Of a DNA stretch of 64,000 nt, positions 1-64,000 are shown piece by piece. A program made the translations under genes and the position numbers. Where the stretch lies: the NCBI GenBank assembly GCA_027603945.1, contig JADIIU010000054.1, positions 20,587 to 84,586 on the forward strand, in the 5' to 3' direction. The notes under the pieces were generated by a model that did no database searches, was not told the DNA's origin, and saw nothing but the letters and a program-made list of their open reading frames with translations. Position 1 is the stretch's first letter. Each line of letters opens with the position of its first letter. The DNA comes from Terramyces sp. JEL0728. Taxonomy: Eukaryota; Chytridiomycota; Chytridiomycetes; Rhizophydiales; Terramycetaceae.

Positions 1-349
1 AAGAAGTACGGCCCAGCTACCTTCATTACCTATTCAATAGTATCAGTAGTATCTTGCACCACATGGTAATTAATACTAAGTTAGGCTAACCCTCCTTTCC
101 TTTGGAGTTGATTTAGCTCCACTAACTGCCGAAATTAATAAGGTGCGACACTACATATTTGCAGATCAGGATAATATCGATTTTGATACTCACGGAAAAG
201 CAGACTGGACTACCGTAGTAGGAGTTACTTGGGTTATACACACTGTAATTATGCCTGTTAGGGTAGGCATCACTGCAATATTTACGCCGGCTGTTGCCAG
301 GATTCTTCAGAGGAGAGGCTGGATACTTAAAAAAAGTAGATTTGAATAA
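1..349 (+). CDS. DUF1279 (FAM210/NAT2-like) membrane protein, 5' truncated
   Basis: The C-terminal end of a gene that enters from the left edge. After removal of a 19-nt intron at 66-84 (GT..AG with an internal ACTAA box) the frame reads through KKYGPATFITYS, FGVDLAPLTAEINK and MPVRVGITAIFTPAVARIL to a TAA at 347-349. The KKYG start, the hydrophobic helix and the MPVRVGIT-TPAVAR segment fit the DUF1279 domain of FAM210-type mitochondrial or inner-membrane proteins, whose role is poorly defined. The start and any targeting peptide lie outside the window. The stop falls just before an AAAC stretch and the next possible gene is convergent. The family call rests on motif memory, not on a search. 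Confidence 0.6.
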
Positions 350-613
350 ACTGCATAATCCATGGGTACAGTTAGTAGTTTGATCTCGACCAACTATCTG
401 GAAACCGCTTAGTAAGGCTAACGCTGAAGCATTATGGCAAAATTCCGTGTCGTGTTCAATTGGTGGTTCATTATTCATGCAGGCTTTGTGAGCTTGTGCA
501 AGGCGAAAAAAGTTTTCGCGCATACAATAGACCCATGCCCAACAGGCATCCCAGATAAACTCAGCTCCCATAAATATTCCATATCTCAATGCTATCAATA
601 AAACAAACCACAA
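307..613 (-). CDS. possible small cysteine-rich hypothetical protein
   Basis: A minus-strand frame stays open from about 613 downward and encodes a Trp/Cys-rich segment (FIWDACWAWVYCM, then ENFFRLAQAHKACMNNEPP). It has no ATG at its 5' end; the first in-frame ATG is the one before GAEFIW. A possible 19-nt intron (GT..AG) would end the protein near 307, in which case its tail overlaps the 3' end of the DUF1279 gene. The composition looks protein-like and the stretch 350-775 otherwise holds no gene, but I do not recognise a family and the exon structure is uncertain. The rest of the gap up to 775 is A-rich leader of the PABP gene. Confidence 0.3.
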
Positions 614-775
614 TAATCTGACTCACAGAAAAATAGCCCTAACCCTACGTGGCGTGAGATAAAAAAAAATCAAAAAATCAAAACAAACCTCACTTTCTGT
701 CAACTTTCTTTCTTCAAAAAAGTTACTAAACAACTCCATAACCTACTAAAAATCAAAAAAAATCAAAAAATCATA

Positions 776-2635
<1,860 letters not shown>

Positions 2636-2915
2636 ACTTGAATTTTATTTGTGCTTTAGACAGGTTTATGGAACTCTTGTTGTTTTTTAATAATAAGAAT
2701 TTTTATTTCAGAGTTTGGTTTTGATGAATCTATTTCAACATGATCAATGCCATGCGAGGTTTGATCATGTTTCGTTATCGCTAGGGATCTAATAGCTGTA
2801 ATTCCCTCGCAGGACAAATATCTTTCATTACCACTGCCCAGATACATTGCAGGTAAATCTACTCTACAGCCAATGAATACAATTGCTTCACGCAATCACT
2901 TTTTAACTTTTTTCA
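2636..2915. other. intergenic: PABP 3' UTR and ARMC8 promoter
   Basis: A 280-bp spacer between two plus-strand genes. A minus-strand frame of 79 codons crosses it but has no ATG at its start and no recognisable motif. I see no RNA gene here. The region probably holds the PABP 3' UTR and the ARMC8 upstream region. Confidence 0.5.
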
Positions 2916-5176
2916 ATGACTATCCCCAGCTTGACAATGCAGCAAAAATCCGCCCAAGCAGTGTTCGTATTGGATAGCAAATCGTCAGATCAGCTACTAG
3001 AAGCGCTGAGATTTATTAAAAATTCAATTATTGGCAACCCCACTAGAAAGGAGCATTACTTGAAAAAACTGGATATTGCTCCAAAGTACGTTTCTTTAAT
3101 AGTAGACTTGTCGATTGTCTAGTCAGATACAAATCAGACCCGGAATTGATGGGAGAGATAGCACCGATTATCGGGAGTCTAGCACAGCACGATGTTACAG
3201 TACTGATTGAAGCTGGAGTGTTACTGCCGCTTTTCGAAGCATTAGATTCCCAAGATACTAGGGTATTAGAAGCCACGGCAAGAGCGCTACGTTCTGTAGT
3301 ACAGCACCCATTATCAATCCCATTAAACTCCATTACTGTACCAAATCAATAACCCTAGACAGGGCATATCTATAATTTGGTGACTCTTTCAAAACCGCCG
3401 TCAAATAAGCCAGCAAAGGCAAACATTGCAGAGATATCCATCAGCATTTTGGCAAGATTGGCCAACTCTGACTCGGAACGCGATCGAATTTCAAACGCTG
3501 GAGGAATACCAATTCTAGTAGAATGGCTAAATGATAGATGGTCACATACATCTCGTGTACAGGAATCGGCACTTGATGCATTGGCAAGTTTGTGTAAGAC
3601 TAGCACAAGCCTCGGCGAAACTATTTCTCATTATAAAAGTACGGGATGTCTAACAACAGCCGAGTCTGGAAAATCTGTTTCGCACATTTTGTTTAAATTG
3701 TTACACGATAAGCGATCCTCCATGCGTTTAGGTGCTGCAACATGGTAAGTAATTTTTTATCCAGTATCACATATTTATACAAAACCGGATCGCTACCGAT
3801 TGATTATCAAGATCAGATTTCGCATCAGTTACTTTCCTGTATAGTTAGGCTGTTTGATGATACAGCCAGTCTTACTTCTCAACTAGGAATGAACATTACC
3901 ACCGTTCAAGAACGATCTGTTGCTCTATTTGCTTGTTTGATGGATAAGGATGCCAAACTTCAAGTTGCTGCGCTAGTACAATCATCTAATAGTAGGAAGG
4001 AGACGCAATTACCAGACTAGTGAGAATATTTACCACATGCACCCCATCTATCACTGATCCCGGCATCGCTTGTGGAGATAAAACAATCGAAAGTTTATTG
4101 CAAGCAATAGCTGCAGTTTCGTCTATTACAGAAGAATGTAGAAGACAGATTATTGATTTGAAACTTATTCCACACATCGTCAGTTATCTGGAACATCCAA
4201 ATGTTGCGATACGAATTGCAGCCTGTAACTGTGCCAGATCTCTGTCTAGGAGCGTTAAAACCTTGCGCACCAGCCTAATGGACGCGGGAATCGCCACTCC
4301 ACTATTTAAATTATTGTTTGATACCGATATTAATGTCCAAATCACCGCAACAGCCACTATTTGCAATATTGTCTTGGAATTTTCGCCAATGAAAAAGATT
4401 ATTATTGAACAAGGAGGAGTAAAGCAACTTGTTGCCCTTGTACAATCGCCTAGCCATGAACTAAAGCTAAATGCCTCTTGGGCACTAAAGAATATGCTCT
4501 TCAACTCAGATTTAGATACCAAAAAGAATGTCATTTCCCATTTGGGTTGGGGTGGGCTCGAAAGGTTATCATTTCTTACTTTAGGCTATTACAAGACCCA
4601 AACATTGAAATACAAGGGCAGGCACTTAATTTACTTCGCAATCTAGCATGCGCAAAGATACCAGTAAGTTTTCTTGATACCAGGATATTGATTTCGTGCT
4701 ACAAGGATATGGCAGAGATAATTTGTTGAATATGTTGGAAATCAAGCTCATGAATATGTACGACTATCCACAAGTCCTGTTGCATGTATTTTCATCCTAA
4801 TTTAGTCCATCTACATTATTGTAAATATTGCAGTTGGTTCATTCGAGCACAAGACTTGTATAATCCAAAGATCGAGGATACTCGATTCAATAATGTCACT
4901 TTTGGTAATAACCATCTAATCCAGAACCATGAAAATGACAAAGTGCGTGTTGGATGCATATGGTGCATCATAAATCTAACATGGGCAGAAGATCCGAGCT
5001 CAAGTGACCGGGTGAATTTGTTCAAGCGAATGGGTGCAGAAACGAAGCTGAAAATACTGTCCAAAAATGATGTGAGCTTGGATGCTAGGGATCGTGCCCA
5101 AACTGCGCTCTCTAACTTGGCTGGAAATACAGGTGTCTACCAGAGCCATACTGCTGCTAGTGGCCCTGAAATCTAG
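2916..5176 (+). CDS. ARMC8: Armadillo-repeat protein, ARMC8/GID5-like
   Basis: Predicted scaffold subunit of the GID/CTLH E3 ubiquitin ligase. Eight introns were placed at 3086-3105, 3338-3358, 3745-3764, 3976-3995, 4565-4584, 4664-4683, 4786-4805 and 4905-4924; seven are exactly 20 nt and one is 21. Removing them gives one frame of 699 aa, close to animal ARMC8 (about 670). The protein is a chain of ARM repeats, for example ILARLANSDSERDRISNAGG, LLQDPNIEIQGQALNLLRNL and VRVGCIWCIINLTWAED. The N-terminus (LLEALRFIKNSIIGN) resembles the ARMC8 start. The alternative is another ARM/importin-like protein; length and the last repeat favour ARMC8. The coding length after splicing is divisible by three, which supports the intron model. 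Confidence 0.8.
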
Positions 5177-5225
5177 TGTATTTTTTTAAAATATAATTGT
5201 TGAATTTTTAAATATAGATCTCAAA

Positions 5226-6381
5226 ATGACACTGCGTAAGACAAGTATTAACTCTGCGATTTCACAATACGATGCTATCGTCATTTCTTTAAAGCAGCGC
5301 AAGAGTAGGAATCATTAACACCAGTTGCAAATTCGCTTCAGACTCTTTATGACTTCACCAGCTCAGATCATTATCCACCAGCGTAACTTATCAATAATTT
5401 CCAGCGCAATTACTCGAATGCTGTTTGATTTACTGATACATGATCATCCTACAGCTGAAGAGTGGACCAAAACTATTTTTCTATACAGGAAATTCATCAA
5501 TCTTTATTCCACCAGGATATTCAAAAACGTATGGAAGCCTACCAGAGATTCAATGTTTCCTTTTTGGGATTTGATTGAATCGTTAATGGCGGAGATTAGC
5601 CAATCTGACGAGGAGAACTGGGAAAGAAAAGTACAGCTGGAGCAATTTGTAGAGTTTCTGATTGATATGCTATCGCTGGATATTACCAAACATAATGGTA
5701 CCTTGAATATTAAATCAGGTGAACTGTTTGAGGAATTGTCAACCGTAGACGGACGGTGGACAACTGGTCTCAATGTTCCAGTCAATATCATTAAAAAAAG
5801 CACCAACTCTGCTACGATATTATTTACAGCCAGATGGATTGATACCGTAGCCGTTTATTAACATAGATTTCAAATATTAGATTTCTCCATTTTTTGACGG
5901 CAGAGCAGCTAAATGACAAATTTGCGGATATCCTCAAGGTGATATCGTATAAGGAAACCTCTGTTTTGCTGAGAGTAGATGTTCCTAATCTTAGTTGCTT
6001 AATCCAGACTATAGATTAATCCTGGTTGACTATCTCCTCGGGTCGTGCTGTCTCTATCCGAATCCAGCCAAAAAAATGATCAACTTGCCTCCGTCGATAA
6101 AGAAATTTGAAAATCTGCATATTATGGGAGAAATAGTTGACAAAGGTAAATCAAGGAAATCTTTGCGAATGCTTGAAACTCTTGATAGTCTGTCCTATTT
6201 CCTGTCGCTGTTGGTATTTTATTCAGAGCTAGTAAAACGGGATTCCGCAGAGAATAACAAAGATGTCAAAGAAAACTTGAGGGAGATTGAAATCCGTTTG
6301 GAAAAATTGGATCCTGACGCTGACCATTTTGTAGCCTGGGCTAATCTGTCAAAGCTCCTTTCTATATATCAGAGTGCTTGA
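5226..6381 (+). CDS. unrecognised helical protein, 357 aa
   Basis: Four introns (5305-5324, 5383-5404, 5847-5866, 5975-5994; 20, 22, 20 and 20 nt) join into a clean 357-aa protein ending in KLLSIYQSA. The start MTLRKTSINSAISQYDAI lies 50 bp after the ARMC8 stop on the same strand. The protein is mostly amphipathic helix (HPTAEEWTKTIFLYRKFIN, EEFLIDML-type segments) without signal peptide, membrane helix or cysteine motif. I do not recognise a family. The tandem spacing with ARMC8 does not show functional linkage, because close packing is general here. Gene reality is well supported by the four frame-restoring introns; the function is unknown. Confidence 0.75.
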
Positions 6382-6544
6382 CATGTAGTTTTTTCTGTTT
6401 TCATTGCAGTGCAATTTTGCACAATGAAGTGTTTGGATAAACAAAGGCGCAATTCAATATTTAGATCAGCGTCCACAACAAAGCCAGCTAAATAAATAAA
6501 TAATCGAATCTCCATTCTTTACTTAATTTTCAGAAACTTATCGG

Positions 6545-8671
6545 ATGCCTAAAAAGAACCTCGAAAAACAATCATCAGTACTATCAATGTCCTCCTATTG
6601 CAAGTAATCCGTTACTCACAGCTAGTCTACTGGACGATGCGCTAGACAAGCCATTTGCAATCAAAGCAGAAAAACAGGCCGAGTATAATAATTTGACATT
6701 TAATTCTGACGTTCCGTTTCTCAGGACATCCAGCAATTCCGACATATTTACCTCGATCGATCATTCAGGAAGCGGTATTTGACTACTAAACGGTAGAGCC
6801 TCAGTTATTGCCGCTCGACTGGACGAAATTCGGGGAGTCTGAAGTGAATTTAGACTCGCAAACTCTAATGTCATCAAATAGCACACATGTAATGAGCTCT
6901 GGCGATGTTAAAAATTGCTGGCCATTTGTATTCGAGTCCCATTATAAAGATTCGTCAAGTGAGTATTCAAATGTGATTGATCCTACTCAACTCGAAGCAA
7001 AAGAATCAAGCCAGCAACTGGCACTTCCGATTGACAACGGAACTGGTGCAGGAGGTACATTAGCACCTTACTCTAGCTTCTCCTTATTACTCTAATAACT
7101 TTCCTACCATGTCCAAAGCCAATTCCGCGTTGGAAGCTGTCAAAATGCTTGGCGCCACGACTTTCAGCTCGTCTTTCGTGGAACGATTAATCGATGAATC
7201 GGAAAATGAACGAAACCTAAAAGCCGAGATCTATCCAAATTATTTGGCATCTGAACATTCACAACTACAGCTACACCCCGCTCTCACGGCTAATCAAAAA
7301 ACTATAGATCCATCAATATACTCTTCCTGGAACCCTGCTCAACATTGGGGGATGTCTCATCAAAATATATGCCCTTCCATGACATCTTCCAATACAATTA
7401 AGGCCGTCGAGACCTCTTCATCCGGATCAAAGAGAGGAAAAGTCTCCAACGCCGACACAACTGGGAACAGGAGAAAGACAATCCAGCATACTATCATATG
7501 CACTGAATGTAATTTTGATTTGGGTATCGCGTTTATTAGAGGTGCTCCTTGCGGTGACAATGACAATGGCCCTATCAATGCGGTCTGCCAAAATTGTTCT
7601 GGAAAATCCCCACATGTACATTATGAAAATATAAACGATCAAAGAAAAAGAAAACGGCGCGAATCGAAAACTATTGACTGTGAAGTTTGCCATTCAAAGA
7701 TTGGAAACGGCGGTCTAAGTGGGCATTTGAGTGCTCCAGAAATAAAAGTAGAGTTTGTGTGCGGTGACTGCGGGGTAAAGTACATGTTTTGCTCTGAATG
7801 TGGTGGAGGTGGGAAACAACGCACTGGAAAATGGCGACCTAGGGAATTGTTTGAACAAGGAAGAAGAACATGTTCTCTGCCGCACATTCGAGTCGGGACT
7901 GCAGAATTACATTACAAAGTAATAAGAGCAAATGAATTGACTTCGGACATCTTGCAAGGCATCCAAGATGTGTTTTTTGATTGCTTGCTATCTCTCTACT
8001 GTGTACCATCAGTAATGTCATCAAATAGATATAATACTTTCGAGACAATCAAACGAGAAATCGAAAGACTTTGGGTTACTTCAGTGTTGGATGTATTAAC
8101 GAATAATGTGTTAAATGGTCGAAAGTATGTAACCGTTGCCTGGATCCACAAGAGACATCGCAACAAGGGGATTGGCAGATCCAACCCAACAAAAGAAATT
8201 ATACCATGGTTGAAACGATTGGGTCTGTCTGGGATTATCAGCCCGTCCAAATTCGCCTCTAGTCAAGACTCTGAAGAAAAGCATCACTGTTTTGTAGCGT
8301 TTTCAATTGCAGAATGGGATCCAGTTAACCAATCCATTTTCATGGCACAAATGGCTCCTAGAAGTGTGTTTTTGAAAACTATGGAAGGATACATTGAATT
8401 AATAAGAAATTGCATCCAGCAAATACAAAAAGACGCTATTGACTGTCACCAAAATTTGCCAGAGCACATTTGGTGTTGGACAAAGGCCGATCATGCAAGG
8501 CTCCAATCAATTCCAACCAGATTAAAGTTTGTTCCAAAAACAGACTATCTAGAAAGTAGACCTGATTTGGACAGCAACGCATTCGAAAGACATGATTACG
8601 AGCCATTGCAAGCTGAAGGGACTGCTGTATATGCAGCTCCGACTAAAACATTCATTTCATCAAAAGATTAG
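6545..8671 (+). CDS. zinc-ribbon protein with GNAT-like motif, unknown function
   Basis: Three 22-nt introns (6604-6625, 6775-6796, 7055-7076) join a 686-aa protein. The first about 270 residues are Ser/Asn-rich and look disordered, with a basic patch (SGSKRGKVSN). The middle carries CxxC pairs: CTEC, CQNC, CEVC, CGDC and CSEC, followed by GKWRPRELFEQGRRTCSLPH, a stretch I associate loosely with uncharacterised fungal proteins. The C-terminal third contains KYVTVAWIHKRHRNKGIGR, which resembles the RxxGIG acetyl-CoA motif of GNAT enzymes. A nuclear regulator or acetyltransferase is possible but not shown. An exon upstream of 6545 cannot be excluded, since the leader holds further AG sites. Confidence 0.7.
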
Positions 8672-8752
8672 TTTCATGGCTTAATACTTTTACAATAAAA
8701 AATAGATTAAAATATACTTGCTGAATCAGTAATCTATTGAAGAATAGTGGAA

Positions 8753-9528
8753 TCACTCACTGGCATATGCACCTTCTTCATCAGATTCGTTCCGATACTC
8801 GTCAATATTCAATGGCCAGTCTTCAGCAGGCATTTCCTTAACTTTTTGAACCATCTTTTCAAGATATTCTTCACGTTGTTGATACACACTCGGAGAAATT
8901 TCTGGATATTCGTTTGAAAAATCTTGCATCATATCACTCACCCCTTGCAAATCCAACCATTCGGCAGGTTCTACGTACTCTTCAAGTGGAGCGATGGGTT
9001 CACTGTCTGGTTCTGGTACATTGGACTCTTCAATAATTGGCTGAGGTTCAGGCACGACAGGCTATATCAGCAAATTAATACTTCAGTTTGTGAGATTGAT
9101 TCGTGACGCTCCCATGCAGAATCCAGAACTGAGTCGTACTTTGGTTTGGCTGGGATTGGCTATATAAAAGACGTATTACCGCTGCTGGCTTCCGCATTGG
9201 AGGGTGGGGAGTAGATTTAACGGGGTTTTTTGATATAAAGGTAGCCGTATTGGTCGTATACTCTCCAATCTCGGTTCGGAAAGGCAGGGGAGAAGCCGTT
9301 TTCTTTTTCACTAGAGTGGAGACTGGCGGCTGCTTCTTTGGCTCTGCGGGTTTCTTACCTTTGACAAATGTGCTGATCTTCTTTGGAACTTTTGCAGGTG
9401 GTTTTGGACTTTCTGAATTATATGCATCTAAAGAATTAATACCTGCAAATGAAAAAAGAATAATACCGGGGTTTAATGATTTATAAACTCTTAACCACTA
9501 ACACCAAAAACTCTCAAACGCTTTTCAT
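8753..9528 (-). CDS. disordered acidic/proline-rich protein, 229 aa
   Basis: Minus-strand gene assembled from four introns: 9498-9519, 9443-9466, 9160-9179 and 9062-9081 (22, 24, 20 and 20 nt). The product starts MKSWLRVYKSLNPGINSL, then runs through Lys/Pro-rich sequence (PAKVPKKISTFVKGKKP) and ends in an acidic tail with WPLNIDEYRNESDEEGAY. No membrane segment or known domain is visible and I do not recognise it. The first two introns lie in the least constrained part, so the first 20 residues are uncertain. It sits 139 bp downstream of the BET gene on the same strand. Confidence 0.55.
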
Positions 9529-9667
9529 TCTTTACAACGGATATTAAAAAAAGTCAAAAAATATAGGATAGATGATTCACATTAAAAAAGTAAGATTGGC
9601 GTTGAAAGCTGATGGGTTCATGGCTATTTATAGAGTTTATAAACATAACCACCATCAACATATTATT

Positions 9668-11446
9668 CTAGTCGCTAGCACTACCTGAATCATCTTCATC
9701 CGATTCAGATGAACTGGAAGCAGCTAAGGTTAAACGAGTAACTACCTCCGCCAGTGGCAGTGCCGTTTTCATCGTCCAATTTTGCCTTCTTTGGTGGCCG
9801 TGTGTGTTTTTTGACAAACAAATATAATTTCCACAACACTGCTTTATCCAAAGAATCAATGTCTAATTCAATCTCTTCATCCTCCGCAGCCTACGATGAG
9901 AAAACGGCTACCTGTAGTTGTGTGTTTTCTTTAATGATTTCAAAGACTTGTGGTAGCTTTTCCGGTGGTAAAATATTAATATTATCAGATAGTTCGCGTT
10001 TTTGTTCGTATGTAATGTCGGTTTCTGGCATTTTTTCATCATCAGTGTCATTATGTGGTCTCTTTTTCTTGTTGCTCTTTTTATCAGATGATTTGGATTT
10101 GGACTTTTTTTTGACAGACGCTAGTCCAGGAGGTGCTACAGCTCCTGCTGGCCCGCTGATCGACTTTCTCTTCTTCTTCTTGGCGCGCTTTTCTGTAAGC
10201 ATTTGAAGTTGTTGATTAAGTAGTACCAGTTGTGATTTTAACATTTGAATGTGTCTTGCGTCTTCATCTAGAGTTATTCAATATTACCATCATCATCTTC
10301 ATCAGATGTTTCGTCGAGTCCAGACATTTTCCTAACCTTTGATTCGCCGTGTTGTAGCAAGAAAGTAGTCTTTTCAGCCCATTTTAAATTAAACAAAGAT
10401 TCAAGCTGTTTTCCATAGTTATATACTTCTGTTCCGACTGCGTTGAACGCAAAACAATTATTTAGCATTAGGCGAAAGTCTTCTTCATAATCTTCTGCAG
10501 ACAAGTATTCCGAAGAGTCTAGTTTCTTTTTGATTGTTGATAAATCCATGGGACGAGTGACGATGGTGCGATACTGGGGAATGCCCATTGCTTCAGGGTC
10601 AACAGGGGTCAAAAATGGCCATACAAAATGGCTATATTGCTTGCGTGTAACCTCGCGATGGATATGGTTACAAAATTTCATGTCCAGCAGAGACTTTTTT
10701 GATAATAATCTTTTCTTTCCGTCTTCATGTACAGTCTCTCGCCTTGGTCTGGAATCCGGGGGAATCTCACGCAAACCCTAAGTTTAGGATGTTCAACATA
10801 AGCAACTAGATCACAAAATATTAACGCAATAATATCTCTAGCTTGTGTCTAATAGTGTACTTACCAATCCAATATCTGATTTGCGCTTCTTTTTTGCTTC
10901 CACTTGCTCCAAACTCTTTGGCACCTTTTCCCATTCCTTTTCAAACCATTTATGTAATTCTTTTGCCATTAGACCTACCGCTGAATCTGGTCCGTTAAAG
11001 GTATAGCAATTGTTGAACATTAGCTCAACATCATCGAAAGCTTCTTTGGCGGATTGATAGCTGGAAAGTTTCTTTTCAACGGTTGAAATATCCATTGGAT
11101 GTTTGATTACATCGAAATATGTTGGAATATTAAGAGCGGTTGGATCTACTGGGCTGTGAAATATGTGAGATCCCTTTCGACGCTTCATGTTCTTGATCAT
11201 CGTGCCAGCCCATTTAAGTTGCTCCTTCAACAATAAAGGATCTTGCTCGTGCTGTTCCGGCTGATCTACAGTCTAACATTAACAGATCGTTTGCCTGTTC
11301 TTCCTCCTGTTGGGTATATGCTTCAGTTACTTGAGATATCTCTTCCTCTTTCACTTCCTGTTGAAACACAGGCTCCTTTTTGCTTATTTCAGGTCTGCTA
11401 TTAGTAAAAATGGTTACTCTTGCTCTTGCTTGAGCTCAACAGTCAT
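9668..11446 (-). CDS. BET-family double-bromodomain protein (Bdf1/BRD-like)
   Basis: A nuclear acetyl-histone reader of about 536 aa that usually works with TFIID. Bromodomain 1 contains FHSPVDPTALNIPTYFDVIK, PMDISTV and the acetyl-lysine Asn in MFNNCYTFN. Bromodomain 2 contains FLTPVDPEAMGIPQYRTIV and MLNNCFAFN. A NET domain follows (TYEQKRELSDNINILPPEKL .. IELDIDSLDKAVLWKLYLFV), then an acidic Ser tail (SEED). Introns: 11398-11417, 11273-11294 (a GC-AG intron), 10842-10864, 10806-10825, 10778-10797, 10268-10287, 9891-9911 and 9724-9745. Between the bromodomains this model needs two micro-exons of 16 and 8 nt; a single 87-nt intron would also keep the frame. The domain order is diagnostic of BET proteins. 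Confidence 0.93.
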
Positions 11447-11947
11447 TCGATTAAAAAGAAAAAACTGATTTTTGTCTGTTGGAGCAAACATTATGTGGCT
11501 TAAGTCAACGTATCACGTGGTTTTCACAGGGGGTTTTGAAATTTAAGCGGAAGAGAACCTAGTGATAATAGCTTGGAAGATATTAAAAGCGCTAGTGAGG
11601 GTTTGGGATACCAAGTTTGAGCCTATGCGAGTTGGTCCAGGCGGTTCCAAGTGTTTAGGAGCCTTCAAACTGGATTGACGAAAGAGATATTTCGGGTTGT
11701 CTCAATGTATAGCAAATTTCTCGAGCCAGTATCGGTAGTCAGATCTGACTTTCCAACGGGCCGATATTGCCTGTATCAAAGAGGAAATTACTTTGCGAGT
11801 TGATTCAGCTGTCAGGATCATAAGTACTTTGCAAATAAAATATAACCTATGAACATGCAAACGTCCATATTTAGCTGAAAAGAATCGCAGCAATATGCAG
11901 TTGCAGCGTGTAACAAGTTTCTCACTGTAATTTTTTTCAAAAATTAG
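11447..11947. other. 501-bp divergent spacer with a weak minus-strand ORF
   Basis: The spacer separates the BET gene (minus) from the TFIIIC-like gene (plus) and is expected to hold both promoters. A minus-strand frame from about 11893 to 11702 encodes 63 codons ending in RYWLEKFAIH. After a single TGA the same frame stays open for another 53 codons down to about 11542 (LEPPGPTRIGSNLVSQ). It has no ATG at the 5' end. A 21-nt GTAATT..CAG segment inside it looks like an intron. I do not recognise the product and do not call a gene. Confidence 0.4.
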
Positions 11948-13828
11948 ATGCGGTTCCAGGGCAAACCATTATCCAACCATGCAATATCTCTGTCCCTGTA
12001 CAATAATATAGCGATTCCAACTTCTGACAGGATTTACGTTACCAATCTCAATACCAAAGTAATCAGCGTAATCAGACTGGAATTAAAAATCAGAGATCCA
12101 AGCTATGGATTGGTTTCAGTACAAAATCTTGCATACGAACGTATAAAGAAATGCTTATACTGCGACATATATCTGCTGATTTTAACTACATACGGAAGAG
12201 CAATTTTGTATAATACTGCCCTCGAACACACTGTTTGTACAGTAAATGACTTGCTGGAGGATATCGGACAAATTAAGGAAATCAGAGTCTTGGAAAGCAG
12301 TAAGCTGGATTATATATTTATTGGAAATGACACGGGAAAAGTAGCCGTGCTTGAATTTCATATTGAATCCCAGAATCTAGTTTCCAAGTGCATGTTTGAC
12401 GCACATGAGAGTTGGATTTCATTGTAATTATTACTCATTTAGGATATCAACCTCTTCAATAGACAAAAGCTTTATTTATATTGCAACCGCTAACTGCGAA
12501 GGAGAAGCACGGCTCTGGAAATACTCTATAGATTTAAACCAAGTGAAAATGGAGAAAATACTGTTTGAAAAGGACTATAAAATGTGTACCGCAATTGAAT
12601 TCACAAGGGCAGGACGGAACCATTTCATTGCAATCGGAAAATCTAACGGCGTCCACGTTGTTCAAGTCGGAAATACCAACCAATACTCAAAGTTATTTTC
12701 TCCATGCATGACATCTGGGTTTGTATGGGCCGGAAATTCTAATAATCAGATATTAAGGATATATACAGTTGATTCGCAGCTATACACCTTGGCATTTGAT
12801 TTAAAAATGTTCACAATGACTAGTATGGCTAATGAAACAAGCTCATTAAGATCAGTGCTATCTTCAAGTGTGGATGTGGGATTGGATGACAATAGTGAAG
12901 CTGGGTCAGAGTCAGGAGTGGAGGATTTTTATGTTTATGGGGTTGTTAGTTCTCAGCACACCTTAATTGATTTTGTTGCGTTTGAACTGGTGGAACCATT
13001 TTCAAATATATCCAGAACTGAAAGGGTGATTGCTGTCCACAAGGCTGAATATTCGTTCAGAACAGAAACGCCAAGCATTGATTACTTGATAAAAGATTTC
13101 GATCAAGAAACCGACACCAGCCCAGCAAAGTTACTCTATGACTTGTATTTCTCCCCAGATGTAGTTGAAAACTTGGATATCAATGAAATCGACAGGGTGG
13201 TGAATGTTCTATTTAGTATGTGCAAAGACGACAGTGTTAAACAAGCTAGATATGAATCATTGATGCAAAGCATATGCTACTATTTCTTAGTGGCAACCGA
13301 AACGAAATGGGAAGACACCCTAATGACCGATCAGTATAGAGCTTACATTTCAAATACCCAGCAGAGACTTTCCTCTATTTTTTCAACCAAAGTGCTCAAT
13401 AATTTTGCCCTAGAAGAGACCGTAGCATGGGAAGGTAATACGTGCTAATTCAAGATTCGGATTTTCTAATTCTGTCAAACTTGGTTGCGCAAAGCAACAG
13501 TCATTCAATAGAGGATATACAAAAATTCATACCCAAGGCAAAGCCGTCCGCAATTACCAATGGGAAAACACCAGAGCAGTGTGTGATATGCAATGAAGCA
13601 ATTCCGTTTTCGATATTTGATGAATCACAGTGTCCAAAGCAACATTATTTTGCGAGATGCTCAATTACCAAAACAACAATTGATTTTCCAGACAACCTGA
13701 ACTGCTCCAACTGTCCCGCAAAATTGAGAAAGTTTGAAAAGACATCAACACTAAAGAAAACACTACCAACCGTCAAATGCTTATATTGTCAATCGCCATT
13801 TATCAATTCCAAACTTGAATTTATCTAA
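11948..13828 (+). CDS. TFIIIC 90-kDa subunit-like protein (WD40 + zf-TFIIIC)
   Basis: Introns at 12424-12442 (19 nt) and 13435-13454 (20 nt) give 613 aa. The N-terminal two thirds read as beta-propeller repeats (DYIFIGNDTGKVAVLEF, ATANCEGEARLWKYS, FIAIGKSNGVHVVQV). The C-terminal about 90 residues form a zinc finger with CVICNEAIPFSIFD, CPKQHYFARC, CSNC and CLYCQSPF, the pattern of the zf-TFIIIC domain in GTF3C4-type subunits that help recruit RNA polymerase III to tRNA genes. The alternative is another WD40 protein with a RING-like end; the RCSIT spacing favours TFIIIC. Its stop overlaps the predicted stop of the convergent DRC12 gene. Confidence 0.6.
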
Positions 13829-14524
13829 TGCTCAATCTTTCCTAAAGCCTACAATAAAATTTAATATTACCAATCTCGTCAGTTGAAAGTCCTCCAATCT
13901 CCTGCAGTTTGATTCTGACAATACCACTTGATCATTCTCTTTCCAACGCGCAGAGACATTTTCCAGCTTGTGGGTGATTTTAGACAAGGTTTCCTGGGTT
14001 AGATTCAAATACCTTGAGCATATTTTCGAATTCCGCAGTCATATAGGCCATCTTCAGATTCTGTTCTTCCAGTTGTGCTTCCTTTGCCGCCAGTTCATCT
14101 ACATGGTTCTTTTTTGCTTCAGTAAATGCCGCCTGAATCATTTCCAGTTTAGTTTGCAATTCAAAAGAAGCAGTTTCCAGCCGGTTTACTTCAGAGATTA
14201 ATTCGCTCTGCATTGTCTTGTATTGTCGCGACATGTTGGAGGTGAGATCCAGTCTATCTTGCGTGCGCATCTCCAAAATCCGTTCCAGGTGGTCAATTCG
14301 AAGTTTTTGATCTTGAATAGTTTGTCGAAGACGGGCATTTATCTCATTCTTGTGTTCTATATTAAAAGTATGGAACCGAGTTCGTGTTGGAGAGATTCCT
14401 TTTCGACAACACATTTCGCATAGTTTTCTTGAAGCGCCAGTTCGCCTGCGTCTTCTGGTTTCATTAGAGCGATCTTACCTACTTCTGGGGCTCCTTTAGA
14501 CTTTTTGGCTTTCTTTGGAGGCAT
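13825..14524 (-). CDS. DRC12: flagellar nexin-dynein regulatory complex protein, DRC12/CCDC153-like
   Basis: Coiled-coil protein of about 204 aa. It starts MPPKKAKKSKG, a lysine-rich start shared with CCDC153 proteins, continues with a long heptad region (TRFHTFNIEHKNEINARLRQ..), and ends LKETLSKITHKLENVSARW, which aligns in pattern with the LLAKLRVVKPQWD end of animal DRC12. Introns: 14455-14478 (24 nt, stopless and a multiple of three, so its splicing is unproven), 14357-14376, 13994-14012 and 13849-13870. The last intron gives the ending LGKIEH and a stop at 13825-13827; without it the protein ends at 13832. Known role in the family: doublet microtubule dynein regulation in motile cilia, which implies a flagellated stage. 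Confidence 0.65.
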
Positions 14525-14526
14525 GT

Positions 14527-14682
14527 TTATATGTAGCTAAAACGCGAGTACTCTCCTTGTGCTTTATAACCATAGAAAAGGTAAATCCGCATTGCTATTT
14601 TACCTTTTGGTGCCCAATCAAAGTTTAAATCGCTAAATCCTCTTTTGGGAAAATCATGAGGCACAGGATTTTCTTTTTCCAT
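14527..14682 (-). CDS. putative 51-aa protein
   Basis: A short minus-strand frame starts at an ATG (14680-14682) just 3 bp from the NIPA ATG on the other strand. It ends with TAA two bases before the DRC12 ATG, so it exactly fills the space between the two genes. The peptide (MEKENPVPHDFPKRGFSDLN, then KIAMRIYLFYGYKAQG) has a mixed, protein-like composition. I do not recognise it. It may be a real micro-protein or a chance frame in the DRC12 leader. Confidence 0.35.
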   Translation of the reverse strand: MEKENPVPHDFPKRGFSDLNFDWAPKGKIAMRIYLFYGYKAQGEYSRFSYI

Positions 14683-14685
14683 AGG

Positions 14686-16161
14686 ATGGTATTGGACGAG
14701 GCAAAGATATCGGCCAGTATAATCGGGGTTGCAGTAGCCATACGTACTACAATAATTAAACATAGTCGGAAACGTATTCATATCTGTAGCGCTCAACGTT
14801 CAGAAACAAGTTCACAATTCTCTCTTGGAAAGATCCAGCAGAGAAGGATCGGAGATAGATTCAAAAGCATATTTAAAATCGAAATTTTGGTGGTTGGGAA
14901 TGGCCATTATGACAGTGGGAGAACTTGGTAACTTTGCAGCATATGGATTTGCACCTGCTGTTTTAGTAGCACCATTGGGAACTGTAGCTCTGGTACTATA
15001 TTGTTGATAGATAGATAAGCAACGCAATTATAGCGCCGTTATTCCTGGGGGAAAGGTCAAGGATCAGGGATATGGTCGGAATCATTTTATCCATAGCTGG
15101 AACTTTGGTGATTTTGGCAGTACTTTTATCTAAGGATTAGGTCAGTACAAGCACTTCGGAACCATCACTCTCTCCTGAAGACATTGTAAATGCACTGTTC
15201 CAACTTTCATTTGTGATTTATGCCATCGTTACATTAGCATTGCTGGGATTTCTCTTGAAGCTTTCAAATACAGAAGCTGGAAAACACTTTATCTTTATTG
15301 ATCTTTTGATTGCGTCGATCATGGGTAATTTTCACTGATCAAGGAGGATATACGGTCCTGTCGATTAAAGCAGTGTCTAGTTTATTGAATCTGGAATTCT
15401 ACAATATGTTTACCCACTGGGTGACATATTTGATGCTACTTGTGCTTGCTTCAACGGCAGTGGTATTGACGGCGCTAACTTAGTCTCAGATCCACTTTCT
15501 GAATAAGGCATTGTCTTCTTTTGACTCTACGCAGGTTATTCCAACCAACTTTGTATTATTTACTACGTCAAGCATAATCGGCTCCTCGATCATGTATCAT
15601 GACTTGTCAAGAACGAATCCAATTGCTCTGCTGGGTGTGATTTCAATGTTTATGGGCGTTTTCCTGATTACATCGAAATCTGAAGATCCATACGCAGAGA
15701 TTCCTGATATAGAGCACCATCAGACCGCCTCTCAAGATTGGGCTGCTTACAACGAATGGAACAGAGAGAATAGCGCTTTATGGAACCCACCATCTAGTTG
15801 GAACTCTCCGACAAATGCCAGCGCTCAAGCAACAAGCGTTCCAACTGGAGATTTGTTCAACTTGAATCATCCTTCCCAAGCTATTCATATTGCTGAATCC
15901 GACACACCCTTATTGCCAAACTCGTTTAGGAGCCAAAGCTTAGTTGCACCTTCAGTGACAAACTCATCTCCTAGACGGACGCCGAGAAGAAACTCTCTAT
16001 ATCCCCCTGAAGAAGATTTCAGCCAAAGTCCAATTGATTCTACACTTCGAAGGTTGTCAAGCGTAATGTCATCAATAGGAACGCATCAAATTAGAAAACT
16101 AGAGTTTGACCATATGACAGATAAAACTAAATTCTCAAAGAGTCCTGGATCCAATTTGTAA
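14686..16161 (+). CDS. NIPA/DUF803-type magnesium transporter-like membrane protein
   Basis: Five introns (14744-14765, 14993-15014, 15120-15140, 15325-15343, 15463-15483; 22, 22, 21, 19 and 21 nt) yield 456 aa. The first helix reads GVAVAILGNVFISVALNVQK and the second WWLGMAIMTVGELGNFAAYG, followed by APAVLVAPLGTVAL and the ISNAIIAPLFLGER segment; these are hallmark NIPA sequences. About eight to nine membrane helices are followed by a Ser/Pro/Asn-rich cytosolic tail of roughly 190 residues (PLLPNSFRSQSL and similar). The family is thought to transport Mg2+ across plasma or endosomal membranes. An ATG at 14656 is in frame and would add ten residues. The splice-corrected first helix is strong evidence for the intron model. 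Confidence 0.88.
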
Positions 16162-16174
16162 AAATAAATCTTAA

Positions 16175-17969
16175 TCAAACCAAGAGTGATTCAAGCGAAT
16201 CTACCACAACATCTTTTTGAGGATTGTACTTTTTCAGTAAATGTACGATTCCATTTTCAATGGCTAGTCTATTCCCAATCATAACCAATTTTGGCCATGT
16301 TTGTGATTCCCCTCTTCTCAAATAATCCCTTAGCATTTCCACATCAGGATCATATATCAGATTGCCCAAATTCATGAGAGATGGTGTATCCAATGTAATT
16401 GTGGTGTTGCCTTCAAATCCTTGAACCCATAAATTCGAGAAATCCGCACCGAAAAAGTTTGGGAAAAGATCTGCGTCTCTGATAAATGTAATCCATTTCT
16501 GTAACTCTAGTTTGTGATACTTTACAATCGTCGAAGCTATATACCCGCCACGCCTATATTAATACAAATCACCATCCTTTTCCATCCCGATGAGATGGAG
16601 GAGCACCAGCGGATCCTTTTGCATGGAAAAAGAATAGGAATACGTGTGGGTTAACTTGAGATACGATTATATGCCGTACTCTGAATTGTTGCTGAAGCTC
16701 TTTTTCAGGAATATCGCTCTTCATACTTCCATCCCTCCATAATTTACCATCATCTCTGAATGGAACTATTTTCCCGTCTGGCGTTTTACGATACAACTCG
16801 CATGGTGGGAGTACACCAGGTACAGCTGATGAAGCCACAGTAGCAGACACTAGTGTAACGTTAGGAGTGTTAATATAGTTCAACAACTGGATTTAGGCAA
16901 AAAATACTTTTAATTTCGAATGTGGTTCATTAGACATTACAGTGATATTCAAGATCTTTCCGGTAAGTTTGTACGCTTCCAAAAAAGTCATGTCTTCTTT
17001 GCAAAACCACCTTGCAGCTTCTCTGAAATGCTCTGCAGTGAATAGCGTACCATGCGTAAAGAAATTCCTGGTCCGTTCCTAAGATTAATATATGTTACAT
17101 AAATACCAAGTTTGCAGCAGTTGATTCTATTTGCTAATTCTGGAACAAAAATATCTTGTTTTAGTTCATCATCTGTTCTGCAGCAGACCATGGCAGCCAT
17201 CATTGCGCCAGCACTAGTGCCGCTTATTATATCTGGCAAGAGATTTTGCTCCCATAACGACTTCAAAACTCCAAGATGAAAGTATCCCAAAGTAGCTCCG
17301 CCAGATAAACACAGTGCCGTTCTGCCATAGGCTATTGTGAGTCTTTTGAAGAATACAGCTTTCTGGTCTGTACTGAGATTGTTGCATTTATCTATATACT
17401 GCAAGGAATCCAGTACTTGGTGTACATACTCATTGACAGTCTCTTTGGTTCCAAAGTAACATCGAGAGTACAAGGCTTCATGCTCAACACCCGCCATATC
17501 ATTCTTACAACTGCTGTACTCTAAAATATCACACAATTGACCAGTAGCCCCGGATAATTGAAATCGATGCATTCTGTTTGTAATTTTAATCAACAACGGT
17601 TCGTCAAATATAGTTTCCCGAGTATTGGAAGTCTTCCAATCGTCCAACTCCAACATTTTATCCAATTCAATAGCATATTTTGTCCATTCGATGTATGTCT
17701 TGCTTTTTCGCAGTTTTGATTTCAATTCACAGCAGTCAGAGGTGAAATCAGATATATATTCAAAGACTTTTACTACTAGTCTTGCCAGCGAGTATATTAG
17801 CATTGTGCGCAGTATATTTATGGCAGCATATATCTGGTCAATATTAAATTACCAAAATGGGAAATTTGACTAGGTAGTAGCTGTGGGAAATGAGATATTG
17901 AGCTCTACTTCCATCTGAATGGTAAGTTTTTAAAGAATTCCTTTTCTTTACAGTTATGGATTTTTTCAT
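16175..17969 (-). CDS. patatin-like triacylglycerol lipase (Tgl3/4/5-SDP1 type)
   Basis: A 571-aa lipid-droplet-type lipase. Introns: 17834-17852, 17079-17098, 16887-16907 and 16554-16572 (19-21 nt). The patatin core has the oxyanion loop LSGGATLGYFHLGV, the nucleophile elbow GTSAGAM and the catalytic Asp in WRDGSMKSDIP. The flanks (ERTRNFFTHGTLFTAEHFRE, TFLEAYKLTGKILNITV, MSNEP) match the DUF3336-patatin lipases that hydrolyse stored triacylglycerol. An N-terminal hydrophobic stretch (SYYLVKFPILIYAAINILR) may anchor it. The start ATG at 17967-17969 is only 38 bp from the stop of the neighbouring 7TM gene, so its promoter must be very short or lie inside that gene. Confidence 0.92.
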
Positions 17970-18006
17970 TTTGTTTGTCGGGCGGTATAACTATTTAAAC
18001 AACGCA

Positions 18007-19044
18007 TCAGCCTTTTATTGAGTCAATGGTTCCTTGGGCAACAACAGCGCGTCTCTGTCCTGTGAATAAATGCACCATATCGGGTCTATGTGGTAAATCT
18101 CGGGCCGTAAACGAAGCAACTTCCAACCTGTTTTGCTGTACGCGTCCCTTTACTATAGGAGTTTCGACTGCCCTTCGCTTCTTTTTCTTGTACTTGTAAT
18201 ATAAGCTAAAATGGACCGCTAATGCATGAAAGAACCCGCTGGCTGAGTAAGTCACGAGTATAATTGTGAGACACACATCGATGGCAAGTTTTACATTATT
18301 CGCAGCGCTTGGTAGAATGAACATGTAGACAAAAGTGAGTATTCCATAAGACAATGCAGGTATAATGAGTAAAAGTTGCACCAGAGCAAAGCTGCCAGTA
18401 AACCTAGTCATCTTAACACTAGCCTGCTTTGAATAAAACTCTTTTTCTTCAAAATTGCCCACCTTTTGTGCATTGCGTCGTTTGATTTTATCTGCCATCA
18501 ATTCCTTCCAGCAAATTGCAAAACAAAAGCACATTGAGGAAAACATGGAAAATAGGAATATAATTCCGAGTATAATACGAGTGTAATCCATGTTGCTTAG
18601 TCCTACTGACACAATTGCCGTCCAAGTAAATGTGCCGACGACACATAAAGAAATCAGCGGTAATTTGTTTAATGTCCTGACCGTTCCATTGAATAATATG
18701 ATATACACTGGTACGAATGCTATACAGAAACCTACCAAGTAGTACAAATACCCCAGACACAGAAATACTGAAATTGTAACTTTTACAACTGGCTCTTCCT
18801 GCATGAACGTAAATGTGCTAATCAGGTATCCGTATAATGCCAGTGTAACTGCTATTAGAACATCGATTTTGGCAAGTGTGTGTAGTAGTTTTTTAAATAC
18901 ATTATTTGGTAGTCGCTTTTCTTGCAGTATCCAAAACGAGCCAAGTATTCCAAATAGCGAGGATATGTACAGGGCCATCGTCTGGTTATCCCATTCAATC
19001 ATTATAGTTGCTTTTTTTTGTTCTATTTTGGTAAAAAGTTTCAA
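18007..19044 (-). CDS. 7TM receptor-like protein A (tandem paralogue)
   Basis: A single-exon protein of 345 aa (331 if the second ATG at 19002, MIEWDNQTM, is used). Seven hydrophobic segments can be counted. Features shared with its two neighbours: SLFGILGSFWILQEKRLP in helix 1, LAKID in helix 2, IAFVPVYIILFNGTVRTLNK, a Cys-rich helix 5 (MCFCFAICWKELMADK), KQASVKMTRFTGSFALVQ, SGFFHALAVHFSLYYKYKKK in helix 7 and a tail motif MVHLFTGQ. Topology resembles fungal Git3/cAMP-receptor-like GPCRs, but this is only by shape. Unlike genes B and C it lacks the intron in helix 2. Ligand and coupling are unknown. Confidence 0.8.
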   Translation of the reverse strand: MKLFTKIEQKKATIMIEWDNQTMALYISSLFGILGSFWILQEKRLPNNVFKKLLHTLAKIDVLIAVTLALYGYLISTFTFMQEEPVVKVTISVFLCLGYLYYLVGFCIAFVPVYIILFNGTVRTLNKLPLISLCVVGTFTWTAIVSVGLSNMDYTRIILGIIFLFSMFSSMCFCFAICWKELMADKIKRRNAQKVGNFEEKEFYSKQASVKMTRFTGSFALVQLLLIIPALSYGILTFVYMFILPSAANNVKLAIDVCLTIILVTYSASGFFHALAVHFSLYYKYKKKKRRAVETPIVKGRVQQNRLEVASFTARDLPHRPDMVHLFTGQRRAVVAQGTIDSIKG

Positions 19045-19141
19045 AGAGAAAATGTGCTACTCTGAATCCAGTTCTCGTACTTTGGACTCGCATGTGCACT
19101 GCTACAAATGGTACACGGAGCAATTAACTTCAATAAGAGAA

Positions 19142-20175
19142 TCAGGCTTTTATTAAATCGATGGTATCTTGTTGCTGTGAGGTGCGCACTTGTCCTGTAA
19201 ACAGGTGGACCATTTCTGGTCTATTAATGTCTTTTCTATTAGGTTCGCATAGTAATGTTGATGATTCCGGACTTGCCAATCTGTTCTGCAATGGAATAGC
19301 GTCACTCTGTCTTTTCTTTTTCTTGTATACATAAAATAAGCTAAAGTGGATAGCCAATGCGTGAAAGAATCCTGCAGCCGGGAAAGAAACAATCATGATA
19401 TACTGCGTTATATCATTAATAATATCGGATATATCCTGCCCTAAAAATGGGAAAAGGCCGCTTACAAATCCATAGATATTTGTAAATACCAGTGGGAGGA
19501 TCACTACCAATTGCACCAATGCAAAATTTCCAGAGAACCTCGCCATTTTAACACTAGCTTGCTTTGAATAGAATTCTCTCTCATCGAAATTCCGCACACT
19601 TTGCACATGCTGTCTCTTGATTTTATCAGAATTTAGCTCCTTCCAGCAAATTGAAAAACAAAAGCAAGATGAAGCAAACATTGCGTATAAAAACAAGAAT
19701 CCAAGTACTGAAATCAAAAGGCTATTTTGAATTATTGCAACTATGATTACTGAAGCCCATGTTACTGATCCAATAAAACAAAGAATAACGAATGGTATCT
19801 TGTTGAGTGTCCGTACTGAGCCTTTGAATAGAATTATATACACTGGAATGAATGATAGACTAAAGTTGATGAAATAATAAAGAAAAGCGAGGAACAAAAG
19901 TATTCCACATCTCACACCAACCAACTGCACATTGAATTCCTCCACATCATAATTACTACAGATATAGCCAAATATCACTAGCGCAACAAAATTAATGGAA
20001 AATTACCTGAAATTACAAGGTCTACTTGAGCAAGAGTGTAAATCAAATCAGCAAAGACATTCTTTGGTAGTCGCTTTTCTTGTAGAATCCAAAACGACCC
20101 TCCGATGCCGAATATTGATGATATATATAGGACTATTGCTAATTGTTGGTAGTTCATTGGCTTTGAAAAAATCAA
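19142..20175 (-). CDS. 7TM receptor-like protein B (tandem paralogue)
   Basis: Paralogue of A and C, 337 aa if the intron is the 20-nt segment 19987-20006, which would end in TTG instead of AG. The nearest AG gives a 29-nt intron (19978-20006) and deletes three residues from helix 2. With the 20-nt model helix 2 reads LVISVALVIFGYICS and aligns without gaps with A (IAVTLALYGYLIS) and C (IAVTAALFGYLAV). Other shared parts: WILQEKRLPKNVF, PVYIILFKGSVRTLNKIP, CFSICWKELNSDKIKR, KQASVKMARFSGNFALVQ and the tail EMVHLFTGQ .. DTIDLIKA. It is probably a plasma-membrane receptor; this is an inference from topology. Confidence 0.8.
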
Positions 20176-20218
20176 CTTAAAAAGCCTTGATCACTGGGAA
20201 GGCAAAAGGATTTCCAAA

Positions 20219-21207
20219 CTAGGCTTTTATTAAATCAATGGTATCTAGCTGCTTGACTGGCAATCTCTGTCCAGTGAATAAATGGACTGGCATCGGCTCT
20301 TGCACAATCGTAGTTTCAAAGGTTTCGTTTACTGGTAGTAGCGGTACTCGAGAGATTGGTCTATTTTTCTTTTTGATTTTGTAAAAGAGACTGAAATGAA
20401 CTGCCAGTGCATGAAAGAACCCGCTTCCAGCTACAGATACTACCACAACGCAAAAGGAGACGACTACTATGGTTTGTAGTATCTCATTCTGTCTATCATA
20501 GAAAATCAAATTTGCAGCAGAGGTACAAACCATAAACATCAACGGTAAGATCAATAGCAGCTGTATAATAACAAAATTCCCTGTAAATCTAGTCATCTTT
20601 GTACTAGCCTGCTTCATATAATACTCTTTCTGTTCAAAAGTCCACATGCTTTGCACATTCTTTCTCTTGTTCTTTTCCGCACTCAATTCCTTCCAACAAA
20701 TCGCAAAACAAAAGCACATTGAGGAAAACATTCCAAAAAGAAACAGTAGTCCCAATGTAGAAATCCAACTTGCTGAGGTATAGTCTGTTATTACGATAAT
20801 CACCGTCCAAATTATTGACCCAAATACACACATAGTAACAAGCGGTAATTTGTTTAATGTCCTGACCGTTCCTTTGAATAATATGATATACACTGGTACA
20901 AATGCTATACAGAAACCTACCAAGTAGTACAAGTAAGCGAGAAACAGAAATAATATAAATGCACTGTATAAAAACGACTGGTCTTCCAACAATGGCTGAT
21001 AGTAGACTGCCAGGTATCCAAACAAGGCCGCAGTTACTATATTAATCCAATTGCACCTGCTATTAGAACGTCAACTTTGGCAAGTGCGTATAATAATTTT
21101 GCAAATACATTTTGTGGTAGTCTTTTTTCCTGCAAAATCCAAAATGAACCTATAGTTCCTAAAAGCGATGATGAGTACAGTAAAAGTGCGAATTGCTCTA
21201 CTTGCAT
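20219..21207 (-). CDS. 7TM receptor-like protein C (tandem paralogue)
   Basis: Third member of the array, 322 aa. It starts MQVEQFALLLYSSSLLGTIG and has one 20-nt intron at 21038-21057, in the same codon of helix 2 as the intron of B. It shares SFWILQEKRLPQNVF, IAFVPVYIILFKGTVRTLNK, MCFCFAICWKELSAEK, KQASTKMTRFTGNFVIIQ, SGFFHALAVHFSLFYKI and the tail VHLFTGQ .. LDTIDLIKA. Parts of A and C are nearly identical in DNA (the CTGACCGTTCC and GGTACAAATGC regions), pointing to recent duplication or gene conversion. All three genes lie head-to-tail with gaps of 43 to 97 bp. Confidence 0.8.
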
Positions 21208-21301
21208 CGTTTAGTTTGTAAATCTTTAAGACAAGTGGTATCCTGATTTGGCTGCAACTTAACAAGACTCAGCCGCAAGTGTGAAAAATCAATCCATTAT
21301 A

Positions 21302-21790
21302 TTAAGGAATAACCACAACTGGAACTCGAGAATGCTGAACGACATGCTGGCTAACCGAGCCAAGTATGAACCTCTGGATAGAGCCGTGCAATCCCCGCGA
21401 CCCAACAAGTACAAGGTCAGCTCGCTGTATTTCGATTTGTTGATCAATCAGCACTCTAGCATCTCCACAAGCAATAACTCCTTTAACATGGTACCCTGCA
21501 AAGTTCAATCTCTGCGCATAAAAAGAAATTATCGTTACTGCTTGTTTCTGTGATTCTTCCTCCAGTTTCGTAACAATATCTGTATACCGCAGAACTGGGG
21601 TTCCTACCAATGGTCTGGCCTTCTTGTACGCATGCACAAGGACTATTAGATCTGTATCTGGATTTAAATTTGCTTTAGCCCATTCTACCACATTTGGAGA
21701 ACAGTCGGTGTTTTCTACTGCTGCTACTACTGTCCGTTTAGGCGAAAACTCATTAGCTGTATGTATAATTTCAGTGTTTTCAACTTCCAT
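21302..21790 (-). CDS. Universal stress protein family (UspA domain)
   Basis: An intronless 162-aa protein with a single Usp domain. It begins with RTVVAAVENTDCSPNVVEWA, continues DLIVLVHAYK, and ends with the nucleotide-binding signature ADLVLVGSRGLHGSIQRFIL, then GSVSQHVVQHSRVPVVVIP, matching G-2x-G-9x-G-S. Such a protein would bind ATP and take part in stress responses; a specific role cannot be read from the sequence. It is one of few intronless genes here, which could mean a younger or transferred origin, but codon use does not look different by eye. Confidence 0.92.
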   Translation of the reverse strand: MEVENTEIIHTANEFSPKRTVVAAVENTDCSPNVVEWAKANLNPDTDLIVLVHAYKKARPLVGTPVLRYTDIVTKLEEESQKQAVTIISFYAQRLNFAGYHVKGVIACGDARVLIDQQIEIQRADLVLVGSRGLHGSIQRFILGSVSQHVVQHSRVPVVVIP

Positions 21791-21957
21791 TGCTTATCAA
21801 TTGAAATTGTTGTTTATAAATCAATTTCATAATGATGACGCAAAATAAGTCACATATAGATATCTCGGTCTTTGCAGAGAGGTAGCATGCACAATGATTT
21901 CATTCCTTTGATGTTGGGTGATTTTCGGCACTTGCTTTTTCTACCAAAACTCTCAAA

Positions 21958-24715
21958 ATGGACGGAAATAGAATTAGAGAGGAAATAGAAAAGATTAATG
22001 AGACCTCATTTGACGACAAATTTGAATTTGAAACGAATAGCAGCATCTCGGAAATGGCAGAGGACAATTCAAACTCAGCATTCGCTTTTGAAAGTATTCC
22101 TATTTCCAGCTCACCTGGAAATGTTCAGAGTCAATTTGCAAATGCTCAAAAGCTGTTTCAACAAGCACAACAATTATCACAGCAAAGGTTTGCAGAAGCA
22201 CGGGTTAAGCTTGCAGACGCTCAAGAAAATGCAAACGAAAAGATTTTGGAAGCTCAAGGTAAAATAAAAGAAGCTACCGTGAAAATGCATGATGCACAAA
22301 TAGAAGCTGGAGTGAAAATGCATGATGCAGAAGCATCGACTAAGTTGGCAGAGGCTAGAGGAAAGTTAGTTGAAGCTCAAGAAAGGCTGGGGTCTTCGCT
22401 ATCAGAAGCGCAATCTAAAGTAGAGGAAGCCAAAGTTAAAGTGGACCAGGCACAAGCTAATACTGCTGCCAGGGTAGCTGCCGCTCAAGCTAGAGTTGCA
22501 CAAACACAACAGAGGATTATGCATGCTTATAGCCCTTTTCCTAATCCACCTCAAGAGTTTGGAATTTTAACTTTTGGGGAGAGACCTAGTTTTTCTAGAT
22601 TTGGAAGTGGATTCACATTTTCAGATTCCGCTGTGTCTGACATGGATAGTGCGATGCTCCCTAACGCTCCTCCTATACCGCCTCTGCCAGCATTTCCTGA
22701 TTATCCTCATCCTAAAAAAGCAGCACGGGCTGAACGAGCAAAGAAATCAGGTAAAAGTAATAGAAGAGGCGGTGTATTCGGAGATATGCTGGTTACCAAT
22801 CCAAACGAAGTAGTTTCATCAAGTTCGGAAGATATCATGAAATACAATGCTCCAAAACTCGGGCTGAAAGAAGCACGAGAGTTAGACGCTTCCTTCAGGC
22901 AGTTGGAAAATACCTACAAAATGTTGGAAAGCACAGGAACAGTCCCAATATCGGCCCTTGAAAATTTCAAGAGTGCGCTTCAAGATAAAAAACGAGTGAT
23001 TGACTCTTTGATAGAAGAGTCTGAAGAGCCCTCTATAGAAGAGTCGGAAACATCGTCACTGACAAAAAATAACTCTGCAGATCCTGATTTTGTTCAAGAT
23101 GAAGACACCGATGATGGATTAGATATGGAAGATGACACTGAAGTTGGTTTTCTTCAGCCCGACAAACCAAAAAAAGATTCAGAGCATGAGATAATCAGCA
23201 GTTTGAAAAGGTTGAAAGGTGCAAGAGTGCGACAGTATTACGTCAAAGATACTCTCTATCAGTTGCCTGGCCATATAAAAGTGAAATGGTTTGAATTGTT
23301 CCTGGATCTACTGTATGTTGGTGCAGTCAGTAAAGCAGGAAAAGTAATTGAACACTACCAATTTTCAGTATCGGCAATATGGCGGTTTACCCTAATTCTA
23401 ACACCGTTGATTTTTCACTGGAATTACCTTGCAATGTTGAACAACTCTATTCACCATAACGGCATATTCAGAAAGATATTTACATGTGTTTTCATGCTGG
23501 TTTTGATTTACATGGGTATTTCGGTCAGTAATGCTTTTGAGCCGAGTGGCAATGCCAATACTGGCGGGATATTTGTTGCCTTTCATGTAGCCACTATTAT
23601 ATTAATGGAGTCGTATATTTCAAGAGCGGCAAAGAGGTCGATACCCAATATCGGAATAGCTGCGTATACGAATTTATTCTGGGTCTTGCTACAGTCTGCT
23701 ATATATTCAGTAATGTACTTTTTCCCTTCAAATGGGACTGAAGATCGACAAACTCTCCGGCAACTAATCTGGACTGCTGGGTTGCTATTTGAACTGGTCA
23801 CGTTCTTAGGGACGGATATCTACCGATCTTTTTACAAAAAGACACGAATTGGTATTCATGCGGAACATTTAAGGGAAAGAGTCGGGTGTTTTGTATTGTT
23901 TGTTATGGGTAATTTCAGTATTAATGCTAGGGGAAATCGTGGTTAATCTTCTGGCAGACTATAGTGATTCTGAACCGACAAAATACTTGCTATATGTAGC
24001 ATTTTCCTTTTTGATCTCCATCAACATCTTTTTGTTATATTTCCGTGTAGAAGGGGCCAAGTATTTTATCCATGCACTCCATCGAAAAGAAGCAGTTTGG
24101 GGGATTATTTGGAAATTCATACATATTCCATTTTCAATAGCGATAGTGGCTCTAGGCGCTGCCAATTCTCAAATCTTGAAAAACCTTCAACAGGTTCTTC
24201 TGAATACAAATGGTTTGAATGAAACTTTGCAAGTAACTACTCACGACCAGCCTTCATTTACAAGAAATCTATTTGTGGAGACGGAGCATGCACCACCGGA
24301 AAGTTTATTACGGTTCGTATTCTGCTTTGCATTTGTAGGAATTTACTTTACGCTTGGATTTATGGGTATTACTCACAAAGAAATTGTGAAACCGCAGCGA
24401 CTACCTTTAATTGATCGAAACACTAGAATTAAGGGCAGATTTGTATTTGGGCTACTATGGATACCATTAGCATTCTTTAATATTGAAGAGCTCAATTTGA
24501 TGATCACAGGCTTGGTCGTAACCTTTACTTCAGTTCTATTTGAAGAGCTTGGAAGATACGGCTATCACTACAAAAAAGGAAGCGGTACGATTACATTTGG
24601 TGCAAGAACTGAAGAGACCACTCAGAATGGAAATAAGCTGAATCCTCAGGATTTCAAGATGCATGGTCCTCAAAAAGGCAGAGTAACTATCAGAAGGAAA
24701 ACAGATTTGCATTAA
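21958..24715 (+). CDS. LtrA-family membrane protein with long N-terminal coiled coil
   Basis: A 911-aa protein with one 22-nt intron (23909-23930). The C-terminal part (about residues 420-870) is a low temperature requirement A (LtrA) membrane domain: VKWFELFLDLLYVGAVSKAG, many hydrophobic helices, VLFVMGEIVVNLLAD and LNLMITGLVVTFTS. The N-terminal part (about 55-185) is Ala/Gln/Lys-rich with a quasi-repeat of the form AEARxKLADAQE / VKMHDAQIEAG / AQARVAQTQQ, expected to form an extended coiled coil. A Pro-rich linker and an acidic segment follow. The LtrA function is not known even in bacteria; fungi have LtrA proteins, but this coiled-coil fusion is unfamiliar to me. Confidence 0.85.
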
Positions 24716-24828
24716 ATAAAGTGTATTCAATCTATCCGTCTTCCGTAGTCCTATAGGAATACCTTGACAACATTCTACTTTGCGGACGATTATTAGGATG
24801 AATTTGCGTTGGAGTGACGTTTCATAAA

Positions 24829-25801
24829 ATGTCAACACGTCCAATACCACCGCAAGACGCTCGAGGACTGATTTACGGATCTGGAATAACAATCATGCAG
24901 TTGAGTTTACTAGGATCTATATATATTATTTATAGAGTGTTGATCAGATGGAAAAGACAACAAAAACGTCCAATAACACTGCGATTCCCACTATATCTTG
25001 CCATTACAGACATAATATTGTATATTGCAACCATGACTGATCAATTGCATGATGTTATCTTTGGGAATAACTGGCCGGGTCCAATGTGTGTCATTACAGC
25101 GTGTATGGTTGCAATAGCAAGTTCCGGAAACATGGCATTGATTTGCAGTGTAGCTTTCCAAGCGTATTCAAGCATAGTGCTAAACAAGCCAATCGATTTG
25201 GGAAAGTACGATTGGAAACTCCTGCTGACTATTTTGACCTTTATAATAATAATAGTATTGCTACTGCTGCCTGGAGTAGGAGAATCATGGTACTGGTGCT
25301 ATGAACAGTATCCAATTGTTAATACAGGATGTACGGCGGAAACAAATCTGTAGTAATAGTTTCCTTTTGCTGCGAGACGGTGCTGTTCCTGCTGACATTG
25401 TACTTTTCGTTACACGTACTGTACATTATCAATTACGTCAAGGTAATGCGGAATGAATTGCTGAACACAAATTTACCAAACACGACGATAACCCCTTCTG
25501 CAGATTTAAAGCCCAAGGATGTCCAACTTCCAAAAGCGCAAAAGGGACGGCCAGGAAAAGAAACTGTAATGGATAGAGCGGCTAGAAAGTTGCTTATATT
25601 CATCATGAATTATTTCATTCAGTGGTATCTGTCTTTAACCAAAGGACCTTTGTTGCGGTATACGTGTTCCTGGGCATATTTGATTATTACTCTGACATTG
25701 TCCTTTTCCTATGTACCATATCCATGAATGCCGGTGGTATCTTGAACATGCTTGGATTCGTTCGAAATGAAGGCTGGATGGACAATTCCTCAGACGATTG
25801 A
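24829..25801 (+). CDS. GPCR-like 7TM protein (Git3/cAMP-receptor type)
   Basis: Introns 25331-25353 (23 nt) and 25625-25644 (20 nt) give 309 aa. Seven helices are visible, including FPLYLAITDIILYIATMTDQ (helix 2), CVITACMVAIASSGNMALIC (helix 3), LLTILTFIIIIVLLLLPG (helix 4), FCCETVLFLLTLYFSLHVL (helix 5), MNYFIQWTFVAVYVFLGIF (helix 6) and LCTISMNAGGILNMLGFVR (helix 7). The NAGGILN end is typical of CAR/Git3-like receptors. A basic third loop (PKAQKGRPGKETVMDRAARK) is suited to G-protein contact. It is not closely related to the three tandem 7TM genes upstream. Ligand unknown. Confidence 0.78.
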
Positions 25802-25834
25802 AAAATTCGCATGTAGCCTGTAACTCGACATATA

Positions 25835-26326
25835 TTAATTTCTAATTTCAAATCCTTCGTTTATATCCTGTCCCAGCACTTTAGACTCGTTCATCAGCAC
25901 AGGCTCGGTTGGGTTTTTGAGTTTGTCTGTCAAAGCCAATCCGTACAGCAGAGGTCTATATTAAGCAAAATTACACTCCGCTTGGATAAAATTTGTCGTT
26001 CAGCCCCAGATCATCTATCTGCAAAGATCGATCTCGCGGAAGGTTGCTCAAATTAGCTTCTAGGATTATTGCCTTTTACCGGCTTTAAAAACGGATAGCG
26101 TGTGTCCGTAGCCGTTAAACTGTAAATATTCTCTTATTAGTTCATTAATCAGTCTTGTTTCCTGTGAGGCATTTGGGACTGAATCGTATCCTGATTTTAT
26201 AGATTCAAACATCTCTGCCCGCAATATCGCCTCCAACTTTGCAATTACTCCTCTTTCCTTCAGGTTTACGGCCATTGCTATCATTAAAACTCGAGAACCA
26301 TCTTTCAAATCTTGGTACGACGCCAT
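25835..26326 (-). CDS. CEP20: Centriolar LisH protein CEP20/FOPNL-like
   Basis: Two introns (26060-26079 and 25956-25974) give 150 aa. The LisH region reads LINELIREYLQFNGYGHTLS, almost the same as the LINELIREYLEFNKYKYT pattern of animal FOPNL/CEP20, preceded by LKERGVIAKLEAILRAEMFE and followed by GVPLLYGLAL. Family members sit at centrioles, centriolar satellites and ciliary bases and support ciliogenesis. The stop lies 33 bp from the convergent 7TM gene and the start 36 bp from the divergent phosphomannose isomerase. It agrees with the other flagellar genes in the window. Confidence 0.88.
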
Positions 26327-26362
26327 TTTGTGCAAATTAATTGCCTGAAAATCAGAAGCAAA

Positions 26363-27581
26363 ATGCAAGCAATCACTGGAACTACGCAAAATTATGACTG
26401 GGGGAAATTAGGAGATGTTTCGCAAGTGGCAACACTGGCGTCTGCTAACGGATTGGTTCCAGATGCTACTAAACCGTATGCGGAATTGTGGATGGGAACC
26501 CACCCGAATGGTCCTTCAGTCGTGTCTGGCAATTCAACAACACTTAAATCGCTACTAAACAAGCAAACCTTATCGCCAGGTATCCATGAAAAGTACAATG
26601 GTGATTTGCCCTTTTTATTCAAAGTCTTGTCTATCAGAAAAGCACTTTCCATCCAAGCACATCCAGATAAGGTTCTTGCTGCTCGCTTGCACGCAACTAG
26701 ACCAGATATCTACAAGGATGGTAACCATAAACCAGAAATGGTAATCTTATTTAACATAGGCAGTTGCTTTGACCGACTTTGAGGCATTCATTGGATTTAG
26801 ACCATTGCAGGAAATCCAACAACACTTGAACGAATATCCTGAGTTTAAAGGTCTAGTTGGACGAGCTGGATTGGAGTTTGCAGTCACTGATAACGTTTCA
26901 ACAAACAAGGAGTCTTTAAAAAGAGTATTCCACGCTTTGCAAACTTCAACTCCAGAGCAAATCACGGCAGCAGTTGAAAAATTAGTCTCTAGGGTTAAAT
27001 CATCAACCAAGACATTGGATCAATTGCTTGTCAGGTTAGATTCCCAATTCAAGAACGACGTTGGGACTTTCTGTGCATTCATGCTGAATTTCGTTACTTT
27101 GAAGCCTGGCCAAGCTATATTCTTGGCAGCGAATGAACCACATGCGTATTTATCTGGAGATTGTATCGAATGCATGGCCGCAAGTGACAATGTAGTCAGA
27201 AGCGGTTTGACTCCAAAATATAAGGATGTTGACACATTGGTATCGATGCTCACCTACAACTATGGCTCTGCACAAAATCAAATCTTGAATGGCGATCAAG
27301 CTACCAAGCATACGAAGCTATACAATCCTCCAATTGAAGAATTTTCAATCTACCAAACAGTGTTGCGTAATGAAAGTGAAACTCAAGCTGGAGTGCAAGG
27401 GCCAAGTATTATAATAGTCGTGAATGGAAACGGCGTGTTTTCTGGCGATAAAGAGCTCCAAACTAAAGCTGGAAGCATATTGTTTGTCCCAAGCGGAATG
27501 GAAGTCACCACCAAGGCGACTGGCAATGAAGATTTGGTTTTTTACCGTGCATTCTGCGAACTGCCAGCATCAAGAATGTAA
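26363..27581 (+). CDS. PMI1: Mannose-6-phosphate isomerase (type I PMI)
   Basis: A 399-aa cytosolic zinc enzyme interconverting mannose-6-P and fructose-6-P to supply GDP-mannose for glycosylation and wall polymers. One 19-nt intron, 26741-26759. Motifs: YAELWMGTHPNGPS, KVLSIRKALSIQAHPDK, HKPEM, the signature LAANEPHAYLSGDCIECMA and ASDNVVRSGLTPKYKDV. Length fits the family (about 400-430). The stop overlaps an AATAAA signal (27580-27585), and the next, convergent gene ends only 13 bp further on. Confidence 0.97.
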
Positions 27582-27594
27582 TAAACATAATCTT

Positions 27595-28885
27595 TTATTC
27601 AAACTGGCCATTATATTCAAGTAAAAGTTCTTTGAGCGCCTTGTCATTCACATGCGATTCAAGATCAACCGCTTCTTTGATAATCAATTCGATATTCCCT
27701 TCATAGGATTTAATCAGGTTGCTTCCTTTCAGTATTTCAAATATCAACTCCAGATCATTCGCCGACAAAATTAAATCTTGGTTGTGAGCGAGGATGGCGA
27801 TTGAAAGTCTAATTAAAGTCAATATTATGCCATCTGCAAGCATGATATCGTATATGCGGAATATAATAGCAGGTGGAAAGCAGGAGGCAAAAAATGTCAA
27901 GAACCACTGTGTAGCATATGTGGATGGGGTGATGCCATATTCAGTAAAGTGTTCGGCTAGATCTGGTAGTAATTCCGCTACCAAATATGAATGCTGGTAT
28001 AAAATCAAATCAAGACCGTCCAAACCAGTAGTGAAAAGAGAACGGGTGCCTTCCGCGGAATTTAAGCTGTAATCCCATTTCAAGTCATCCAATATAGAAT
28101 TTCTTGGTATTCTACCCATCATCGCAGTGAACATTGCAAATACTTTGTCTTCAGGAATCTGTAGATTAATCAGAAAATACATTTTGCATTAGCAGCGGGC
28201 CAACACAGAATGGCATTCCTTGGCAGAATCCCAAGCTATTGTCGTATATGGAATACGCTTCAAGAACTCTAAATAAACTCTTCTGGCCCTCTCCGTCTCT
28301 TTCTTTGAATAGTTCATGGTCGGGAAAAGTTCGATGCACATCCCTAGTATAAAAGCCTGGTTACATTTCAATTTCTTTTCCGCAAGGGCTGTCCATTTCT
28401 GATAATTTTCTGTACAGTGGAATTGCAGAATCCAAATTGGCTTTTGAAAGTAAAATCCATACTTTGTTTCGCAAGTTTTCCGGTATTGGTGACGAACGTA
28501 CTTTTGCCCTTACTAACTGTTTGTATTTCTCTCTCTTTCCCTCCGAATCATTGATATATTCTATCCAAAAGTTTGTAATTGAATCTCCTGACGAAATTGC
28601 TGTTAGCGATTCTCTTGCTTGAGCTTGCACTTTGATTACTCCATTGTCCACTGTGACTGCTTTGGGATCAGACTGAAGGTCGGAATTTACCTTGTCCAAC
28701 TGCGATAATAGTGAATTTACATACTCGGAATCTTTTTCCGGAATTATGTTTTGTTCTTCCTCGTCTAGAAACATGTTGGAGGCAATCTTGGTTGCCTGAC
28801 TATATATTGCGTTGGAAACATTCGATATTGACCATTCAAAATGCTTTTTTGGCAGTGAAGTCGACCTTGGATATTGATTTTCCAT
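27595..28885 (-). CDS. TBC-domain Rab GTPase-activating protein
   Basis: A 415-aa protein with introns 28344-28364 (21 nt) and 28159-28180 (22 nt). After splicing the TBC domain shows the arginine finger in EIEMDVHRTFPDHELF and the glutamine finger in YDNSLGFCQGMPFCVGPLL, then EDKVFAMFTAMMGRIPR, ATQWFLTFFASCFPP and RIYDIMLADGIILT. Both catalytic residues are present, so it should be active on a Rab. A roughly 150-residue N-terminal region of unknown fold precedes the domain. It belongs to the broad EVI5/GYP5/RABGAP1 group; the Rab target cannot be told. Confidence 0.92.
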
Positions 28886-29157
28886 CTGTGAGTAAGAAAT
28901 CCAAAAACGAGGCGGAGTGATTATATTTGATCAGGAATGACAGTGATTTACATTTACAAAGGCAATCGTATTACGTCCCATTCTGCAGCAATCATCGGAG
29001 ATTGATTTTGGCAGATTTCTAGGTCTGACACAATTTGACTTGTGCTCGTTCATAGCTTAGTATTCGTTCTTGAAGACAATGAAACCGACTATCTTGACAA
29101 GTTGAACCCAATTTAACTCTATGGTAACAGCTTTTTTTCCGATAATATAAATTTTCA
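28886..29157. other. 272-bp divergent spacer
   Basis: Lies between the TBC gene (minus) and the PhyH gene (plus). Some frames look protein-like: a short one from an ATG at about 28937 (MTVIYIYKGNRITSH) and one ending LVFVLEDNETDYLDKL before a TAA near 29114. I could not join them with introns of the local type, so no gene is called. Confidence 0.35.
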
Positions 29158-30084
29158 ATGCATCTCACACAGGAGCAGATAATTCAAGTTGCAATGCACT
29201 AACAATAGTTAGATAGAGATGGATTCCTGGTGGTTCCCAACTTTTTTGATCCGAAAGAGTTGAGGGAGGAAGCAGCAAACTTGTTGAATGGTAATAGTCT
29301 TGTTAACAAAGCAATGAACTTGAATGAGCATCCACTTGTTAAATTCACAACTGGAGACAAGGAGCATGTAGGAAATGAATACTTTTTGGAATCTGGAGAC
29401 AAGATTCGTTATTTCTTGGAACCTGATGCGGTGGATGAAAAGAACAACCTAAAGTACGGAAAGGAGAGAGCAATCAACAAGATTGGACATGCTCTCCATG
29501 AATTGAACCCGGTTTTCAAAAAATTCACCTTAAATAACGATCTTGCTGAACTTGCCGAAAGTTTAGAATTTAAAGACCCACGGGTTTTGCAATCAATGCT
29601 GATCTTCAAAGTAAGCTATATCTAAAACAGCAACCATCAATTGGAGGGATTGTCCCGCCTCATGTAGACTCTACATTTTTGTACACAGATCCACCATCTT
29701 GCAAGGGGTTATGGTTTGCGCTTGAGGACTGTACTTTAGAAAATGGGTGTATGTGGTTTGCTCCAGGATCACATAAAAGTATTTGGTATTAATTCAGAGT
29801 ATCCATTGCAAAAAAGATTTGTTCGGGATGGAAATAGTGCTACCAAGACTATATATTTGAGCGACAAGACCAACGAACCTTCTGATGACGAATACGTTGC
29901 CGCTCCGGTTACTGCAGGATCATTAGTGTTGATCCACGGACTCGTTCATCATAAATCTGGCGCAAACAAATCAGACAAGAGCAGATGGATTTATACTTTC
30001 CATATGATTGAAGGGCGATATCCTTATCCTTCGGACAACTGGTTGCTGCCAACCCCGTCAATGCCTTTTTCAAAACTATTCTAA
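29158..30084 (+). CDS. Phytanoyl-CoA dioxygenase family protein (PHYHD1-like)
   Basis: Fe(II)/2-oxoglutarate oxygenase of 288 aa. Introns: 29188-29208 (21 nt, CTAAC box), 29611-29630 and 29779-29797. The start [20 protein letters not shown] is restored only by the first intron and matches the usual DGFLVIPNF opening of the family. The metal triad is seen as HVDSTF (HxD) and the distal His in [17 protein letters not shown], whose Arg should bind 2-oxoglutarate. [20 protein letters not shown] is the central strand. The substrate is unknown; PHYHD1 rather than peroxisomal PHYH is favoured because no PTS2 is visible. Confidence 0.9.
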
Positions 30085-30099
30085 TAAACAACATTTCAT

Positions 30100-33000
30100 T
30101 CAATATATTTCTTGGGATTCGCTGAGAAACATTTCAATTTGTGCCAGATCTTCTACGTCGTCCGCAATACCATGATATTTTTTGTATAATTTCCAAAGTT
30201 TGATTGCATCGCTAGTTCTATCGTTAGATTGCATTTACCTGGACGCATTCAAAGTAGCCTGCAATAGCTTGGTGATTCTGTTATTCTTGATCAAGTGCTT
30301 CACAAATGATTCCATACATTGCGATCTTCCTATTGTCAGATATTTGCCATGATCATTTAGCAAATCAAAGATGGTTGATGACAATGAATCTTGAATTTCC
30401 GTGAAAACAGCGTATTTTTGGGAATATTCTTTAAGAAGTACAAGAACTTTTACTGACTTCTCTTCATTCTCCCATTTAATATATGAATCTAGCGATTCAT
30501 TTTTGATTGAGCCTGGTAGTCTACTGAGCAGTAAATAAGAGCAAATCATTTCGTTTGCAGTATTTTGATATCTTGAACAAATATCCAAAATATCAACAAA
30601 GAAACTACTCGTCAAATGCTCAATCTCTATCAAATGATCTGCATACTGAATAAATTGGTGCAAATCAGAATCTGCGTTATCTTGTAGTTACCGTCTGATT
30701 TAAACCGGTTGGTCAGCATATTTTTCAGCACTGTACTCCAAACTGAATGTAGGTTTTTCAGAGTTGAAAGCTGCGGAATGTAAAGCATACTGCGCAATAG
30801 GGAGTACTGTTTAGATAATGGAAGCTGGGAGGTCGGAAAGGTTTCAAGCACATTAAACCATAACTCCAAGTCAAATATTGAATAATCTAGACAAATTTTG
30901 CAAATAAGGTTCAATGTCTGATTGTAAACAATAATTTTACCGTTTCGTTAGTTCGATACGAAAGCCAAAGGGATCTTACAAGAGCCAACTTGTTGCTGTT
31001 TTCAAAATCAGAGAGTAGCTGTGGAAACCCAATTTCTTCAAAATCTTTCAAGTACATCAAAGTCTTTACCTTTTTTCTTGTTAAGGAAGGCTTACCGAAT
31101 AGCTTCAGGATCAATATGTTTCGAGCTAAATCCATCCAATGTTGTAAACCTCAATATAATCGATAAACTTTGGATCCTTGAAGAGACTGATATTTTGTTG
31201 TTTGGCTACTTAAATAGAAATTACCAATTGTGAAAACGCATACAATTTGCTCACTCCCCATTCAACTTTACCATTAAACAAGAATATGACACGCTCTTGC
31301 AATTCCAAGTCAGATTGAAGTGGATTTAAATCAGTTGTTATCCACTTTTGAAGGAGCATCAACTTTAATTTTTCCAAGTCAATGTTGTTTCTTTTGGCCA
31401 CTTCTTCTGCCAACGTATGAAAAGTTTCCACTATCATTAAACTCTATTACCTTCCAGCTTTGGTCTGTTATTCTCGTGTGTTAACAACTGCGCAATCAAT
31501 GAGTTTGGTTTTGTTACAAGTTTGTCATAGATCTGCAGCCCATATATCTGTAAAGAATTTTCTGTTTCGGCTATCGCAAGCATATTCTTGATTTTCGACA
31601 CCCCAGTCTGTGCCATCTCTAACGTTGCCGTTTCCTTGGATTAGTTTGCACATACTTTATCTCCTTGAAGTGAATGTACCCATTTATCGGCAAATTGGAG
31701 ACCTAATCTGTAGGCAGCAATCCGATCTTCTCCTCTCGGAAAATTGCCTGCTATATAGACAGTGGTTCGTACAAGTAATTCATAATCAGCAATTTTAGTA
31801 ACCAGAGCTTTAAAATCGTTGAATGTGATGTCTCTGCCAATCAGTCGCAGTTCATATTCTTCAAGATTTTGATACTGCTCAAGTTCCAGTTGCTTTAATT
31901 AGCTAATTTGTACCAATTTTTGGATTTTTTGATTGATCAAGGCTTCGTAGAACTTGTCAGTCGAAAGTTCAAGGACCTGAGTTAATGGGATCAATCTGGA
32001 AATTGTAGATTCAGTGATTTCAACCGACAGAACCTTGATTGGATCAATCATTATTTGATGGAAAGGAAGACGTTCTGTGCGCATATTATGGAACTTGTTA
32101 GCAATCGAAATACCACTTCGTTTGAGATTTTCCACACTTTTTCAATATTACTCAAGCCTATATCAATTTCATTTGGTGGAAAATTCTCCTCTTCGGAAGG
32201 TTCAGATGCCCTATTATAGCGCACTAGTATATCAAGAATAGCTTTCTTCTTCTTTGTGACTGTGCAAGAGGGATCCAAATACAAAATCTGCTGACATAGG
32301 AAAATGAGACCTGGTATCAGAGCATATTACCTGGATAGTCATAGGGGGATACCTTTGGTAAATAGTCGTTCAGAAGCAAATCCAAAAGCAAAGATTTGTT
32401 GGTGTACTTTTCAATCGCAAAGACTATTCGAGAATGGCGGTCTTCATCGTTGGAGTGAATAAAGAAGTTTAGCTGAATGTAATTTTTGTATATGAAATCA
32501 AATTCAATGTTGAACTGATCTGCAAAATCTTCCCCAAGTGTGAGATCGCCAGATTTGAATAATAAATATGGGACTAGAGATCTTCGGTATTCGTCACCCT
32601 GCGGAGTTTGTGCTTTAAAGACCATTTCCTCACATGGAATTTCTCGTCAGAAACAAATTACCCAGCATTTTAAATTCCTGTAGCCATTTTGAGTGGATTA
32701 CAAGCTGTAAACAGTTGACTTGGAATATCCGTTGATTCCAATGCTTTCCTGCCAAAGATCCCAGGTTACCAATCCTTTGTAATTTTAGATGATCTTTGCC
32801 CGCATTGGTAATACCATTCTAAAGATTAATTAGAAAGTACCTTGAACAGCTCATTTGATTTTCCAATAGGCAAAAACAGCATGCACCCGAGAGTGTAATC
32901 GTAGTCCATATTGCTAGTTGCCAACAAATTTTGCAAAGAGTTGACAATTGAGTCGGTGATTAAATGGTCTAGTTCTTTGAACGGTCCTTTGGCATGGAAC

Positions 33001-36000
33001 TGCTGCTTTAGCAACTGGCATATTCTTATACAACTTGCGTAGTTTCTAGTTGAAAAGCATTTTTGAGCAACATCTAATGCAGCAGAATAGACATCATTTT
33101 CTGCAGACTTTCCCTTCCCTTTTGAATCTGCTGTGTCTTCTTGAAGATCCCGCATCTTTATAAAAGTCAACAAATTGGGCAGTATTGCAGAGGACGATGC
33201 AACTAAACCGATATCTTGATACCTGTCTTCAAATAGCCCGTCGATTTCAGATTTGCTTTTGTTTTTTACCACGGATTGCTTGTAAGCTCCAAGATCTGTT
33301 TGCATAATCACTTCATAAGCAATTTCTAGTCTTTTGAAAAATGCCATGTGCACTTTGTTATCTCAATATTACTCTCTAGCTGGCTGGGTTTACAGTGCTT
33401 CACTGTTAACTTTGACATCTCCAAAACACTGTGTGAAATTTCGACACACTTGCTAGGGTATTTGTCAGCATTTGAAATTAGATCCCCAATCAGATGGGAA
33501 ATAATTTCGGAACAATACTCCTGGTCTAATTTGACTAGTTCCTATCGTTACTGATCAACTACTTTGCATATGGATAGTACATGACTTGCTTCCCCATTTA
33601 GAGCCAAATAACGGCCAATTCTTGATAGTATCGTACGTTGTTCAAACCCTAGTATTTCTCCCATTTTGATACAGTGGCCCTCTTCAGCCTTTTGCTCTTC
33701 TATTATTTCATCCAGTAGAACAACAGTGAATTCTTTATCTTCCAATTGCTTTGGGGTAATATTTCGATTCAGTTGAATACATAGCTGAATTGTCTTACTA
33801 TAAACTGGCGAATTAAATACCAAGGCTCCAGCTCGCAAGAAACCAATGAAAATTTCCAAATCAACATGAATCATGCCGTCTAATTTGAACAAAATCCAGG
33901 TATCTATATGCTTGAGCACATACTGTAGCTCTTCTGGCTCAATATACTTTTGCTGCCCACTTTCTGAGCAATTTTTCAATAATCGTTCCAATTGGTCCAG
34001 CATTGCGTTGTTGACTAGATACTGCAAACGCTGAACAAACACATCTATTCTGCTTACACCGTATACATCAGACACCATTATCGCGTCGTCGATGGCACGA
34101 TCAGTGTCATTTGACAGTATAAGGGAAATGATCTTTAGAGCAGTAACTTTATCCGAGACATTGAACTTGTCCACACCATACGACTTGACCATTCTTTTCA
34201 ATTCCATCATCCTGTATTGTTCAGACAATTCTGTTGATAGTTTATTTTCATTTTTGAGCGCTTCAGCTATCAACTTGTCAAGAGCATGGGACCAAGGTAT
34301 TGGCGAGCGGCGCATCAAGTCAATTAGAATCTCTGATCTGTAAGTTTGGCATTCGATTAAAGATAAAATTGGGAAAACTCGAAGCTCCATATCGTCAGAT
34401 TCTTGGATCAAATCTTTGGCGTACTCCACCAGAAACAAATTCAGTGATACTCGATTTTTGGTTAGGTATGGTTTGATATGTTGTTGAATCTGGGGGACGA
34501 TTTCGTCGGGTGATTCAGCCCTATCTAACATCGACATTGCAGTTATTTGCACAGTGCTGTTTTCAAAGCTTTCAAAGGTTGTATAAAAAGAGTGCATACC
34601 CTAAAATTAGCAACAGTTACTGCCAACTCAATGATGTCTTGCAATTGAGTAATACGTTTAGTGATTTCAGAAAAAATATCACTGCTTTTGAATTTTTGTG
34701 AAGATGAAGCCTTGAAGATGCTCGAAATGTAATTTTCAGGAGTAGTGGAGCTCTCTTTATCTTTGAGATTATCTGAGGCCCATTCTAGCAGAAATAGAGA
34801 GTCTTTGAATGATCCTTGTTTTGCAATAGTTTCAGCGCGTTCCAGAATCCACTTGTATAAGACTTTCTTAGATTTAGCTTCCTTTTCAATCTCACAAAGT
34901 ATCAAAGTCAAAATTCGAGATGGTATTTCTAGGTGGATGTATGAAATTAGCAATTCCAAGTTCTTTTCAAAGTCCAATTCTGTTTTAGCAGACACATACC
35001 TGTCCTGTGCCGTCTGCAAACGATTAACGCCAAATCGTATCTTTCCAAAGAGAGATATAGCTGTAAATTCAAGATCATTTTTGATTTTAGGAATATTTGA
35101 GCGCTCGAGCAAAACCCATCCTGATTTCGGTCTTTGCTTCTCCATTGGTATTGGATTTCAAGAAAAGTGTTTACTCTTCCAATCAATTGTGTAAATTCAT
35201 TTACAATAGCTGGCTGGTTCAACCCTGCGAATGTATTTTTGGCAAATAGAAAGATCGATTGCAGTTGTTGAGTGTCTTCTGACTTGTAGCTTAAACAAAA
35301 CGAATAAACAAACTCATAATCCTACGGTCAACACATCGTACAGTGATTTCTCCCAGAATATCAATAATTTCTTCAAATGGGCTGCACAATAATCTGGCTT
35401 TATAAAATTCATCATTCGAAATATTGTTTTCTGCCGCATAAGCTTCAGCTCTCTCTAGATTTGTCTGTAAAAGCTGTAAGAGGATTTCTTTTGGGTCAGT
35501 CACTACTTTTTCGTATAATTTCAGATTTCCTTCCTTGGATAGAACAAATACATTCTCTGAGCAAGCCTTTAAATTAATCTCTCTACAATATTGAACAAAT
35601 AAGAATCCCCTTGTGTCTAATATTCTGGCAGCATCTGCGAATCCGCAAATAATCCTGAATGCATCCAGTTTGCGTATATTGGCAACCGTTAATTCCAGCT
35701 TTTTGGCAATCAGGAAGCTTATCAATTATAAAGTACCTTTCTGCATCAATGGCGTAAATCTGGTTCTCCAAGTGAACTATTATCATTCCGTTCAGTGAAA
35801 TGATGTTCAGAATGTGTTGTTTGAAATTGACCGACTCTTCCAAGGTGCGGTTGTACAATCGCAATGCGTCTTGTTACAAAAAACTTACCTCCTACCGTTA
35901 ATATAGCACTCTAAAATAAGAATCATGTACCACCATTGGCGATTACAACTTTTCCAGGAGAATGTTTTTGTATTACTGTAAAGTCGATATCCCACTTTAT

Positions 36001-36512
36001 GATTTCATGCTTGAAGGAGCTGCTTGAGAATATTTCATGTCGAGCCTTGAATTATATACCAAACACCTCTGGATCTCTTGTGATTTTCAACATGTTTCCT
36101 GCAAACAGGACAATTAATTCATTGTCGCTAAATTAGACCCAAGATACTCATTGAACAGCAATCCTTGAAACTTCTTTTCAGTTTTTGAGTTGTTCAATAG
36201 GATAGAGTGGAGTACGTTCCCGTCGAAATCAATAAACGATAAACTTCCCAAAGAGTCTGCAATCACTAGTAATTGGGAAGAGATTGCCATATACTCTATG
36301 GGACAATCTGATATTAGATTATTGGTACCTAATTGTATGGTTATTGTATTCTGTGTTCCCAAATCTACGATAAACAATTCCTCGTTGCACGTAATTGCAC
36401 TTTTGATATCGTTTGAAACAACAATACAGTCAGTCGCTCGACCTAATTCTTTGATTTCCTTCAATATTAACTCCTTTTCGATTAATTCCAGAGCAGAGTT
36501 TTCTCCTGCCAT
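30100..36512 (-). CDS. KNTC1: Kinetochore/RZZ complex subunit Rod (KNTC1-like)
   Basis: The largest gene here: about 23 introns and 1973 aa after splicing (coding length divisible by three). An N-terminal beta-propeller is followed by a long helical solenoid. Segments matching the order of animal KNTC1 include PIPWSHALDKLIAEALKN .. MMELKRMVKSYGV, SPYDYPG, ERLPFHQIM, FHTLAEEVAKRNNIDLEKL, LMLLQKWITTDLNP and LICKICLDYSIFDLELW. Introns include 36128-36147, 36046-36066, 35911-35930, 35870-35895, 35718-35736, 35279-35301, 34601-34620, 33542-33562, 33353-33372, 32819-32840, 32749-32769, 32643-32661, 32311-32330, 32094-32113, 31893-31913, 31635-31655, 31431-31450, 31206-31224, 31077-31095, 30918-30940, 30672-30691 and 30218-30238. 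The junctions near 35140-35174 and 35870-35930 are uncertain. Rod recruits dynein and checkpoint proteins to unattached kinetochores. Confidence 0.88.
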
Positions 36513-36898
36513 GTTGGAGATTTGATCTGGACGATTTTCCTGGACAAAGTTGAGTTTGTCGGAATAGATATTAGCTATGAGAATGAGCAGTCCAAAGACA
36601 CCATTACGTATTTATAATTACTACTTGTTACCGGTTTAAAGAGATGCCCTCCATCGAGCACAGCCAATGTACTCTACGCGCTCATTGTATAACTAACCGG
36701 TTATTTAAGCGGGGATTTGCATGATTACTTTAGCGTTGCTAGTCGCTATCCACCATCCCTTTGGATTTATCGGATGAGAAAGCGAGATACTAATTGAATT
36801 ATGGGCAAAAGTATCATCGTATCAGAAATGTTTCCCTGTGCGGTCGCAGGATAAGTGCTTCAATTTAAATTGTTTGCAAATTGAAAATCATCTGTAAA
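36513..36898. promoter_or_regulatory. 386-bp bidirectional promoter region (KNTC1 / MO25)
   Basis: No ORF of interest. The spacer carries two copies of an ACCGGTT element about 60 bp apart (TTACCGGTTTAAAG near 36629 and TAACCGGTTATTTAAG near 36693), a CCAAT-like box (AGCCAATG near 36662) and an ATTTGCAT octamer near 36714. The two genes on either side are transcribed away from it. Regulatory function is inferred from the repeated elements and the position. Confidence 0.5.
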
Positions 36899-38012
36899 AT
36901 GAACTTTTTCAAACCAAAACAAAAGTCTCCAACGGAATTAGTGAAAATTACAAAAGATTCAATATCAAAATTGGATTCCGGGGATTCTAGAAAAGTAATT
37001 TTTGTTTTATTTGCAGCTGAATGAGGAAATATCGAAAAACCTGGTTTCAATGAAAAATGTATTATATGGCGATGGAGGTACTTTTTCTTAATCCAAGAAA
37101 ACGATCCAGTTCCGGAATTGGTTACTCAATTGTCAACAGAAATTATCAACACCGACTTGCTAGTCATCTTGGTTCACAGTATCCAGTTACTAGAGTTTGA
37201 AGCAAAGAAGGACGTTGCTCAGATTTTCAATAACTTGTTGAGAAGACAATTAGGAACACGATTTCCTACTGCAGATTACATTGGAGGAAAGCCAGAAGTG
37301 TTGATGACCTTGATTGGTGGATATGAAAAGCAGGATATTTCATTGAACTGCGGTATGATTTTAAGGGAAAGTTTAAGGCATGAACTGCTAGCCAAGATTA
37401 TTTTAGAGTCGCCGCAATTCTGGAACTTTTTCAATTACGTCGAGCTATCCACTTTTGATGTTGCCTCTGATGCATTCGCAACATTCAAAGATTGTTTGAC
37501 CAAGCACAAAACACTTGTAGTTGGATTCCTTGAAGCCCATTATGATCAAGTATATCTTGGTTAATCCTAGTTTTTTGAAAAGTACAATGCTCTGTTAAAT
37601 TCCTCCAATTACGTTACCAAAAGACAGAGCTTGAAGGTATCTTTTGTTAACGCAGCTATTGGGCGAATTGTTACTCGACCGCAACAACTATTCCATCATG
37701 CTAAAGTACATAGCGAGTCCAGATAATCTACGACTAATGATGAACCTTTTACGGGAAAAAAGTAAGAACATTCAATTTGAAGCATTCCATGTATTTAAGG
37801 TACGCGTTACTAACAAGATATTCATTGCGAACCCTCAAAAAACAAAGCCAATTCTTGATATCTTGTACAAAAACAAAGATCGTTTGATTACCTTCTTGAG
37901 TAATTTCCACAACGACAAAGCTGGTAATTTTGGGTTGAACATAGATGATGAACACTTTAACGATGAAAAAGTATTCCTAATTAACCAAATATCGGAATTG
38001 AAAGCTCCATAA
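36899..38012 (+). CDS. CAB39: MO25/CAB39 scaffold protein
   Basis: A 337-aa armadillo-like protein that activates STE20/GCK kinases (LKB1-STRAD in animals, Hym1/MOR network in fungi). Introns: 36995-37016, 37078-37097, 37550-37570, 37637-37655 and 37800-37817. The last is only 18 nt and in frame; its removal restores [20 protein letters not shown], as in all MO25 proteins. Further matches: [73 protein letters not shown] and [15 protein letters not shown]. Length equals the family norm (about 340). Confidence 0.97.
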
Positions 38013-38204
38013 AAGAATGTAGAATTGCCATTTATAATTTTATACTATGCACTTGAGAGCACTGCTTAATTCAAGCCAGTCACCAAGGACGCAATGCAAA
38101 GAGCGACAGTGTTCATCTATAACTCGCGGATACTGCTCATCCAACCCCACTGCAGTAATGTTTTGATTGATGGTTTTGATTTTTTCGTATGGTGACGCGG
38201 CTAG

Positions 38205-38212
38205 TATAAAAG
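38205..38212 (+). promoter_or_regulatory. TATA box of the profilin gene
   Basis: TATAAAAG lies 41-48 bp upstream of the profilin ATG in an otherwise featureless 240-bp spacer. The position and match suggest a TATA promoter for a highly expressed gene. Confidence 0.55.
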
Positions 38213-38252
38213 CGAAAATGGCTTTTCAGTTTTGCCAATCTATATTTGAATC

Positions 38253-38677
38253 ATGTCTTGGCAAGCATACGTTGATACTAACCTTGTTGGAACTGGGAAA
38301 ATCGCAAAAGCTGCAATTTACGGCCACGACGGATCTCTCTGGGCTACCTCTAAAGGATTCAGCGTAACCCTGGCATTAATTACAGGTTTCATCTACTGAA
38401 ATCCAAGGAGTCGTTGCCGCTTTCAAAGATGCAACCGCGATCCGTGCTAATGGACTTTTAGTCGGAGGAATCAAGCATATTGCTATCCGTGCTGACGAAC
38501 GTAGTGTTTACGGCAAAAAGGTACCAATCTATTTGATTGTAGGGAACTGGTGGTGTATGCTGCGTTAAAACCAAACAAGCAATCCTCATCGCCATGTATG
38601 AAGAACCAGTTCAATTTGGAGAAGCAACCAAAGTCGTTGAAGCTCTTGCTGATTACTTGATTAGCGTCAACTATTAA
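38253..38677 (+). CDS. PFY1: Profilin
   Basis: Actin-monomer and poly-proline binding protein of 126 aa, the usual profilin size. Introns 38364-38385 and 38521-38542, both 22 nt. It starts [20 protein letters not shown], the canonical profilin N-terminus, and continues [53 protein letters not shown] and a C-terminal helix [14 protein letters not shown]. Codon use is more biased toward C-ending codons than in neighbours (ATCCGTGCT, GGCAAAAAG), in line with high expression. Confidence 0.98.
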
Positions 38678-40508
<1,831 letters not shown>

Positions 40509-40701
40509 AATATTGCATCGAATAAATTTGGGCAGATATATACTATTATTGATTACAAAGAACAATGAATCTTACTATATTCAACTTTTAGATGCAATCC
40601 AATTGTAGCTGTCAAATTCAAAATCCTGAATTCCTCGGTTTGTGATTGGCCCAATAACCAGCTTCAAGTGCACGATAAAACACAGTCCCAAACAAATAAA
40701 G

Positions 40702-41204
40702 TTAAATCGGTTTAATTTTAAAATGTAAAGAAATTAGGGAAAACACAAGACACTTTAGATCTTGAATCAAGTAATAAAAGACCCTCAACCCTTCAGGATC
40801 ATTGCTGTTTTGTACATCCGCTAGCGATCCAACTTTAGAAGTCTAATATTAATGAAAAATACAGTAAAGGAAATATGTTCGTCTCCTAATACAATTTCCA
40901 ATTCTTGTCTGCCAACTCTATCTGGCTCCGGCTTTGTTAATAATAATTACCCATTGGGAATCGTCTTCCTTTAATATCTCGCTTTCTTCAATGATCCTCT
41001 TCAACTCTTCCATCAGTGTGGTGGAAACATAGACTTCCTTTTTAATGAGTGTATCGTTCTTGTAGTTGCTGTTGTTTGCATATCTGAGATTTCCATCTGG
41101 TCTAAACTCAAACTCGAGAAATTCATGGCCAAACTTTCCCATGTGTCCAACGCTACAGTTAGCTACAGGTACTAATAACGAACGTAGAATTCTTCCAGTG
41201 CCAT
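40702..41204 (-). CDS. MAGOH: Mago nashi (exon junction complex subunit)
   Basis: A 147-aa protein with three introns, 41153-41172, 40932-40950 and 40843-40862 (20, 19 and 20 nt). The spliced product [20 protein letters not shown] .. [20 protein letters not shown] .. [20 protein letters not shown] .. [20 protein letters not shown] is unmistakable Mago. It forms the exon junction complex core with Y14 and eIF4A3. Its presence means this intron-rich compact genome keeps the EJC, which is lost in many reduced fungi, and suggests EJC deposition on transcripts spliced from 20-nt introns. Confidence 0.98.
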
Positions 41205-41380
41205 TTTTGTGATTTTCTGTTTAGAGATCAAGAAAAAAAGATTGGGTTTGGTATCAGTATTCAAGTGAAATAGAAGCACAGCTTATGATAAATACCCCAA
41301 TTATAACTTGGTTGCTCCAACTATGCAGACAAGGTAGCGATTGGCAAGAATAAGGTTAAACTTTTTGTATTGTAATAGAG

Positions 41381-41388
41381 TATAAATA
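41381..41388 (+). promoter_or_regulatory. TATA-like element upstream of eIF5
   Basis: TATAAATA lies 103-110 bp upstream of the eIF5 ATG in the 286-bp divergent spacer between MAGOH and eIF5 (41205-41490). A run of nine A residues lies just before the ATG. A promoter role is inferred. Confidence 0.4.
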
Positions 41389-41490
41389 GATGGAAATTGC
41401 ATCATTATTCATCTTCTATTTGCCCTGCCGATGTTTATAATGCTGTGTTAGATGACTCAAATCCAGAAAAAAAAAGTTTCTAATCAAAAA

Positions 41491-42665
41491 ATGTCAGTCA
41501 TAAACATTCGTCGAGATGTATCGGATAAATTCTACCGTTACAAGATGCCCAAAGTACTCTAGTTTAACCCTAGTTGATTTCGAAAATCGAAGGTAAAGGA
41601 AACGGAATCAAAACTGTAATTGTCAACATGTCGGAAATTGCAAAAGCACTGAGTAGACCTCCTGCTTATCCAACCAAATATTTTGGTTTTGAATTAGGTA
41701 CCCAAGTAAAATTGGATGAAAAGAATGACAGATATATCATCAACGGTGCCCACAATGCCGATAGTTTACAAGATATTCTTGATGGATTCATTGATAAATT
41801 TGTGCTGTGTGCATCATGCAAGAACCCGGAAACTGAATTTGTACATTCAAGCTAACGTAGACTTTTACAAAGGATGATATTCTGAAAGATTGTAAAGCCT
41901 GTGGTGCACATTTACCAGTCGATATGAGACACAAATTGACTTCTTACATCATGAAAAACAAACCAGCAGAGAAAAAGTATTTCTTATTAATACAGGGATA
42001 AATATTCTAAAATCAAAGATAAAGCCGCTGATGCTGAAGAAGACCATATGCAAGTTGATGACGAATTGGAAAAGGAGTTGGCTGCATTACCTACAGCTGA
42101 GCAACACGGTGTAGATGATGATTGGGCAGTTGATACTAGCGCGGATGCTGTAGCAGCCAGGGTTAAAGAAATCAGCGTTTCAGAAGCAGTTCTTTCAAAA
42201 ATCAATGATGATGAACTTAAAGATCCAGTTGAAGAATTTGCAGACTTTTTAAAAACAGATTTGTCTGATCAAGATATTATTTCCAAAGCAGAAGAATTGG
42301 AAGTAAGGGAAGATAAAGTCTGTGCAGTGCTACCGCAAGTGTTGCTAAATGAAAAAGTATTGGGCGAAAAGCAATTGGAAGCGCGGCTGGATCTTTTCAG
42401 AGCATTCACCAAAAATGAAAAATGTCAAAAAGCCCTTTTAGGTGGTGTTGAAAGACTAGTTGGGATGAATCACCCGGAATTGCTCCCTAGAGTATCTTTG
42501 ATTTTCAAAGTATTGTATTTTGAAGATTTGGTTGAGGAAGAAGTGTTTTTGAATTGGGCAGAAAAGGCTTCGAAAAAGTACGTTGACAAGAAGATCAGTG
42601 TCAAGATTAGAGAAGCTGCAGCTCCATTTATTACCTGGTTGAAAGAAGCCGAAGAAGAAGATTAA
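41491..42665 (+). CDS. TIF5: Translation initiation factor eIF5
   Basis: GTPase-activating protein for eIF2 in start-codon recognition; 371 aa. Introns 41554-41573, 41841-41860 and 41977-41995. The N-terminus [20 protein letters not shown] carries the GAP arginine, followed by [30 protein letters not shown] and the zinc ribbon [11 protein letters not shown] .. CKACGAH. The C-terminal HEAT-like W2 domain ends in [15 protein letters not shown] and WLKEAEEED. Length is close to yeast eIF5 (405). The stop lies inside TTAAATAAA. Confidence 0.98.
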
Positions 42666-42760
42666 ATAAACCCATTTCACATTGAGTTAGATTCTTGTCT
42701 GAAGATGTTGAACAGAAGTCTAATCAGCAGTGTTGCACATCCACAGACGAAACAATACTA

Positions 42761-44056
<1,296 letters not shown>

Positions 44057-44134
44057 TTTGATTTCCAAAAAAATTTGAACAAGGGTTTGCAAGTTGAAGA
44101 ATGGGGTGGATGAAAGAAAATCTCCTTTCTGCAA

Positions 44135-45196
44135 ATGAATCACATTAAAATACTATCAAATGGAATATTCTATGGGCCAATAGAATCCATTTGCACTCTG
44201 GAATTTATCTGCCAAATGTTCAAAGTATCCCCATCAGCAAATCCGATGCTGGCGTTGCTTCCTGACAAGAAAACCGTCATTCATCAGCAATCAGAGGTAG
44301 TAACATCAGGAATATACGAATTGACTTTTAATCCAAATGTCCCTTTCACTGAGCTGCCTTCCAAACGAAACCAGGTGTCAAAAATGGTGCAAACCAGCGA
44401 CGTTCACACTCAAACGAAATTTGCTCAGCAGCCAGTAGGATCTGAAGATTCACTGCCATTGAAGCCAAAACAGATGAAAGAATGCACAGATAGAATGCTT
44501 CAATTGATTGCTTCAATTCCACCGCGATACATCCAGTACAACAAACTGCTGTCGGCGCAAATAGATTCCTCCTTGGAGGAAATCGATTATTTGACGAAAC
44601 ATTTGAATTTCTTGAATACAGGTTTTTCCAAGGACCAGCAATTGGATGGGGGAATGCAAGTGGCCGAATTCGCAACCTTTCTGCAGTACCGCATACTAAC
44701 AATGCTCCACGATATATGGAAAAAGGTCTGGACGAGATTCTCTCCTTCCATGAGAGTATTTAATTTATCAAAAATTCACCAACTGCATTCTCTAGACCAG
44801 GCAGAAGATATTTTAAACAGACTATGTATGTGGAGAAGAATGATGAGGCCATCAGAGTGGAATAAAATTAAAAATTACTGCAGCAAGCATTTCAAACACC
44901 AAAAGAAATCAAAAATCTTACTGCCAGATAGGATAGTGTCCGATGAACACGCCGGGGATGCAATCTACTTGACAACAGAGAGGCCAAAAATCCCACCTGA
45001 AAACAATGTCAAATCAGCTCTGGGCAAGTTTCGAGTTGCATTCATAAAGGAAACGCTAAAACAAGACGCATACAACACAAAAGAAATGAAAATAATCATG
45101 AACGAATTAATAATATCAAATGAATCCAATTCCAGCTCCGCTTTCCCTTCTGAATACATCCAGAAGCAGATAACAAGGGAATTCCTGTTGGTCTGA
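44135..45196 (+). CDS. unrecognised protein, 353 aa
   Basis: An intronless frame, one of few of this size here. It starts MNHIKILSNGIFYGPIESIC 78 bp from the divergent RPT6 start and ends with TGAATAAAA (stop overlapping a poly(A) signal). The middle is helical (LLSAQIDSSLEEIDYLTKHL, FATFLQYRILTMLHDIWKKV), followed by a basic stretch (CSKHFKHQKKSKILLPDR). No transmembrane segment or known motif is evident. It looks like a genuine protein by composition and signals, but I do not recognise it. Confidence 0.7.
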   Translation: MNHIKILSNGIFYGPIESICTLEFICQMFKVSPSANPMLALLPDKKTVIHQQSEVVTSGIYELTFNPNVPFTELPSKRNQVSKMVQTSDVHTQTKFAQQPVGSEDSLPLKPKQMKECTDRMLQLIASIPPRYIQYNKLLSAQIDSSLEEIDYLTKHLNFLNTGFSKDQQLDGGMQVAEFATFLQYRILTMLHDIWKKVWTRFSPSMRVFNLSKIHQLHSLDQAEDILNRLCMWRRMMRPSEWNKIKNYCSKHFKHQKKSKILLPDRIVSDEHAGDAIYLTTERPKIPPENNVKSALGKFRVAFIKETLKQDAYNTKEMKIIMNELIISNESNSSSAFPSEYIQKQITREFLLV

Positions 45197-45239
45197 ATAA
45201 AAATTTTCTCGATTTCAATTTTTTGTAAAATCATCAAAT

Positions 45240-45548
45240 ATGGGTGGTCATCAGTTAACCATTTGCTAATACTAGATGGTGGGGTTCTCCTTTACAAAAA
45301 ATGAACGGATTTTATTCTTACGGAGTCAGTCCATATCAATTGAAAGCATTTAAAGGATTTTTAACTCCTGGATTTCCACAATATGTCGTTAGAACAGCTC
45401 GTCAATTAGTCTTTATTCTACCGCCAGCAATTTTCTTCTGGCAATTGGCTGGATGGGCCAAGGCAAAGGTAACCGACTGTAACAGTAGGAAGAATATTAC
45501 CACAGAAAAGTTTATCTTTTATCCGATGAAAACACAGGAGGTCATTAA
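45240..45548 (+). CDS. QCR8: Cytochrome bc1 complex subunit 8 (QCR8/UQCRQ)
   Basis: An 88-aa small subunit of respiratory complex III. Introns 45254-45275 (22 nt) and 45469-45488 (20 nt) lie in a 309-bp gene. The product MGGHQWWGSPLQKMNGFYSY .. GVSPYQLKAFKGF .. ARQLVFILPPAIFFWQLAGW has the MGG start, the YGVSP box and the single membrane helix of QCR8. Only the spliced version restores WWG. It implies a cytochrome-based respiratory chain in this organism. The stop overlaps TTAAATAAA. Confidence 0.93.
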
Positions 45549-45568
45549 ATAAAGCGTTTGAAACTATA

Positions 45569-47158
<1,590 letters not shown>

Positions 47159-47207
47159 CGCAGTATTAATATGAAAATTAAAACGTCACTTTACGCGCAA
47201 TATACCT

Positions 47208-48856
47208 ATGTTCATATCAAGTAAAGGAGAGACAAATAAATCTAGTAGTAGGCTAAATTCAAAGTTTAATTTTGATATCGCAAGGTTAGATTTCTTAATT
47301 CTCAGCAAAACTGCTCGGAAAGCTGATAGTGAAAGTTTCGCCTCTGCAGTCCCTCTGGCAGACTCCAGAAACCCAAAAATGTCCAGTGAAGGCGCGAGTG
47401 TGAAGTATGTATCAGATTTAACTTAGAAAGCTCACGTTGCCTAAAATGAATTCAATTATGCGATCAATAACACATGTAAAGTCGCCATTACTGAAATCAA
47501 ATATAAAAAGAAAAAGTCTTATGCCTATTGCATCGAGTAGCCGCAGAGAAGCTCTACCTGGACTTCAGCGGAAGCCTTCTGCTTCTCGTTCTTGCGATAT
47601 ACAGACGTCAATGGAAAAACTAAGTTTAAACAACGTAGAACGCCCAAGTAGATCTACTCTATCATCGATCCAACATTTGACACCCAGCATTCATCCAGAA
47701 TTAGCCAAACTATCAAAAGACAGCTCTTGCGGTTCGATTTATTCAGAAATGAAATTGCCTGAAAGTTTGACAGGGCTAGTGAATCTAGGGAATACTGTAA
47801 TTGGGTGCTAAATAAGTGCTATATGAATTCCGTGTTGCAGTGCCTGATGTCTATCAACTCGTTTGCACTGTTATTTTTGACAGAAGACACCAAAAGGACG
47901 AGAAGGTGGGGTTCACTAGCGCTAGCCTTTTCAGAGTTCGTCAGAAATTATTTTGGAAATTCAAAGGGAAAAACATCACCACAGCACTTAAAAAGCGCTA
48001 TTCAAAAACGGCTTCACCAGTTTTATGGCAACGAGTACTGGACAAATTAACATTAGTCAACATGATTCCCAAGAGTTTCTAAGAGAACTGCTGTCTAGCC
48101 TGCACAATGATATGAATCAGGTGAAAGATATCCCAGTATTTTCATACAAAGAAAAAGAGTTTGACAGTTTGAGGTAATTTACAAGTAACGCAGCAATGAC
48201 CTGAAATCAAAGGTATCTTGGAATAGATATAAAATGTATGAAAACAGCTCAATATTTAGTGTGTTTGGCGGACAGCTGGAAAGTGTCGTTACTTGTTCTG
48301 AATGTAAAACTTTATCCACTACTTACGACACTTTTTGGGATCTGTCAATTCCTGTAGCAGGCGATTCACTAAATGACAATTGCATATATTCAGATTTGCA
48401 AATGTGTCTGCACGCATATTTTAAGGAAGAACTCTTGGACTCAAAGTACAAATGCTCCAACTGTAATACATATCAACAAGCATCTAAAAAACTATCAATA
48501 TCAAAGTATCCTTCTGTTCTGGTTCTTCGTAATTGAAATTTCATTTAGATTTGAAAAGATTCAAGACTGGCTCTGATGTCAGCCGGAAACTAAACCATCC
48601 GGTCAAATATCCTTTAACGAGTTTGGATCTAAAGCATTACGAAAGTAAAGTCTGTAATTCGGGAAACACCTATTATAATCTTGTTTCGGTATCCAACCAC
48701 TTTGGCAACTTATATGGCGGCCACTATACAGCTCTCACAAAAAGCAGAATAGATGACAGGTGGTATGATAGAAACGATGCACTGGTCACCATTCAAAATT
48801 CACATGATTCAAGATCTGCATATATACTATTTTATGAAAAGCAATCTGAAAAATAA
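47208..48856 (+). CDS. Ubiquitin-specific protease (USP family)
   Basis: A 514-aa deubiquitinase. Introns: 47405-47426, 47797-47816, 48035-48056, 48174-48193 and 48529-48548. The second intron sits immediately before the catalytic Cys codon, giving GLVNLGNTCYMNSVLQCLMS. The QQDSxEF-type box reads QHDSQEFLRELL and the His box YNLVSVSNHFGNLYGGHYTA with the terminal YILFYE. Zinc-binding pairs CSEC and CSNC lie in the fingers. The Ser/Arg-rich N-terminus (about 200 aa) is probably disordered. It resembles the USP2/USP8/Ubp group; the exact orthologue is unclear. Confidence 0.93.
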
Positions 48857-48869
48857 ACTGCAGCATGAT

Positions 48870-50882
48870 TTATTTATGGTAGGCAGATTTAAACCATTTC
48901 GCTTCATTTGATTCTTCTGAGATACCAGCTACATCATCCAATTGGATTAGATCCAAAATGTTTGATGTGCTGGGCAGTGGGGTGATTTCCAAAGCTGCCA
49001 TTACATTGCGAAGGTATTGCAGGTCCGCCAACAATTGCTTTTTCCCTGCTGCTGACAATTCTTTGATTTTCAAAATTGCAGACACCAATTGCAATTCTGT
49101 TGTTCTCACGGCAGAGGTAATCCAAAGATGATAGATTTCTTCGTCTTCCGCAGTATCACTTTCAATATCTTGCGGTGACAACTCCTGAAGGTTTTTCAAT
49201 CCAAAATTAATCCATGATTCAGAAAAATAGTTTTCAAACTTCTGCGGTATTGCCAAGAGATATTCTCCAACGCTAGTTATGTATGGCAAAGGAGATAAGC
49301 TGAATTGAAACTTTTCATTCGCGTTCTTTGATTTACTCCATACAGACATTTGTGGGATCTGTTCAAACAATTCCACTGCATCTTGAACTAGAAAATCAAC
49401 CACTTTGTTTTGCCAAAAAGATATCAACTTTAAACTGTGATATAAAGCTTCAGGTTTTACAGACTCGATTTTTGGTTTCCCAATCATTTTTATGAATGGA
49501 ACAACGGGTTTGCATTCAATAGTTTCCAAATTGGCATTGGAAATGGTTTGTAATGAAGATAAAAAAGCTTCCAAGCTAAAATAAAAGTGGACTAATTGTT
49601 TGACATTGTCAATGTAAGAGTGGAATTGCTGTTCACTAGCTTCAGTGAATTGTAGGATGTAGGGCCTTTCTTCCCACCCTTCCGCATAAGTATTTTTTGT
49701 GCTGGATTTATCTTTGTTGGTGTAAAGCTGTTCGGTGATGGAACAAATAAAACTGTCGTACATTTTCACGATAGAAAAGTTAGCGTAGCCAAAAGTAAAT
49801 AGGCTGAATCGGGCAATGGACGATTCCAATAAAGCAAATATTTGGTTGATGTTACAAATATCCTGAGGAGAGTTAATTATCGACTTTAGCGTGAAATTGA
49901 GATACTTTTCCTCCAACTGCTTGAATTTCTTTTGATAGCCCACGAATGGATGATAAACCACATAATTCCAAGAATCTTCATTCAAAGTAATAGAGGTGAA
50001 TAGCGATCCAAACTGAACACAGGCTTTGAACATGTCACTGATAGCAACTATCTGGTTTGGCGAATCTTGTTTCGCCAATGCATCGCCGATCGATGGGTTC
50101 AAGTTGCTAAAAATTTTGAAAAGAAGTCGCTGTATTTTTGGGTCGTCTTTATCAGCAGAAAACACTCCTTCGGCATCTGAAATAGTTTGGGCAACCTTCT
50201 TCAAAAAAGCGTTGAAATCATTCCCGCTGTTCCACAGTTCGTTAATAGAAATAGCTATCAATTCGTAGTATATATCCACAATATCATCCTGTCGCCCTAG
50301 ATTTTCAAAGTAGCGAGTTAATTTAAAAAGTTCTTGATAATTGCCATCTGCAATGCATCCTGATAAATCGGATTTTAAAATTTCAAAAAACCGCTCTTTC
50401 AATGAAATCAGTATTGTGTTTCTTTCGTCGTAATTACTGGAGTTTTGAAGCAACTCTAAAGATTTTTCGGCATCAAGCAATCTCGTGGCAGCTTTATCCA
50501 GATCTTTGGATACAAATAATGCTTCCATTTCTGCTTCTACAGTATTCCAGTTATCAGTATCCTTCAAACACAATTTTGTTTCGTTCATTCGGTCCATCAC
50601 TTTGTCCATTTTAAGCAGTGTATCAAACAACACGGATTTCTGATGTTCTGAGAGTATCTTTTTTTTGGAAGCTTCAATGAGCACCTTGCATGCCTCGATT
50701 TGCTCCTTTTGCTGTAAAAGCTCGTTTGATAGCTTTGGAATATTAGATACGGTCGAGTTGGATAAACTTTCTAGCCTTTGTGAAAGCTCAAACTTTTTCA
50801 TTTCATTTTGGAGGATTAAATTTGAAACGGCGTTCAGCTTGTCTTCGTTTGTTTGTTTTCCATCCAACTTCAAATCTAGCAT
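48870..50882 (-). CDS. COG7: Conserved oligomeric Golgi complex subunit 7 (COG7)
   Basis: A 670-aa intronless gene for a lobe B subunit of the COG tether used in retrograde intra-Golgi transport. The pattern along the protein matches animal COG7: an N-terminal coiled coil (QLRLESLS.. type), WNTVEAEMEALFVSKDLDKA, then near the C-terminus FSLSPLPYITSVGEYLLAIP, LWITSAVRTTELQLVSAILK and KKQLLADLQYLRNVMAALEI. I take the ATG at 50880-50882 (MLDLKLDGKQTNEDKLNAVS); an upstream ATG at 50909 would overlap the divergent DDI1 gene. It is striking that so long a gene has no intron here. Confidence 0.9.
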   Translation of the reverse strand: MLDLKLDGKQTNEDKLNAVSNLILQNEMKKFELSQRLESLSNSTVSNIPKLSNELLQQKEQIEACKVLIEASKKKILSEHQKSVLFDTLLKMDKVMDRMNETKLCLKDTDNWNTVEAEMEALFVSKDLDKAATRLLDAEKSLELLQNSSNYDERNTILISLKERFFEILKSDLSGCIADGNYQELFKLTRYFENLGRQDDIVDIYYELIAISINELWNSGNDFNAFLKKVAQTISDAEGVFSADKDDPKIQRLLFKIFSNLNPSIGDALAKQDSPNQIVAISDMFKACVQFGSLFTSITLNEDSWNYVVYHPFVGYQKKFKQLEEKYLNFTLKSIINSPQDICNINQIFALLESSIARFSLFTFGYANFSIVKMYDSFICSITEQLYTNKDKSSTKNTYAEGWEERPYILQFTEASEQQFHSYIDNVKQLVHFYFSLEAFLSSLQTISNANLETIECKPVVPFIKMIGKPKIESVKPEALYHSLKLISFWQNKVVDFLVQDAVELFEQIPQMSVWSKSKNANEKFQFSLSPLPYITSVGEYLLAIPQKFENYFSESWINFGLKNLQELSPQDIESDTAEDEEIYHLWITSAVRTTELQLVSAILKIKELSAAGKKQLLADLQYLRNVMAALEITPLPSTSNILDLIQLDDVAGISEESNEAKWFKSAYHK

Positions 50883-50892
50883 TTTGGAAAAA
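50883..50892. promoter_or_regulatory. 10-bp gap between divergent start codons
   Basis: The COG7 ATG (minus) and the DDI1 ATG (plus) are separated by 10 bp (TTGGAAAAAA). Promoter elements for each gene must lie inside the coding region of the other, or leaders must overlap. See findings. Confidence 0.7.
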
Positions 50893-52064
50893 ATGAGAAT
50901 TACAATCACAACTGAGCAAGGGCAAATTCACACTCTGGATGTAGATCAAGATATGGAAATCATCAACTTGAAAGCATTAATCGAAGCTGACTTGCAATAT
51001 CCAACCGCCAGCCAGCAATTGTATCACAATGGGAAGCTGTTAGCCAACGATAAAAGCTCAATTAAAGCCGCAGGGATTGTACAGGACGACATTCTTCTCG
51101 TTCGAATTGCTGCTGAATCGATTAGCCAGGCTGAACAAGTTAGAAGAAGAATTTTGGCTGATCCTTCATTAAGATCGCATATGGTTCAAGTAAGATTAAT
51201 TTGACTGATAGCAATATCCGCCAATGGAACAAGCCTTAAATAACCCTCAACAGTTTGAGAGGATATTTAGCGAAATGCAAAGACAAGCTCAAATGCAAAG
51301 ACAGGCAATTAGCACCAGTGACGATCCATTTGACATTGAATCACAAAGGAGGATTGAAGAGGAAATTAGAAAGCAAAACATACAACAAAATTTGGGGGTA
51401 TTCAAATTTAATAGTAGAACGCAATGGAGCATCACCCAGAATCTTTTGGGAGGGTGATTATGCTCTACATAAACGTGATGGTAAATGGACACCCTGTAAA
51501 AGCTTTTGTTGATTCTGGAGCACAGGCTACCATCATGAGTCCTGAATGCGCTCAAAAATGCCATGTTATGCACTTGCTAGATGACCGGTAATGATTTTTG
51601 TTTATTGAGATTTGCTGGGATTGCCAAAGGAGTTGGCACTGCCAAGATTCTTGGAAGAATACACAGTACTCAAATTAAAGTTGGAAACCAGTTTTTACAC
51701 TGCTCTTTGACTGTGATGGAAGGCAAAGACGTTGATTTGTTGTTTGGGCTGGACATGCTGAAACGGCACTTGGTAAATACAATTAATTCAGGCATGTATT
51801 GATCTAGAAAAGAATGTTCTCCGTATCAATGGGGAAGAGGTTCCATTTTTATCGGAACACGAATTACCAGAGAACGCCAAAGAACCAGCGCCAACTCCAC
51901 AAGAGCAACCACAACAATCATCATCCCAGCCTACCACATCAACATATCCTGAAGACATTATTAACAATCTTATTTCTTTGGGTGTGAGTAGGGAAGAAGC
52001 GATCTCTGCGTTGGAAGCAGCTGGTGGAAACCCTGATGTTGCTGCTGGCATCCTCTTTCAGTAA
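50893..52064 (+). CDS. DDI1: DNA-damage inducible protein DDI1
   Basis: A 362-aa ubiquitin receptor with a retroviral-type aspartic protease fold. Introns: 51190-51211, 51397-51416, 51588-51609 and 51773-51791. Ubiquitin-like domain: [20 protein letters not shown]. Protease core: [20 protein letters not shown] (active Asp in DSGA), [11 protein letters not shown] and [19 protein letters not shown] domain forms the C-terminus ([20 protein letters not shown]). It works as a shuttle and protease for highly ubiquitinated proteins. All three domains are intact. Confidence 0.98.
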
Positions 52065-52103
52065 TACTTTATATCAGAATAAATTCCAAATAATTCCAAT
52101 TTA

Positions 52104-53747
52104 TTAACCGATGGTAGCAGATTTTAGGGATTTAACTGTAACTGGCCCATCCTTGGTTTGGAAAGCTACACCTTTATACAAAGCAATGCATTCTTCTGAA
52201 GTAGCAAAGTCAACTGCAACTTTTTCAAAGATCTTGTGTTTCGGATTCAAGACTGCGTCAGGGGTATTGTGGTACCCTTCAAAGAATATTGGTTCTCCAA
52301 TAACTGAATCTTCTGCTGGTTCTAGCAATTCCACGGTGGTCTTGTCAGAGTTTGAGGCTGCCAATACCATGCCTGCAGATAACACGCCTGCAAATTTAGC
52401 TGGTTTTAAGTTTGCCGCAACTACGACTAATTTGCCGCTTAGTTCTTCTTTTGTGATAAATTGCGCTAGTCCACTAACAATTGTTCTAGGCCCAGTTTCT
52501 TCTCCGAGATCAATCTTTTCGACATACAAATTCTAAAATAAGCTATCAATTACGTCCCGTTCTGGATGTGATTCGACACTCAGCACTTTACCCACACGAA
52601 GGTCAAGACGCGAAATTTCCGAAGTAATCTTTGGGACTGGGGGTGGGTAAGCTTCCAAAGTAAGTTTTTGTAATTCTTCACTTTCTTCCCAAATCTTTCT
52701 AATTGGTTCCAAGAGCCTGTTCAAAGCAACGGCAGTAGCCGCCTTCAAGTCGCCTGGATGCAATTCTTTCTTTTCGAAAGCTTGTTCCAATGCATCGTAG
52801 GTCGAATAAGCAACGTTTCCTCCAAACTTCTCTGGTCTAGTGACTTGGAACTTGTAGCCATGCCCACCAAGCGTATTTATTGGGAAAATGACTGCTTTTA
52901 CGAATGCAAGTAGAGGATTGTCTACAATGTTTCCTTCTTCGCAGAAAGCCTTTTTCAACTTGTTCCCGACTGATTCTGCGGAATCTAAAAGATCTACCTT
53001 GGAATCAGGGTCGGAAGAACTCATTTTGGATCCACTTAGACCTCCAACCATAGCATTCATCAAATGGGATCTTTTCTTGTATCCTAACACCGGTAGGTAC
53101 TTTTCTGCAAAGGTAAAGATTTTTCTCTGGTCAACCCCACCAAACTGGCAATCAACATCCAAATATTCTTCATCTAACGCTTGAAGCAAAGGATAAATCA
53201 ATCCCGATAGAGATGGCGATTCGACTTGCTTTACCACCTCAGCCCCGGCTTTCTTGGAATCACGGACAGAGGTGATAGCAGTTAATCTATAAACGTCAAG
53301 AGTATATTTTTCAGATAACTTGGTTAAAAAAATCTACTTGGAACGAGGTGCCAAACACAAATTTCAACTTTTCGATTGGAACGCCAATAGAAGAGAGCAT
53401 CGCTTTTATAACGGCTTCGTAATATTTAGCTCGTAATTTTAGCAATGACCATGGTGCTTTCATGTTATCCAAGTATGCATGTAAATCGGCAAAAAGAATT
53501 GTAACATGGCAACCGGCTTGAAGCAAGTCCGCAATCTTTGCCATTGGCACAAAATAGCCTATTATCAAGTTTCCACCTACCAATGTGCGGTTTCCCAGTG
53601 GTTGCAGTCCCCCAATATACTTTCAGGTCTCTTTCCGCCAGGACTTCCTTAATGCGATCACCTCCCAGATGTTCTTGTAAATTTCTAGTAATGAGCTCAA
53701 ACCTGAGTTAGTAATAAGCATTACTTTTCTTGAGCTGATTGGGTCAT
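52104..53747 (-). CDS. YARS1: Tyrosyl-tRNA synthetase, cytosolic, with EMAPII-like tail
   Basis: A 519-aa class I synthetase. Introns 53703-53724, 53559-53580, 53319-53337 and 52533-52553. Catalytic motifs: HIGH-like [16 protein letters not shown] (restored by splicing) and KMSSS in [14 protein letters not shown]. The C-terminal about 170 residues form a tRNA-binding EMAPII/Arc1-like domain: [51 protein letters not shown]. This arrangement is the animal cytosolic type; yeast TyrRS ends without EMAPII. The stop overlaps TTAATAAA on the coding strand. Confidence 0.97.
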
Positions 53748-53793
53748 TGAATTTTTGAGGAAAATTTTGGCATAAAAGGATCTGGTGAATACC

Positions 53794-55552
53794 ATGACTC
53801 AGCTGAATCTCACGCCTAGAATAGGGAATGTGTTGGATTTTAATGATACTGGAGCAATAAAAGAGTAAAGGATCCTAATTGCAAGGGAATTTGATCCAAG
53901 GAATAAATTGAAGAGTAATCTGCAGCTTATTCAATTGGAACGATATCATGAAAAGCAGGATGAAAATATCCCAATGTCAGCAGAAAAAATCAAAGAGATT
54001 ATATTGTAATTGATACATTAAACTAGCTATGCGAGAGAAGAGATGCAAATCACTTTTGATATAGCTGCTAGACTAGTTGCAAGTCAATTATTGAGTCCAT
54101 CCGAGTTGGAGAAATCAGAAGAGGCCTATTTGAAAACATGTGTTGGAGCAAAATCAGTCCAGATGTCGAATGTAGTGAAATTGCAAAAAGCGCAGTATAT
54201 TGAATCAATCAAAAATCAGGTAAGCTTAAATTAACATTGAACATTACTTCTTTTGTTGAGTATCTACTCCAGCGCAAAGATGAGTCCTCGAGAATGCTGG
54301 AGACAGCCCAAAAATTCTTTATGGAGTTAGCTTTCGAACTTTTGAAAAGGAATTGGGTTCTCCAAGAACGAATCTGGAGTCCAATCAAGGGGATCTTGTT
54401 TGTGATCTACGGTTTTGTAAATGGTTTAAATTGGTTTGACTTTAGATGGGTCTGTGATCCCTGAAATTGGAGAAGCAGATATCTGGAGATTGACATTGTC
54501 TTCGGATAAAAGTAAAGAAGATGGATTTGATGTTATATGTAATCACAATACTTTGCTGGTGACAGCGATTACAATCGTGCCGCTGGAACACGAATATGGA
54601 TTGGATTGGGGACGTCCGCTGGTTGAAAGCGATTCTTTTTCGGTAATCAAAAGATTGCAAGGTGCAAGAAACTCTATTTTTGAAAAGGATTTGTTCCATA
54701 AAGTAATTTTGAATAACTGTTAGATAATGCAAGAAGTATCTGGAAATGACAGCATGTTTAGGAAATGCGTCATAACAACAAAGAAAATCATCATACCAAC
54801 AATTGAAAATTGCTATATACAGGTTTCCCTAGAAAATGCGGCTGAGGATATTAATAGCAAGCTGTCTAAGCCAAGCCAATTCAGCTATGTGCAAATATTG
54901 GCCAGAAAACTTCTTCGAGAGTCGCACACACAAAGACTCAATGATAAATCGACAAAGAAACGACCTTGGAATATCACTACAAAGATTATAAAGTATTTGG
55001 ACAAGCAATTATTATCTGCAAAGTTGAATGAAACTTTTGCGGAATTTGAAGGCATATTATCAAAGATTTGCCAAACACAGCTATCGAGGTCGTCGGACAA
55101 GTGGAAAATCCAGCTGTCTTTTACTGGCAGCGATGTTTTTTACTTTGGATGTAGTCTATCAGATTCAGGACAACTGTATTATACCTCCAGCCAAACCCAC
55201 AAATTGGAATTGTTTTCTGTATTATATCTGGAAGAGCTTGTAGCATCCCTTGTAAGCAAGCGGATATTTGAATTACTCAAAGAAGAAGTCTGCTGTCTAT
55301 TTGGATATGATGTAGGCGGTGAAAACAATACGGTTGAAATAGATAATAGGTACTAGAACTTAACCCAGGGTGATTTCGGTAAAGGGGAAGAAAATTCACG
55401 ATCTAGCTATTGAAATCGTAGATGGGACTAATAAGATCCTGAAAATTACCTGTATGTCGGATAATTTGCAAAGGACTCTTGTGAGATTATTGCTTAATAA
55501 TAAATCGAAAAATCATTACGCGTACTTGGACTTGAAATGGAAAACTCGATAA
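53794..55552 (+). CDS. MED17: Mediator subunit 17 (MED17/Srb4)-like
   Basis: 544 aa, a predicted head-module subunit of Mediator. Introns: 53865-53885, 54006-54026, 54220-54239, 54424-54445, 54703-54723 and 55350-55368. The third is 20 nt but ends in TTG; the nearest AG gives 41 nt and deletes NITSFVE. With the short form the text ITSFVEYLLQRKDESS resembles the F-x-SLLLSK segment of MED17 proteins, then FFMELAFELLKRNWVLQERI and GILFVIYGFVNDGSVIPEIG. The C-terminal half (AYLDLKW end) is generic alpha/beta. The call rests on the middle region and on size; it could be another Mediator-like protein. Confidence 0.62.
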
Positions 55553-55560
55553 AAGAGCTG

Positions 55561-58153
55561 ATGAAAATGGAAAACTTCAAGAGCAAGGACTATTCTCCTA
55601 GAGAATTAGTTGAGGCTGCAAATAAGAAAACTGTCACCGAATTTAAGGGGATTGGTAATACATTAGTAACACAGCCTTCGACCCCAAGCCGTTTATCAGA
55701 TCATTTGAAGGGTTGACAGAGGAGTTACTGCGTCTTAAAAGGAAGTTGCAAAACAAAATTGAGGACCAGGAGGATCAGCTAACCGCTTCGGAAAACTCAA
55801 AACGAAAGGCATTCTTTGATTTCAATGAAACGTTTGATGTAACTTTCCTTGATATTAGGAAGTGAATCGATCATTTGAGCATCTAAATTCGCGTTTAAGT
55901 GAAGTTGGAAACACTGCCATCAGGATAGGTTACACGCTGCTAATGTTAGGAGAACAGCTGGAAACAATAGATAAACATAGAACTAGGGCTTCAGAGTCAA
56001 AAGATATTATTCAATATTTTCTAGAGTTCAACAAAGGGTCGTTTTCGAGGCTGGACGCTCTTAGGAAGGAAAGTCCCGAAGGAGAACGCAAGGTACGCTA
56101 TTTTCAATGCAGACGGCAATTATTGCTCGAAGATTAAACACCATTGCCAAGGAAATCGATATTGGAGGAATCGATGCGGTAGTTTTGTGTTAACTCAGGC
56201 GAGAGCAAACATTGAAAAGTACTGCGAACACTTTGAGAAGAGCTTGTTGCAAAAATTTGATCAAGTGTACAGCAGCGCGGACAGAGACACTATGAATGTA
56301 ATGAAGTATTAATGGTAGCATATCGCAAAGACGTTGATTGATTTTAATGGCGGAAACTCTTGTATTCAAACATACGTAAATCAACATGCCTTCTTTATCA
56401 ATATATTGAAGATTGCCGAAACAGATACAGAAAATTTAGGGGAAACGTACTCTTGATTAACGTTAGAACTTGGGAAAGTCAAAAATTATCATCGCTGCAA
56501 AGATTATTTGACGAGATTCGACAAGCCATTTCATCGGAATGGGATGTGATTTACGACGTCTTTCCTAATGCGACAAATGTCATACAAGTATTTGTTCAGA
56601 GAATTTTTGCTCAGTCGATTCAAAACTTTTTGGAAGTACTCATGCAGGAAGCGTCATTCAAATCTTCACAGATATATTTGGAAGTTTTGACAAGATCTCA
56701 CAAAGAAACGTCAGATCTGGTAGCAGATTTACACCTTTTCGATGAAAACTATATTTTGCCTCTGACAGGATCACTCGCACTGGCAAATATTTTGGACCGA
56801 TCATTTGAAGATTTATATATCCCATACGTAAATGATGAAAAATACATGAAAACTGAAAAGAGTTGGCTAAACGAGTCATTTAGTATCGCAATGGAAGATT
56901 TCGAAGCCAAGCTAGTATTCTCAGCTAACTTAGGAAAATATCCAAAAAGCCAAAGTACAGGGGAAACCCAATGGAAAGCAGCCGTCAACTCCAAAAGATT
57001 CTAATATTTTTGTCAGCTCATTAATTAACACGGTGACTACCATGACATCGGAACTCAAGCAGCAATTAGCCACCCCAGCGTCAAACCTTACTCCAACGAT
57101 TGATGATTCAAAGCCTATTCCTACTGTTGCAACTTGTTTGAAGTGCATCGAATCTAACTTGACTTCAATGGAGAGAGCAAAGGAATTGTTTGATGATACT
57201 GAGCTGTAACTATTTTTCATTTTAGAGCAGAAGCAGTTTCTATCCTCTTCAAGCTATTCCTCGACCGTATGGGAGAACGATATGTTTATCATAGCTTAGA
57301 CACGTATATATTACTAAAAAAGTGTGCTCGAGGAAATAGGTTCCCAGGACCCAAAAACTCAGCCGGAAATAGGTTCCTTCGGTATCGTCAAAGTTTCAAA
57401 CGAAATTGCTCAGCTGTCACATTTGCACTTTCAAAACTGTGAAGTATCCACTGTTTTACATAGGGATTGGTCCTGAAAAACTCTCTGACAATTCACAGAG
57501 AATTGAGTATCTGCAAAAACGACTTTTGTAGTAACATTGAAAACAAAATCAATTCTATAATGCAAAGGCAATTGCTCGGTAAGTCTCCTTAATCAAAGTC
57601 AATTTAAATTGGATAGAGAGCATTTTGGCAAAACAGAAAAAAACGGATTACAACATGAAGGATGGATTGCTTGGAAACACTATCCCAACTCAGACTAGCA
57701 ATCAAATTATTGAATTTCTGCGTCGTATTTCTGCAGAGGCATTTGGATATTTGGATGAGGGAAATAGAGATTTATATCTCACTGAAATTGGAACTTTATT
57801 GTGCAAGTATTGCATTGCTAACTGAGGCTATTGCTGGACCACATTAAAAAATTCCAGTTTACGTACAGCGGTGGATTAATCCTATCTACGTAAAAATGTA
57901 TAACCCTAGTGATATAACAAGGTATCATGAAATAGTGATTCAGTTCCGTGTTGAAAATCTTGACGAATATTTCAATGTTTTGAAGGAATTGTGCAATCTT
58001 TACATTGTAAAGCCGGAAAACCTAAGAATGGTGCTTCAAGAAGGATACCTTGGAAGGATGGAACTTCCAGTGTTACACTCTTATATTAGCTTGCGAGCAG
58101 ACTGGTCAAAATTGGGGAAATTGGAAAAGGATTTATTTTACATTACCCAATAG
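55561..58153 (+). CDS. SEC10: Exocyst subunit Sec10 (EXOC5)
   Basis: A 777-aa helical-rod exocyst protein that tethers secretory vesicles. Thirteen introns of 19-21 nt: 55655-55674, 55839-55858, 56093-56112, 56179-56198, 56298-56318, 56447-56466, 56915-56933, 57207-57226, 57304-57322, 57444-57463, 57580-57599, 57807-57826 and 57890-57909. Their removal yields one frame. The N-terminal FDPKPFIRSFEGLTEELLRL, the GYTLLMLGEQLETIDKHRTR segment, AKQKKTDYN and the C-terminal LPVLHSYISLRADWSKLGKL follow the Sec10 order. The start codon is 8 bp after the MED17 stop, without room for an independent promoter outside that gene. Confidence 0.9.
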
Positions 58154-58156
58154 ATA

Positions 58157-58807
58157 TCACTTTTTTGATTTTTTCTTTTCTTTCTTTGAGTTTTCTTCTT
58201 CTTCAATTAGCTCTTGAGCGATTCGTTCCCTTTCAGCTTCCTCATCGACAGGTTGCGGTGGTTGTTGATCAGGAGATGCTTCAGGATTCTGCGGTCCAGT
58301 GGTTTGTTGAGTAGCTTGCTGCATCTTCATTTGCACTAGCTGAGACACTTCTTGTAAGAACGTAGCACTCCAATTGTCCTTGTACATGTTTGATTCTTCT
58401 AAAAGCTATGTCAAGAAATAATTACTTCTTGCATTTCAAGCTCAATCTCTGCTTCTGCTGCCAAAAGCTTTTCCCACAAACCCTCATTCACAATTCCTTC
58501 CTTCACCATTCCCTGTAATGGCGGTTTTTCATCCCTGATCCTGAATACTCTTGTAACTGCTTCAACAGCCCTCTTAAGCAATGCAGCAACTAGCACTTTC
58601 TTTCCAGTCGAGTCATCTGGTGAATACTGTTCTGCTAGTTCTTCGTATTCAAACTTTGCCTTGTTTAAAGGGAAATATCCTGAATCTTGACATTAAACCC
58701 TCTTTACCGACTTTCTTTGACTTTGATTTGATAATTCTTCCAACGAAAAAGAGTAATCCAAACAATCCTCCCACGTAAAATACTGGAAACAAAATCGCCA
58801 AATTCAT
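58157..58807 (-). CDS. SEC66: SEC66/SEC71 translocation subunit
   Basis: A 202-aa ER membrane protein of the fungal post-translational Sec62/63/66/72 translocon. Introns 58686-58707 (22 nt) and 58406-58425 (20 nt). One N-terminal membrane helix (FPVFYVGGLFGLLFFVGRII) is followed by the cytosolic domain LVAALLKRAVEAVTRVFRIR, LQGMVKEGIVNEGLWEKLLA and EAEIELEMQE, the Sec66 signature (LLRRA..RLRDSKPAL..LWQRFLxAE). The C-terminal tail is Gln/Pro and Lys rich. Sec66 is known mainly from fungi, so this gene is a useful lineage marker. Its stop is 3 bp from the convergent EXOC5 stop. Confidence 0.9.
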
Positions 58808-58836
58808 TGATTGAAAAAGCAAAAAATTGCATGCTG

Positions 58837-59466
58837 CTATGAAAATTTATTGAGAGAAAAGCAAGAAAACTTGTCATTCGAAACCACCGCATACTTGATG
58901 TCAAGGCCAAACGGGACGGGTTCTGCTGGGCTAATATTAGTTGGGACTTACTCCAAAATTTGAAGACGATAAAGGATTTTGCTGTTTTTCCTGCTGAAAT
59001 TGTTGGTAGACTTGTAGATATCATACACGTCGCCTTTGGATTTCAAATGTACAGGATAACGACATGGTTGTGGAGAATCTTGCACTGAGCCAACATTGAT
59101 AATCCGAAGCCGCTTCAATAAGTGTGATAAGTTAAGTTGAAAATATATACACAGTAAAGGTCTACGAAATAGCACGTAGAACAGCACCCACAATCTTTTT
59201 TGTTTTGAGTCCTGACTCTGATTGTTAAATCGCTGTTGAAGCACCTCGGAGTGAAATAATTGATAACCGGAATCCTTCAGATGTGAAAATAAGACATACT
59301 GCGGCAAATTAATATTCAGAAGAGTGTACGCTTCTTGAATTGAAACTGGGCAGCGATCGTTCAACAGCAGCATATTTCTCTTTTCCATTCGATGCAATGC
59401 TTCCAAACCCCCAACCAATACATTTCCAGCATATACCAGGCCATTATTGACTTGCGCCTTATTCAT
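58837..59466 (-). CDS. SEN54: tRNA-splicing endonuclease subunit Sen54 (short form)
   Basis: About 202 aa, one 21-nt intron (58931-58951). The diagnostic segment RCPVSIQEAYTLLNINLPQY is followed by VLFSHLKDSGYQLFHSEVLQ, and the C-terminus reads DVYDIYKSTNNFSRKN .. DPAEPVPFGLDIKYAVVSND, matching the two conserved ends of Sen54. The large disordered linker of animal and yeast proteins (over 450 aa) is missing, and the N-terminus begins close to the first conserved strand. The frame is open to 59508 without another ATG. Sen54 supports the Sen2/Sen34 nuclease in removing tRNA introns. Confidence 0.85.
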
Positions 59467-59514
59467 GTCTGTCTCGTGACGTTTTTGGCTAATTTTTTCT
59501 CCCCACACTTTGGA

Positions 59515-61118
59515 ATGCTTCGATCCAAGTTATTTCAATTGAGATATCTATCTCAAAATACAAAGGTCGCATCCACTGCTGAAGAGGCATTAAGCAGGGC
59601 AGGTCTATCTTCCTCCAAAACTATACTTGTTGGAGGTTTTGGGTTGTGCGGTACTTATCTGGTAATTATAGGTATTCCAATGTCATGTATCAAAGCAATT
59701 TCAAGGACTGATGTCAATGATCTCACTGTGGTTAGTAACAACTGTGGGGTAGATAATTGGGGACTAGGCATCCTCTTGAAGGCAGGAAAGATAAGAAGGT
59801 ACAAGTGCAATTGATTCAGAATGATTTCGTCTTACGTTGGAGAAAATAAGGAATTTGAAAGACAGTATTTGAACGGTGAACTTGAAGTTGAACTTGTGCC
59901 TCAAGGAACACTTGCTGAAAAACTTCGAGCTGGAGGTGCTGGGATACCTGCCTTTTTCACCAGAACGGCTGTAGGAACCATTGTGCAAGAAGGTGGATTT
60001 CCAATCAAATACGAGAAAGGTAGTAAAAAGGTAGAAATTGAAAGCCTGCCTAAAGAAACGCGTACATTTGTTAATGCAAGAACTAAAAAGGATCACAAGT
60101 ATGTTATGGAAGAAGCTATTACCGGTGATATTGCTGTGATTAAGGCGTGGAAAGGAGACAAGTTTGGAAATTTGGTTTTCAAAGGAACAGCTCAAAACTT
60201 CAATCCAGATGCAGCCAAAGCTGCTGATTTTGTTATCGCTGAAGTCGAAGAATTGGTCAACGTTGGAGAAATTCAACCAGAAAGTGTCCATCTTCCTGGA
60301 GTCTATGTTCACACGATTGTCCATTCACCAAATGAAGAAAAACGAATTGAAAGAGTAACTGTAAACACACCGAAATCGTCGGATGAAGAAGTCAGTCCTG
60401 CTGCAAAAATGAGGGAATTGATAGTAAGAAGGGCTGCAAGAGAGTTGAAGAATGGAATGAATGTTAATTTGGGGATCGGAATGCCAACTTTAGCTCCAAA
60501 TTTTGTTGCAGACGATGTTACTATCATGCTGCAATCAGAAAACGGACTGCTAGGTATCGGGCCATATCCTTCCAGAGAAGATGTGGATCCGGATTTGATT
60601 AATGCAGGGAAGGAAACGGTCAGTATGATTCCTGGTTCTTCAATTTTTACCTCGTCTGAATCGTTTGCCATGATTCGTGGAGGGTATCTTTTAATTAATC
60701 TAGTCATATTGATATATCTATCCTTGGAGCAATGGTAATTATGAATTAATATTTACAGCAAGTATCTGAAGATGGATCTCTAGCTAATTGGATTATTCCG
60801 GGGAAAATGGTGAAAGGAATGGGGTATATGATTTACTAACTTAGTGGTGCAATGGATCTAGTGAGCTCAGGTAGTAAAGTGGTAGTTGTAATGGAGCACA
60901 CCGCGAAAGGAGGCAAACCCAAAATATTGAAAAAATGCACTCTCCCACTTACTGGCATTAGATGTGTTAATCGAATAATTACGGAACTCGCGGTATTTGA
61001 TGTCACTGAGAGTGGGTTGGAGCTCGTTGAGCTTGCTGCTGATGTAACCGTAGATCAATTGAAAGAAGTAACCGAAGCTGCATTCAAGGTTTCTCCGAAT
61101 TTGAAAGTCGGCTATTAA
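59515..61118 (+). CDS. OXCT1: Succinyl-CoA:3-ketoacid CoA transferase (SCOT/OXCT1)
   Basis: A 498-aa mitochondrial CoA transferase that activates acetoacetate with succinyl-CoA. Introns: 59651-59671 (21 nt and stopless), 59799-59819, 60684-60703, 60735-60758 and 60824-60844. A basic N-terminus ([17 protein letters not shown]) looks like a mitochondrial presequence. The A half has [28 protein letters not shown] and [20 protein letters not shown]; the B half [12 protein letters not shown], the catalytic Glu in [13 protein letters not shown], and AMIRGG .. VKGMGGAMDLV. Both halves are fused as in animals. The stop abuts TTAAATAAA. Confidence 0.97.
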
Positions 61119-61174
61119 ATAAATGTGATTTTATTATATGAGAAAATTATCTTGATACCTAGTCTATTTGTTAA

Positions 61175-63329
61175 TTATAGTGGGTTTTGAACAACACTTT
61201 GATGCAGCTGCAGGTTAGAAATTACCTTACTGTGGTAAAAAATGGATAGAAAACCAAAAAATCCATAAAATTCATTTCAGGTCGACTTTGCTTATCAGAT
61301 AATATTTCGCCAAATATCAATTTTTTCATTTCCACAGATTTTTCTGGAGAGAGGTTGGCCATCTTTAAAATAATTTCAATGTTATCCCTGGATATTACTC
61401 CGCTCTCTGAATGAAGCATGAAAAGGTTCTGCATATTAGTAGGCTATTACTTTAAGTTTTCTGATTTCGTTAGCGATATCGTTAAAATCAAAGTATTCAA
61501 ACGCAACCGAAACTTTGTTTTTCAGAGTGGACAATTTTTCTGCCAATGCTGCAAATATCACAAATACCTTTCGTGTAACAGATTCCACCTGAAATTCATC
61601 GAAAATCTAGGTAAGGTGTAAAAGTACTTTCTGAATGTATTCCAACGATTGTTCATTAAGATTGGGGAATACGTTATGAATACTCTCACCAAACAAAATT
61701 GTTGAAATCGTTTCTTCCACAAAGAGTGGGTCAATTTTTCTTAAAAGTTTGGATTTCAATACAGGATTTAACAGTGAAACTGAGTTGATATAATCCAATG
61801 AAAATGGTATTTGGTCTGTGTTTGAAAGGAAATCTCTTAATAGCGAGCTATGTTTCTGGTATTTGTGACCCAAGTGTTGCAGTGTCTTTGAAGATTTAAC
61901 TTTAGTCGAATTGCGAACTTCACTGGGTAAAAAGGATGTTTCGTTGAAGTTAATAGCCGTTGGTCCAGATTTCATGATATTACGTGCTATATTTTTGGAG
62001 TGATTTGTGCTAGGTATATATTTAATAATATTAAGATCGATATCTTGCTCTGTGGTCATCTTGATAGGTTGATTTTTGCTTGACCTATCCAAATAATTGC
62101 TTGAAGTTAATTTTTTCAAATTAGATTCTTTCTGATGTTTCTTTTCTGGTTGAAATGCTAATAAGTTGCTTTCTGAAGGAAGATGTTGGTAATCCAATTT
62201 TACGTATGGAAAATCAATATCTGTTCCATCCAATCTATTTACTTGATTTGCCTCCACTAAATTCAGTTCACTTGTTGCATTGGATATACCGGAGTAATAT
62301 TCGCTTGTCGAATTGGCTGTTATACCTTCAGTAGCATGTTGATTCTTATGTGATTTATTTTGGGAAAATACAGTTTCCTCTATCTGTTGTTGATTTTGCT
62401 TTTGTGCCAGATTTATTGATGAAATCGATTTTAGCGGTGTATTCGCAATCGCAATTGGAGATGGGATTTTGGTGCTTCTTGTTGTTTCCGTATAGTTGTT
62501 TGATTGAAAGGTATCGTTGTCATCTTGAAATAGTTTTTCATCACTTTGCGAATTTATTTCTTCAAATTCCAAAGTATTGTAGGTTTCCGTCAGTGGATTA
62601 AGGTTTGTGTTATCGGACAATTCAAATTCGTTCATTTCTGCCATGTTTGGTGCAATTTCTGGCCCAGATATTCTGTTTTTGTTCCGGTGGTTAACAACTT
62701 GTTTTTCTACAAATTTATTCGGATATCTCTTTTCAGACGACAGCAGAACCATTGGGGCATCGCTATATATCCTAACTGACTTTTTTGCCCTATGTGGAAG
62801 CAAAGTATCTATCCGACTCCTGTTTGGTGATGGCACACTGATTGTGTTCACGAATGCCCTAAAATAATTATCTTGTCCTTTCGATTGCCCAAGGACAATT
62901 GTAACATTCTTATCATAATGTGGTATTTCAGATATTCTTTTCTATTATAAATATGAATTTTACCCAGTGAGTTTCCCTCGAAGTTAAAGTTCGATATTCT
63001 GGCCGAATATTGCGCTGAACACACTTTTGTTTTTTGTAATCGAAAACAATTTTTGAATTATCGAAACAACTCTTTGATTTAAATTGAAGTTCCTCGTTTT
63101 GGCAGCTATTTTTCTTGAATTTTGCTCTATGCACAGGTGCATCTAACTTTATATTACCTAAATTAATTGCAGGCTTACGCTCTATATACATCTGAATTGA
63201 AAATTTCGCAGATGAATGTAAACAAGAAAATTGGTATTGTTCTGAAATATGCACGTGAGGACTAAACAAGACAGAAATAAATATTTGAGTATTTGTTGAG
63301 CTTATGCAAGCGTAGTTGGTTAAAGGCAT
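61175..63329 (-). CDS. unrecognised protein with disordered N-terminus and EF-hand-like C-terminus
   Basis: Introns 62942-62963, 61607-61627, 61429-61450 and probably 61208-61230 join 688 aa. The first 450 residues are Ser/Asn/Gln-rich and disordered. The C-terminal 190 residues are helical and resemble a degenerate EF-hand pair (FEYFDFNDIANEIRKLKNLF, ISRDNIEIILKMANLSPE, NFMDFLVFYPFF), without intact calcium loops. The start could instead be the ATG at 63189-63191 (MYIERKPAINLGN). The end is uncertain because an 18-nt or 23-nt splice, or none, all leave a short tail. Such layouts occur in ciliary proteins, but I do not assign a function. Confidence 0.62.
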
Positions 63330-63427
63330 TTGTTTTCACGTCGTAAAATACACTCACATATATGAAAACATTGGTGCATTTCCAATTAAACTAAATCCGT
63401 TGATTGAAGCTTTATTTTTAAATTTTC

Positions 63428-64000
63428 CTAAGCAGAAGTGGATGCAGTTTTTTCGGCTTCCAATAGCAATTTGATCCCTTCGTATAATGAACAAATAATA
63501 TCAGCTTCTTCAATCATGAGTCTGGCAGAAGGTGATATGTCAACGGTACCGTCTTCGCCAATTGGAGTGTGTTCGCCACCTAGTCCTCTAACAGATAACC
63601 CTAACGGCTTGCAAACAGCCTTTGCCATTTTATCACTGCCCCCTTTTGTTAATGCTGGAATTTTGATATGAACTGAAGCTCGCATACCAGTGCCTAGGTT
63701 TGTAGGGCAGCTTGTGACGAATCCATAGTTATTTGCCTTTGCAAACTTGTCAGCATGCTTTTCAACGACTTTTTCTGCAAGCTGAAGCCGATCGAATACA
63801 TTATTCAACACTGTTCCTTGCACCATGCACATAATTCGTAGGTGATCTTCTTCGCCGACCCATACAATGAATTCTTTGTCGGCACTAACGTAGCAACCTC
63901 TTCCAAATGGCCAGTTGGACGAAATTCCAGCACTGTTCAAATACTTGTCGGCTGACATATCTTTGAACATGATGTGTTCCTTAACCAACTCTTGGTACTT
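63428..64000 (-). CDS. Phosphagen kinase (arginine/creatine kinase type), C-terminal part
   Basis: The last 190 codons of a guanidino kinase that runs off the right edge (its 5' end lies outside). Seen: NWPFGRGCYVSADKEFIVWV, GEEDHLRIMCM, the active-site Cys in TSCPTNLGTGMRASVHIKIP, SVRGLGGEHTP and the C-terminal helix. The catalytic Cys, the NEEDHLR-like Glu and the ATP-binding Arg residues are present. Substrate cannot be assigned from this half; GRGCYVSADK and GLGGEHTP resemble protist-type arginine kinases. These enzymes buffer ATP in flagellated or contractile cells and are rare in fungi. Confidence 0.93.
   Translation of the reverse strand, partial: KYQELVKEHIMFKDMSADKYLNSAGISSNWPFGRGCYVSADKEFIVWVGEEDHLRIMCMVQGTVLNNVFDRLQLAEKVVEKHADKFAKANNYGFVTSCPTNLGTGMRASVHIKIPALTKGGSDKMAKAVCKPLGLSVRGLGGEHTPIGEDGTVDISPSARLMIEEADIICSLYEGIKLLLEAEKTASTSA

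Follow-up and report, generated by a model that had tools for sequence, protein, structure and literature searches.

Ultra-short introns of about 20 nt in the chytrid fungus Terramyces sp. JEL0728

Here we describe introns of about 20 nt in Terramyces sp. JEL0728, a fungal version of the ultra-short spliceosomal introns that have been described so far for ciliates and nucleomorphs. The segments are very probably U2-type spliceosomal introns shrunk to about 18–22 nt (mode 20) throughout this strain's nuclear genome, and probably throughout the family Terramycetaceae; a spliceosome of canonical parts would excise them within a near-fixed frame. The DNA analysed (hereafter the window) is a stretch of 64,000 nt on contig 54 of the 15-Mb genome; the modelled sample covers 264 kb of that genome and yielded 116 gene models. 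The original prediction, made from the letters of the window, had spoken of a fungal-like flagellate, which was right in substance: the host is a chytrid fungus, and chytrids have flagellate zoospores.

Gene finding and controls

Introns were called in two ways. A matrix-free finder used codon usage and GT-AG ends only, lacking any splice matrix and working under a flat length prior of 10–500 nt, and was also run with seven other dinucleotide pairs as decoys. Trained models supplied the final statistics on introns and branch sites; as their matrices had been derived from the very 264 kb to which they were applied, these statistics are circular; taking the best motif match as the branch A of each intron adds a further circular element. 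The matrix-free counts and the homolog alignments are free of this training circularity. Coding lengths divisible by three are imposed by the finder and thus constitute no evidence for introns, and frame-based calling is blind to introns in untranslated regions (UTRs). The first finder settings fused adjacent genes via long 'introns', and stricter costs were then tried. Coordinates of the window genes and their introns are collected in Table 1.

Intron lengths

Over the 264 kb, the matrix-free finder called 15, 37, 18 and 8 introns of 19, 20, 21 and 22 nt, respectively, a total of 78 compared with 3–12 for the decoy pairs in the same range; together with homolog continuity, this indicates that GT-AG ends restore the reading frame above chance. 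Motif pairs of the form GTA...YTRAY-N1-3-AG in the window peak likewise (20, 37 and 15 at 19, 20 and 21 nt) over a background of about 4 per length at 25–80 nt. In the trained models, 312 of 324 introns span 19–24 nt, below the limit of about 25 nt taken for ultra-short introns, again with a mode of 20; introns occur in 91 of the 116 gene models at a density of 1.9 per kb of coding sequence. Within the window, 29 gene models contain 103 trained-model introns; 99 are 19–24 nt long and 47 exactly 20 nt, in agreement with the ultra-short lengths and mode first proposed; the four other calls are of 53, 87, 242 and 306 nt. Homologs add five. The earlier figure of about 150 introns in some 37 genes was not reproduced, fewer genes having been called here. 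At loci on other contigs, 28 of 29 distinct trained-model calls (overlapping loci L036 and L037 counted once) are 19–22 nt, and with neither matrix nor length prior, 11 of 29 calls there (the overlapping pair of loci entering the count twice) are 19–20 nt.

It is next to impossible that the segments are not introns and that indels from assembly or sequencing caused the frame breaks: the removed lengths cluster at 19–22 nt, GT-AG ends are required, a YTRAY box is positioned within the segments, and the spliced protein is matched by distant homologs.

Table 1 Genes of the window and their introns
Gene	Positions	Strand	Introns	Remarks
poly(A)-binding-protein-like gene (presumably)	776..2635	+	885-904, 1727-1748	RRM matches
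ARMC8	2937..5176	+	3086-3105, 3338-3358 (21 nt), 3745-3764, 3976-3995, 4565-4584, 4664-4683, 4786-4805, 4905-4924	homologs at 8 junctions
ARMC8, added intron		+	3639..3659	in-frame, 21 nt, GTACGGGATGTCTAACAACAG; missed by the original prediction and the finder
gene	6892..8671	+	7055-7076	one intron, 22 nt
bromodomain/BET gene	8753..11200	-	10268-10287, 9891-9911, 9724-9745, 9160-9179, 9062-9081	long candidates of 87 nt (10778-10864) and 242 nt (9443-9684)
gene	11948..13828	+	12424-12442, 13435-13454	
gene	13825..14524	-	14357-14376, 13994-14012, 13849-13870	
gene	16175..17803	-	17079-17098, 16887-16907, 16554-16572	17079-17098 is GTAACATATATTAATCTTAG, the example in the original prediction, located here
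gene	21958..24715	+	23909-23930	
gene	25835..26326	-	26060-26079, 25956-25974	
gene	26363..27581	+	26741-26759	
gene	27595..28885	-	28344-28364, 28159-28180	
gene	29314..30084	+	29611-29630, 29779-29797	
KNTC1	31210..36512	-	36128-36147, 36046-36066, 35911-35930, 35322-35341, 34980-34999, 34601-34620, 33542-33562, 33353-33372, 32311-32330, 32094-32113, 31893-31913, 31635-31655, 31431-31450	
KNTC1, added intron		-	36308..36328	in-frame, 21 nt, GTACCAATAATCTAATATCAG; missing from 2/3 public proteins, both Boothiomyces
KNTC1, added intron		-	35718..35736	19 nt, GTACTTTATAATTGATAAG; within the called 306-nt intron; from homologs
KNTC1, probable intron		-	35870..35895	26 nt, GTAGGAGGTAAGTTTTTTGTAACAAG; implied by the public Terramyces protein
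Mo25	36899..38012	+	36995-37016, 37078-37097, 37550-37570, 37637-37655, 37924-37944	
Mo25, added intron		+	37800..37817	in-frame, 18 nt, GTACGCGTTACTAACAAG; six-residue insert relative to PDB Mo25
gene	38997..40508	+	39706-39725, 39875-39893	
gene	41452..42665	+	41554-41573, 41841-41860, 41977-41995	
proteasome subunit RPT6	42784..44056	-	43982-44002, 43467-43485, 43249-43268, 42838-42859	
gene	45569..47158	-	47096-47115, 47033-47052, 46724-46743, 46588-46609, 46414-46433	
ubiquitin-like/aspartyl-protease gene	50893..52064	+	51190-51211, 51398-51417, 51588-51609, 51773-51791	
tyrosyl-tRNA synthetase (TyrRS)	52104..53747	-	53703-53724, 53559-53580, 53319-53337, 52533-52553	
gene	53974..55552	+	54006-54026, 54424-54445, 54703-54723, 55350-55368	53-nt candidate, 54220-54272
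EXOC5	55561..58153	+	55655-55674, 55839-55858, 56093-56112, 56179-56198, 56298-56318 (21), 56447-56466, 56915-56933 (19), 57206-57225, 57304-57322 (19), 57444-57463, 57579-57598, 57807-57826, 57890-57909	homologs at 13 junctions
EXOC5, added intron		+	55929..55949	in-frame, 21 nt, GTTACACGCTGCTAATGTTAG; missed by the original prediction and the finder
gene	58157..58807	-	58680-58698, 58406-58425	
succinyl-CoA:3-ketoacid CoA transferase	59515..61118	+	59651-59671, 59799-59819, 60684-60703, 60735-60758 (24), 60824-60844	
gene	61222..63191	-	62942-62963, 61607-61627, 61429-61450	

Homologous proteins across the junctions

Homologs are continuous across most of the 21 finder-called junctions in EXOC5 and ARMC8. 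The lengths claimed at the outset for these two genes recur exactly: seven of eight finder-called introns in ARMC8 are 20 nt (the sole other is 21 nt), as are 10 of 13 in EXOC5 (the others are 21, 19 and 19 nt). Each gene has one more, in-frame intron of 21 nt, and the homologs further supply one of 18 nt in Mo25 and two in KNTC1 (21 and 19 nt), a gene that the finder had broken into two models; a probable 26-nt intron in KNTC1 comes in addition to these five. Stop-free in-frame introns of 18 and 21 nt thus exist too and are easily overlooked. An in-frame stop lies inside 64 of the 68 called 21-nt introns, a biased count, since stop-free ones escape the finder.

The added ARMC8 segment is missing from six of eight public proteins tested, and its removal closes seven gaps relative to two of three homologs and opens seven relative to Kappamyces. 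The added EXOC5 segment is missing from 9 of 11, including all seven distant ones, and its removal closes seven gaps relative to four of four distant homologs. Among species this EXOC5 intron diverges rapidly, whereas the sequence on either side of it stays constant; the annotations of Boothiomyces JEL0866 and JEL0838 translate a diverged 21-nt segment as protein at the same site, and the public Terramyces and B. macroporosus models splice it out. Because both Boothiomyces annotations carry such a segment at the same place, ultra-short introns are probably common to the family. It is quite improbable that lineage-specific protein insertions instead account for some of the in-frame segments, whether called or added. 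Such segments leave the frame unbroken, and the two Boothiomyces annotations keep the EXOC5 segment as Kappamyces keeps a segment in ARMC8; against this, the segments bear intron ends and a branch box, the EXOC5 segment is spliced out in the two public models and absent from all seven distant homologs tested, and insertions leave the frame-shifting segments of 19, 20 and 22 nt unexplained.

Alignment to PDB chains supports the junctions of RPT6, the CoA transferase and TyrRS. A one-residue gap adjoins the RPT6 junction at residue 249, and a five-residue gap adjoins the Mo25 junction at residue 32. Compared with PDB chains, TyrRS and the CoA transferase carry six-residue inserts; these were considered as 18-nt introns and rejected, no GT...AG fitting them. 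In the three genes for which public chytrid gene models were checked, exons between tiny introns had been dropped and in-frame 21-nt introns translated.

Longer intron calls

Twelve of the 324 trained-model calls exceed 24 nt (42–489 nt). One of them, the 306-nt call in KNTC1, is contradicted by Boothiomyces homologs, the span holding coding sequence and small introns; the other 11 remain candidates. The claim that no intron longer than about 40 nt was needed therefore stands as regards the 306-nt call, while the 53-, 87- and 242-nt calls in the window stay candidates; likewise, a single intron class holds over the 264 kb modelled except for those 11 calls. Ultra-short introns may be the main class beside a real minority of longer ones, in coding sequence or UTRs, so that there would be no single class. 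We regard this as unlikely but worth taking seriously: the 11 candidates speak for it and UTR introns are invisible to the frame method, whereas the sole long call put to homologs dissolved into coding sequence and small introns, and matrix-free calls of 61–500 nt are no commoner with GT-AG (164) than with decoys (130–205).

Splice signals and spliceosome components

The donor is a clear GTA and the acceptor mostly TAG. In the trained models, the predicted branch A falls at intron position 14–15 in 244 of 312 introns, and the distance from it to the last G is 5–6 nt in 248 (5 nt in 115, 6 nt in 133). This geometry leaves no room for a polypyrimidine tract downstream of the branch site; U-rich sequence lies upstream. 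YTRAY stands in place in 53 of the 78 matrix-free introns, compared with a mean of 6.5 and a maximum of 13 in 500 shufflings, and in just 12 of the 21 introns of the homology-confirmed set. The branch signal is regular, whereas a degenerate one has been reported in other lineages whose introns are very short.

A survey of U2AF, SF1 and U2 snRNA, proposed together with the original prediction, found U2AF65, SF1 and U2 snRNA in the same genome. The U2 snRNA (140 bits) carries the GUAGUA box, to which the YTRAY motif is complementary; a U5 snRNA (86 bits) is present, and SF1, U2AF65 and Prp8 are encoded. U2AF65 scored 251.7 bits when searched unspliced, below the curated family cut-off of 310.3. 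Searches for U1 and U6 snRNAs with Rfam models, patterns and blastn found neither, an empty answer that does not equal absence; two 27-bit U6 matches, in two near-identical loci, look spurious. At gathering score, Rfam returned nothing in the window and nothing in contig 1:1-200000. The SF1 gene contains a candidate 15-nt intron.

The spliceosomal reading of the original prediction is supported by the GT-AG ends, the positioned YTRAY, protein continuity over most junctions, and the presence of U2, U5, SF1, U2AF65 and Prp8. The lengths lie under the usual range outside ciliates and nucleomorphs and might suggest DNA elimination or a pathway other than the spliceosome. Either is extremely improbable, given those ends, a branch motif complementary to U2 and these components in the genome; Stentor and Bigelowiella, moreover, offer spliceosomal precedents.

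Comparison with other ultra-short introns

The following comparisons draw on portions of the cited papers. Stentor coeruleus has introns of 15–16 nt with the branch A at position 10 or 11 followed by a 5-nt tail and, in the portion consulted, no strong branch consensus (PMC9505925). Its introns resemble those of Terramyces in being nuclear, GT-AG and of one tiny class; Stentor also conserves the snRNAs and the core spliceosome, of which U2, U5 and Prp8 were found here, and its 5-nt tail is that of 115 of the 312 Terramyces introns (133 have 6 nt). Stentor is a ciliate, however, with introns in 18% of genes (PMC9505925), as against 91 of 116 Terramyces models. The nucleomorph of Bigelowiella natans, a 373-kb relict endosymbiont nucleus, has 865 introns of 18–21 nt, shrunken U1 and U5 and, as far as the portion consulted goes, no identifiable 5' splice-site motif (PMC6461891). 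The length range is the same and the density similar, at about 3 introns per kb of coding sequence compared with 1.9 here, but the Terramyces genome is nuclear and 15 Mb in size, and its introns show a clear GTA donor and branch box. Paramecium and Nyctotherus likewise have none but very short introns in their nuclear genomes, but are ciliates with introns of about 25 nt (PMC5014332, PMC2633312).

In Yarrowia, Trichomonas and Giardia, the branch site is anchored at a set distance from the AG and, in the portion consulted, there is no 3' polypyrimidine tract (PMC2483917). Terramyces shares both features, with 5–6 nt in 248 of 312 introns; those genomes, however, are intron-poor with introns that are not 20 nt, and Terramyces has introns in most of its models. 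Very short introns are said there to tend to degenerate sequences (PMC2483917), from which the regular branch box and GTA donor of Terramyces depart. Other fungi share GT-AG spliceosomal introns and many are intron-rich; the mean intron of Cryptococcus neoformans, 63 bp, is termed relatively short (PMC8476143). Among the literature matches listed, drawn from openly licensed PMC papers, none described ultra-short introns in a chytrid, which does not imply absence from print.

Discussion

We propose that the Terramyces spliceosome would retain canonical recognition parts (U2 with GUAGUA, U5, Prp8, SF1 and U2AF65) and act within a near-fixed frame of GTA donor, branch A of YTRAY at position 14–15, and an acceptor whose last G follows 5–6 nt later. 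SF1 and then U2 may read branch site and AG as a single block of about 10 nt; U2AF65 may contact the U-rich stretch that precedes the branch site, or need little of it; and the near-constant intron length would act as a ruler, compensating for short, weak donor signals.

With moderate confidence, we further suggest that, among fungi and perhaps among opisthokonts, the Terramycetaceae are the first known to have nuclear genomes whose whole intron set measures about 20 nt; scaling the 264-kb sample up to 15 Mb gives roughly 18,000 introns. These genomes would have kept SF1 and U2AF65 without a downstream polypyrimidine tract, so that branch site and AG form one block and length becomes a recognition signal; the short tail from branch to 3' end would be convergent on Stentor, with a strong branch signal kept.

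Ultra-short introns have so far been described in lineages distant from those whose splicing is understood. With introns of about 20 nt and conserved U2AF65, SF1, U2 and Prp8, a chytrid would bring such a case into the Fungi, where members of its own order are available for comparison. Terramyces makes testable the minimal spacing of 5' splice site, branch point and 3' end, the role of U2AF65 in introns that leave its tract no space, and the evolution of intron compression across a whole genome.

Intron length class

The sequenced genome comprises 15,016,339 bases in 231 contigs, with contig 54 measuring 84,586 bp; the window covers bases 20587-84586 of this contig. Spliced EXOC5, ARMC8 and KNTC1 match public Terramyces sp. 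JEL0728 proteins at 99% (70% of query covered), 92% (100% of query) and 96% (100% of query) identity, respectively. By these matches, the source, originally described as a fungal-like flagellate, is a chytrid fungus (Fungi, Chytridiomycota, Rhizophydiales, Terramycetaceae); the window is neither ciliate nor nucleomorph DNA.

In the raw window, motif pairs consisting of GTA, a branch box and AG were most frequent at 19–21 nt. We then called introns across 264 kb (the window and 200 kb of contig 1) with a matrix-free finder, which used only the codon usage of long open reading frames, stop codons and one dinucleotide pair, under a flat prior making all lengths of 10–500 nt equiprobable. With GT-AG, 78 introns of 19–22 nt were obtained (15, 37, 18 and 8 of 19, 20, 21 and 22 nt, respectively), against 9 for TG-AG, 4 for GT-GA, 10 for TG-GA, 3 for CT-AC, 12 for GA-TG, and 5 each for GC-AG and AT-AC. 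By contrast, the 164 GT-AG calls of 61–500 nt fell within the decoy range (130–205), and such calls are mostly gene fusions or noise.

The trained finder, with splice matrices fitted on the same 264 kb, placed 324 introns in 116 gene models, 91 of which bear introns (1.9 per kb of coding sequence). Lengths were 19 nt (58), 20 nt (149), 21 nt (68), 22 nt (32), 23 nt (3), 24 nt (2) and longer (12), so that 312 of 324 calls lie at 19–24 nt, in agreement with the original prediction of ultra-short introns of 18–24 nt with a mode of 20. At loci on other contigs, outside the training set, the trained model called 33 introns, or 29 when the overlapping loci L036 and L037 are counted once: 13 each of 19 and 20 nt, and one each of 21, 22 and 15 nt. 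Without matrix or length prior, 11 of 29 calls at these loci (the overlap here counted twice) were 19–20 nt, the remainder being spread over 23–478 nt.

The 12 longer trained calls range from 42 to 489 nt. One of these, a 306-nt intron in KNTC1, was checked against homologs and rejected because it contains coding sequence that is also present in Boothiomyces. Rebuilding KNTC1 with 19-nt, 26-nt and in-frame 21-nt introns gave an open frame, the first 420 residues of which align with Boothiomyces over 412 positions at 52% identity.

Intron anatomy

Of the 312 introns of 19–24 nt, 244 have their best branch A at position 14 or 15, and in 248 it precedes the last G by 5 or 6 nt. The most frequent branch boxes are TTAAT (80), CTAAT (38), TTAAC (33) and CTAAC (25), and the acceptors are TAG (206), CAG (62), AAG (37) and GAG (7). 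The predicted CTAAC/TTAAT-like box just before AG is borne out by the matrix-free set, in which YTRAY stands at the expected place in 53 of 78 introns, against a mean of 6.5 and a maximum of 13 in 500 shuffles. It is in place in 65 of 2,006 exonic GT..AG decoys of 19–22 nt, a set that includes some missed introns, and in only 12 of the 21 EXOC5 and ARMC8 introns. The most frequent donor bases are A at +4 (169), T at +5 (152) and T at +6 (185), with G at +5 in only 58. T makes up 44% and A 24% of the stretch from donor to branch box, compared with 31% and 32%, respectively, in intergenic DNA. Exonic decoys scoring like the median intron fall from 0.31 per kb with 12–100 nt allowed to 0.024 per kb at 19–22 nt, a drop representing information that a length ruler could supply.

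Protein continuity and in-frame introns

Alignments across 13 EXOC5 junctions (9 of 120 listed proteins) and 8 ARMC8 junctions (10 of 71) pass without gaps in most homologs at most of these 21 finder-called junctions. The exceptions are hard-to-align stretches, found at residues 31 and 411 in EXOC5 and at residue 127 in ARMC8, and homologs whose annotation lacks an exon. Against PDB chains, the CoA transferase shows no gap at any of its five junctions and TyrRS none at its first three, the fourth lying beyond the matched stretch. Spliced RPT6, aligned with a PDB chain over residues 6–396, has a single one-residue gap, which falls in a glycine-rich loop beside the residue-249 junction. In Mo25, a five-residue gap adjoins the junction at residue 32 and counts against continuity there, and a six-residue insert corresponds to the in-frame 18-nt segment GTACGCGTTACTAACAAG.

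The finder also missed in-frame introns. A seven-residue EXOC5 segment, encoded by GTTACACGCTGCTAATGTTAG, is missing from 9 of 11 public proteins, including all seven distant ones, in pairwise alignments. Without it, the alignments with all four distant homologs compared lose exactly seven gaps each, and the alignment with Boothiomyces JEL0866 gains seven. At this position, between identical flanks, Boothiomyces JEL0866 and JEL0838 read GYAWLIT and GYATLNL and Terramyces GYTLLML. Because the insert changes fast while flanks and position are constant, the segment looks like a shared intron translated as protein. In ARMC8, an in-frame 21-nt intron is missing from six of eight public proteins; taking it out removes seven gaps from the alignments with two of three homologs and adds seven to the one with Kappamyces. 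The in-frame 21-nt intron of KNTC1 is retained by the public Terramyces protein and missing from both Boothiomyces proteins.

Public Terramyces and Boothiomyces proteins for these three genes lack exons lying between such tiny introns or have in-frame 21-nt introns translated. All three Boothiomyces annotations of EXOC5 leave out exactly residues 675–696, the exon bounded by the final two junctions, as expected if annotation merged this exon and two tiny introns into a single one.

Coordinates of genes and features in the window and at loci on other contigs
Feature	Location	Strand	Remark
EXOC5	window 55561-58153	+	
ARMC8	window 2937-5176	+	
KNTC1	window 31210-36512	-	
EXOC5 in-frame 21-nt intron GTTACACGCTGCTAATGTTAG	window 55929-55949	+	pairwise alignments
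Intronless gene model	window 63428-63970		window edge
SF1 candidate 15-nt intron GTTTATTAAAAATAG	L036 (C39), 1195-1215 region	-	two in-frame stops
Near-identical loci	L031 (C199) and L032 (C111), about 1401-1720		
Two equal-score tRNA matches	L038 (C84), 1901-1982 and 2330-2411		just downstream of U5 snRNA gene

The model at the window edge resembles what we take to be the C-terminal part of an arginine/creatine kinase.

Splicing machinery

The survey of U2AF, SF1 and U2 snRNA proposed with the original prediction found all three in the same genome. U2 snRNA scores 140 bits and has a canonical branch-binding stretch; U5 snRNA scores 86 bits, and Prp8 is encoded. SF1 has N-terminal U2AF-binding and KH-QUA2 regions. 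U2AF65 reaches 251.7 bits unspliced, under the family cut-off of 310.3; once spliced, it matches PDB entries across both RRMs, the C-terminal UHM and a stretch of U2AF59 from fission yeast that was crystallised with its small partner. Both the U2AF65 and SF1 genes contain tiny introns. The SF1 gene apparently requires the candidate 15-nt intron, which would equal those of Stentor in shortness.

No U1 or U6 snRNA genes were found in the genome with Rfam models, sequence patterns or blastn, where U2 and U5 score well; divergence, introns inside the genes or assembly gaps are possible reasons. The preference of the donor for U over G at +5 gives reason to consider an altered U1 or U6. Matches to U6 of 27 bits at L031 and L032 appear spurious; these near-identical loci on different contigs may represent either a recent duplication or two haplotypes.

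Proposed mechanism and known systems

Geometry, signals and factors are shown by the data. In the mechanism inferred, SF1 and then U2 would read the branch box together with the AG immediately behind it. U2AF65, with no room downstream, may use U-rich upstream sequence or act mainly via protein contacts, and a short loop would hold intron length within a narrow window.

Stentor introns are 15–16 nt long, with a 5-nt tail behind the branch A, which sits at position 10 or 11 (PMC9505925), and Stentor and Bigelowiella (PMC6461891) are closest to Terramyces in intron size. The Stentor introns show that such splicing is within reach of a spliceosome, and the similar tails of Stentor and Terramyces suggest a physical limit. 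Yarrowia, Giardia and Trichomonas have an anchored branch-to-AG block as in Terramyces, but are described as intron-poor (PMC2483917). Among the literature matches listed (openly licensed PMC papers), there was no report of ultra-short chytrid introns; one fungal survey terms the Cryptococcus mean of 63 bp relatively short (PMC8476143). Very short introns are described as accompanying degenerate sequences (PMC2483917), an association to which the Terramyces genome is an exception.
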